Below are positions 1 to 64,000 of a stretch of DNA of 64,000 bases, one piece after another. Position 1 is the first letter of the stretch. Every line of letters starts with the position of its first letter. The notes under the pieces are model-generated. The model made no database searches and had not been told where the DNA came from. It worked only from the letters and a program-made list of their open reading frames with translations. This stretch comes from Chaenocephalus aceratus (Eukaryota; Chordata; Actinopteri; Perciformes; Channichthyidae), in assembly GCA_023974075.1 (NCBI GenBank), contig JAMFTG010000267.1, positions 1 through 64,000 of the forward strand, read 5' to 3'. A program made the translations under genes and the position numbers.

Positions 1-3000
1 GTGTCCCTTGAGCAAGACACTTTAGGACAAATCGCTTCCCGTAGTCATGACTACGGTATTGAAGTGTTTGTCACGTAATATATATATTTTTGTTTTCTTC
101 TGTTTCTTTACCTATTCTCTACCAGGTAAGCCATTAAGAAAACAGAAAGTCCTATGCGGATGTGACTTGGTTCACATCCGATGTGTCCTTGAGCAAACAC
201 TTTAGCACAAATCGCTCCCGTAGGCATGTCTACGGTATTGAAGTGTTTGTAACGTAATATATATATTTTTGTTTTTCTTCTGTTTTCTCTACCTACTCTC
301 TGGCAGATAGTTCATTAAGAAAACAGAAATCATTGGCGGATGTTGCCTTCTTGAGACGTGACCATCTCTACTCACAAAATGTGAGAAAGGGAATTTAATC
401 ATGTGCCAACGTTTGCACTAAGTAAGTAATGGAGAATAGGGTTTGTTTTCTTCTGTTTCTTTACCTATTCTCTACCAGGTAAGCCATTAAGAAAACAGAA
501 GTCCTATGCGGATATGACTTTGGGTCACATGCCGATGTGTCCTTGAGCAAGACACTTTAGGACAAATCGCTCCCGTAGTCATGACTACGGTAATTGAAGT
601 GTTTGTAACGTAATATATATATTTTTGTTTTCTTCTGTTTCTTTACCTATTCTCTAACCAGGTAAGCCATTAAGAAAACAGAAGTCCTATACGGATATGA
701 CTTTGGGTCACATCCGCATAGGAACTTGGGTCACATGCCAATGTGTCCTTGAGCAAGACACCTTAGCACAAATCGCTCCCGTAGTCATGTCTATGGGTAT
801 TGAAGTTGTTTGTAACGTAATATATGTATTTTTGTTTTCTTCTGTTTCTCTACCTACTCTCTGGCAGATAGTTCATTAGAGAAAACAGAAATCATTGGCG
901 GATGTTGCCTTCTTGCGAACGTGACCATCTCTACTCACAAAATGTGAGAAAGGGAATTTATCAATGTGCCAACGTTTGCACTAAGTAAGTAATGGAGAAT
1001 ATGGGTTTGTTTATCTTCTGTTTCTCTTACCTATTCTCTACCAGGTAAGCCATTAAGGAAAACAGAAAGTCCTATACGGATATGACTTTGGGTCACATGC
1101 GCATAGGACTTTGGCTCACATGCCGATGTGTCCTTGAGCCAGACACTTTAGGACAATCGCTCCCGTAGTCATACTAGTATTGAAGTGTTTGTAACGTAAT
1201 ATATATTTTTGTTTTTCTTCTGTTTCTTTACCTATTCTCTACCAGGTAAGCCATAAGAAAAACAGAAAGTCCTATACGGATATGACTTTGGGTCACATCC
1301 GCATAGGACTTTGGCTCACATGCCGATGTGGTCCTTGAGCAATACACCTTAGCACAAATCGCTCCCGTAGTCCTGTCTACGGTATTGAAGTGTTTGTAAC
1401 GTTATATATATATTTTTGTTTTCTTCTGTTTCTCTAACCTACTCTCTGGCAGATAGTTCATTAAGAAAACAGAAATCAGTGGCGGATGTTGCCTTCTTGA
1501 GACGTGACCATCTCTACTCACAAAATGTGAGAAAGGGAAATTTATCATGTGCCAACGTTTGCACTAAGTAAGTAATGGAGAATAGGTTGTTTTTCTTCTG
1601 TTCTTTACCTATTCTCTACCAGGTAAGCCATTAAGAAAACAGAAAGTCCTATGCGGATATGACTTGGGTCACATGCCGATGTGTCCTTGAGCAAGACACT
1701 TAGGACAATCGCTCCCGTAGTCATGACTACGTTATTGAAGTGTTTGTAACGTAATATATATATTTTTGTTTTCTTCTGTTTTCTTTACCTATTCTCTACC
1801 AGGTAAGCCATTAAGAAAACAGAAAGTCCTATACGGATATGACTTTGGGTCACATCCGCATAGGACTTTGGGTCACATGCCAATGTGTCCTTGAGCAAGA
1901 CACCTTAGCACAAATCGCTCCCGTAGTCATGTCTATGGTATTGAAGTGTTTGTAACGTAATATATATATTTTTGTTTTCTTCTGTTTCTCTACCTACTCT
2001 CTGGCAGATAGTTCATTAAGAAAACAGAAATCATTGGCGGATGTTGCCTTCTTGAGACGTGACCATCTCTACTCACAAAATGTGAGAAAGGGAATTTATC
2101 ATGTGCCAACGTTTGCACTAAGTAAGTAATGGAGAATAGGGTTTGTTTTCTTCTGTTTCTTTACCTATTCTCTACCAGGTAAGCCATTAAGAAAACAGAA
2201 AGTCCTATGCGGATGTGACTTTGGTTCACATCCGATGTGTCCTTGAGCAGACACTTTAGCACAAACAACGCTCCCGTAGGCATGTCTACGGTATGAAGTG
2301 TTTGTAACGTAATATATTTTGTTTTCTTTTTTTGTTTCTCTACCTACTCTCTGGCAGATAGTTCATTAAGAAAACAGAAATCATTGGCGGATGTTGCCTT
2401 CTTGAGACGTGACCATCTCTACTCACAAAATGTGAGAAAGGGAATTTCATGTGCCAACGTTTGCACTAAGTAAGTAATGGAGAATAGGGTTTGTTTTCTC
2501 TTCTGTTCTTACCTATTCTCTACCAGGTAAGCCATTAAGAAAACAGAAAGTCCTATACGGATGACTTGGGTCACATGCCGATGTGTCCTTGAGCAAGACA
2601 CTTTAGGACAAATCGCTCCCGTAGTCATGACTACGGTATTGAAGTGTTTGTAACGTAATATATATATTTTTGTTTTCTTCTGTTTCTTTACCTATTCTCT
2701 ACCAGGTAAGCCATTAAGAAAACAGAAAGTCCTATACGGATATGACTTTGGGTCACATCCGCATAGGACTTTGGCTCACATGCCGATGTGTCCTTGAGCA
2801 AGACACCTTAGCACAAATCGCTCCCGTAGTCATGTCTACGGTATTGAAGTGTTTGTAACGTAATATATATATTTTTGTTTTCTTCTGTTTCTCTACCTAC
2901 TCTCTGGCAGATAGTTCATTAAGAAAACAGAAATCATTGGCGGATGTTGCCTTCTTGAGACGTGACCATCTACTCACAAAATGTGAGAAAGGGAATTTAT

Positions 3001-4304
3001 CATGTGCCAACGTTTGCACTAAGTAAGTAATGGAGAATAGGGTTGTTTTCTTCTGTTTCTTTACCTATTCTCTACCAGGTAAGCCATTAAGAAAACAGAA
3101 AGTCCTATGCGGATGTGACTTTGGTCACATCCGATGTGTCCTTGAGCAAGACACCTTAGCACAAATCGCTCCCGTAGTCATGTCTACGGTATTGAAGTGT
3201 TTGTAACGTAATATATATTTTTGTTTTCTTCTGTTTCTCTACCTACTCTCTGGCAGATAGTTCATTAAGAAAACAGAAATCATTGGCGGATGTTGCCTTC
3301 TTGAGACGTGACCATCTCTACTCACAAAATGTGAGAAAGGGAATTTATCATGTGCCAACGTTTGCACTAAGTAAGTAATGGAGAATAGGGTTTGTTTTCT
3401 TCTGTTTCTTTACCTATTCTCTACCAGGTAAGCCATTAAGAAAACAGAAAGTCCTATGCGGATGTGACTTTGGTTCACATCCGATGTGTCCGTGAGCAAG
3501 ACACTTTAGCACAAATCGCTCCCGTAGGCATGTCTACGGTATTGAAGTGTTTGTAACGTAATATATATATTTTTGTTTTTCTTCTTGTTTCTCTACCTAC
3601 TCTCTGGCAGATAGTTCAATTAAGAAAACAGAAATCATTGGCGGATGTTGCCTTCTTGAGACGTGACCATCTCTACTCACAAAATGTGAGAAGGGAATTT
3701 ATCATGTGCCAACGTTTGCACTAAGTAAGTAATGAGAATAGGGTTTTGTTTTCTTCTGTTTCTTTACCTATTCTCTACCAGGTAAGCCATTAAGAAAACA
3801 GAAAGTCCTATGCGGATATGACTTTGGGTCACATGCCGATGTGTCCTTGAGCAAGACACTTTAGGACAAATCGCTCCGTAGTCATGACTACGGTATGAAG
3901 TGTTTGTAACGTAATATATATATTTTTGTTTTCTTCTGTTTCTTTACCTATTCTCTACCAGGTAAGCCATTAAGAAAACAGAAAGTCCTATACGGATATG
4001 ACTTTGGGTCACATCCGCATAGACTTTGGGTCACATGCCAATGTGTCCTTGAGCAAGACACCTTAGCACAAATCGCTCCCGTAGTCATGTCTATGGTATT
4101 GAAGTGTTTGTAACGTAATATATGGTATTTTTGTTTTTCTTCTGTTTCTCTAACCTACTCTCTGGCAGATAGTTCATTAAGAAAACAGAAATCATTGGCG
4201 GATGTTGCTTCTTGAGACGTGACCATCTCTACTCACAAAATGTGAGAAAGGGAATTTATCATGTGCCAACGTTTGCACTAAGTAAGTAATGGAGAATAGG
4301 GTTT
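1..4304 (+). repeat. Partial, rearranged left segment
   Basis: Module order with starts: A tail 1, E 92, C 271, A 445, B 627, C 834, D/A chimera 1019, B 1211, C 1418, A 1589, B 1768, C 1974, E 2145, C 2321, A 2493, B* 2682, C 2877, E* 3045, C 3223, E 3394, C 3575, A 3748, B 3928, C 4133. There is no intact D module. The last part (E-C-A-B-C before D) matches the run into 17,445, but earlier parts do not match the 22.9 kb HOR in order. Indel-rich. Confidence 0.85.
1019..1210 (+). repeat. Chimeric D/A module
   Basis: Front has the D mark catgcgcataggactttggctc, but the rear is A-like (cactttaggac, gtagtcat...) and runs into an AT tract and a B module instead of a D tail. No other module in the window combines these. 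It sits in indel-rich sequence, so a mis-joined read is possible. Confidence 0.6.
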
Positions 4305-5523
4305 GTTTTCTTCTGTTCTTTACCTATTCTCTACCAGGTAAGCCATTAAGAAAACAGAAGTCCTATACGGATATGACTTTGTGTCCAGCGCATAGGACCT
4401 TTGGCTCCATGCCGATGTGTCCTTGAGCAAGACACTTCAGGACAAAATCGCTCCTTAGGCATGTCTACGTGTATTGAAGTGTTTGTACATTACTATGTTT
4501 CAAATGTTCATCTCTACTCAAAAATGTCAGACAGGGAATTTATCATTTGCCAATGTTTGCACTAAGTAAGTAATGGAGAATAGGGTTTGTTTTCTTCTGT
4601 TTCTTTACCTATTCTCTACCAGGTAAGCCATTAAGAAAACAGAAAGTCCTATACGGATGTGACTTTGGGTCACATGCCGATGTGTCCTTGAGCAAGACAC
4701 TTTAGGACAAATCGCTCCCGTAGTCATGACTATGGTATTGAAGTGTTGTGTAACGTAATATATATATTTTGTTTTCTTCTGTTTCTTTACCTATTCTCTA
4801 CCAGGTAAGCCATTAAGAAAACAGAAAGTCCTATACGGATATGACTTTGGGTCACATCCGCATAGGACTTTGGGTCACATGCCAATGTGTCCTTGAGCAA
4901 AACACCTTAGCACAAATCCGCTCCCGTAGTCATGTCTATGGTATTGAAGTGTTTGTAACGTAATATATATATTTTGTTTTCTTCTGTTTCTCTACCTACT
5001 CTCTGGCAGATAGTTCATTAAGAAAACAGAAATCATTGGCGGATGTTGCCTTCTTGAGACGTGACCATCTCTACTCACAAAATGTGAGAAAGGGAATTTA
5101 TCATGTGCCAACGTTTGCACTAAGTAAGTAATGGAGAAATAGGGTTTGTTTTTCTTCTGTTTTCTTTACCTATTCTCTACCAGGTAAGCCATTAAGAAAA
5201 CAGAAGTCCTATACGGATATGACTTTGGGTCACATCCGCATAGGACTTTGGGTCACATGCCAATGTGTCCTTGAGCAAGACACCTTAGCACAAATCGCTC
5301 CCGTAGTCATGTCTATGGTATTGAAGTGTTTGTAACGTAATATATATATTTTTGTTTTCTTCTGTTTCTCTACCTACTCTCTGGCAGATAGTTCATTAAG
5401 AAAACAGAAATCATTGGCGGATGTTGCCTTCTTGAGACGTGACCATCTCTACTCACAAAATGTGAGAAAGGGAATTTATCATGTGCCAACGTTTGCACTA
5501 AGTAAGTAATGGAGAATAGGTTT
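4305..5523 (+). repeat. Segment D-A'-B-C-B-C
   Basis: D 4305 (gcgcatagg; gtacattactatg variant), A' 4589, B 4771, C 4976, B 5148, C 5354. Same order at 17,445 and 40,206. Confidence 0.88.
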
Positions 5524-8500
5524 GTTTTCTTCTGTTTCTTTACCTATTCTCTACCAGGTAAGCCATTAAGAAAACAGAAAGTCCTATGCGGATATGACTT
5601 TGGGTCACATCCGCATAGGACTTTGGCTCAACATGCCGATGTGTCCTTGAGCAAGGACACTTCAGGACAAATCGCTCCCTTAGGCATGTCTACGGTATTG
5701 AAGTGTTTGTACATTAATATGTTTCAAATGTTCATCTCTACTCACAAAATGTCAGACAGGGAATTTATCATTTGCCAATGTTTGCACTAAGTAAAGTAAT
5801 GGAGAATAGGGTTTGTTTTCTTCTGTTTCTTTACCTATTCTCTACCAGGTAAGCCATTAAGAAAACAGAAAGTCCTATACGGATGTGACTTTGGGTCACA
5901 TGCCGATGTGTCCTTGAGCAAGACACTTTAGGACAAATCGCTCCGTAGTCATGACTACGGTATTGAAGTGTTTGTAACGTAATATATATATTTTTGTTTT
6001 CTTCTGTTTCTTTACCTATTCTCTACCAGGTAAGCCATTAAGAAAACAGAAAGTCCTATGCGGATATGACTTTGGGGTCACATGCCGATGTGTCCTTGAG
6101 CAAGACACTTTAGGACAAATCGCTCCCGTAGTCATGACTACGGTATTGAAGTGTTTGTAACGTAATATATATATTTTTGTTTTCTTCTGTTTCTTTACCT
6201 ATTCTCTACCAGGTAAGCCATTAAGAAAACAGAAAGTCCTATACGGATATGACTTTGGGTCACATCCGCATAGGACTTTGGGTCACATGCCAATGTGTCC
6301 TTTGAGCAAGACACCTTAGCACAAATCGCTCCCGTAGTCATGTCTATGGTATTGAAGTGTTTGTAACGTAATATATATATTTTTGTTTTCTTCTGTTTCT
6401 CTACCTACTCTCTGGCAGATAGTTCATTAAGAAAACAGAAATCATTGGCGGATGTTGCCTTCTTGAGACGTGACCATCTCTACTCACAAATGTGAGAAAG
6501 GGAATTTATCATGTGCCAACGTTGCACTAAGTAAGTAATGGAGAATAGGGTTTGTTTTCTTCTGTTTCTTTACCTATTCTCTACCAGGTAAGCCATTAAG
6601 AAAACAGAAAGTCCTATGCGGATGTGACTTTGGTTCACATCCGATGTGTCCTTGAGCAAGACACTTTAGCACAAATCGCTCCCGTAGGCATGTCTACGGT
6701 ATTGAAGTGTTTGTAACGTAATATATATTTTTGTTTTCTTCTGTTTCTCTACCTACTCTCTGGCAGATAGTTCATTAAGAAAACAGAAATCATTGGCGGA
6801 TGTTGCCTTCTTGAGACGTGACCATCTCTACTCACAAAATGTGAGAAAGGGAATTTATCATGTGCCAACGTTTGCACTAAGTAAGTAATGGAGAATAGGG
6901 TTTGTTTTCTTCTGTTTCTTTACCTATTCTCTACCAGGTAAGCCATTAAGAAAACAGAAAGTCCTATGCGGATATGACTTTGGGGTCACATGCCGATGTG
7001 TCCTTGAGCAAGACACTTTAGGACAAATCGCTCCCGTAGTCATGACTACGGTATTGAAGTGTTTGTAACGTAATATATATATTTTTGTTTTCTTCTGTTT
7101 CTCTACCTATTCTCTACCAGGTAAGCCATTAAGAAAACAGAAAGTCCTATACGGATATGACTTTGGGTCACATCCGCATAGGACTTTGGGTCACATGCCA
7201 ATGTGTCCTTGAGCAAGACACCTTAGCACAAATCGCTCCCGTAGTCATGTCTATGGTATTGAAGTGTTTGTAACGTAATATATATATTTTTGTTTTCTTT
7301 CTGTTTCTCTACCTACTCTCTGGCAGATAGTTCATTAAGAAAACAGAAATCATTGGCGGATGTTGCCTTCTTGAGACGTGACCATCTCTACTCACAAAAT
7401 GTGAGAAAGGGAATTTATCATGTGCCAACGTTTGCACTAAGTAAGTAATGGAGAATAGGGTTTGTTTTCTTCTGTTTCTTTACCTATTCTCTACCAGGTA
7501 AGCCATTAAGAAAACAGAAAGTCCTATGCGGATATGACTTTGGGTCACATGCCGATGTGTCCTTGAGCAAGACACTTTAGGACAAATCGCTCCCGTAGTC
7601 ATGACTACGGTATTGAAGTGTTTGTAACGTAATATATATATTTTTGTTTTCTTCTGTTTCTTTACCTATTCTCTACCAGGTAAGCCATTAAGAAAACAGA
7701 AAGTCCTATACGGATATGACTTTGGGTCACATCCGCATAGGACTTTGGCTCACATGCCGATGTGTCCTTGAGCAAGACACCTTAGCACAAATCGCTCCCG
7801 TAGTCATGTCTACGGTATTGAAGTGTTTTGTAACGTAATATATATATTTTTGTTTTCTTCTGTTTCTCTACCTACTCTCTGGCAGATAGTTCATTAAGAA
7901 AACAGAAATCATTGGCGGATGTTGCCTTCTTGAGACGTGACCATCTCTACTCACAAAATGTGAGAAAGGGAATTTATCATGTGCCAACGTTTGCACTAAG
8001 TAAGTAATGGAGAATAGGGTTTGTTTTCTTCTGTTTCTTTACCTATTCTCTACCAGGTAAGCCATTAAGAAAACAGAAAGTCCTATGCGGATGTGACTTT
8101 GGTTCACATCCGATGTGTCCTTGAGCAAGACACCTTAGCACAAATCGCTCCCGTAGTCATGTCTACGGTATTGAAGTGTTTGTAACGTAATATATATATT
8201 TTTGTTTTCTTCTGTTTCTCTACCTACTCTCTGGCAGATAGTTCATTAAGAAAACAGAAATCATTGGCGGATGTTGCCTTCTTGAGACGTGACCATCTCT
8301 ACTCACAAAATGTGAGAAAGGGAATTTATCATGTGCCAACGTTTGCACTAAGTAAGTAATGGAGAATAGGGTTTGTTTTCTTCTGTTTCTTTACCTATTC
8401 TCTACCAGGTAAGCCATTAAGAAAACAGAAAGTCCTATGCGGATATGACTTTGGGTCACATGCCGATGTGTCCTTGAGCAAGACACTTTAGGACAAATCG

Positions 8501-11314
8501 CTCCCGTAGTCATGACTACGGTATTGAAGTGTTTGTAACGTAATATATATATTTTTGTTTTCTTCTGTTTCTTTACCTATTCTCTACCAGGTAAGCCATT
8601 AAGAAAACAGAAAGTCCTATACGGATATGACTTTGGGTCACATCCGCATAGGACGTTGGGTCACATGCCAATGTGTCCTTGAGCAAGACACCTTAGCACA
8701 AATCGCTCCCGTAGTCATGTCTATGGTATTGAAGTGTTTGTAACGTAATATATGTATTTTTTGTTTTCTTCTGTTTCTCTACCCTACTCTCTGGCAGATA
8801 GTTCATTAAGAAAACAGAAATCATTGGCGGATGTTGCCTTCTTGAGACGTGACCATCTCTACTCACAAAATGTGAGAAAGGGAATTTATCATGTGCCAAC
8901 GTTTGCACTAAGTAAGTAATGGAGAATAGGGTTTGTTTTTCTTCTGTTTCTTTACCTATTCTCTACCAGGTAAGCCATTAGAAAACAGAAAGTCCTATGC
9001 GGATGTGACTTTGTTCACATCCGATGTGTCCTTGAGCAAGACACTTTAGCACAAATCGCTCCGTAGGCATGTCTACGGTATTGAAGTGTTTGTAACGTAA
9101 TATATATATTTTTGTTTTCTTCTGTTTCTCTACCTACTCTCTGGCAGATAGTTCATTAAGAAAACAGAAATCATTGGCGGATGTTGCCTTCTTGAGACGT
9201 GGACCATCTCTACTCACAAAATGTGAGAAAGGGAATTTATCATGTGCCAACGTTTGCACTAAGTAAGTAATGGAGAATAGGGTTTGTTTTCTTCTGTTTC
9301 TTTACCTATTCTCTACCAGGTAAGCCATTAAGAAAACAGAAAGTCCTATGCGGATATGACTTTGGTCACATGCCGATGTGTCCTTGAGCAAGACACTTTA
9401 GGACAAATCGCTCCCGTAGTCATGACTACGGTATTGAAGTGTTTGTAACGTAATATATATATTTTTGTTTTCTTCTGTTTCTTTACCTATTCTCTACCAG
9501 GTAAGCCATTAAGAAAACAGAAAGTCCTATACGGATATGACTTTTGGGTCACATCCGCATAGGACTTTGGGTCACATGCCAATGTGTCCTTGAGCAAGAC
9601 ACCTTAGCACAAATCGCTCCCGTAGTCATGTCTATGGTATTGAAGTGTTTGTAACGTAATATATGTATTTTTTGTTTTCTTCTGTTTCTCTACCTACTCT
9701 CTGGCAGATAGTTCATTAAGAAAACAGAAATCATTGGCGGATGTTGCCTTCTTGAGACGTGACCATCTCTACTCACAAAATGTGAGAAAGGGAATTTATC
9801 ATGTGCCAACGTTTGCACTAAGTAAGTAATGGAGAATAGGGTTTGTTTTCTTCTGTTTCTTTACCTATTCTCTACCAGGTAAGCCATTAAGAAAACAGAA
9901 AGTCCTATGCGGATATGACTTTGGGTCACATGCGATGTGTCCTTGAGCAAGACACTTTAGGACAAATCGCTCCCGTAGTCATGACTACGGTATTGAGTGT
10001 TTGTAACGTAATATATATATTTTTGTTTTCTTCTGTTTCTTACCTATTCTCTACCAGGTAAGCCATTAAGAAAACAGAAAGTCCTATACGGATATGACTT
10101 TGGGTCACATCCGCATAGGACTTTGGGTCACATGCCAATGTGTCCTTGAGCAAGACACCTTAGCACAAATCGCTCCCGTAGTCATGTCTATGGTATTGAA
10201 GTGTTTGTAACGTAATATATATATTTTTGTTTTCTTCTGTTTCTCTACCTACTCTCTGGCAGATAGTTCATTAAGAAAACAGAAATCATTGGCGGATGTT
10301 GCCTTCTTGAGACGTGGACCATCTCTACTCACAAAATGTGAGAAAGGGAATTTATCATGTGCCAACGTTTGCACTAAGTAAGTAATGGAGAATAGGGTTT
10401 GTTTTCTTCTGTTTCTTTACCTATTTCTCTACCAGGTAAGCCATTAAGAAAACAGAAAGTCCTATACGGATGTGACTTTGGTTCACATCCGATGTGTCCT
10501 TGAGCAAGACACTTTAGCACAAATCGCTCCCGTAGGCATGTCTACGGTATTGAAGTGTTTGTAACGTAATATATATATTTTTTGTTTTCTTCTGTTTCTC
10601 TACCTACTCTCTGGCAGATAGTTCATTAAGAAAACAGAAATCATTGGCGGATGTTGCCTTCTTGAGACGTGACCATCTCTACTCACAAAATGTGAGAAAG
10701 GGAATTTATCATGTGCCAACGTTTGCACTAAGTAAGTAATGGAGAATAGGGTTTGTTTTCTTCTGTTTCTTTACCTATTCTCTACCAGGTAAGCCATTAA
10801 GAAAACAGAAAGTCCTATGCGGATATGACTTTGGGTCACATGCCGATGTGTCCTTGAGCAAGACACTTTAGGACAAATCGCTCCCGTAGTCATGACTACG
10901 GTATTGAAGTGTTTGTAACGTAATATATATATTTTTGTTTTCTTCTGTTTCTTTTACCTATTCTCTACCAGGTAAGCCATTAAGAAAACAGAAAGTCCTA
11001 TACGGATATGACTTTGGGTCACATCCGCATAGGACTTTGGGTCACATGCCAATGTGTCCTTGAGCAAGGACACCTTAGCACAAATCGCTCCCGTAGTCAT
11101 GTCTATGGTATTGAAGTGTTTGTAACGTAATATATGTATTTTTGTTTTCTTCTGTTTCTCTACCTACTCTCTGGCAGATAGTTCATTAAGAAAACAGAAA
11201 TCATTGGCGGATGTTGCCTTCTTGAGACGTGACCATCTCTACTCACAAAATGTGAGAAAGGGAATTTATCATGTGCCAACGTTTGCACTAAGTAAGTAAT
11301 GGAGAATAGGGTTT
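5524..11314 (+). repeat. Segment of the short HOR with the 9,845 junction
   Basis: D 5524 (catccgcat), A' 5815, A 5996, B 6179, C 6385, E 6554, C 6733, A 6904, B 7087, C 7292, A 7464, B* 7646, C 7852, E* 8023, C 8204, A 8375, B 8557, C 8763, E 8935, C 9114, A 9286, B 9467, C 9674; then A 9845, B 10025, C 10229, E 10401 (tacgg type), C 10584, A 10755, B 10937, C 11144. Confidence 0.87.
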
Positions 11315-14236
11315 GTTTTCTTCTGTTTCTTTACCTATTCTCTACCAGGTAAGCCATTAAGAAACAGAAAGTCCTATGCGGATGTGACTTTGGTTCACAT
11401 CCGATGTGTCCTTGAGCAAGACACTTTAGCACAAATCGCTCCCGTAGGCATGTCTACGGTATTGAAGTGTTTGTACATTAATATGTTTTCAAATGTTCAT
11501 CTCTACTCACAAAATGTCAGACAGGAATTTGTCATTTGCCAACGTTTGCACTAAGTAAGTATTGGAGAATAGGGTTTGTTTTCTTCTGTTTTCTTTACCT
11601 ATTCTCTACCAGGTTAAGCCATTAAGAAACAGAAAGTCCTATACGGATATGACTTTGGGTCACATCCGCATAGGACTTTGGCTCACATGCCGATGTGTCC
11701 TTGAGCAAGACACTTCAGGACAAATCGCTCCCTTAGGCATGTCTACGGTATTGAAGTGTTTGTACATTAATATGTTTCAAATGTTCATCTCTACTCACAA
11801 AATGTCAGACAGGGAATTTATCATTTGCCAATGTTTGCACTAAGTAAGTAATGGAGAATAGGTTTGTTTTCTTCTGTTTCTTTACCTATTCTCTACCAGG
11901 TAAGCCATTAAGAAAACAGAAAGTCCTATACGGATGTGACTTTGGGTCACATGCCAATGTGTCCTTGAGCAAGACACTTTAGGACAAATCGCTCCCGTAG
12001 TCATGACTACGGTATTGAAGTGTTTGTAACGTAATATATATATTTTTGTTTTCTTCTGTTTCTTTACCTATTCTCTACCAGGTAAGCCATTAAGAAACAG
12101 AAAGTCCTATGCGGATATGACTTTGGGTCCATGCCGATGTGTCCTTGAGCAAGACCCTTTAGGACAAATCGCTCCCGTAGTTATGACTACGGTATTGAAG
12201 TGTTTGTAACGTAATATATATATTTTTGTTTTCTTCTGTTTCTTTACCTATTCTCTACCAGGTAAGCCATTAAGAAAACAGAAAGTCCTATACGGATATG
12301 ACTTTGGGTCACATCCGCATAGGACTTTTGGGTCACATGCCAATGGTCCTTGAGCAAGACACCTTAGCACAAATCGCTCCCGTAGTCATGTCTATGGTAT
12401 TGAAGTGTTTGTAACGTAATATTATATATTTTTGTTTTCTTCTGTTTCTCTACCTACTCTCTGGCAGATAGTTCATTAAGAAAACAGAAATCATTGGCGG
12501 ATGTTGCCTTCTTGAGACGTGACCATCTCTACTCACAAAATGTGAGAAAGGGAATTATCATGTGCCAACGTTTGCACTAAGTAAGTATGGAGAATAGGGT
12601 TTGTTTTCTTTGTTTCTTACCTATTCTCTACCAGGTAAGCCATTAAGAAAACAGAAAGTCCTATGCGGATGTGACTTTGGTTCACATCCGATGTGTCCTT
12701 GAGCAAGACACTTTAGCACAAATCGCTCCCGTAGGCATGTCTACGGTATTGAAGTGTTTGTAACGTAATATATATATTTTGTTTTCTTCTGTTTCTCTAC
12801 CTACTCTCTGGCAGATAGTTCATTAAGAAAACAGAAATCATTGGCGGATGTTGCCTTCTTTGAGACGTGACCATCTCTACTCACAAAATGTGAGAAAGGG
12901 AATTTATCATGTGCCAACGTTGGCACTAAGTAAGTAATGGAGAATAGGGTTTGTTTTCTTCTGTTTCTTTACCTATTCTCTACCAGGTAAGCCATTAAGA
13001 AAACAGAAAGTCCTATGCGGATGTGACTTTGGTTCACATCCGATGTGTCCTTGAGCAAGACACTTTAGCACAAATCGCTCCCTTAGGCATGTCTACGGTA
13101 TTGAAGTGTTTGTAACGTAATATATATATTTTTGTTTTCTTCGTTTCTCTACCTACTCTCTGGCAGATAGTTCATTAAGAAAACAGAAATCATTGGCGAT
13201 GTTGCCTTCTTGAGACGTGACCATCTCTACTCACAAAATGTGAGAAAGGGAATTTATCATGTGCCAACGTTTGCACTAGAGTAAGTAATGGAGAATAAGG
13301 TTTGTTTTCTTCTGTTTCTTTACCTATTCTCTACCAGGTAAGCCATTAAGAAAACAGAAAGTCCTATGCGGATATGACTTTGGGTCACATGCCGATGTGT
13401 CCTGAGCAAGACACTTTAGGACAAATCGCTCCCGTAGTCATGACTACGGTATTGAAGTGTTTGTAACGTAATAATATATATTTTTGTTTTTCTTCTGTTT
13501 CTTTACCTATTCTCTACCAGGTAAGCCATTAAGAAAACAGAAAGTCCTATACGGATATGACTTTGGGTCACATCCGCATAGGACTTTGGGTCACATGCCG
13601 ATGTGTCCTTGAGCAGACACCTTAGCACAAATCGCTCCCGTAGTCATGTCTACGGTATTGAAGTGTTTGTAACGTAATATATATATTTTTGTTTTCTTCT
13701 GTTTCTCTACCTACTCTCTGGCAGATAGTTCATAAGAAAACAGAAATCATTGGCGGATGTTGCCTTCTTGAGACGTGACCATCTCTACTCACAAAATGTG
13801 AGAAAGGGAATTTATCATGTGCCAACGTTTGCACTAAGTAAGTAATGGAGAATAGGGTTTGTTTTCTTCTGTTCTTTACCTATTCTCTACCAGGTAAGGC
13901 CATTAAGAAAAACAGAAGTCCTATACGGATATGACTTTGGGTCACATCCGCATAGGACTTTGGGTCACATGCCAATGTGTCCTTGAGCAAGACATCTTAG
14001 CACAAATCGCTCCCGTAGTCCATGTCTATGGTATTGAAGTGTTTGTAACGTAATATATATATTTTTGTTTCTTCTGTTTCTCTACCTACTCTCTGGCAGA
14101 TAGTTCATTAAGAAAACAGAAATCATTGGCGGATGTTGCCTTCTTGAGACGTGACCATCTCTACTCACAAAATGTGAGAAAGGGAATTTATCATGTGCCA
14201 ACGTTTGCACTAAGTAAGTAATGGAGAATAGGGTTT
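11315..14236 (+). repeat. Segment ED-D-A'-A-B-C-E-C-E-C-A-B-C-B-C
   Basis: ED 11315, D 11578, A' 11866, A 12048 (gttatgac), B 12228, C 12434, E 12603, C 12781, E 12953, C 13134, A 13304 (gagaataagg), B 13486, C 13691, B 13861 (gacatcttag), C 14067. Matches 34,064 and 56,959. Confidence 0.88.
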
Positions 14237-15238
14237 GTTTTCTTCTGTTTCTTTACCTATTCTCTACCAGGTAAGCCATTAAGAAAACAGAAAGTCCTAT
14301 GCGGATGTGACTTTGGTTCACATCCGATGTGTCCTTGAGCAGACACTTTAGCACCAAATCGCTCCCGTAGGCATGTCTACGGTATTGAAGTGTTTGTACA
14401 TTAATATGTTTCAAATGTTCATCTCTACTCACAAAATGTCAGACAGGGAATTTATCATTTGCCAATGTTTGCACTAAGTAAGTAATGGAGAATAGGGTTT
14501 GTTTTCTTCTGATTCTTTACCTATTCTCTACCAGGTAAGCCATTAAGAAAACAGAAAGTCCTATACGGATGTGACTTTGGGTCACATGCCGATGTGTCCT
14601 TGAGCAAGACACTTTAGGACAAATCGCTCCCGTAGTCATGACTACGGTATTGAAGTGTTTGTAACGTAATATATATATTTTTGTTTTCTTCTGTTTCTTT
14701 ACCTATTCTCTACCAGGTAAGCCATTAAGAAAACAGAAAGTCCTATGCGGATATGACTTTGGGTCACATGCCGATGTGTCCTTGAGCAAGACACTTTAGG
14801 ACAAATCGCTCCCGTAGTCATGACTACGGTATTGAAGTGTTTGTAACGTAATATATATATTTTTGTTTTCTTCTGTTTCTTTACCTATTCTCTACCAGGT
14901 AAGCCATTAGAAAACAGAAAGTCCTATACGGATATGACTTTGGGTCACATCCGCATAAGGACTTTGGGTCACATGCCAATGTGTCCTTGAGCAAGACACC
15001 TTAGCACAAATCGCTCCCGTAGTCATGTCTATGGTATTGAAGTGTTGTAACGTAATATATGTATTTTTGTTTTCTTCTGTTTCTCTACCTACTCTCTGGC
15101 AGATAGTTCATTAAGAAAACAGAAATCATTGGCGGATGTTGCCTTCTTGAGACGTGACCATCTCTACTCACAAATGTGAGAAAGGGAATTTATCATGTGC
15201 CAACGTTTGCACTAAGTAAGTAATGGAGAATAGGGTTT
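14237..15238 (+). repeat. Segment ED-A'-A-B-C
   Basis: ED 14237, A' 14501 (ctgattcttt), A 14683, B 14865, C 15069. Matches 37,000 and 59,889. Confidence 0.88.
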
Positions 15239-17444
15239 GTTTTCTTCTGTTTCTTTACTATTCTCTACCAGGTAAGCCATTAAGAAAACAGAAAGTCCTA
15301 TGCGGATGTGACTTGGTTCACATCCGATGTGTCCTTGAGCAAGACACTTTAGCACAAATCGCTCCCGTAGGCATGTCTACGGTATTGAAGTGTTTTGTAC
15401 ATTAATATGTTTCAAATGTTCATCTCTACTCACAAAATGTCAGACAGGGAATTTGTCATTTGCCAACGTTTGCACTAAGTAAGTATTGGAGAATAGGGTT
15501 TGTTTTCTTCTGTTTCTTTACCTATTCTCTACCAGGTAAGCCATTAAGAAAACAGAAAGTCCTATACGGATATGACTTTGGGTCACATCCGCATAGGACT
15601 TTGGCTCACATGCCGATGTGTCCTTGAGCAAGACACTTCAGGACAAATCGCTCCCTTAGGCATGTCTACGGTATTGAAGTGTTTGTACATTAATATGTTT
15701 CAAATGTTCATCTCTACTCACAAAATGTCAGACAGGGAATTTATCATTTGCCAATGTTTGCACTAAGTAAGTAATGGAGAATAGGGTTTGTTTTCTTCTG
15801 TTTTCTTTACCTATTCTCTACCAGGTAAGCCATTAAGAAAACAGAAAGTCCTATACGGGATGTGACTTTGGGTCACATGCCAATGTGTCCTTGAGCAAGA
15901 CACTTTAGGACAAATCGCTCCCGTAGTCATGACTACGGTATTGAAGTGTTTGTAACGTAATATATATATTTTTTGTTTTCTTCTGTTTCTTTACCTATTC
16001 TCTACCAGGTAAGCCATTAAGAAAACAGAAAGTCCTATGCGGATATGACTTTGGGTCACATGCCGATGTGGTCCTTGAGCAAGACCTTTAGGACAAATCG
16101 CTCCCGTAGTCATGACTACGGTATTGAAGTGTTTGTAACGTAATATATATATTTTTGTTTTCTTCTGTTTCTTTACCTATTCTCTACCAGGTAAGCCATT
16201 AAGAAAACAGAAAGTCCTATACGGATATGACTTTGGGTCACATCCGCATAGGACTTTGGGTCACATGCCAATGTGTCCTTGAGCAAGACACCTTAGCACA
16301 AATCGCTCCCGTAGTCATGTCTATGGTATTGAAGTGTTTGTAACGTAATATATATATTTTTGTTTTCTTCTGTTTCTCTACCTACTCTCTGGCAGATAGT
16401 TCATTAAGAAAACAGAAATCAATTGGCGGATGTTGCCTTCTTGAGACGTGACCATCTCTACTCACAAAATGTGAGAAAGGGAATTTATCATGTGCCAACG
16501 TTTGCACTAAGTAAGTAATGGAGAATAGGGTTTGTTTTCTTCTGTTTCTTTACCTATTCTCTACCAGGTAAGCCATTAAGAAAACAGAAAGTCCTATGCG
16601 GATGTGACTTTGGTTCACATCCGATGTGTCCTTGAGCAAGACACTTTAGCACAAATCGCTCCCGTAGGCATGTCTACGGTATTGAAGTGTTTGTAACGTA
16701 ATATATATATTTTTGTTTTCTTCTGTTTCTCTACCTACTCTCTGGCAGATAGTTCATTAAGAAAACAGAAATCATTGGCGGATGTTGCCTTCTTGAGACG
16801 TGACCATCTCTACTCACAAAATGTGAGAAAGGGAATTTATCATGTGCCAACGTTTGCACTAAGTAAGTAATGGAGAATAGGGTTTGTTTTCTTCTGTTTC
16901 TTTACCTATTCTCTACCAGGTAAGCCATTAAGAAAACAGAAAGTCCTATGCGGATATGACTTTGGGTCACATGCCGATGTGTCCTTGAGCAAGACACTTT
17001 AGGACAAATCGCTCCCGTAGTCATGACTACGGTATTGAAGTGTTTGTAACGTAATATATATATTTTTGTTTTCTTCTGTTTCTTTACCTATTCTCTACCA
17101 GGTAAGCCATTAAGAAAACAGAAAGTCCTATACGGATATGACTTTGGGTCACATCCGCATAGGACTTTGGGTCACATGCCAATGTGTCCTTGAGCAAGAC
17201 ACCTTAGCACAAATCGCTCCCGTAGTCATGTCTATGGTATTGAAGTGTTTGTAACGTAATATATGTATTTTTGTTTTTCTTCTGTTTCTCTACCTACTCT
17301 CTGGCAGATAGTTCATTAAGAAAACAGAAATCATTGGCGGATGTTGCCTTCTTGAGACGTGACCATCTCTACTCACAAAATGTGAGAAAGGGAATTTATC
17401 ATGTGCCAACGTTTGCACTAAGTAAGTAATGGAGAATAGGGTTT
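15239..17444 (+). repeat. Segment ED-D-A'-A-B-C-E-C-A-B-C
   Basis: ED 15239, D 15502, A' 15790, A 15975, B 16157, C 16362, E 16534, C 16715, A 16886, B 17068, C 17273. Matches 38,004-40,205. Confidence 0.88.
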
Positions 17445-20400
17445 GTTTTCTTCTGTTTCTTTACCTATTCTCTACCAGGTAAGCCATTAAGAAAACAGAA
17501 AGTCCTATACGGATATGACTTTGGGTCACATGCGCATAGGACTTTGGCTCACATGCCGATGTGTCCTTGAGCAAGACACTTCAGGACAAATCGCTCCCTT
17601 AGGCATGTCTACGGTATTGAAGTGTTTGTACATTAATATGTTTCAAATGTTCATCTCTACTCACAAAATGTCAGACAGGGAATTTATCATTTGCCAATGT
17701 TTGCACTAAGTAAGTAATGGAGAATAGGGTTTGTTTTCTTCTGTTTCTTTACCTATTCTCTACCAGGTAAGCCATTAAGAAAACAGAAAGTCCTATACGG
17801 ATGTGACTTTGGGTCACATGCCGATGTGTCCTTGAGCAAGACACTTTAGGACAAATCGCTCCCGTAGTCATGACTATGGTATTGAAGTGTTTGTAACGTA
17901 ATATATATATTTTTGTTTTCTTCTGTTTTCTTTACCTATTCTCTACCAGGTAAGCCATTAAGAAAACAGAAAGTCCTATACGGATATGACTTTGGGTCAC
18001 ATCCGCATAGGACTTTGGGTCACATGCCAATGTGTCCTTGAGCAAGACACCTTAGCACAAATCGCTCCCGTAGTCATGTCTATGGTATTGAAGTGTTGTA
18101 ACGTAATATATATATTTTTGTTTTCTTCTGTTTCTCTACCTACTCTCTGGCAGATAGTTCATTAAGAAACAGAAATCATTGGCGGATGTTGCCTTCTTGA
18201 GACGTGACCATCTCTACTCACAAAATGTGAGAAAGGGAATTTATCATGTGCCAACGTTTGCACTAAGTAAGTAATGAGAATAGGGTTTGTTTTCTTCTGT
18301 TTCTTTACCTATTCTCTACCAGGTAAGCCATTAAGAAAACAGAAAGTCCTATACGGATATGACTTTGGGTCACATCCGCATAGGACTTTGGGTCACATGC
18401 CAATGTGTCTTGAGCAAGACACCTTAGCACAAATCGCTCCCGTAGTCATGTCTATGGTATTGAAGTGTTTGTAACGTATATATATATTTTTGTTTTCTTC
18501 TGTTTCTCTACTACTACTCCTGGCAGATAGTTCATTAAGAAAACAGAAATCATTGGCGGATGTTGCCTTCTTGAGACGTGACCATCTCTACTCACAAAAT
18601 GTGAGAAAGGGAATTTATCATGTGCCAACGTTTGCACTAAGTAAGTAATGGAGAATAGGGTTTGTTTTCTTCTGTTTCTTTACCTATTCTCTACCAGGTA
18701 AGCCATTAAGAAAACAGAAAGTCCTATGCGGATATGACTTTGGGTCACATCCGCATAGGACTTTGGCTCACATGCCGATGTGTCCTTGAGCAAGACACTT
18801 CAGGACAAATCGCTCCCTTAGGCATGTCTACGGTATTGAAGTGTTTGTACATTATATGTTTCAAATGTTCATCTCTACTCACAAAAAATGTCAGACAGGG
18901 AATTTATCATTTGCCAATGTTTGCACTAAGTAAGTAATGGAGAATAGGGTTTGTTTTCTTCTGTTTCTTTACCTATTCTCTACCAGGTAAGCCATTAAGA
19001 AAACAGAAAGTCCTATACGGATGTGACTTTGGGTCACATGCCGATGTGTCCTTGAGCAAGACACTTTAGGACAAATCGCTCCCGTAGTCATGACTACGGT
19101 ATTGAAGTGTTTGTAACGTAATATATATATTTTTGTTTTCTTCTGTTTTCTTTACCTATTCTCTACCAGGTAAGCCATTAAGAAAACAGAAAGTCCTATG
19201 CGGATATGACTTTGGGTCACATGCCGATGTGTCCTTGAGCAAGACACTTTAGGACAAATCGCTCCCGTAGTCATGACTACGGTATTGAAGTGTTTGTAAC
19301 GTAATATATATATTTTTGTTTTTCTTCTGTTTCTTTACCTATTCTCTACCAGGTAAAGCCATTAAGAAAACAGAAAGTCCTATATGGATATGACTTTGGG
19401 TCACATCCGCATAGGACTTTGGGTCACATGCCAATGTGTCCTTGAGCAAGACACCTTAGCACAAATCGCTCCCGTAGTCATGTCTATGGTATTGAAGTGT
19501 TTGTAACGTAATATATATATTTTTGTTTTTCTTCTGTTTCTCTACCTACTCTCTGGCAGATAGTTTCATTAAAGAAAACAGAAATCATTGGCGGATGTTG
19601 CCTTCTTGAGACGTGACCATCTCTACTCACAAATGTGAGAAAGGGAATTTATCATGTGCCAACGTTTGCACTAAGTAAGTAATGGAGAATAGGGTTTTGT
19701 TTTCTTTCTGTTTCTTTACCTATTCTCTACCAGGTAAGCCATTAAGAAACAGAAAGTCCTATGCGGATGTGACTTTGGTTCACATCCGATGTGTCCTTGA
19801 GCAAGACACTTTAGCACAAATCGCTCCCGTAGGCATGTCTACGGTATTGAAGTGTTTGTAACGTAATATATATTTTTGTTTTCTTCTGTTTCTCTACCTA
19901 CTCTCTGGCAGATAGTTCATTAAGAAAACAGAAATCATTGGCGGATGTTGCCTTCTTGAGACGTGACCATCTCTACTCACAAAATGTTGAGAAGGGAATT
20001 TATCATGTGCCAACGTTTGCACTAAGTAAGTATGGAGAATAGGGTTTGTTTTCTCTGTTTCTTTACCTATTCTCTACCAGGTAAGCCATTAAGAAAACAG
20101 AAAGTCCTATGCGGATATGACTTTGGGTCACATGCCGATGTGTCCTTGAGCAAGACATTTAGGACAAATCGCTCCGTAGTCATGACTACGGTATTGAAGT
20201 GTTTTGTAACGTAATATATATATTTTTGTTTTCTTCTGTTTCTCTACCTATTCTCTACCAGGTAAGCCATTAAGAAAACAGAAAGTCCTATACGGATATG
20301 ACTTTGGGTCACATCCGCATAGACTTTGGGTCACATGCCAATGTGTCCTTGAGCAAGACACCTTAGCACAAATCGCTCCCGTAGTCATGTCTATGGTATT

Positions 20401-22952
20401 GAAGTGTTTGTAACGTAATATATATATTTTTGTTTTCTTCTGTTTTCTCTACCTACTCTCTGGCAGATAGTTCATTAAGAAAACAGAAATCATTGCGGAT
20501 GTTGCCTTCTTGAGACGTGACCATCTCTACTCACAAATGTGAGAAAGGGAATTTATCATGTGCCAACGTTGCACTAAGTAAGTAATGGAGAATAGGGTTG
20601 TTTTCTTCTGTTTCTTTACCTATTCTCTACCAGGTAAGCCATTAAGAAAACAGAAAGTCCTATGCGGATATGACTTTGGGTCACATGCCGATGTGTCCTT
20701 GAGCAAGACACTTTAGGACAAATCGCTCTTAGTCATGACTACGGTATTGAAGTGTTTGTAACGTATATATATATTTTTGTTTTCTTCTGTTTCTTTACCT
20801 ATTCTCTACCAGGTAAGCCATTAAGAAAACAGAAAGTCCTATACGGATATGACTTTGGGTCACATCCGCATAGGACTTTGGCTCACATGCCGATGTGTCC
20901 TTGAGCAAGACACCTTAGCACAAATCGCTCCCGTAGTCATGTCTAGGTATTGAGAGTGTTTGTAACGTAATTATATATTTTTGTTTTCTTCTGTTTCTCT
21001 ACCTACTCTCTGGCAGATAGTTCATTAAGAAAACAGAAATCATTGGCGGATGTTGCCTTCTTGAGACGTGACCATCTCTACTCACAAAATGTGAGAAAGG
21101 GAATTTATCATGTGCCAACGTTTGCACTAAGTAGTAATGGAGAATAGGGTTTGTTTTCTTCTGTTTCTTTACCTATTCTCTACCAGGTAAGCCATTAAGA
21201 AAACAGAAAGTCCTATGCGGATGTGACTTTGGTTCACATCCGATGTGTCCTTGAGCAAGACACTTAGCAAATCGCTCCCGTAGTCATGTCTACGGTATTG
21301 AAGTGTTTGTAACGTAATATATATTATTTTTGTTTTCTTCTGTTTCTCTACCTACTCTCTGGCAGATAGTTCATTAGAAAACAGAAATCATTGGCGGATG
21401 TTGCCTTCTTGAGACGTGACCATCTCTACTCACAAAATGTGAGAAAGGGAATTTATCATGTGCCAACGTTTGCACTAGTAAGTAATGGAGAATAGGGTTT
21501 GTGTTTTCTTCTGTTTTTCTTTACCTATTCTCTACCAGGTAAGCCATTAAGAAACAGAAAAGTCCTATGGGATATGACTTTGGTCACATGCCGATGTGTC
21601 CTTGAGCAAGACACTTTAGGACAAATCGCTCCCGTAGTCTGACTACGGTATTGAAGTGTTGTAACGTAATATATATTTTGTTTTTTCTTCTGTTTCTTTA
21701 CCTATTCTCTACCAGGTAAGCCATTAAGAAAACAGAAAGTCCTATACGGATATGACTTTGGGTCACATCCGCATAGGACTTTGGGTCACATGCCAATGTG
21801 TCCTTGAGCAAGACACCTTAGCACAAATCGCTCCCGTAGTCATGTCTATGGTATTGAAGTGTTTGTAACTTAATATATGTTTTGTTTTCTTCTGTTTCTC
21901 TACCTACTCTCTGGCAGATAGTCATTAAGAAAACAGAAATCATTGGCGGATGTTGCCTTCTTGAGACGTGACCATCTCTACTCACAAATGTGAGAAGGGA
22001 ATTTATCATGTGCCAACGTTTGCACTAAGTAAGTAATGGAGAATAGGGTTTGTTTTCTTCTGTTTCTTTACCTATTCTCTACCAGGTAAGCCATTAAAAA
22101 ACAGAAAGTCCTATGCGGATGTGATTTGGTTCACATCCGATGTGTCCTTGAGCAAGACACTTTAGCACACAATCGCTCCCGTAGGCATGTCTACGGTATT
22201 GAAGTGTTGTAACGTAATACATATATTTTTGTTTTCTTCTGTTTCTCTACCTACTCTCTGGCAGATAGTTCATTAAGAAAACAGAAATCATTGGCGGATG
22301 TTGCCTTCTTGAGACGTGACCATCTCTACTCACAAAATGGAGAAGGGAAAATTTATCATGTGCCAACGTTTGCACTAAGTAAGTAATGGAGAATAGGGTT
22401 TGTTTTCTTCTGTTTCTTTACCTATTCTCTACCAGGTAAGCCATTAAGAAACAGAAAGTCCTATGCGGATATGACTTTGGGTCACATGCCGATGTGTCCT
22501 TGAGCAAGACACTTTAGGACAAATCGCTCCCGTAGTCATGACTACGGTATTGAAGTGTTTGTAACGTAATATATATTTTTGTTTTCTTTGTTTCTTTACT
22601 ATCTCTCTACCAGGTAAGCCATTAAGAAAAAACAGAAAGTCCTATACGGATATGACTTTGGGTCACATCGCATAGGACTTTGGGTCACATGCCAATGTGT
22701 CCTTGAGCAAGACACCTTAGCACAAATCGCTCCCGTAGTCTGTATGGTATTGAAGTGTTTGTAACGTAATATATGTATTTTTTGTTTTCTTCTGTTTCTC
22801 TACCTATCTCTGGCAGATAGTTCATTAAGAAAACAGAAATCATTGGCGGATGTTGCCTTCTTGAGACGTGACCATCTCTACTCACAAAATGTGAGAAAGG
22901 GAATTTATCATGTGCCAACGTTGCACTAAGTAAGTAATGGAGAATAGGGTTT
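17445..22952 (+). repeat. First 5.5 kb of long HOR copy 1
   Basis: D 17445, A' 17733, B 17915, C 18120, B 18289, C 18492, D 18664, A' 18953, A 19135, B 19318 (tatatgg), C 19525, E 19699, C 19878, A 20048, B 20228, C 20432, A 20600, B* 20779, C 20983, E* 21153, C 21332, A 21503, B 21680, C 21884, E 22052, C 22231, A 22402, B 22581, C 22784. Indels become dense from about 20 kb. Confidence 0.87.
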
Positions 22953-25900
22953 GTTTTCTTCTGTTTCTTTACCTATCTCTACCAGGTAAGCCATTAAGAA
23001 ACAGAAGTCCTATACGGATATGACTTTGGGTCCATGCGCATAGGCTTTGGCTCACATGCCGATGTGTCCTTGAGCAAGACACTTCAGGACAAATCGCTCC
23101 CTTAGGCATGTCTACGGTATTGAAGTGTTTGTACATTAATGTTTCAAATGTTCATCTCTACTCACAAAATGTCAGACAGGGAATTTATCATTTGCCAATG
23201 TTTGCACTAAGTAAGTAATGGAGAATAGGGTTTGTTTTCTTCTGTTTCTTTACCTATTCTCTACCAGGTAAGCCATTAAGAAAACAGAAAGTCCTATACG
23301 GATGTGACTTTGGGTCACATGCCGATGTGTCCTTGAGCAAGACACTTTAGGACAAATCGCTCCCGTAGTCATGACTACGGTATTGAAGTGTTTGTAACGT
23401 AATATATAATTTTGTTTTTTCTTCTGTTTTTTACCTATTCTCTACCAGGTAAGCCATTAAGAAAACAGAAAGTCCATACGGATATGACTTTGGGTCACAT
23501 CCGCATAGGACTTTGGGTCACATGCCAATGTGTCCTTGAGCAAGACACCTTAGCACAAATCGCTCCCGTAGTCATGTCTATGGTATTGAAGTGTTTGTAA
23601 CGTAATATATATTTTTGTTTTCTTCTGTTTCTCTACCTACTCTCTGGCAGATAGTTCATTAAGAAAACAGAAATCATTGGCGGATGTTGCCTTCTTGAGA
23701 CGTGACCATCTCTACTCACAAAATGTGAGAAAGGGAATTTATCATGTGCCAACGTTTGCACTAAGTAAGTAATGGAGAATAGGGTTTGTTTTCTTCTGTT
23801 TCTTTACCTATTCTCTACCAGGTAAGCCATTAAGAAAACAGAAAGTCCTATGCGGATATGACTTTGGGTCACATGCCGATGTGTCCTTGAGCAAGACACT
23901 TTAGGACAAATCGCTCCCGTAGTCATGACTACGGTATTGAAGTGTTTGTAACGTAATATATATATTTTTGTTTTCTTCTGTTTCTTTACCTATTCTCTAC
24001 CAGGTAAGCCATTAAGAAAACAGAAAGTCCTATACGGATATGACTTTGGGTCACATCCGCATAGGACTTTGGGTCACATGCCAATGTGTCCTTGAGCAAG
24101 ACACCTTAGCACAAATCGCTCCCGTAGTCATGTCTATGGTATTGAAGTGTTTGTAACGTAATATATTATTTTTGTTTTCTTCTGTTTCTCTACCTACTCT
24201 CTGGCAGATAGTTCATTAAGAAAACAGAAATCATTGGCGGATGTTGCCTTCTTGAGACGTGACCATCTCTACTCACAAATGTGAGAAAGGGAATTTATCA
24301 TGTGCCAACGTTTGCACTAAGTAAGTAATGGAGAATAGGGTTTGTTTTCTCTGTTTCTTTACCTATTCTACCAGGTAAGCCATTAAGAAAACAGAAAGTC
24401 CATAGGATATGCTTGGTCACATGCGATGGACTTTGGTCACATCCGATGTGTCCTTGAGCAAGACACTTCAGGACAAATCGCTCCCTTAGGCATGTCTACG
24501 GTATTGAAGTGTTTGTACATTAATATGTTTCAAATGTTCATCTCTACTCACAAAATGTCAGACAGGGAATTTATCATTTGCCAATGTTTGCACTAAGTAA
24601 GTAATGGAGAATAGGGTTTGTTTTCTTCTGTTTCTTTACCTATTCTCTACCAGGTAAGCCATTAAGAAAACAGAAAGTCCTATACGGATGTGACTTTGGG
24701 TCACATGCCGATGTGTCCTTGAGCAAGACACTTTAGGACAAATCGCTCCCGTAGTCATGACTACGGTATTGAAGTGTTTGTAACGTAATATATATATTTT
24801 GTTTTCTTCTGTTTCTTTACCTATCTCTACCAGGTAAGCCATTAAGAAAACAGAAAGTCCTATACGGATATGACTTGGGTCACATCCGCAATAAGGACTT
24901 TGGGTCACATGCCAATGTGTCCTTGAGCAAGACACCTTAGCACACCTCGCTCCCGTAGTCTGTCTATGTATTGAAGTGTTTGTTTAACGTAATATATATT
25001 TTTGTTTTTTCTGTTTCTCTACCTACTCTCTGGCAGAATAGTTCATTAAGAAAAAAACAGATCATTGGCGGATGTTGCTTCTTGGACGTGACCATCTCTA
25101 CTCACAAAATGTGAGAAAGGGAATTTCTCATGTGCCAACGTTTGCACTAAGTAAGTAATGGAGAATAGGGTTTGTTTTTCTTCTGTTTCTTTACCTATTC
25201 TCTACCAGGTAAGCCGTAAGAAAACAGAAAGTCCTATGCGGATTGACTTTGGTCACATGCCGATGTGTCCTTGAGCAAGACACTTTAGGACAAATCGCTC
25301 CCGTAGTCATGACTACGGTATTGAAGTGTTTGTAACGTAATATATATATTTTTGTTTCTTCTGTTTCGTTACCTATTCTCTACCAGGTAAGCCATTAAGA
25401 AAACAGAAAGTCCTATACGGATATGACTTTGGGTCACATCCGCATAGGACTTTGGGTCACATGCCAACTGTGTCCTTGAGCAAGACACCTAGCACAAATC
25501 GCTCCGTAGTCATGGTCTATGGTATTGAAGTGTTTGTAACGTAATATATATATTTTTGTTTTCTTCTGTTTCTCTACCTACTCTCTTGGCAGATAGTTCA
25601 TTAAGAAAACAGAAATCATTGGCGGATGTTGCCTTCTTGAGACGTGACCATCTCTACTCACAAAATGTGAGAAAGGGAATTTATCATGTGCCAACGTTTG
25701 CACTAAGTAAGTAATGGAGAATAGGGTTTGTTTTCTTCTGTTTCTTTACCTATTCTCTACCAGGTAAGCCATTAAGGAAAACAGAAAGTCCTATGCGGAT
25801 ATGACTTTGGGTCACATGCGATGTGTCCTTGAGCAAGGACACTTTAGGACAAATCGCTCCCGTAGTCATGACTACGGTTTATTGAAGTGTTTGTAACGTA

Positions 25901-27167
25901 ATATATATATTTTGTTTTCTTCTGTTTCTTTACCTATTCTCTACCAGGAAGCCATTAAGAAAACAGAAAGTCCTATACGGATTGACTTTGGGTCACATCC
26001 GATAGGACTTTGGCTCACATGCCGATGTGTCCTTGAGCAAGACACCTTAGCACAAATCGCTCCCGTAGTCATGTCTACGGTATTGAAGTGTTTGTAACGT
26101 AATTATATATTTTTGTTTTTCTGTTTCTTACCTACTCTCTGGCAGATAGTTCATTAAGAAAACAGAAATCATTGGCGGATGTTGCCTTCTTGAGACGTGA
26201 CCATCTCTACTCACAAAATGTGAGAAAGGGAATTTATCTGTGCCACGTTTGCACTAAGTAAGTAATGGAGAATAGGGTTGTTTTCTCTGTTCTTTACCTT
26301 TCTCTACCGGTAACCATTAAGAAAACAGAAAGTCCTATGCGGATGTGACTTTGGTTCATCCGATGTGTCCTTGAGCAGACACTTAGCACAAATCGCTCTC
26401 CCGTAGGCATGTCTACGGTATTGAGTGTTTGTAACGTATATTATATTTTTGTTTTCTTCTGTTTCTTACCTACTCTCTGGCAGATAGTTCATTAAGAAAA
26501 CAGAAATCATTGGCGGATGTTGCCTTCTTGAGACGTGACCATCTCTACTCACAAAATGTGAGAAAGGGAATTTATCATGTGCCAACGTTTGCACTAAGTA
26601 AGTAATGGAGAATAGGGTTTTTTCTTCTGTTTCTTTACCTATTCTCTACCAGGTAAGCCATTAAGAAAACAGAAAGTCCTATGCGGATATGACTTTGGGT
26701 CACATGCCGATGTGTCCTTGAGCAAGACACTTTAGGACAAATCGCTCCGTAGTCATGGACTACGGTATTGAGTGTTTGTAACGTAATATATATTTTTGTT
26801 TTCTTCTGTTTCTTTACCTATTCTCTACCAGGTAAGCCATTAAGAAAACAGAAAGTCCTATACGGATATGACTTTGGGTCACATCCGCATAGGACTTTGG
26901 GTCACTGCCAATGTGTCCTTGAGCAAGACACCTTAGCACAAATCGCTCCCGTAGTCATGTCTATGGTTGAAGTGTTTGTAACGTATATATGTATTTTGTT
27001 TTCTTCTGTTTCTCTACCTACTCTCTGGCAGATAGTTCATTAAGAAAACAGAAATCATTGGCGGATGTTGCCTTCTTGAGACGTGACCATCTCTACTCAC
27101 AAATGTGAGAAAGGGAATTTATCATGTGCCAACGTTTGCACTAAGTAAGTAATGGAGAATAGGGTTT
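22953..27167 (+). repeat. Error-rich segment with two D groups
   Basis: D 22953, A' 23234, B 23414, C 23617, A 23788, B 23970, C 24174, D 24344, A' 24620, B 24801, C 25004, A 25174, B 25354, C 25558, A 25730, B* 25914, C 26115, E 26280, C 26451, A 26621, B 26798, C 26998. The part from 24,344 is 2,824 bp against 2,873 in the clean copy at 47,146. Confidence 0.83.
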
Positions 27168-30100
27168 GTTTTCTTCTGTTTCTTTACCTATTCTCTACCA
27201 GGTAAGCCATTAAGAAAACAGAAAGTCCTATACGGATATGACTTGGGTCACATGCGCATAGGACTTTGGCTCACATGCCGAGTGTCCTTGAGCAAGACAC
27301 TTCAGACAAATCGCTCCCTTAGGCATGTCTACGGTATTGAAGTGTTTGTACATTAATATGTTTCAAATGTTCATCTCTACTCACAAAATGTCAGACAGGG
27401 AATTTATCATTTGCCAATGTTTGCACTAAGTAAGTAATGGAGAATAGGGTTTGTTTTCTTCTGTTTCTTTACCTATTCTTACCAGGTAAGCCATTAAGAA
27501 AACAGAAAGTCCTATGCGGATGACTTTGGGTCACATGCCGATGTGTCCTTGAGCAAGACACTTTAGGACAAATCGCTCCCGTAGTCATGACTACGGTTGA
27601 AGTGTTTGTAACGTAATATATATATTTTTGTTTTCTTCTGTTCTTTACCTATTCTCTACCAGGTAAGCCATTAAGAAAACAGAAAGTCCTATACGGATAT
27701 GACTTGGGTCACATCCGCATAGGACTTGGGTCACATGCCAATGTGTCCTTGAGCAAGACACCTTAGCACAAATCGCTCCCGTAGTCATGTCTATGGTATT
27801 GAAGTGTTTGTAACGTAATATATCTATTTTTGTTTTCTTCTGTTCTCTACCTACTCTCTGGCAGATAGTTCATTAAGAAAACAGAAATCATTGGCGATGT
27901 TGCCTTCTTGAGACGTGACCATCTCTACTCAAAATGTGAGAAAGGGAATTTATCATGTGCCAACGTTTGCACTAAGTAAGTAATGGAGAATAGGGTTTGT
28001 TTTCTTCTGTTTCTTTACCTATTCTCTACCAGGTAAGCCATTAAAAAAGCAGTCCTTACGGATATGACTTTGGGTCACATGCGCATAGGACTTTGGCTCA
28101 CATGCCGATGTGTCCTTGAGCAAGACACTTCAGGACAAATCGCTCCTTAGGCATGTCTACGGTATTGAAGTGTTTGTACATTAATATGTTTCAATGTTCA
28201 TCTCTACTCACAAAATGTCAGACAGGGAATTTATCATTTGCCAATGTTTGCACTAAGTAAGTAATGGAGAATAGGTTTGTTTTTCTGTTTCTTTACCTAT
28301 TCTCTACCAGGTAAGCATTAAGAAAACAGAAAGTCCTATACGGATGGACTTTGGGTCACATGCCGATGTGTCCTTGAGCAAGACACTTTAGGACAAATCG
28401 CTCCCGTAGTCATGACTACGGTATTGAAGTGTTTGAACGTAATATATATTTTTGTTTTCTTCTGTTTCTTTACCTATTCTCTACCAGGTAAGCCATTAAG
28501 AAAACAGAAAGTCCTATACGGATATGACTTGGGTCACATCCGCATAGGACTTTGGGTCACATGCCAATGTGTCCTTGAGCAAGACACCTTAGCACAATCG
28601 CTCCCAGTAGTCCTGTCTATGGTATTGAAGTGTTGTAACGTAATATATATATTTTTGTTTTCCTTCTGTTCTCTACCTACTCCTCTGGCAGATAGTTCAT
28701 TAAGAAAACAGAAATCATTGGCGGATGTTGCCTCTTGAGGACGTGACCATCTCTACTCACAAATGTGAGTAAAGGGAATTTATCATGTGCCAACGGTTGC
28801 ACTAAGTAAGTAATGGAGAATAGGGTTTGTTTTCTTCTGTTTCTTTACCTATTCTCTACCAGGTAAGCCATTAAGAAACAGAAAGTCCTATGCGGATATG
28901 ACTTTGGTCACATGCCGATGTGTCCTTGAGCAAGACACTTAGGACAAATCGCTCCCGTAGGTCATGACTACGGTATTGAAGTGTTTGTAACGTAATATAT
29001 ATATTTTTGTTTTCTTCTGTTTCTTTACCTATTCTCTACCAGGTAAGCCATTAAGAAAACAGAAAGTCCTATACGGATATGACTTTGGGTCACATCCGCA
29101 TAGGACTTTGGGTCACATGCCAATGTGTCCTTGAGCAAGACACCTTAGCACAAATCGCTCCCGTAGTCATGTCTATGGTATTGAAGTGTTTGTAACGTAA
29201 TATATATATTTTGTTTTCTTCTGTTTCTCTACCTACTCTCTGGCAGATAGTTCATTAAGAAAACAGAAATCATTGGCGGATGTTGCCTTCTTGAGACGTG
29301 ACCATCTCTACTCACAAAATGTGAGAAAGGGAATTTATCATGTGCCAACGTTTGCACTAAGTAAGTAATGGAGAATAGGGTTTGTTTTCTTCTGTTTCTT
29401 TACCTATTCTCTACCAGGTAAGCCATTAAGAAAACAGAAAGTCCTATGCGGATATGACTTTGGGTCACATGCCGATGTGTCCTTGAGCAAGACACTTTAG
29501 GACAAATCGCTCCCGTAGTCATGACTACGGTATTGAAGTGTTTGTAACGTAATATATATTTTTGTTTTCTTCTGTTTCTTTACCTATTCTCTACCAGGTA
29601 AGCCATTAAGAAAACAGAAAGTCCTATACGGATATGACTTTGGGTCACATCCGCATAGGACTTTGGGTCACATGCCAATGTGTCCTTGAGCAAGACACCT
29701 TAGCACAAATCGCTCCCGTAGTCATGTCTATGGTATTGAAGTGTTTGTAACGTAATATATATATTTTTGTTTTCTTCTGTTTCTCTACCTACTCTCTGGC
29801 AGATAGTTCATTAAGAAAACAGAAATCATTGGCGGATGTTGCCTTCTTGAGACGTGACCATCTCTACTCACAAAATGTGAGAAAGGGAATTTATCATGTG
29901 CCAACGTTTGCACTAAGTAAGTAATGGAGAATAGGGTTTGTTTTCTTCTGTTTCTTTACCTATTCTCTACCAGGTAAGCCATTAAGAAAACAGAAAGTCC
30001 TATGCGGATGTGACTTTGGTTCACATCCGATGTGTCCTTGAGCAAGACACTTAGCACAAATCGCTCCCGTAGGCATGTCTACGGTATTGAAGTGTTTGTA

Positions 30101-32605
30101 ACGTAATATATATATTTTTGTTTTCTTCTGTTCTCTACCTACTCTCTGGCAGATAGTTCATTAAGAAAACAGAAATTCATTGGCGGATGTTGCCTTCTTG
30201 AGACGTGACCATCTCTACTCACAAAATGTGAGAAAGGGAATTTATCATGTGCCAACGTTTGCACTAAGTAAGTAATGGAGAATAGGGTTTGTTTTCTTCT
30301 GTTTTCTTTACCTATTCTCTACCAGGTAAGCCATTAAGAAAAACAGAAAGTCCTATGCGGATATGACTTGGGTCACATGCCGATTGTGTCCTTGAGCAAG
30401 ACACTTTAGGACAAATCGCTCCCGTAGTCATGACTACGGTATTGAAGTGTTTGTAACGTAATATATATATTTTGTTTTTCTTCTGTTTCTTTACCTATTC
30501 TCTACCAGGTAAGCCATTAAGAAAACAGAAAGTCCTATACGGATATGACTTTGGGTCACATCCGCATAGGACTTTGGGTCACATGCCAATGTGTCCTTGA
30601 GCAAGACACCTTAGCACAAATCGCTCCCGTAGTCCATGTCTACGGTATTGAAGTGTTTGTACGTAATATATAGTATTTTTGTTTCTTCTGTTTCTCTACC
30701 TACTCTCTGGCAGATAGTTCATTAAGAAAACAGAAATCATTGGCGGATGTTGCCTTCTTGAGACGTGACCATCTCTACTCACAAAATGTGAGAAAGGGAT
30801 TTTCATGTGCCAACGTTTGCACTAAGTAAGTAATGGAGAATAGGGTTTGTTTTCTTCTGTTTTCTTTACCTATTCTCTACCAGGTAAGCCATTAAGAAAC
30901 AGAAAGTCCTATGCGGATGTGACTTTGGTTCACATCCGATGTGTCCTTGAGCAAGACACCTTAGCACAAATCGCTCCCGTAGGCATGTCTACGGTATTGA
31001 AGTGTTTGTAACGTAATATATATATTTTTGTTTTCTTCTGTTTTCTCTACCTACTCTCTGGCAGATAGTTCATTAAGAAAACAGAAATCATTGGCGGATG
31101 TTGCCTTCTTGAGACGTGACCATCTCTACTCACAAAATGTGAGAAAGGGAATTTATCCTGTGCCAACGTTTGCACTAAGTAAGTAATGGAGAAAGGGTTT
31201 TGTTTTCTTCTGTTTCTTTACCTATTCCTCTACCAGGTTAAGCCATTAAGAAAACAGAAAGTCCTATGCGGATATGACTTTGGGTCACATGCCGATGTGT
31301 CCTTGAGCAAGACACTTTAGGACAAATCGCTCCCGTAGTCATGACTACGGTATTGAAGTGTTTGTAACGTAATATATATATTTTTGTTTTCTTCTGTTTT
31401 CTTTACCTATTCTCTACCAGGTAAGCCATTAAGAAAACAGAAAGTCCTATACGGATATGACTTTTGGGTCACATCCGCATAGGACTTTGGGTCACACTGC
31501 CAATGTGGTCCCCTTGAGCAAGACACCTTAGCACAAATCGCTTCCCGTAGTCATGTCTATGGTATTGAAGTTGTTTGTAACGTAATATATGTATTTTTGT
31601 TTTCTTCTGTTTCTCTACCTACTCTCTGGCAGATAGTTCATTAAGAAAACAGAAATCATTGGCGGATGTTGCCTTCTTGAGACGTGACCATCTCTACTCA
31701 CAAAATGTGAGAAAGGGAATTTATCATGTGCCAACGTTTGCACTAAGTAAGTAATGGAGAATAGGGTTTGTTTTCTTCTGTTTCTTTACCTATTCTCTAC
31801 CAGGTAAGCCATTAAGAAAACAGAAAGTCTATACTGACTTTGGGTCACGCGATAGGACTTTGGCTCACATGCCGATGTGTCCTTGAGCAAGACACTTCAG
31901 GACAAATCGCTCCCGTAGGCATGTCTACGGTATTGAAGTGTTTGTACATTAATATGTTTCAAATGTTCATCTCTACTCACAAAATGTCAGACAGGGAATT
32001 TATCATTTGCCAATGTTTGCACTAAGTAAGTAATGGAGAATAGGGTTTGTTTTCTTCTGTTTCTTTACCTATTCTCTACCAGGTAAGCCATTAAGAAAAC
32101 AGAAAGTCCTATACGGATGTGACTTTGGGTCACATTGCCGATGTGTCCTTGAGCAAGACACTTTAGGACAAATCGCTCCCGTAGTCATGACTACGGTATT
32201 GAAGTGTTTGTAACGTAATATATATATTTTTGTTTTCTTCTGTTTTCTTTACCTATTCTCTACCAGGTAAGCCATTAAGAAAACAGAAAGTCCTATACGG
32301 ATATGACTTTGGGTCACATCCGCATAGGACTTTGGGTCACATGCCAATGTGTCCTTGAGCAAGACACCTTAGCACAAATCGCTCCCGTATCATGTCTATG
32401 GTATTGAAGTGTTTGTAACGTAATATATATATTTTTGTTTTCTTCTGTTTCTCTACCTACTCTCTGGCAGATAGTTCATTAAGAAAACAGAAATCATTGG
32501 CGGATGTTGCTTCTTGAGACGTGACCATCTCTACTCACAAAATGTGAGAAAGGGAATTTATCATGTGCCAACGTTTGCACTAAGTAAGTAATGGAGAATA
32601 GGGTT
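22953..32605 (+). repeat. 9.75-kb variable block, copy 1
   Basis: Segment present in the long HOR and absent from the 13.1 kb form. It starts with D-A'-B-C-A-B-C and includes the spaced 3.7 kb duplication. It is the most error-rich part of the window. Flanks before it (D ... A-B-C) and after it (A-B-C-E-C-A-B-C-ED) are joined directly at 9,845 in the short form. Confidence 0.8.
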
Positions 32606-34063
32606 GTTTTCTTCTGTTTCTTTACCTATTCTCTACCAGGTAAGCCATTAAGAAAACAGAAAGTCCTATGCGGATATGACTTTGGGTCACATGCCGATGT
32701 GTCCTTGAGCAAGACACTTTAGGACAAATCGCTCCTGTAGTCATGACTACGGTATTGAAGTGTTTGTAACGTAATATATATATTTTTGTTTCTTCTGTTT
32801 CTTTACCTATTCTCTACCAGGTAAGCCATTAAGAAAACAGAAAGTCCTATACGGATATGACTTTGGGTCACATCCGCATAGGACTTTGGGTCACATGCCA
32901 ATGTGTCCTTGAGCAAGACACCTTAGCACAAATCGCTCCCGTAGTCATGTCTATGGTATTGAAGTGTTTGTAACGTAATATATATATTTTTGTTTCTTCT
33001 GTTCTCTACCTACTCTCTGGCAGATAGTTCATTAAGAAAACAGAAATCATTGGCGGATGTTGCCTTCTTGAGACGTGACCATCTCTACTCACAAAATGTG
33101 AGAAAGGGAATTTATCATGTGCCAACGTTTGCACTAAGTAAGTAATGGAGAATAGGGTTTGTTTTTTCTGTTTCTTTACCTATTCTCTACCAGGTAAGCC
33201 ATTAAGAAAACAGAAAGTCCTATACGGATGTGACTTTGGTTCACATCCGATGTGTCCTTGAGCAAGACACTTTAGCACAAATCGCTCCCGTAGGCATGTC
33301 TACGGTATTGAAGTGTTTGTAACGTAATATATATATTTTTGTTTTCTTCTGTTTCTCTACCTACTCTGGCAGATAGTTCATTAAGAAAACAGAATCATTG
33401 GCGGATGTTGCCTTCTTGAGACGTGACCATCTCTACTCACAAAATGTGAGAAAGGGAATTTATCATGTGCCAACGTTTGCACTAAGTAAGTAATGGAGAA
33501 TAGGGTTTGTTTTCTTCTGTTTCTTTACCTATTCTCTACCAGGTAAGCCATTAAGAAAACAGAAAGTCCTATGCGGATATGACTTTGGGTCACATGCCGA
33601 TGTGTCCTTGAGCAAGACACTTTAGGACAAATCGCTCCCGTAGTCATGACTACGGTATTGAAGTGTTTGTAACGTAATATATATATTTTTGTTTTCTTCT
33701 GTTTCTTTACCTATTCTCTACCAGGTAAGCCATTAAGAAAACAGAAAGTCCTATACGGATATGACTTTGGGTCACATCCGCATAGGACTTTGGGTCACTG
33801 CCAATGTGTCCTTGAGCAAGACACCTTAGCACAAATCGCTCCCGTAGTCATGTCTATGGTATTGAAGTGTTTGTAACGTAATATATGTATTTTGTTTTCT
33901 TCTGTTTCTCTACCTACTCTCTGGCAGATAGTTCATTAAGAAACAGAAATCATTGGCGGATGTTGCCTTCTTGAGACGTGACCATCTCTACTCACAAAAT
34001 GTGAGAAAGGGAATTTATCATGTGCCAACGTTTGCACTAAGTAAGTAATGGAGAATAGGGTTT
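27168..34063 (+). repeat. Segment with three D groups
   Basis: D 27168, A' 27453, B 27630, C 27832, D 27999, A' 28279, B 28454, C 28657, A 28829, B 29009, C 29213, A 29384, B 29564, C 29769, E 29940, C 30120, A 30291, B 30474, C 30681, E 30849 (mixed marks), C 31030, A 31202, B 31386, C 31599, D 31770, A' 32049, B 32232, C 32437, A 32606, B 32788, C 32992, E 33161 (tacgg), C 33341, A 33509, B 33691, C 33894. The stretch 29.0-29.9 kb is nearly error free. Confidence 0.85.
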
Positions 34064-37000
34064 GTTTTCTTCTGTTTCTTTACCTATTCTCTACCAGGTA
34101 AGCCATTAAGAAAACAGAAAGTCCTATGCGGATGTGACTTTGGTTCACATCCGATGTGTCCTTGAGCAAGACACTTTAGCACAAATCGCTCCCGTAGGCA
34201 TGTCTACGGTATTGAAGTGTTTGTACATTAATATGTTTCAATGTTCATCTCTACTCACAAAATGTCAGACAGGGAATTTGTTCATTTGCCAACGTTTGCA
34301 CTAAGTAAGTATTGGAGAATAGGGTTTGTTTTCTTCTGTTTCTTTACCTATTCTCTACCAGGTAAGCCATTAAGAAAACAGAAAGTCCTATACGGATATG
34401 ACTTTGGGTCACATCCGCATAGGACTTTGGCTCACATGCCGATGTGTCCTTGAGCAAGACACTTCAGGACAAATCGCTCCTTAGGCATGTCTACGGTATT
34501 GAAGTGTTTTGTACATTAATATGTTTCAAATGTTCATCTCTACTCACAAAATGTCAGACAGGGAATTTATCATTTGCCAATGTTTGCACTAAGTAAGTAA
34601 TGGAGAATAGGGTTTGTTTTCTCTTCTGTTTCTTTACCTATTCTCTACCAGGTAAGCCATTAAGAAAACAGAAAGTCCTATACGGATGTGACTTTGGGTC
34701 ACATGCCAATGTGTCCTTGAGCAAGACACTTTAGGACAAATCGCTCCCGTAGTCATGACTACGGTATTGAAGTGTTTTGTAACGTAATATATATATTTTT
34801 GTTTTCTTCTGTTTCTTTACCTATTCTCTACCAGGTAAGCCATTAAGAAAACAGAAAAGTCCTATGCGGATATGACTTTGGGTCACATGCCGATGTGTCC
34901 TTGAGCAAGACACTTTAGGACAAATCGCTCCCGTAGTTATGACTACGGTAATTGAAGTGTTTGTAACGTAATATATATATTTTTGTTTTCTTCTGTTTCT
35001 TTACCTATTCTCTACCAGGTAAGCCATTAAGAAAACAGAAAGTCCTATACGGATATGACTTTGGGTCACAATCCGCATAGGACTTTGGGTCACATGCCAA
35101 TGTGTCCTTGAGCAGACACCTTAGCACAAATCGCTCCCGTAGTCATGTCTATGGTATTGAAGTGTTTGTAACGTAATATATATATTTTTGTTTTCTTTCT
35201 GTTTCTCTACCTACTCTCTGGCAGATAGTTCATTAAGAAAACAGAAATCATTGGCGGATGTTGCCTTCTTGAGACGTGACCATCTCTACTCACAAAATGT
35301 GAGAAAGGGAATTTATCATGTGCCAACGTTTGCACTAAGTAAGTAATGGAGAATAGGGTTTGTTTTCTTCTGTTTCTTTACCTATTCTCTACCAGGTAAG
35401 CCATTAAGAAAACAGAAAGTCCTATGCGGATGTGACTTTGGTTCACATCCGATGTGTCCTTGAGCAAGACACTTTAGCACAAATCGCTCCCGTAGGCATG
35501 TCTACGGTATTGAAGTGTTTGTAACGTAATATATATATTTTTGTTTTCTTCTGTTTCTCTACCTACTCTCTGGCAGATAGTTCATTAAGAAACAGAAATC
35601 ATTGGCGGATGTTGCCTTCTTGAGACGTGACCATCTCTACTCACAAAATGTGAGAAAGGGAATTATCATGTGCCAACGTTTGCACTAAGTAAGTAATGGA
35701 GAATAGGGTTTGTTTTCTTCTGTTTTCTTTACCTATTCTCTACCAGGTAAGCCATTAAGAAAACAGAAAGTCCTATGCGGATGTGACTTTGGTTCACATC
35801 CGATGTGTCCTTGAGCAAGACACTTTAGCACAAATCGCTCCCGTAGGCATGTCTACGGTATTGAAGTGTTTGTAACGTAATATATATATTTTTGTTTTCT
35901 TCTGTTTCTCTACCTACTCTCTGGCAGATAGTTCATTAAGAAAACAGAAATCATTGGCGGATGTTGCCTTCTTGAGACGTGACCATCTCTACTCACAAAA
36001 TGTGAGAAAGGGAATTTATCATGTGCCAACGTTTGCACTAAGTAAGTAATGGAGAATAAGGTTTGTTTTCTTCTGTTTCTTTACCTATTCTCTACCAGGT
36101 AAGCCATTAAGAAAACAGAAAGTCCTATGCGGATATGACTTTGGGTCACATGCCGATGTGTCCTTGAGCAAGACACTTTAGGACAAATCGCTCCCGTAGT
36201 CATGACTACGGTATTGAAGTGTTTGTAACGTAATATATATATTTTTGTTTTCTTCTGTTTCTTTACCTATTCTCTACCAGGTAAGCCATTAAGAAAACAG
36301 AAAGTCCTATACGGATATGACTTTGGGTCACATCCGCATAGGGACTTTGGGTCACATGCCGATGTGTCCTTGAGCAAGACACCTTAGCACAAATCGCTCC
36401 CGTAGTCATGTCTACGGTATTGAAGTGTTTGTAACGTAATATATATATTTTTGTTTTCTTCTGTTTCTCTACCTACTCTCTGGCAGATAGTTCATTAAGA
36501 AAACAGAAATCATTGGCGGATGTTGCCTTCTTGAGACGTGACCATCTCTACTCACAAAATGTGAGAAAGGGAATTTATCATGTGCCAACGTTTGCACTAA
36601 GTAAGTAATGGAGAATAGGGTTTGTTTTCTTCTGTTTCTTTACCTATTCTCTACCAGGTAAGCCATTAAGAAAACAGAAAGTCCTATACGGATATGACTT
36701 TGGGTCACATCCGCATAGGACTTTGGGTCACATGCCAATGTGTCCTTGAGCAAGACATCTTAGCACAAATCGCTCCCGTAGTCATGTCTATGGTATTGAA
36801 GTGTTTGTAACGTAATATATATATTTTTGTTTTCTTCTGTTTCTCTACCTACTCTCTGGCAGATAGTTCATTAAGAAAACAGAAATCATTGGCGGATGTT
36901 GCCTTCTTGAGACGTGACCATCTCTACTCACAAAATGTGAGAAAGGGAATTTATCATGTGCCAACGTTTGCACTAAGTAAGTAATGGAGAATAGGGTTTG

Positions 37001-40000
37001 TTTTCTTCTGTTTCTTTACCTATTCTCTACCAGGTAAGCCATTAAGAAAACAGAAAGTCCTATGCGGATGTGACTTTGGTTCACATCCGATGTGTCCTTG
37101 AGCAAGACACTTTAGCACAAATCGCTCCCGTAGGCATGTCTACGGTATTGAAGTGTTTGTACATTAATATGTTTCAAATGTTCATCTCTACTCACAAAAT
37201 GTCAGACAGGGAATTTATCATTTGCCAATGTTTGCACTAAGTAAGTAATGGAGAATAGGGTTTGTTTTCTTCTGATTCTTTACCTATTCTCTACCAGGTA
37301 AGCCATTAAGAAAACAGAAAGTCCTATACGGATGTGACTTTGGGTCACATGCCGATGTGTCCTTGAGCAAGACACTTTAGGACAAATCGCTCCCGTAGTC
37401 ATGACTACGGTATTGAAGTGTTTGTAACGTAATATATATATTTTTGTTTTCTTCTGTTTCTTTACCTATTCTCTACCAGGTAAGCCATTAAGAAAACAGA
37501 AAGTCCTATGCGGATATGACTTTGGGTCACATGCCGATGTGTCCTTGAGCAAGACACTTTAGGACAAATCGCTCCCGTAGTCATGACTACGGTATTGAAG
37601 TGTTTGTAACGTAATATATATATTTTTGTTTTCTTCTGTTTCTTTACCTATTCTCTACCAGGTAAGCCATTAAGAAAACAGAAAGTCCTATACGGATATG
37701 ACTTTGGGTCACATCCGCATAGGACTTTGGGTCACATGCCAATGTGTCCTTGAGCAAGACACCTTAGCACAAATCGCTCCCGTAGTCATGTCTATGGTAT
37801 TGAAGTGTTTGTAACGTAATATATGTATTTTTGTTTTCTTCTGTTTCTCTACCTACTCTCTGGCAGATAGTTCATTAAGAAAACAGAAATCATTGGCGGA
37901 TGTTGCCTTCTTGAGACGTGACCATCTCTACTCACAAAATGTGAGAAAGGGAATTTATCATGTGCCAACGTTTGCACTAAGTAAGTAATGGAGAATAGGG
38001 TTTGTTTTCTTCTGTTTCTTTACCTATTCTCTACCAGGTAAGCCATTAAGAAAACAGAAAGTCCTATGCGGATGTGACTTTGGTTCACATCCGATGTGTC
38101 CTTGAGCAAGACACTTTAGCACAAATCGCTCCCGTAGGCATGTCTACGGTATTGAAGTGTTTGTACATTAATATGTTTCAAATGTTTCATCTCTACTCAC
38201 AAAATGTCAGACAGGGAATTTGTCATTTGCCAACGTTTGCACTAAGTAAGTATTGGAGAATAGGGTTTGTTTTCTTCTGTTTCTTTACCTATTCTCTACC
38301 AGGTAAGCCATTAAGAAAACAGAAGTCCTATACGGATATGACTTTGGGTCACATCCGCATAGGACTTTGGCTCACATGCCGATGTGTCCTTGAGCAAGAC
38401 ACTTCAGGACAAATCGCTCCCTTAGGCATGTCTACGGTATTGAAGTGTTTGTACATTAATATGTTTCAAATGTTCATCTCTACTCACAAAATGTCAGACA
38501 GGGAATTTATCATTTGCCAATGTTTGCACTAAGTAAGTAATGGAGAATAGGGTTTGTTTTCTTCTGTTTCTTTACCTATTCTCTACCAGGTAAGCCATTA
38601 AGAAAACAGAAAGTCCTATACGGATGTGACTTTGGGTCACATGCCAATGTGTCCTTGAGCAAGACACTTTAGGACAAATCGCTCCCGTAGTCATGACTAC
38701 GGTATTGAAGTGTTTGTAACGTAATATATATATTTTTGTTTTCTTCTGTTTCTTTACCTATTCTCTACCAGGTAAGCCATTAAGAAAACAGAAAGTCCTA
38801 TGCGGATATGACTTTGGGTCACATGCCGATGTGTCCTTGAGCAAGACACTTTAGGACAAATCGCTCCCGTAGTCATGACTACGGTATTGAAGTGTTTGTA
38901 ACGTAATATATATATTTTTGTTTTCTTCTGTTTCTTTACCTATTCTCTACCAGGTAAGCCATTAAGAAAACAGAAAGTCCTATACGGATATGACTTTGGG
39001 TCACATCCGCATAGGACTTTGGGTCACATGCCAATGTGTCCTTGAGCAAGACACCTTAGCACAAATCGCTCCCGTAGTCATGTCTATGGTATTGAAGTGT
39101 TTGTAACGTAATATATATATTTTTGTTTTCTTCTGTTTCTCTACCTACTCTCTGGCAGATAGTTCATTAAGAAAACAGAAATCATTGGCGGATGTTGCCT
39201 TCTTGAGACGTGACCATCTCTACTCACAAAATGTGAGAAAGGGAATTTATCATGTGCCAACGTTTGCACTAAGTAAGTAATGGAGAATAGGGTTTGTTTT
39301 CTTCTGTTTCTTTACCTATTCTCTACCAGGTAAGCCATTAAGAAAACAGAAAGTCCTATGCGGATGTGACTTTGGTTCACATCCGATGTGTCCTTGAGCA
39401 AGACACTTTAGCACAAATCGCTCCCGTAGGCATGTCTACGGTATTGAAGTGTTTGTAACGTAATATATATATTTTTGTTTTCTTCTGTTTCTCTACCTAC
39501 TCTCTGGCAGATAGTTCATTAAGAAAACAGAAATCATTGGCGGATGTTGCCTTCTTGAGACGTGACCATCTCTACTCACAAAATGTGAGAAAGGGAATTT
39601 ATCATGTGCCAACGTTTGCACTAAGTAAGTAATGGAGAATAGGGTTTGTTTTCTTCTGTTTCTTTACCTATTCTCTACCAGGTAAGCCATTAAGAAAACA
39701 GAAAGTCCTATGCGGATATGACTTTGGGTCACATGCCGATGTGTCCTTGAGCAAGACACTTTAGGACAAATCGCTCCCGTAGTCATGACTACGGTATTGA
39801 AGTGTTTGTAACGTAATATATATATTTTTGTTTTCTTCTGTTTCTTTACCTATTCTCTACCAGGTAAGCCATTAAGAAAACAGAAAGTCCTATACGGATA
39901 TGACTTTGGGTCACATCCGCATAGGACTTTGGGTCACATGCCAATGTGTCCTTGAGCAAGACACCTTAGCACAAATCGCTCCCGTAGTCATGTCTATGGT

Positions 40001-40205
40001 ATTGAAGTGTTTGTAACGTAATATATGTATTTTTGTTTTCTTCTGTTTCTCTACCTACTCTCTGGCAGATAGTTCATTAAGAAAACAGAAATCATTGGCG
40101 GATGTTGCCTTCTTGAGACGTGACCATCTCTACTCACAAAATGTGAGAAAGGGAATTTATCATGTGCCAACGTTTGCACTAAGTAAGTAATGGAGAATAG
40201 GGTTT
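34064..40205 (+). repeat. End of long HOR copy 1; indel noise stops here
   Basis: ED 34064, D 34328, A' 34616, A 34801, B 34985, C 35190, E 35362, C 35543, E 35712, C 35894, A 36065, B 36247, C 36453, B 36624, C 36829, ED 37000, A' 37264, A 37446, B 37628, C 37833, ED 38004, D 38269, A' 38556, A 38738, B 38920, C 39125, E 39296, C 39477, A 39648, B 39830, C 40035. Indels become rare after about 36,340. Confidence 0.92.
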
Positions 40206-43200
40206 GTTTTCTTCTGTTTCTTTACCTATTCTCTACCAGGTAAGCCATTAAGAAAACAGAAAGTCCTATACGGATATGACTTTGGGTCACATGCGCATAG
40301 GACTTTGGCTCACATGCCGATGTGTCCTTGAGCAAGACACTTCAGGACAAATCGCTCCCTTAGGCATGTCTACGGTATTGAAGTGTTTGTACATTAATAT
40401 GTTTCAAATGTTCATCTCTACTCACAAAATGTCAGACAGGGAATTTATCATTTGCCAATGTTTGCACTAAGTAAGTAATGGAGAATAGGGTTTGTTTTCT
40501 TCTGTTTCTTTACCTATTCTCTACCAGGTAAGCCATTAAGAAAACAGAAAGTCCTATACGGATGTGACTTTGGGTCACATGCCGATGTGTCCTTGAGCAA
40601 GACACTTTAGGACAAATCGCTCCCGTAGTCATGACTATGGTATTGAAGTGTTTGTAACGTAATATATATATTTTTGTTTTCTTCTGTTTCTTTACCTATT
40701 CTCTACCAGGTAAGCCATTAAGAAAACAGAAAGTCCTATACGGATATGACTTTGGGTCACATCCGCATAGGACTTTGGGTCACATGCCAATGTGTCCTTG
40801 AGCAAGACACCTTAGCACAAATCGCTCCCGTAGTCATGTCTATGGTATTGAAGTGTTTGTAACGTAATATATATATTTTTGTTTTCTTCTGTTTCTCTAC
40901 CTACTCTCTGGCAGATAGTTCATTAAGAAAACAGAAATCATTGGCGGATGTTGCCTTCTTGAGACGTGACCATCTCTACTCACAAAATGTGAGAAAGGGA
41001 ATTTATCATGTGCCAACGTTTGCACTAAGTAAGTAATGGAGAATAGGGTTTGTTTTCTTCTGTTTCTTTACCTATTCTCTACCAGGTAAGCCATTAAGAA
41101 AACAGAAAGTCCTATACGGATATGACTTTGGGTCACATCCGCATAGGACTTTGGGTCACATGCCAATGTGTCCTTGAGCAAGACACCTTAGCACAAATCG
41201 CTCCCGTAGTCATGTCTATGGTATTGAAGTGTTTGTAACGTAATATATATATTTTTGTTTTCTTCTGTTTCTCTACCTACTCTCTGGCAGATAGTTCATT
41301 AAGAAAACAGAAATCATTGGCGGATGTTGCCTTCTTGAGACGTGACCATCTCTACTCACAAAATGTGAGAAAGGGAATTTATCATGTGCCAACGTTTGCA
41401 CTAAGTAAGTAATGGAGAATAGGGTTTGTTTTCTTCTGTTTCTTTACCTATTCTCTACCAGGTAAGCCATTAAGAAAACAGAAAGTCCTATGCGGATATG
41501 ACTTTGGGTCACATCCGCATAGGACTTTGGCTCACATGCCGATGTGTCCTTGAGCAAGACACTTCAGGACAAATCGCTCCCTTAGGCATGTCTACGGTAT
41601 TGAAGTGTTTGTACATTAATATGTTTCAAATGTTCATCTCTACTCACAAAATGTCAGACAGGGAATTTATCATTTGCCAATGTTTGCACTAAGTAAGTAA
41701 TGGAGAATAGGGTTTGTTTTCTTCTGTTTCTTTACCTATTCTCTACCAGGTAAGCCATTAAGAAAACAGAAAGTCCTATACGGATGTGACTTTGGGTCAC
41801 ATGCCGATGTGTCCTTGAGCAAGACACTTTAGGACAAATCGCTCCCGTAGTCATGACTACGGTATTGAAGTGTTTGTAACGTAATATATATATTTTTGTT
41901 TTCTTCTGTTTCTTTACCTATTCTCTACCAGGTAAGCCATTAAGAAAACAGAAAGTCCTATGCGGATATGACTTTGGGTCACATGCCGATGTGTCCTTGA
42001 GCAAGACACTTTAGGACAAATCGCTCCCGTAGTCATGACTACGGTATTGAAGTGTTTGTAACGTAATATATATATTTTTGTTTTCTTCTGTTTCTTTACC
42101 TATTCTCTACCAGGTAAGCCATTAAGAAAACAGAAAGTCCTATATGGATATGACTTTGGGTCACATCCGCATAGGACTTTGGGTCACATGCCAATGTGTC
42201 CTTGAGCAAGACACCTTAGCACAAATCGCTCCCGTAGTCATGTCTATGGTATTGAAGTGTTTGTAACGTAATATATATATTTTTGTTTTCTTCTGTTTCT
42301 CTACCTACTCTCTGGCAGATAGTTCATTAAGAAAACAGAAATCATTGGCGGATGTTGCCTTCTTGAGACGTGACCATCTCTACTCACAAAATGTGAGAAA
42401 GGGAATTTATCATGTGCCAACGTTTGCACTAAGTAAGTAATGGAGAATAGGGTTTGTTTTCTTCTGTTTCTTTACCTATTCTCTACCAGGTAAGCCATTA
42501 AGAAAACAGAAAGTCCTATGCGGATGTGACTTTGGTTCACATCCGATGTGTCCTTGAGCAAGACACTTTAGCACAAATCGCTCCCGTAGGCATGTCTACG
42601 GTATTGAAGTGTTTGTAACGTAATATATATTTTTGTTTTCTTCTGTTTCTCTACCTACTCTCTGGCAGATAGTTCATTAAGAAAACAGAAATCATTGGCG
42701 GATGTTGCCTTCTTGAGACGTGACCATCTCTACTCACAAAATGTGAGAAAGGGAATTTATCATGTGCCAACGTTTGCACTAAGTAAGTAATGGAGAATAG
42801 GGTTTGTTTTCTTCTGTTTCTTTACCTATTCTCTACCAGGTAAGCCATTAAGAAAACAGAAAGTCCTATGCGGATATGACTTTGGGTCACATGCCGATGT
42901 GTCCTTGAGCAAGACACTTTAGGACAAATCGCTCCCGTAGTCATGACTACGGTATTGAAGTGTTTGTAACGTAATATATATATTTTTGTTTTCTTCTGTT
43001 TCTCTACCTATTCTCTACCAGGTAAGCCATTAAGAAAACAGAAAGTCCTATACGGATATGACTTTGGGTCACATCCGCATAGGACTTTGGGTCACATGCC
43101 AATGTGTCCTTGAGCAAGACACCTTAGCACAAATCGCTCCCGTAGTCATGTCTATGGTATTGAAGTGTTTGTAACGTAATATATATATTTTTGTTTTCTT

Positions 43201-46200
43201 CTGTTTCTCTACCTACTCTCTGGCAGATAGTTCATTAAGAAAACAGAAATCATTGCCGGATGTTGCCTTCTTGAGACGTGACCATCTCTACTCACAAAAT
43301 GTGAGAAAGGGAATTTATCATGTGCCAACGTTTGCACTAAGTAAGTAATGGAGAATAGGGTTTGTTTTCTTCTGTTTCTTTACCTATTCTCTACCAGGTA
43401 AGCCATTAAGAAAACAGAAAGTCCTATGCGGATATGACTTTGGGTCACATGCCGATGTGTCCTTGAGCAAGACACTTTAGGACAAATCGCTCCCGTAGTC
43501 ATGACTACGGTATTGAAGTGTTTGTAACGTAATATATATATTTTTGTTTTCTTCTGTTTCTTTACCTATTCTCTACCAGGTAAGCCATTAAGAAAACAGA
43601 AAGTCCTATACGGATATGACTTTGGGTCACATCCGCATAGGACTTTGGCTCACATGCCGATGTGTCCTTGAGCAAGACACCTTAGCACAAATCGCTCCCG
43701 TAGTCATGTCTACGGTATTGAAGTGTTTGTAACGTAATATATATATTTTTGTTTTCTTCTGTTTCTCTACCTACTCTCTGGCAGATAGTTCATTAAGAAA
43801 ACAGAAATCATTGGCGGATGTTGCCTTCTTGAGACGTGACCATCTCTACTCACAAAATGTGAGAAAGGGAATTTATCATGTGCCAACGTTTGCACTAAGT
43901 AAGTAATGGAGAATAGGGTTTGTTTTCTTCTGTTTCTTTACCTATTCTCTACCAGGTAAGCCATTAAGAAAACAGAAAGTCCTATGCGGATGTGACTTTG
44001 GTTCACATCCGATGTGTCCTTGAGCAAGACACCTTAGCACAAATCGCTCCCGTAGTCATGTCTACGGTATTGAAGTGTTTGTAACGTAATATATATATTT
44101 TTGTTTTCTTCTGTTTCTCTACCTACTCTCTGGCAGATAGTTCATTAAGAAAACAGAAATCATTGGCGGATGTTGCCTTCTTGAGACGTGACCATCTCTA
44201 CTCACAAAATGTGAGAAAGGGAATTTATCATGTGCCAACGTTTGCACTAAGTAAGTAATGGAGAATAGGGTTTGTTTTCTTCTGTTTCTTTACCTATTCT
44301 CTACCAGGTAAGCCATTAAGAAAACAGAAAGTCCTATGCGGATATGACTTTGGGTCACATGCCGATGTGTCCTTGAGCAAGACACTTTAGGACAAATCGC
44401 TCCCGTAGTCATGACTACGGTATTGAAGTGTTTGTAACGTAATATATATATTTTTGTTTTCTTCTGTTTCTTTACCTATTCTCTACCAGGTAAGCCATTA
44501 AGAAAACAGAAAGTCCTATACGGATATGACTTTGGGTCACATCCGCATAGGACTTTGGGTCACATGCCAATGTGTCCTTGAGCAAGACACCTTAGCACAA
44601 ATCGCTCCCGTAGTCATGTCTATGGTATTGAAGTGTTTGTAACTTAATATATGTATTTTTGTTTTCTTCTGTTTCTCTACCTACTCTCTGGCAGATAGTT
44701 CATTAAGAAAACAGAAATCATTGGCGGATGTTGCCTTCTTGAGACGTGACCATCTCTACTCACAAAATGTGAGAAAGGGAATTTATCATGTGCCAACGTT
44801 TGCACTAAGTAAGTAATGGAGAATAGGGTTTGTTTTCTTCTGTTTCTTTACCTATTCTCTACCAGGTAAGCCATTAAGAAAACAGAAAGTCCTATGCGGA
44901 TGTGACTTTGGTTCACATCCGATGTGTCCTTGAGCAAGACACTTTAGCACAAATCGCTCCCGTAGGCATGTCTACGGTATTGAAGTGTTTGTAACGTAAT
45001 ATATATATTTTTGTTTTCTTCTGTTTCTCTACCTACTCTCTGGCAGATAGTTCATTAAGAAAACAGAAATCATTGGCGGATGTTGCCTTCTTGAGACGTG
45101 ACCATCTCTACTCACAAAATGTGAGAAAGGGAATTTATCATGTGCCAACGTTTGCACTAAGTAAGTAATGGAGAATAGGGTTTGTTTTCTTCTGTTTCTT
45201 TACCTATTCTCTACCAGGTAAGCCATTAAGAAAACAGAAAGTCCTATGCGGATATGACTTTGGGTCACATGCCGATGTGTCCTTGAGCAAGACACTTTAG
45301 GACAAATCGCTCCCGTAGTCATGACTACGGTATTGAAGTGTTTGTAACGTAATATATATATTTTTGTTTTCTTCTGTTTCTTTACCTATTCTCTACCAGG
45401 TAAGCCATTAAGAAAACAGAAAGTCCTATACGGATATGACTTTGGGTCACATCCGCATAGGACTTTGGGTCACATGCCAATGTGTCCTTGAGCAAGACAC
45501 CTTAGCACAAATCGCTCCCGTAGTCATGTCTATGGTATTGAAGTGTTTGTAACGTAATATATGTATTTTTGTTTTCTTCTGTTTCTCTACCTACTCTCTG
45601 GCAGATAGTTCATTAAGAAAACAGAAATCATTGGCGGATGTTGCCTTCTTGAGACGTGACCATCTCTACTCACAAAATGTGAGAAAGGGAATTTATCATG
45701 TGCCAACGTTTGCACTAAGTAAGTAATGGAGAATAGGGTTTGTTTTCTTCTGTTTCTTTACCTATTCTCTACCAGGTAAGCCATTAAGAAAACAGAAAGT
45801 CCTATACGGATATGACTTTGGGTCACATGCGCATAGGACTTTGGCTCACATGCCGATGTGTCCTTGAGCAAGACACTTCAGGACAAATCGCTCCCTTAGG
45901 CATGTCTACGGTATTGAAGTGTTTGTACATTAATATGTTTCAAATGTTCATCTCTACTCACAAAATGTCAGACAGGGAATTTATCATTTGCCAATGTTTG
46001 CACTAAGTAAGTAATGGAGAATAGGGTTTGTTTTCTTCTGTTTCTTTACCTATTCTCTACCAGGTAAGCCATTAAGAAAACAGAAAGTCCTATACGGATG
46101 TGACTTTGGGTCACATGCCGATGTGTCCTTGAGCAAGACACTTTAGGACAAATCGCTCCCGTAGTCATGACTACGGTATTGAAGTGTTTGTAACGTAATA

Positions 46201-47145
46201 TATATATTTTTGTTTTCTTCTGTTTCTTTACCTATTCTCTACCAGGTAAGCCATTAAGAAAACAGAAAGTCCTATACGGATATGACTTTGGGTCACATCC
46301 GCATAGGACTTTGGGTCACATGCCAATGTGTCCTTGAGCAAGACACCTTAGCACAAATCGCTCCCGTAGTCATGTCTATGGTATTGAAGTGTTTGTAACG
46401 TAATATATATATTTTTGTTTTCTTCTGTTTCTCTACCTACTCTCTGGCAGATAGTTCATTAAGAAAACAGAAATCATTGGCGGATGTTGCCTTCTTGAGA
46501 CGTGACCATCTCTACTCACAAAATGTGAGAAAGGGAATTTATCATGTGCCAACGTTTGCACTAAGTAAGTAATGGAGAATAGGGTTTGTTTTCTTCTGTT
46601 TCTTTACCTATTCTCTACCAGGTAAGCCATTAAGAAAACAGAAAGTCCTATGCGGATATGACTTTGGGTCACATGCCGATGTGTCCTTGAGCAAGACACT
46701 TTAGGACAAATCGCTCCCGTAGTCATGACTACGGTATTGAAGTGTTTGTAACGTAATATATATATTTTTGTTTTCTTCTGTTTCTTTACCTATTCTCTAC
46801 CAGGTAAGCCATTAAGAAAACAGAAAGTCCTATACGGATATGACTTTGGGTCACATCCGCATAGGACTTTGGGTCACATGCCAATGTGTCCTTGAGCAAG
46901 ACACCTTAGCACAAATCGCTCCCGTAGTCATGTCTATGGTATTGAAGTGTTTGTAACGTAATATATGTATTTTTGTTTTCTTCTGTTTCTCTACCTACTC
47001 TCTGGCAGATAGTTCATTAAGAAAACAGAAATCATTGGCGGATGTTGCCTTCTTGAGACGTGACCATCTCTACTCACAAAATGTGAGAAAGGGAATTTAT
47101 CATGTGCCAACGTTTGCACTAAGTAAGTAATGGAGAATAGGGTTT
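40206..47145 (+). repeat. Clean segment, start of long HOR copy 2
   Basis: D 40206, A' 40494, B 40676, C 40881, B 41052, C 41257, D 41428, A' 41716, A 41898, B 42080, C 42285, E 42456, C 42635, A 42806, B 42988, C 43193, A 43364, B* 43546, C 43751, E* 43922, C 44103, A 44274, B 44456, C 44661, E 44832, C 45013, A 45184, B 45366, C 45571, D 45742, A' 46030, B 46212, C 46417, A 46588, B 46770, C 46975. Confidence 0.94.
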
Positions 47146-50018
47146 GTTTTCTTCTGTTTCTTTACCTATTCTCTACCAGGTAAGCCATTAAGAAAACAGA
47201 AAGTCCTATACGGATATGACTTTGGGTCACATGCGCATAGGACTTTGGCTCACATGCCGATGTGTCCTTGAGCAAGACACTTCAGGACAAATCGCTCCCT
47301 TAGGCATGTCTACGGTATTGAAGTGTTTGTACATTAATATGTTTCAAATGTTCATCTCTACTCACAAAATGTCAGACAGGGAATTTATCATTTGCCAATG
47401 TTTGCACTAAGTAAGTAATGGAGAATAGGGTTTGTTTTCTTCTGTTTCTTTACCTATTCTCTACCAGGTAAGCCATTAAGAAAACAGAAAGTCCTATACG
47501 GATGTGACTTTGGGTCACATGCCGATGTGTCCTTGAGCAAGACACTTTAGGACAAATCGCTCCCGTAGTCATGACTACGGTATTGAAGTGTTTGTAACGT
47601 AATATATATATTTTTGTTTTCTTCTGTTTCTTTACCTATTCTCTACCAGGTAAGCCATTAAGAAAACAGAAAGTCCTATACGGATATGACTTTGGGTCAC
47701 ATCCGCATAGGACTTTGGGTCACATGCCAATGTGTCCTTGAGCAAGACACCTTAGCACAAATCGCTCCCGTAGTCATGTCTATGGTATTGAAGTGTTTGT
47801 AACGTAATATATATATTTTTGTTTTCTTCTGTTTCTCTACCTACTCTCTGGCAGATAGTTCATTAAGAAAACAGAAATCATTGGCGGATGTTGCCTTCTT
47901 GAGACGTGACCATCTCTACTCACAAAATGTGAGAAAGGGAATTTATCATGTGCCAACGTTTGCACTAAGTAAGTAATGGAGAATAGGGTTTGTTTTCTTC
48001 TGTTTCTTTACCTATTCTCTACCAGGTAAGCCATTAAGAAAACAGAAAGTCCTATGCGGATATGACTTTGGGTCACATGCCGATGTGTCCTTGAGCAAGA
48101 CACTTTAGGACAAATCGCTCCCGTAGTCATGACTACGGTATTGAAGTGTTTGTAACGTAATATATATATTTTTTGTTTTCTTCTGTTTCTTTACCTATTC
48201 TCTACCAGGTAAGCCATTAAGAAAACAGAAAGTCCTATACGGATATGACTTTGGGTCACATCCGCATAGGACTTTGGGTCACATGCCAATGTGTCCTTGA
48301 GCAAGACACCTTAGCACAAATCGCTCCCGTAGTCATGTCTATGGTATTGAAGTGTTTGTAACGTAATATATATATTTTTGTTTTCTTCTGTTTCTCTACC
48401 TACTCTCTGGCAGATAGTTCATTAAGAAAACAGAAATCATTGGCGGATGTTGCCTTCTTGAGACGTGACCATCTCTACTCACAAAATGTGAGAAAGGGAA
48501 TTTATCATGTGCCAACGTTTGCACTAAGTAAGTAATGGAGAATAGGGTTTGTTTTCTTCTGTTTCTTTACCTATTCTCTACCAGGTAAGCCATTAAGAAA
48601 ACAGAAAGTCCTATGCGGATATGACTTTGGGTCACATGCCGATGTGTCCTTGAGCAAGACACTTTAGGACAAATCGCTCCCGTAGTCATGACTACGGTAT
48701 TGAAGTGTTTGTAACGTAATATATATATTTTTGTTTTCTTCTGTTTCTTTACCTATTCTCTACCAGGTAAGCCATTAAGAAAACAGAAAGTCCTATACGG
48801 ATATGACTTTGGGTCACATCCGCATAGGACTTTGGCTCACATGCCGATGTGTCCTTGAGCAAGACACCTTAGCACAAATCGCTCCCGTAGTCATGTCTAC
48901 GGTATTGAAGTGTTTGTAACGTAATATATATATTTTTGTTTTCTTCTGTTTCTCTACCTACTCTCTGGCAGATAGTTCATTAAGAAAACAGAAATCATTG
49001 GCGGATGTTGCCTTCTTGAGACGTGACCATCTCTACTCACAAAATGTGAGAAAGGGAATTTATCATGTGCCAACGTTTGCACTAAGTAAGTAATGGAGAA
49101 TAGGGTTTGTTTTCTTCTGTTTCTTTACCTATTCTCTACCAGGTAAGCCATTAAGAAAACAGAAAGTCCTATGCGGATGTGACTTTGGTTCACATCCGAT
49201 GTGTCCTTGAGCAAGACACCTTAGCACAAATCGCTCCCGTAGTCATGTCTACGGTATTGAAGTGTTTGTAACGTAATATATATATTTTTGTTTTCTTCTG
49301 TTTCTCTACCTACTCTCTGGCAGATAGTTCATTAAGAAAACAGAAATCATTGGCGGATGTTGCCTTCTTGAGACGTGACCATCTCTACTCACAAAATGTG
49401 AGAAAGGGAATTTATCATGTGCCAACGTTTGCACTAAGTAAGTAATGGAGAATAGGGTTTGTTTTCTTCTGTTTCTTTACCTATTCTCTACCAGGTAAGC
49501 CATTAAGAAAACAGAAAGTCCTATGCGGATATGACTTTGGGTCACATGCCGATGTGTCCTTGAGCAAGACACTTTAGGACAAATCGCTCCCGTAGTCATG
49601 ACTACGGTATTGAAGTGTTTGTAACGTAATATATATATTTTTGTTTTCTTCTGTTTCTTTACCTATTCTCTACCAGGTAAGCCATTAAGAAAACAGAAAG
49701 TCCTATACGGATATGACTTTGGGTCACATCCGCATAGGACTTTGGGTCACATGCCAATGTGTCCTTGAGCAAGACACCTTAGCACAAATCGCTCCCGTAG
49801 TCATGTCTATGGTATTGAAGTGTTTGTAACGTAATATATGTATTTTTGTTTTCTTCTGTTTCTCTACCTACTCTCTGGCAGATAGTTCATTAAGAAAACA
49901 GAAATCATTGGCGGATGTTGCCTTCTTGAGACGTGACCATCTCTACTCACAAAATGTGAGAAAGGGAATTTATCATGTGCCAACGTTTGCACTAAGTAAG
50001 TAATGGAGAATAGGGTTT
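47146..50018 (+). repeat. 3.7-kb spaced duplication, left copy
   Basis: Order D 47146, A' 47434, B 47616, C 47821, A 47992, B 48175, C 48380, A 48551, B* 48733, C 48938, E* 49109, C 49290, A 49461, B 49643, C 49848. The same order, with the same B* and E* placements, restarts at 50,864 (offset 3,718). A D-A'-B-C group at 50,019-50,863 lies between. Confidence 0.88.
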
Positions 50019-50863
50019 GTTTTCTTCTGTTTCTTTACCTATTCTCTACCAGGTAAGCCATTAAGAAAACAGAAAGTCCTATACGGATATGACTTTGGGT
50101 CACATGCGCATAGGACTTTGGCTCACATGCCGATGTGTCCTTGAGCAAGACACTTCAGGACAAATCGCTCCCTTAGGCATGTCTACGGTATTGAAGTGTT
50201 TGTACATTAATATGTTTCAAATGTTCATCTCTACTCACAAATGTCAGACAGGGAATTTATCATTTGCCAATGTTTGCACTAAGTAAGTAATGGAGAATAG
50301 GGTTTGTTTTCTTCTGTTTCTTTACCTATTCTCTACCAGGTAAGCCATTAAGAAAACAGAAAGTCCTATACGGATGTGACTTTGGGTCACATGCCGATGT
50401 GTCCTTGAGCAAGACACTTTAGGACAAATCGCTCCCGTAGTCATGACTACGGTATTGAAGTGTTTGTAACGTAATATATATATTTTTGTTTTCTTCTGTT
50501 TCTTTACCTATTCTCTACCAGGTAAGCCATTAAGAAAACAGAAAGTCCTATACGGATATGACTTTGGGTCACATCCGCATAGGACTTTGGGTCACATGCC
50601 AATGTGTCCTTGAGCAAGACACCTTAGCACAAATCGCTCCCGTAGTCATGTCTATGGTATTGAAGTGTTTGTAACGTAATATATATATTTTTGTTTTCTT
50701 CTGTTTCTCTACCTACTCTCTGGCAGATAGTTCATTAAGAAAACAGAAATCATTGGCGGATGTTGCCTTCTTGAGACGTGACCATCTCTACTCACAAAAT
50801 GTGAGAAAGGGAATTTATCATGTGCCAACGTTTGCACTAAGTAAGTAATGGAGAATAGGGTTT
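50019..50863 (+). repeat. Segment D-A'-B-C between duplicated blocks
   Basis: D 50019, A' 50306, B 50488, C 50693. The D copy is one base short (tcacaaatg near 50,238). Its counterpart is 27,168-27,998. Confidence 0.92.
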
Positions 50864-51151
50864 GTTTTCTTCTGTTTCTTTACCTATTCTCTACCAGGTA
50901 AGCCATTAAGAAAACAGAAAGTCCTATACGGATATGACTTTGGGTCACATGCGCATAGGACTTTGGCTCACATGCCGATGTGTCCTTGAGCAAGACACTT
51001 CAGGACAAATCGCTCCCTTAGGCATGTCTACGGTATTGAAGTGTTTGTACATTAATATGTTTCAAATGTTCATCTCTACTCACAAAATGTCAGACAGGGA
51101 ATTTATCATTTGCCAATGTTTGCACTAAGTAAGTAATGGAGAATAGGGTTT
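50864..51151 (+). repeat. Module D, reference copy (288 bp)
   Basis: Front is B-like (here catgcgcataggactttggc; elsewhere catccgcatagg), with cacttcaggac and cccttaggcatg. The rear starts gtacattaatatgtttcaaatg and then follows the last third of C (catctctactcacaaaatgt...) with four substitutions. Relative to B+C, the AT tract, the C head with its splice acceptor and the gcggatgttgcc region are missing. D is best read as a deletion derivative of B+C. It is followed by A' wherever I checked. A 64-codon open frame lies inside but is repeat-derived. Confidence 0.93.
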
Positions 51152-51333
51152 GTTTTCTTCTGTTTCTTTACCTATTCTCTACCAGGTAAGCCATTAAGAA
51201 AACAGAAAGTCCTATACGGATGTGACTTTGGGTCACATGCCGATGTGTCCTTGAGCAAGACACTTTAGGACAAATCGCTCCCGTAGTCATGACTACGGTA
51301 TTGAAGTGTTTGTAACGTAATATATATATTTTT
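51152..51333 (+). repeat. Module A', reference copy (182 bp)
   Basis: Identical to A in length and most bases but reads tatacggatgtgac where A reads tatgcggatatgac. Every A' found in the window directly follows a D or ED tail, so its identity is tied to position. It retains the 18-bp palindrome; two copies (near 4,733 and 40,637) have tatgg instead of tacgg, which breaks it. Confidence 0.92.
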
Positions 51334-51705
51334 GTTTTCTTCTGTTTCTTTACCTATTCTCTACCAGGTAAGCCATTAAGAAAACAGAAAGTCCTATACG
51401 GATATGACTTTGGGTCACATCCGCATAGGACTTTGGGTCACATGCCAATGTGTCCTTGAGCAAGACACCTTAGCACAAATCGCTCCCGTAGTCATGTCTA
51501 TGGTATTGAAGTGTTTGTAACGTAATATATATATTTTTGTTTTCTTCTGTTTCTCTACCTACTCTCTGGCAGATAGTTCATTAAGAAAACAGAAATCATT
51601 GGCGGATGTTGCCTTCTTGAGACGTGACCATCTCTACTCACAAAATGTGAGAAAGGGAATTTATCATGTGCCAACGTTTGCACTAAGTAAGTAATGGAGA
51701 ATAGG

Positions 51706-51749
51706 GTTTGTTTTCTTCTGTTTCTTTACCTATTCTCTACCAGGTAAGC
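51706..51749 (+). promoter_or_regulatory. Ratchet-point-like acceptor/donor in A, A', B, E, D and ED heads
   Basis: The head of each non-C module is a pyrimidine run ending ctctaccag, followed at once by gtaagc: an acceptor and a donor abutting with no exon between (CAG 51741-51743, GTAAGC 51744-51749). This layout matches the zero-length-exon sites used in recursive splicing of long introns. Use as such is inference; the motif recurs at every A, A', B, E, D and ED head. Confidence 0.35.
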
Positions 51750-51891
51750 CATTAAGAAAACAGAAAGTCCTATGCGGATATGACTTTGGGTCACATGCCG
51801 ATGTGTCCTTGAGCAAGACACTTTAGGACAAATCGCTCCCGTAGTCATGACTACGGTATTGAAGTGTTTGTAACGTAATATATATATTTTT
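51710..51891 (+). repeat. Module A, reference copy (182 bp)
   Basis: Clean example of the commonest module. Order: pyrimidine-rich head, CAG|GTAAG (51741-51748), attaagaaaacagaaagtcc, tatgcggatatgac, tttgggtcacatgccgatg, cactttaggac, an 18-bp perfect palindrome, then gtgtttgtaacgtaat and an AT tract. GC is 70/182. Compared with B it lacks a 23-bp internal duplication. A is almost always followed by B; the exception is at the left edge, where an A tail runs into an E module at base 92. Confidence 0.95.
51839..51856 (+). repeat. 18-bp perfect palindrome in A modules
   Basis: The sequence ccgtagtcatgactacgg equals its own reverse complement. It occurs in nearly every A and A' module. The matching position in B* and E keeps 6-bp arms ccgtag/ctacgg around a 6-base centre; B with tatgg has one arm mismatch; D (ccttag) is weaker. 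It may be a dimeric protein site or simply a monomer feature. Confidence 0.85.
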
Positions 51892-52096
51892 GTTTTCTTC
51901 TGTTTCTTTACCTATTCTCTACCAGGTAAGCCATTAAGAAAACAGAAAGTCCTATACGGATATGACTTTGGGTCACATCCGCATAGGACTTTGGGTCACA
52001 TGCCAATGTGTCCTTGAGCAAGACACCTTAGCACAAATCGCTCCCGTAGTCATGTCTATGGTATTGAAGTGTTTGTAACGTAATATATATATTTTT
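51892..52096 (+). repeat. Module B, reference copy (205 bp)
   Basis: Like A but with tatacggatatgac and a second copy of gactttgggtcacat, 23 bp after the first, with ccgcatag between them. This adds the length and creates an 18-bp-arm inverted repeat. Other marks are ccaatgtgtcc, gacaccttagcac and gtcatgtctatgg. The sub-variant B* has ggctcacatgccgatg and tctacgg instead. Many B copies before D, ED or E phrases carry atatgtattt instead of atatatattt. B is always followed by C in the clean half. Confidence 0.95.
51949..51989 (+). repeat. Inverted repeat, 18-bp arms, in B modules
   Basis: Left arm gtcctatacggatatgac (51949-51966), spacer tttgg, right arm gtcacatccgcataggac (51972-51989). The arms pair with two mismatches, both of which would be G-U type in RNA on one strand. 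In the D copy at 41,485-41,525 the left arm has g at the first of these and only one mismatch remains. Confidence 0.85.
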
Positions 52097-52130
52097 GTTT
52101 TCTTCTGTTTCTCTACCTACTCTCTGGCAG
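52093..52130 (+). promoter_or_regulatory. 3' splice-acceptor-like site of module C
   Basis: A pyrimidine-rich stretch of about 35 bases (ttttgttttcttctg, tttctctacctactctctgg) ends in CAG at 52128-52130. About 40 bases upstream, tgtaacg could act as a branch site. This matches the general eukaryotic acceptor pattern closely. The copy at 53,591-53,600 reads ggcaa, destroying the AG. Confidence 0.45.
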
Positions 52131-52244
52131 ATAGTTCATTAAGAAAACAGAAATCATTGGCGGATGTTGCCTTCTTGAGACGTGACCATCTCTACTCACA
52201 AAATGTGAGAAAGGGAATTTATCATGTGCCAACGTTTGCACTAA
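52131..52244 (+). other. Exon-like 114-bp segment in module C (reference copy)
   Basis: Bounded on the left by a long pyrimidine tract and ctctctggcag (acceptor AG at 52129-52130) and on the right by GTAAGT at 52245-52250. One frame is open across all 114 bases: 2 nt, 37 codons, 1 nt. The end phases match, so copies spliced together would keep frame and make a 38-residue repeat beginning N-SSLRKQKSLADV and ending GIYHVPTFAL, rich in Lys and Arg. About 109 C modules occur in the window. I do not recognise the peptide. No start codon context, terminal exon or transcript evidence is visible, and observed substitutions look neutral, so coding status is unproven. Confidence 0.4.
52195..52209 (+). 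repeat. Small hairpin in C modules
   Basis: ctcaca-aaa-tgtgag forms a 6-bp stem with a 3-base loop inside the exon-like segment. In D and ED tails the right arm is tgtcag, which breaks one pair. Confidence 0.7.
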
Positions 52245-52250
52245 GTAAGT
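52245..52250 (+). promoter_or_regulatory. 5' splice-donor-like GTAAGT after C
   Basis: The phrase boundary reads cactaa|gtaagtaatgg. Positions +1 to +6 fit the donor consensus perfectly; the last exon base is A rather than G, which weakens it. The same motif ends D and ED tails (with gtaagtattgg in ED copies that precede D). Donor-to-next-C-acceptor distance would be 444 bp in A-B-C, 262 in B-C and 238 in E-C. Confidence 0.4.
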
Positions 52251-53734
52251 AATGGAGAATAGGGTTTGTTTTCTTCTGTTTCTTTACCTATTCTCTACCA
52301 GGTAAGCCATTAAGAAAACAGAAAGTCCTATGCGGATATGACTTTGGGTCACATGCCGATGTGTCCTTGAGCAAGACACTTTAGGACAAATCGCTCCCGT
52401 AGTCATGACTACGGTATTGAAGTGTTTGTAACGTAATATATATATTTTTGTTTTCTTCTGTTTCTTTACCTATTCTCTACCAGGTAAGCCATTAAGAAAA
52501 CAGAAAGTCCTATACGGATATGACTTTGGGTCACATCCGCATAGGACTTGGCTCACATGCCGATGTGTCCTTGAGCAAGACACCTTAGCACAAATCGCTC
52601 CCGTAGTCATGTCTACGGTATTGAAGTGTTTGTAACGTAATATATATATTTTTGTTTTCTTCTGTTTCTCTACCTACTCTCTGGCAGATAGTTCATTAAG
52701 AAAACAGAAATCATTGGCGGATGTTGCCTTCTTGAGACGTGACCATCTCTACTCACAAAATGTGAGAAAGGGAATTTATCATGTGCCAACGTTTGCACTA
52801 AGTAAGTAATGGAGAATAGGGTTTGTTTTCTTCTGTTTCTTTACCTATTCTCTACCAGGTAAGCCATTAAGAAAACAGAAAGTCCTATGCGGATGTGACT
52901 TTGGTTCACATCCGATGTGTCCTTGAGCAAGACACCTTAGCACAAATCGCTCCCGTAGTCATGTCTACGGTATTGAAGTGTTTGTAACGTAATATATATA
53001 TTTTTGTTTTCTTCTGTTTCTCTACCTACTCTCTGGCAGATAGTTCATTAAGAAAACAGAAATCATTGGCGGATGTTGCCTTCTTGAGACGTGACCATCT
53101 CTACTCACAAAATGTGAGAAAGAGAATTTATCATGTGCCAACGTTTGCACTAAGTAAGTAATGGAGAATAGGGTTTGTTTTCTTCTGTTTCTTTACCTAT
53201 TCTCTACCAGGTAAGCCATTAAGAAAACAGAAAGTCCTATGCGGATATGACTTTGGGTCACATGCCGATGTGTCCTTGAGCAAGACACTTTAGGACAAAT
53301 CGCTCCCGTAGTCATGACTACGGTATTGAAGTGTTTGTAACGTAATATATATATTTTTGTTTTCTTCTGTTTCTTTACCTATTCTCTACCAGGTAAGCCA
53401 TTAAGAAAACAGAAAGTCCTATACGGATATGACTTTGGGTCACATCCGCATAGGACTTTGGGTCACATGCCAATGTGTCCTTGAGCAAGACACCTTAGCA
53501 CAAATCGCTCCCGTAGTCATGTCTATGGTATTGAAGTGTTTGTAACGTAATATATGTATTTTTGTTTTCTTCTGTTTCTCTACCTACTCTCTGGCAAATA
53601 GTTCATTAAGAAAACAGAAATCATTGGCGGATGTTGCCTTCTTGAGACGTGACCATCTCTACTCACAAAATGTGAGAAAGGGAATTTATCATGTGCCAAC
53701 GTTTGCACTAAGTAAGTAATGGAGAATAGGGTTT

Positions 53735-53915
53735 GTTTTCTTCTGTTTCTTTACCTATTCTCTACCAGGTAAGCCATTAAGAAAACAGAAAGTCCTATGC
53801 GGATGTGACTTTGGTTCACATCCGATGTGTCCTTGAGCAAGACACTTTAGCACAAATCGCTCCCGTAGGCATGTCTACGGTATTGAAGTGTTTGTAACGT
53901 AATATATATATTTTT
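53735..53915 (+). repeat. Module E, reference copy (181 bp)
   Basis: A short relative of A and B, marked by gcggatgtgactttggttcac followed by atccgatgtgtcc. It carries cactttagcac and gtaggcatgtctacgg. It lacks the 23-bp duplication of B. E is followed by C (352-bp phrase) or runs into a D-type tail (ED). A sub-variant E* has caccttagcac and gtagtcatgtctacgg, the right half of B*, so it looks like an E/B* recombinant. Confidence 0.93.
53800..53824 (+). repeat. Hairpin in E modules, 9-bp stem
   Basis: cggatgtga and tcacatccg pair perfectly around the 7-base loop ctttggt. It is the shortened counterpart of the B inverted repeat, still formed though the outer cataggac segment is absent. Confidence 0.8.
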
Positions 53916-56900
53916 GTTTTCTTCTGTTTCTCTACCTACTCTCTGGCAGATAGTTCATTAAGAAAACAGAAATCATTGGCGGATGTTGCCTTCTTGAGAC
54001 GTGACCATCTCTACTCACAAAATGTGAGAAAGGGAATTTATCATGTGCCAACGTTTGCACTAAGTAAGTAATGGAGAATAGGGTTTGTTTTCTTCTGTTT
54101 CTTTACCTATTCTCTACCAGGTAAGCCATTAAGAAAACAGAAAGTCCTATGCGGATATGACTTTGGGTCACATGCCGATGTGTCCTTGAGCAAGACACTT
54201 TAGGACAAATCGCTCCCGTAGTCATGACTACGGTATTGAAGTGTTTGTAACGTAATATATATATTTTTGTTTTCTTCTGTTTCTTTACCTATTCTCTACC
54301 AGGTAAGCCATTAAGAAAACAGAAAGTCCTATACGGATATGACTTTGGGTCACATCCGCATAGGACTTTGGGTCACATGCCAATGTGTCCTTGAGCAAGA
54401 CACCTTAGCACAAATCGCTCCCGTAGTCATGTCTATGGTATTGAAGTGTTTGTAACGTAATATATGTATTTTTGTTTTCTTCTGTTTCTCTACCTACTCT
54501 CTGGCAGATAGTTCATTAAGAAAACAGAAATCATTGGCGGATGTTGCCTTCTTGAGACGTGACCATCTCTACTCACAAAATGTGAGAAAGGGAATTTATC
54601 ATGTGCCAACGTTTGCACTAAGTAAGTAATGGAGAATAGGGTTTGTTTTCTTCTGTTTCTTTACCTATTCTCTACCAGGTAAGCCATTAAGAAAACAGAA
54701 AGTCCTATACGGATATGACTTTGGGTCACATGCGCATAGGACTTTGGCTCACATGCCGATGTGTCCTTGAGCAAGACACTTCAGGACAAATCGCTCCCTT
54801 AGGCATGTCTACGGTATTGAAGTGTTTGTACATTAATATGTTTCAAATGTTCATCTCTACTCACAAAATGTCAGACAGGGAATTTATCATTTGCCAATGT
54901 TTGCACTAAGTAAGTAATGGAGAATAGGGTTTGTTTTCTTCTGTTTCTTTACCTATTCTCTACCAGGTAAGCCATTAAGAAAACAGAAAGTCCTATACGG
55001 ATGTGACTTTGGGTCACATGCCGATGTGTCCTTGAGCAAGACACTTTAGGACAAATCGCTCCCGTAGTCATGACTACGGTATTGAAGTGTTTGTAACGTA
55101 ATATATATATTTTTGTTTTCTTCTGTTTCTTTACCTATTCTCTACCAGGTAAGCCATTAAGAAAACAGAAAGTCCTATACGGATATGACTTTGGGTCACA
55201 TCCGCATAGGACTTTGGGTCACATGCCAATGTGTCCTTGAGCAAGACACCTTAGCACAAATCGCTCCCGTAGTCATGTCTATGGTATTGAAGTGTTTGTA
55301 ACGTAATATATATATTTTTGTTTTCTTCTGTTTCTCTACCTACTCTCTGGCAGATAGTTCATTAAGAAAACAGAAATCATTGGCGGATGTTGCCTTCTTG
55401 AGACGTGACCATCTCTACTCACAAAATGTGAGAAAGGGAATTTATCATGTGCCAACGTTTGCACTAAGTAAGTAATGGAGAATAGGGTTTGTTTTCTTCT
55501 GTTTCTTTACCTATTCTCTACCAGGTAAGCCATTAAGAAAACAGAAAGTCCTATGCGGATATGACTTTGGGTCACATGCCGATGTGTCCTTGAGCAAGAC
55601 ACTTTAGGACAAATCGCTCCCGTAGTCATGACTACGGTATTGAAGTGTTTGTAACGTAATATATATATTTTTGTTTTCTTCTGTTTCTTTACCTATTCTC
55701 TACCAGGTAAGCCATTAAGAAAACAGAAAGTCCTATACGGATATGACTTTGGGTCACATCCGCATAGGACTTTGGGTCACATGCCAATGTGTCCTTGAGC
55801 AAGACACCTTAGCACAAATCGCTCCCGTAGTCATGTCTATGGTATTGAAGTGTTTGTAACGTAATATATATATTTTTGTTTTCTTCTGTTTCTCTACCTA
55901 CTCTCTGGCAGATAGTTCATTAAGAAAACAGAAATCATTGGCGGATGTTGCCTTCTTGAGACGTGACCATCTCTACTCACAAAATGTGAGAAAGGGAATT
56001 TATCATGTGCCAACGTTTGCACTAAGTAAGTAATGGAGAATAGGGTTTGTTTTCTTCTGTTTCTTTACCTATTCTCTACCAGGTAAGCCATTAAGAAAAC
56101 AGAAAGTCCTATACGGATGTGACTTTGGTTCACATCCGATGTGTCCTTGAGCAAGACACTTTAGCACAAATCGCTCCCGTAGGCATGTCTACGGTATTGA
56201 AGTGTTTGTAACGTAATATATATATTTTTGTTTTCTTCTGTTTCTCTACCTACTCTCTGGCAGATAGTTCATTAAGAAAACAGAAATCATTGGCGGATGT
56301 TGCCTTCTTGAGACGTGACCATCTCTACTCACAAAATGTGAGAAAGGGAATTTATCATGTGCCAACGTTTGCACTAAGTAAGTAATGGAGAATAGGGTTT
56401 GTTTTCTTCTGTTTCTTTACCTATTCTCTACCAGGTAAGCCATTAAGAAAACAGAAAGTCCTATGCGGATATGACTTTGGGTCACATGCCGATGTGTCCT
56501 TGAGCAAGACACTTTAGGACAAATCGCTCCCGTAGTCATGACTACGGTATTGAAGTGTTTGTAACGTAATATATATATTTTTGTTTTCTTCTGTTTCTTT
56601 ACCTATTCTCTACCAGGTAAGCCATTAAGAAAACAGAAAGTCCTATACGGATATGACTTTGGGTCACATCCGCATAGGACTTTGGGTCACATGCCAATGT
56701 GTCCTTGAGCAAGACACCTTAGCACAAATCGCTCCCGTAGTCATGTCTATGGTATTGAAGTGTTTGTAACATAATATATGTATTTTTGTTTTCTTCTGTT
56801 TCTCTACCTACTCTCTGGCAGATAGTTCATTAAGAAAACAGAAATCATTGGCGGATGTTGCCTTCTTGAGACGTGACCATCTCTACTCACAAAATGTGAG

Positions 56901-56958
56901 AAAGGGAATTTATCATGTGCCAACGTTTGCACTAAGTAAGTAATGGAGAATAGGGTTT

Positions 56959-57222
56959 GTTTTCTTCTGTTTCTTTACCTATTCTCTACCAGGTAAGCCA
57001 TTAAGAAAACAGAAAGTCCTATGCGGATGTGACTTTGGTTCACATCCGATGTGTCCTTGAGCAAGACACTTTAGCACAAATCGCTCCCGTAGGCATGTCT
57101 ACGGTATTGAAGTGTTTGTACATTAATATGTTTCAAATGTTCATCTCTACTCACAAAATGTCAGACAGGGAATTTGTCATTTGCCAACGTTTGCACTAAG
57201 TAAGTATTGGAGAATAGGGTTT
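56959..57222 (+). repeat. Module ED, reference copy (264 bp)
   Basis: An E front (gtgactttggttcac, gtaggcatg) fused to the D tail (gtacattaatatg...). This copy is of the kind followed by D: it reads gaatttgtcatttgccaacg and has tattggagaat at its end. The other kind, followed by A', reads gaatttatcatttgccaatg and leads into an A' with ctgattcttt. The two kinds keep their partners in each HOR copy. Confidence 0.9.
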
Positions 57223-60200
57223 GTTTTCTTCTGTTTCTTTACCTATTCTCTACCAGGTAAGCCATTAAGAAAACAGAAAGTCCTATACGGATATGACTTT
57301 GGGTCACATCCGCATAGGACTTTGGCTCACATGCCGATGTGTCCTTGAGCAAGACACTTCAGGACAAATCGCTCCCTTAGGCATGTCTACGGTATTGAAG
57401 TGTTTGTACATTAATATGTTTCAAATGTTCATCTCTACTCACAAAATGTCAGACAGGGAATTTATCATTTGCCAATGTTTGCACTAAGTAAGTAATGGAG
57501 AATAGGGTTTGTTTTCTTCTGTTTCTTTACCTATTCTCTACCAGGTAAGCCATTAAGAAAACAGAAAGTCCTATACGGATGTGACTTTGGGTCACATGCC
57601 GATGTGTCCTTGAGCAAGACACTTTAGGACAAATCGCTCCCGTAGTCATGACTACGGTATTGAAGTGTTTGTAACGTAATATATATATTTTTGTTTTCTT
57701 CTGTTTCTTTACCTATTCTCTACCAGGTAAGCCATTAAGAAAACAGAAAGTCCTATGCGGATATGACTTTGGGTCACATGCCGATGTGTCCTTGAGCAAG
57801 ACACTTTAGGACAAATCGCTCCCGTAGTCATGACTACGGTATTGAAGTGTTTGTAACGTAATATATATATTTTTGTTTTCTTCTGTTTCTTTACCTATTC
57901 TCTACCAGGTAAGCCATTAAGAAAACAGAAAGTCCTATACGGATATGACTTTGGGTCACATCCGCATAGGACTTTGGGTCACATGCCAATGTGTCCTTGA
58001 GCAAGACACCTTAGCACAAATCGCTCCCGTAGTCATGTCTATGGTATTGAAGTGTTTGTAACGTAATATATATATTTTTGTTTTCTTCTGTTTCTCTACC
58101 TACTCTCTGGCAGATAGTTCATTAAGAAAACAGAAATCATTGGCGGATGTTGCCTTCTTGAGACGTGACCATCTCTACTCACAAAATGTGAGAAAGGGAA
58201 TTTATCATGTGCCAACGTTTGCACTAAGTAAGTAATGGAGAATAGGGTTTGTTTTCTTCTGTTTCTTTACCTATTCTCTACCAGGTAAGCCATTAAGAAA
58301 ACAGAAAGTCCTATGCGGATGTGACTTTGGTTCACATCCGATGTGTCCTTGAGCAAGACACTTTAGCACAAATCGCTCCCGTAGGCATGTCTACGGTATT
58401 GAAGTGTTTGTAACGTAATATATATATTTTTGTTTTCTTCTGTTTCTCTACCTACTCTCTGGCAGATAGTTCATTAAGAAAACAGAAATCATTGGCGGAT
58501 GTTGCCTTCTTGAGACGTGACCATCTCTACTCACAAAATGTGAGAAAGGGAATTTATCATGTGCCAACGTTTGCACTAAGTAAGTAATGGAGAATAGGGT
58601 TTGTTTTCTTCTGTTTCTTTACCTATTCTCTACCAGGTAAGCCATTAAGAAAACAGAAAGTCCTATGCGGATGTGACTTTGGTTCACATCCGATGTGTCC
58701 TTGAGCAAGACACTTTAGCACAAATCGCTCCCGTAGGCATGTCTACGGTATTGAAGTGTTTGTAACGTAATATATATATTTTTGTTTTCTTCTGTTTCTC
58801 TACCTACTCTCTGGCAGATAGTTCATTAAGAAAACAGAAATCATTGGCGGATGTTGCCTTCTTGAGACGTGACCATCTCTACTCACAAAATGTGAGAAAG
58901 GGAATTTATCATGTGCCAACGTTTGCACTAAGTAAGTAATGGAGAATAGGGTTTGTTTTCTTCTGTTTCTTTACCTATTCTCTACCAGGTAAGCCATTAA
59001 GAAAACAGAAAGTCCTATGCGGATATGACTTTGGGTCACATGCCGATGTGTCCTTGAGCAAGACACTTTAGGACAAATCGCTCCCGTAGTCATGACTACG
59101 GTATTGAAGTGTTTGTAACGTAATATATATATTTTTGTTTTCTTCTGTTTCTTTACCTATTCTCTACCAGGTAAGCCATTAAGAAAACAGAAAGTCCTAT
59201 ACGGATATGACTTTGGGTCACATCCGCATAGGACTTTGGGTCACATGCCGATGTGTCCTTGAGCAAGACACCTTAGCACAAATCGCTCCCGTAGTCATGT
59301 CTACGGTATTGAAGTGTTTGTAACGTAATATATATATTTTTGTTTTCTTCTGTTTCTCTACCTACTCTCTGGCAGATAGTTCATTAAGAAAACAGAAATC
59401 ATTGGCGGATGTTGCCTTCTTGAGACGTGACCATCTCTACTCACAAAATGTGAGAAAGGGAATTTATCATGTGCCAACGTTTGCACTAAGTAAGTAATGG
59501 AGAATAGGGTTTGTTTTCTTCTGTTTCTTTACCTATTCTCTACCAGGTAAGCCATTAAGAAAACAGAAAGTCCTATACGGATATGACTTTGGGTCACATC
59601 CGCATAGGACTTTGGGTCACATGCCAATGTGTCCTTGAGCAAGACATCTTAGCACAAATCGCTCCCGTAGTCATGTCTATGGTATTGAAGTGTTTGTAAC
59701 GTAATATATATATTTTTGTTTTCTTCTGTTTCTCTACCTACTCTCTGGCAGATAGTTCATTAAGAAAACAGAAATCATTGGCGGATGTTGCCTTCTTGAG
59801 ACGTGACCATCTCTACTCACAAAATGTGAGAAAGGGAATTTATCATGTGCCAACGTTTGCACTAAGTAAGTAATGGAGAATAGGGTTTGTTTTCTTCTGT
59901 TTCTTTACCTATTCTCTACCAGGTAAGCCATTAAGAAAACAGAAAGTCCTATGCGGATGTGACTTTGGTTCACATCCGATGTGTCCTTGAGCAAGACACT
60001 TTAGCACAAATCGCTCCCGTAGGCATGTCTACGGTATTGAAGTGTTTGTACATTAATATGTTTCAAATGTTCATCTCTACTCACAAAATGTCAGACAGGG
60101 AATTTATCATTTGCCAATGTTTGCACTAAGTAAGTAATGGAGAATAGGGTTTGTTTTCTTCTGATTCTTTACCTATTCTCTACCAGGTAAGCCATTAAGA

Positions 60201-60892
60201 AAACAGAAAGTCCTATACGGATGTGACTTTGGGTCACATGCCGATGTGTCCTTGAGCAAGACACTTTAGGACAAATCGCTCCCGTAGTCATGACTACGGT
60301 ATTGAAGTGTTTGTAACGTAATATATATATTTTTGTTTTCTTCTGTTTCTTTACCTATTCTCTACCAGGTAAGCCATTAAGAAAACAGAAAGTCCTATGC
60401 GGATATGACTTTGGGTCACATGCCGATGTGTCCTTGAGCAAGACACTTTAGGACAAATCGCTCCCGTAGTCATGACTACGGTATTGAAGTGTTTGTAACG
60501 TAATATATATATTTTTGTTTTCTTCTGTTTCTTTACCTATTCTCTACCAGGTAAGCCATTAAGAAAACAGAAAGTCCTATACGGATATGACTTTGGGTCA
60601 CATCCGCATAGGACTTTGGGTCACATGCCAATGTGTCCTTGAGCAAGACACCTTAGCACAAATCGCTCCCGTAGTCATGTCTACGGTATTGAAGTGTTTG
60701 TAACGTAATATATATATTTTTGTTTTCTTCTGTTTCTCTACCTACTCTCTGGCAGATAGTTCATTAAGAAAACAGAAATCATTGGCGGATGATGCCTTCT
60801 TGAGACGTGACCATCTCTACTCACAAAATGTGAGAAAGGGAATTTATCATGTGCCAACATTTGCACTAAGTAAGTAATGGAGAATAGGGTTT
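56959..60892 (+). repeat. Last HOR-matching segment of copy 2
   Basis: ED 56959, D 57223, A' 57511, A 57693, B 57875, C 58080, E 58251, C 58432, E 58603, C 58784, A 58955, B 59137, C 59342, B 59513 (gacatcttag), C 59718, ED 59889, A' 60153 (ctgattcttt), A 60335, B 60517, C 60722. Confidence 0.93.
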
Positions 60893-61156
60893 GTTTTCTT
60901 CTGTTTCTTTACCTATTCTCTACCAGGTAAGCCATTAAGAAAACAGAAAGTCCTATGCGGATGTGACTTTGGTTCACATCCGATGTGTCCTTGAGCAAGA
61001 CACTTTAGCACAAATCGCTCCCGTAGGCATGTCTACGGTATTGAAGTGTTTGTACATTAATATGTTTCAAATGTTCATCTCTACTCACAAAATGTCAGAC
61101 AGGGAATTTATCATTTGCCAATGTTTGCACTAAGTAAGTAATGGAGAATAGGGTTT
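58251..61156 (+). repeat. 2,906-bp tandem duplication, left copy
   Basis: Order E-C-E-C-A-B-C-B-C-ED-A'-A-B-C-ED. Module lengths sum to exactly 2,906. It carries gatgatgcc (60,788) and caacatttgc (60,855), both rare in the window. Confidence 0.93.
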
Positions 61157-64000
61157 GTCTTCTTCTGTTTCTTTACCTATTCTCTACCAGGTAAGCCATT
61201 AAGAAAACAGAAAGTCCTATGCGGATGTGACTTTGGTTCACATCCGATGTGTCCTTGAGCAAGACACTTTAGCACAAATCGCTCCCGTAGGCATGTCTAC
61301 GGTATTGAAGTGTTTGTAACATAATATATATATTTTTGTTTTCTTCTGTTTCTCTACCTACTCTCTGGCAGATAGTTCATTAAGAAAACAGAAATCATTG
61401 GCGGATGTTGCCTTCTTGAGACGTGACCATCTCTACTCACAAAATGTGAGAAAGGGAATTTATCATGTGCCAACGTTTGCACTAAGTAAGTAATGGAGAA
61501 TAGGGTTTGTTTTCTTCTGTTTCTTTACCTATTCTCTACCAGGTAAGCCATTAAGAAAACAGAAAGTCCTATGCGGATGTGACTTTGGTTCACATCCGAT
61601 GTGTCCTTGAGCAAGACACTTTAGCACAAATCGCTCCCGTAGGCATGTCTACGGTATTGAAGTGTTTGTAACGTAATATATATATTTTTGTTTTCTTCTG
61701 TTTCTCTACCTACTCTCTGGCAGATAGTTCATTAAGAAAACAGAAATCATTGGCGGATGTTGCCTTCTTGAGACGTGACCATCTCTACTCACAAAATGTG
61801 AGAAAGGGAATTTATCATGTGCCAACGTTTGCACTAAGTAAGTAATGGAGAATAGGGTTTGTTTTCTTCTGTTTCTTTACCTATTCTCTACCAGGTAAGC
61901 CATTAAGAAAACAGAAAGTCCTATGCGGATATGACTTTGGGTCACATGCCGATGTGTCCTTGAGCAAGACACTTTAGGACAAATCGCTCCCGTAGTCATG
62001 ACTACGGTATTGAAGTGTTTGTAACGTAATATATATATTTTTGTTTTCTTCTGTTTCTTTACCTATTCTCTACCAGGTAAGCCATTAAGAAAACAGAAAG
62101 TCCTATACGGATATGACTTTGGGTCACATCCGCATAGGACTTTGGGTCACATGCCGATGTGTCCTTGAGCAAGACACCTTAGCACAAATCGCTCCCGTAG
62201 TCATGTCTACGGTATTGAAGTGTTTGTAACGTAATATATATATTTTTGTTTTCTTCTGTTTCTCTACCTACTCTCTGGCAGATAGTTCATTAAGAAAACA
62301 GAAATCATTGGCGGATGTTGCCTTCTTGAGACGTGACCATCTCTACTCACAAAATGTGAGAAAGGGAATTTATCATGTGCCAACGTTTGCACTAAGTAAG
62401 TAATGGAGAATAGGGTTTGTTTTCTTCTGTTTCTTTACCTATTCTCTACCAGGTAAGCCATTAAGAAAACAGAAAGTCCTATACGGATATGACTTTGGGT
62501 CACATCCGCATAGGACTTTGGGTCACATGCCAATGTGTCCTTGAGCAAGACATCTTAGCACAAATCGCTCCCGTAGTCATGTCTATGGTATTGAAGTGTT
62601 TGTAACGTAATATATATATTTTTGTTTTCTTCTGTTTCTCTACCTACTCTCTGGCAGATAGTTCATTAAGAAAACAGAAATCATTGGCGGATGTTGCCTT
62701 CTTGAGATGTGACCATCTCTACTCACAAAATGTGAGAAAGGGAATTTATCATGTGCCAACGTTTGCACTAAGTAAGTAATGGAGAATAGGGTTTGTTTTC
62801 TTCTGTTTCTTTACCTATTCTCTACCAGGTAAGCCATTAAGAAAACAGAAAGTCCTATGCGGATGTGACTTTGGTTCACATCCGATGTGTCCTTGAGCAA
62901 GACACTTTAGCACAAATCGCTCCCGTAGGCATGTCTACGGTATTGAAGTGTTTGTACATTAATATGTTTCAAATGTTCATCTCTACTCACAAAATGTCAG
63001 ACAGGGAATTTATCATTTGCCAATGTTTGCACTAAGTAAGTAATGGAGAATAGGGTTTGTTTTCTTCTGATTCTTTACCTATTCTCTACCAGGTAAGCCA
63101 TTAAGAAAACAGAAAGTCCTATACGGATGTGACTTTGGGTCACATGCCGATGTGTCCTTGAGCAAGACACTTTAGGACAAATCGCTCCCGTAGTCATGAC
63201 TACGGTATTGAAGTGTTTGTAACGTAATATATATATTTTTGTTTTCTTCTGTTTCTTTACCTATTCTCTACCAGGTAAGCCATTAAGAAAACAGAAAGTC
63301 CTATGCGGATATGACTTTGGGTCACATGCCGATGTGTCCTTGAGCAAGACACTTTAGGACAAATCGCTCCCGTAGTCATGACTACGGTATTGAAGTGTTT
63401 GTAACGTAATATATATATTTTTGTTTTCTTCTGTTTCTTTACCTATTCTCTACCAGGTAAGCCATTAAGAAAACAGAAAGTCCTATACGGATATGACTTT
63501 GGGTCACATCCGCATAGGACTTTGGGTCACATGCCAATGTGTCCTTGAGCAAGACACCTTAGCACAAATCGCTCCCGTAGTCATGTCTACGGTATTGAAG
63601 TGTTTGTAACGTAATATATATATTTTTGTTTTCTTCTGTTTCTCTACCTACTCTCTGGCAGATAGTTCATTAAGAAAACAGAAATCATTGGCGGATGATG
63701 CCTTCTTGAGACGTGACCATCTCTACTCACAAAATGTGAGAAAGGGAATTTATCATGTGCCAACATTTGCACTAAGTAAGTAATGGAGAATAGGGTTTGT
63801 TTTCTTCTGTTTCTTTACCTATTCTCTACCAGGTAAGCCATTAAGAAAACAGAAAGTCCTATGCGGATGTGACTTTGGTTCACATCCGATGTGTCCTTGA
63901 GCAAGACACTTTAGCACAAATCGCTCCCGTAGGCATGTCTACGGTATTGAAGTGTTTGTACATTAATATGTTTCAAATGTTCATCTCTACTCACAAAATG
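60893..64000 (+). repeat. Right end after the HOR break
   Basis: ED 60893, E 61157, C 61338, E 61509, C 61690, A 61861, B 62043, C 62248, B 62419 (gacatcttag), C 62624, ED 62795, A' 63059 (ctgattcttt), A 63241, B 63423, C 63628, ED 63799 (partial). The ED-to-E join at 61,157 is the only one of its kind in the window. Confidence 0.93.
61157..64000 (+). repeat. 2,906-bp tandem duplication, right copy (cut by window end)
   Basis: Same order as 58,251-61,156, with gatgatgcc at 63,694 and caacatttgc at 63,761, each exactly 2,906 bp later. New changes here: gtttgtctt at 61,157, aacataatat near 61,319, gagatgtgacc near 62,705. The last ED (63,799) is truncated by the window. Confidence 0.93.

What the first reader, a model, noticed from the sequence alone, without database searches (positions are those of the whole stretch)
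1..64000. Multi-level satellite hierarchy with a module-by-module HOR of 22.9 kb
Modules of 171-288 bp form phrases of 264-558 bp, which form multi-kb blocks, which form a 22.9 kb unit repeated with the same order and shared private variants (ctgattcttt at 14,509, 37,272 and 60,161; gacatcttag near 13,992, 36,756 and 59,643; tatatggata at 19,381 and 42,141). Alpha-satellite HORs are usually a few kb; a 23 kb unit of more than 100 modules is unusually long.
Basis: seen in the sequence. Interest (0 to 1): 0.75.

Follow-up and report, generated by a model that had tools for sequence, protein, structure and literature searches.

The report
Huge duplicated unit in fish-like satellite
A 118-piece, 22.9-kb stretch of short repeated DNA occurs a little over twice in a row in a small satellite array of what looks like a fish genome; the order is clear in the sequence, but the first copy lies in error-rich sequence at the contig's end, so raw reads must confirm it before its unusual size is believed.

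Summary
The 22.9-kb period is present: 150 consecutive modules (9,286-38,269) recur in the same order at 32,049-61,157, offset by exactly 118 modules (22,763 and 22,884 bp). The longest repeated run in 120 Markov strings of modules was 29. But there are only about 2.27 copies. The period breaks before 9.3 kb and after 61.2 kb and is absent from there to the array's end near 92 kb. Two of the three 'private' markers also occur out of register.

Nothing marks the array as centromeric. A B-module 39-mer occurs in five places on three contigs of a 1.06-Gb vertebrate (fish-like) assembly. Part of the modules matches a SINE-like element. The contig looks like an alternate version of a locus 0.3 Mb from the end of contig C11, beside a TRIM gene cluster, where the array is only about 19 kb.

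Main caveat: window 1-36 kb is unpolished contig-end sequence (8-21 indels/kb against 0.2-0.8 later), so the first copy could be a false duplication. About 20 real-looking substitutions between the copies argue against a simple one. Best reading: unequal exchange in a low-copy satellite made a very long HOR-like duplication.

The parts
1..36000 (+). error-rich, unpolished contig-end stretch (holds U0, all of U1 and the first 4 kb of U2)
   Evidence: indels against module consensus 12.5, 8.1, 21.2 and 11.4 per kb in 1-10, 10-20, 20-30 and 30-36 kb, against 0.76, 0.33, 0.22 and 0.84 in 36-40, 40-55, 55-73 and 73-92 kb
3223..9845 (+). U0: partial unit; matches the middle of the unit (16,362-22,953 and 39,125-45,742, 35 modules), then jumps to the unit's start, as if about 9.6 kb were missing
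9286..32048 (+). U1: first full 118-module unit (22,763 bp as written, with sequencing-type indels)
32049..54932 (+). U2: second full 118-module unit (22,884 bp), clean from 36 kb on
54933..61156 (+). U3: partial third unit, first 32 modules; the order then departs
58251..64000 (+). 2,906-bp block in two head-to-tail copies (second copy ends just past the window, at C267:64,062); puts marker copies out of the 22.9-kb register
14509..14518 (+). marker CTGATTCTTT (also 37,272, 60,161 and, off register, 63,067)
13991..14000 (+). marker GACATCTTAG (also 36,754, 59,643 and, off register, 62,549 and C267:68,916)
19381..19390 (+). marker TATATGGATA (also 42,141; U0 has another letter at this place, 6,244)

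Best explanation
A low-copy satellite, partly derived from a SINE-like element, in a vertebrate (fish-like) genome. Unequal exchange and conversion between misaligned stretches of the array copied a 118-module (22.9-kb) block head to tail, giving about 2.27 HOR-like copies in this version of the locus. Shown: module order, period, extent, error profile, shared and unshared variants, census of one 39-mer. Inferred: the exchange mechanism, that the contig is the alternate haplotype of the C11 30.36-Mb locus, that the noisy first copy is real, and that the array has no role of its own beyond being recombination-prone repeat DNA.
For: 150-module run against at most 29 in 120 Markov strings; lag of 118 modules twice. 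Of 19 U2 variants in 36-49.2 kb, 17 recur in U1 at the same module place, the other two sites being hit by U1 deletions. From 26.4 to 38.0 kb U1 and U2/U3 differ by 24 clean mismatches, about 20 of them not of the error-like kind, so U1 is not just a noisy reread of 32.7-61 kb. The unit's starting block is present twice inside the noisy stretch itself (9.7-15.2 and 32.4-36 kb). Blocks repeated at many other lags (2.9, 3.7, 8.9, 9.3 kb and more), 1.3-1.9 substitutions per kb apart in those four pairs, show an array that keeps rearranging. The flanking TRIM cluster is also duplicated in tandem, at 94-98% identity.
Against: All of U1 lies in unpolished contig-end sequence. The first 16.4 kb of U1 and U2 are too alike for this array: 7 clean mismatches, 5 of them transversions as in read noise, where 25 are expected from four other repeat pairs, which also fits one stretch assembled twice. 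The other version of the locus on C11 has only about 19 kb of array and lacks exact copies of the two marker words searched. No reads were available.
Confidence: 0.6

Rival explanations
1. Assembly artefact: one or a few error-rich long reads at the contig start were not collapsed onto 32.7-61 kb, or were joined at the wrong copy of the unit's starting block, so that one unit (or two non-adjacent ones) reads as two in tandem.
For: Indel rate drops from 11.4 to 0.76 per kb at 36 kb, a read-like length from the contig end. 16.4 kb with 7 clean mismatches where 25 are expected. Error-rich, read-length 'homotype' false duplications on unplaced scaffolds are described (PMC9516828, passages).
Against: About 20 real-looking substitutions, 15 of all 24 being transitions, between the second parts of the copies; variants of U2 at 53,123 and 53,597 are not in U1; if C267 and C11 are the two haplotypes, no third one is left to supply the noisy stretch (inference).
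Confidence: 0.3
2. A functional centromeric HOR array, as in primates.
For: Nucleosome-scale modules, HOR-like order, and single-strand folding above shuffles in A, C and D modules (z -4.4, -6.1, -4.8; B only -2.3).
Against: 39-mer census: 240 hits in five places on three contigs; the C11 arrays lie inside a large contig, at 25.26 and 30.34 Mb of 30.66 Mb, the latter beside a TRIM cluster; no strict CENP-B box. Absence from other chromosomes could reflect missing centromeres in the assembly.
Confidence: 0.03
3. No unit at all: the 22.9-kb peak is chance agreement of a few common phrases.
For: Phrases such as A-C-B and D-B recur throughout, and many shorter lags match too.
Against: 150 modules in a row against at most 29 in 120 Markov strings, plus shared rare variants.
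Confidence: 0.01

Closest known systems
Very long alpha-satellite HORs: orangutan chromosome 13 59mer (PMC11276891, passages) and Y 58mer, with a preliminary 84mer (PMC12428378, abstract)
   Same: Long unit of about 170-bp-scale modules, near-identical between copies, with module types repeated inside the unit.
   Different: Here 118 modules but only about 2.27 copies (eight 59mer copies, 67 58mer copies there); modules of one type are 99.4% alike inside the unit (139 pairs), so the unit is defined by order, not by diverged monomers (22.4% apart in the 59mer); sequence is not shown to be related to alpha satellite.
SINE-derived satellites of squamate reptiles (PMC10702118, abstract)
   Same: Tandem repeats that take in part of a SINE and stay in modest copy number.
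   Different: Here a fish-like genome, an L2-like tail seen only at the array edge, and a mosaic module of which the SINE-like part is only one piece.
22.7-kb duplication in maize centromere 10 (PMC4806543, passages)
   Same: A duplication of similar length in a repeat-rich region.
   Different: A plant centromere; I take the like length as coincidence.
Homotype false duplications of long-read assemblies (PMC9516828, passages)
   Same: Error-rich, read-length extra copy (here at a contig end).
   Different: Here the copies also differ by real-looking substitutions.

Membership tests
Higher-order repeat (HOR) | A block of many modules repeats with the same internal order | tested here: met
   150-module run at a 118-module lag
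Higher-order repeat (HOR) | Copies of the unit are far more alike than modules within a unit | tested here: inconclusive
   Clean U2/U3 modules 99.5% (14 pairs); U1/U2 98.5% with U1 noise (150 pairs); random pairs within the unit 76.6% (600 pairs), but same-type pairs 99.4% (139 pairs)
Higher-order repeat (HOR) | Many tandem copies of the unit | tested here: not met
   About 2.27 copies; period ends at 61.2 kb
Alpha satellite / centromeric satellite | CENP-B box | tested here: not met
   0 strict matches on either strand in C267:1-92,000; not all centromeric satellites have one
Alpha satellite / centromeric satellite | High copy number on most chromosomes | tested here: not met
   39-mer of the B module: 240 exact hits, five places, three contigs; the assembly may lack centromeres and diverged copies would be missed
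Alpha satellite / centromeric satellite | CENP-A occupancy | not testable with these tools
   No chromatin data
SINE-derived satellite | Module shares sequence with a dispersed SINE | tested here: met
   82 of 108 columns with one dispersed element in L042, over module 3' half plus array-edge tail; that the element is a tRNA-derived SINE with an L2-like tail is read by eye and from recall; other dispersed copies were not found because that genome search did not complete
False duplication | Error-rich extra copy at a contig end | tested here: met
False duplication | Copies differ only by sequencing errors | tested here: inconclusive
   9.9-26.4 kb: 7 clean mismatches, mostly error-like; 26.4-38.0 kb: 24, about 20 real-looking
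False duplication | Low read depth over the extra copy | not testable with these tools
   No reads

The most novel reading that the evidence does not exclude
A genuine 118-module, 22.9-kb HOR in a low-copy, partly SINE-derived satellite of a fish-like genome: larger in modules and in length than the alpha-satellite HORs seen here in print (84mer, about 14 kb by my arithmetic), present in one version of the locus only, and defined by the order of nearly identical modules rather than by diverged monomers.
Probability: 0.5. Interest if true: 0.45.

Novelty: new member of a known kind. Interest (0 to 1): 0.3.

Why it matters
If reads confirm it, a small satellite of about 100 kb can build HOR-like units larger than the longest primate HORs seen here, and two versions of one locus can differ in array length and order while their flank differs by about 0.3% in substitutions. 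It is also a clean example of why a long 'HOR' at a contig end needs an error-rate check first.

Tried and rejected
Chance agreement of phrases: rejected by module Markov controls. Simple false duplication of 32.7-61 kb: weakened by real-looking substitutions, not excluded. The idea that C267 is the allele of the C11 25.26-Mb array: set aside when a closer match (99%) turned up at C11 30.358 Mb; the 25.25-Mb flank is 95% alike (17 mismatches, 13 gap openings in 2,561 columns), and of sixteen 600-base probes from C11 25.10-25.2456 Mb none gave a match like that of an allele; the three that matched C267:92.3-160 kb at all (L039, L042, L045) look like dispersed elements (C267:160,001-192,475 was not fetched). 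Exact 31-mer in viral and in bacterial and archaeal collections: 0, as expected. Rfam at gathering thresholds: 0 in the 84,000 bases of window, L014 and L025. CENP-B box: none. Palindromes: long arms in modules A, D and E (4, 3 and 6 of 300 shuffles reach them), but not in B, C and F (136, 143, 191 of 300). The 22.4-kb lag in the flank is a 98% duplication inside the TRIM cluster; I take the like length as coincidence. Probe L019:3000-5000 fell in a dispersed element and did not place the flank. Of seven C11 probes between 30.366 and 30.458 Mb, four matched the TRIM cluster in several places, one matched the C267 end region at 72.6% over 186 bases, two (L065, L067) did not match: same kind of locus, not proof of collinearity.

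Rows dropped before counts: only matches beyond C267:92,300 were printed. One search counts 31 of the 36 clean mismatches (43 mismatches in all; 7 not clean, one clean at 9,665 and four clean beyond 38.0 kb left out). The repeat-pair rate of 1.54 per kb uses four pairs, which overlap in part; X2 against X4 (17 in 5.8 kb) and U0 against U2 (7 in 6.6 kb) were left out.
Full report
What was given. The window is bases 1-64,000 of contig C267 (193,475 bp) of an unnamed assembly of 1,064,297,438 bases in 3,032 contigs. The satellite array fills C267 from base 1 to about 92 kb and then meets other sequence. The genome is a vertebrate's: a connexin piece lies at the far contig end (Pfam Connexin, E 8e-23). 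'Fish-like' is my inference from the flanking genes, LINE and SINE-like elements and genome size; it was not tested against named genomes.

Observation. Splitting the window at the shared module start gives 331 complete modules of a few types: A and a (182 bp), B (171), C, c and k (205), D and d (181), E (264), F (288). Over C267:1-93,500, 481 of 487 modules were typed; the 6 others lie at the degenerate array edge. With minor types collapsed, one run of 150 modules, 9,286-38,269, recurs at 32,049-61,157; the offset is 118 modules both times it can be measured, 22,763 and 22,884 bp. The next runs are 35, 35 and 32 modules long. In 60 first-order and 60 second-order Markov strings the longest run was 29 and 26. 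Minor types disagree at 5 of the 150 places.

Limits of the period. Base alignment at this lag is good from about 9.3-10 kb to 38 kb (partner 61 kb) and breaks on both sides. To the left, 3,223-9,845 matches the middle of the unit and then jumps to its start, as if about 9.6 kb were missing. To the right, the starting block recurs off register at 64,596-70,430 (lag 9.28 kb) and a 2,906-bp block is doubled at 58,251-64,062. No run of 16 or more modules at the 22.9-kb lag lies beyond 61.2 kb. That is about 2.27 units in 51.9 kb.

Error structure. Indels against module consensus run at 12.5, 8.1, 21.2 and 11.4 per kb in 1-10, 10-20, 20-30 and 30-36 kb, mostly next to the same base, and at 0.76, 0.33, 0.22 and 0.84 per kb in 36-40, 40-55, 55-73 and 73-92 kb. 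The first 36 kb is thus, by inference, unpolished contig-end sequence. All of U1 and the first 4 kb of U2 lie in it.

Is the first copy real? From 9.9 to 26.4 kb U1 and U2 show 7 clean mismatches, 5 of them transversions, where 25 are expected at the rate of four other repeat pairs (1.54 per kb). From 26.4 to 38.0 kb there are 24, 15 of them transitions; four are A-to-C or T-to-G changes in U1 like the noise elsewhere, so I judge about 20 real. Where U2 and U3 differ between 32.7 and 38.0 kb, U1 has the U2 letter at 8 of 9 sites (not at 32,736). Of 19 variants of U2 in 36-49.2 kb, 17 recur in U1; the other two sites are hit by U1 deletions; in 49.2-55.7 kb 2 of 5 recur. A noisy reread of the same molecule would not carry the differences in the second part, and the unit's starting block is present twice inside the noisy stretch itself. 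A chimeric or mis-joined contig end cannot be excluded without reads: a read-length, error-rich extra copy is a described artefact (PMC9516828, passages). I put the artefact at 0.3.

Where else it occurs. An exact 39-mer of the B module has 240 hits in the assembly: 137 in C267, 31 at C11 30.329-30.357 Mb, 38 at C11 25.258-25.305 Mb, 16 at C5 33.374-33.394 Mb and 18 at C5 35.859-35.887 Mb. The listing was cut, but these numbers, with C267 and the last C11 hits counted in fetched sequence, add up to the full 168 forward and 72 reverse hits. C267:91.1-97.8 kb, from the array edge into the flank, matches C11 30.356-30.363 Mb at 98.8% (19 mismatches, 34 gap openings in 6,725 columns); C267:93.3 kb onward matches C11 25.254-25.257 Mb at 95%. 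At C11 30.34 Mb the array is about 19 kb judged by the 39-mer hits, and the 10 kb fetched are noisy (12 indels per kb) and differ in module order from C267. C267 thus looks like an alternate version of a locus 0.3 Mb from the end of C11, with a much longer array; that it is a haplotype is inferred, and a collapsed C11 array is possible. In the C11 25.266-25.305 Mb array the longest internal repeat is 29 modules at 6.5 kb.

Origin and mechanism. Module 3' halves plus the tail kept at the array edge (C267:92,436-92,542) match a dispersed element in L042 at 82 of 108 columns; by eye it has a tRNA-like head and an L2-like tail, so I read it as a tRNA-derived SINE, from recall. The satellite would then be partly SINE-derived, as known in squamates (PMC10702118, abstract). 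Blocks repeated at many lags, 1.3-1.9 substitutions per kb apart in the four clean pairs used (2.9 per kb for X2 against X4, partly noisy), fit continuing unequal exchange with conversion (inference). Single strands of A, C and D modules fold better than all 200 shuffles each, B less so (6 of 200 fold as well; first 150 bases of one copy each); no function follows from that alone.

Comparison with print. The orangutan 59mer (eight copies, 0.1% between copies; PMC11276891, passages) and the 58mer (67 copies) and preliminary 84mer (PMC12428378, abstract) show that very long HORs exist. 118 modules and 22.9 kb would exceed these, in only 2.27 copies. Searches for fish HORs, long HORs, SINE satellites and long tandem units (listings only) showed no such case in what was listed; that is not proof of absence.

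Noticed in passing
C267:104,874-160,000 (L015-L020): Tandem cluster of TRIM genes (RING, B-box, coiled coil, PRY-SPRY): five open frames of 592-594 aa, two of them tested with Pfam; blocks 94-98% alike at lags of about 6.8, 14.3, 15.6, 21 and 22.4 kb. Such clusters (finTRIM) are known in teleosts (PMC2657112, listing only).
   Followed up: partly
L025 (C11:25,306,001-25,316,000) and L054 (C11:30,330,001-30,330,500): A LINE with a 1,022-aa endonuclease-reverse transcriptase frame repeats about every 4 kb with pieces of the satellite at its ends, right beside the C11 25.3-Mb array; by eye the same LINE lies beside the 30.34-Mb array.
   Followed up: partly
L032 (C267:192,476-193,475): A connexin gene piece at the contig's right end; by eye the connexin-like residues continue in another frame, so it is either a pseudogene or more contig-end error.
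   Followed up: no
window modules A (position 130-147) and D/E (position 66-90): An 18-bp perfect palindrome in A modules and a 9-bp-arm hairpin in D and E modules; arms that long are reached in 4, 3 and 6 of 300 shuffles, while B, C and F show nothing unusual.
   Followed up: partly
L042 (C11:25,225,353-25,225,457): A dispersed SINE-like element whose body and tail match the satellite module and the array edge, 82 of 108 columns.
   Followed up: partly
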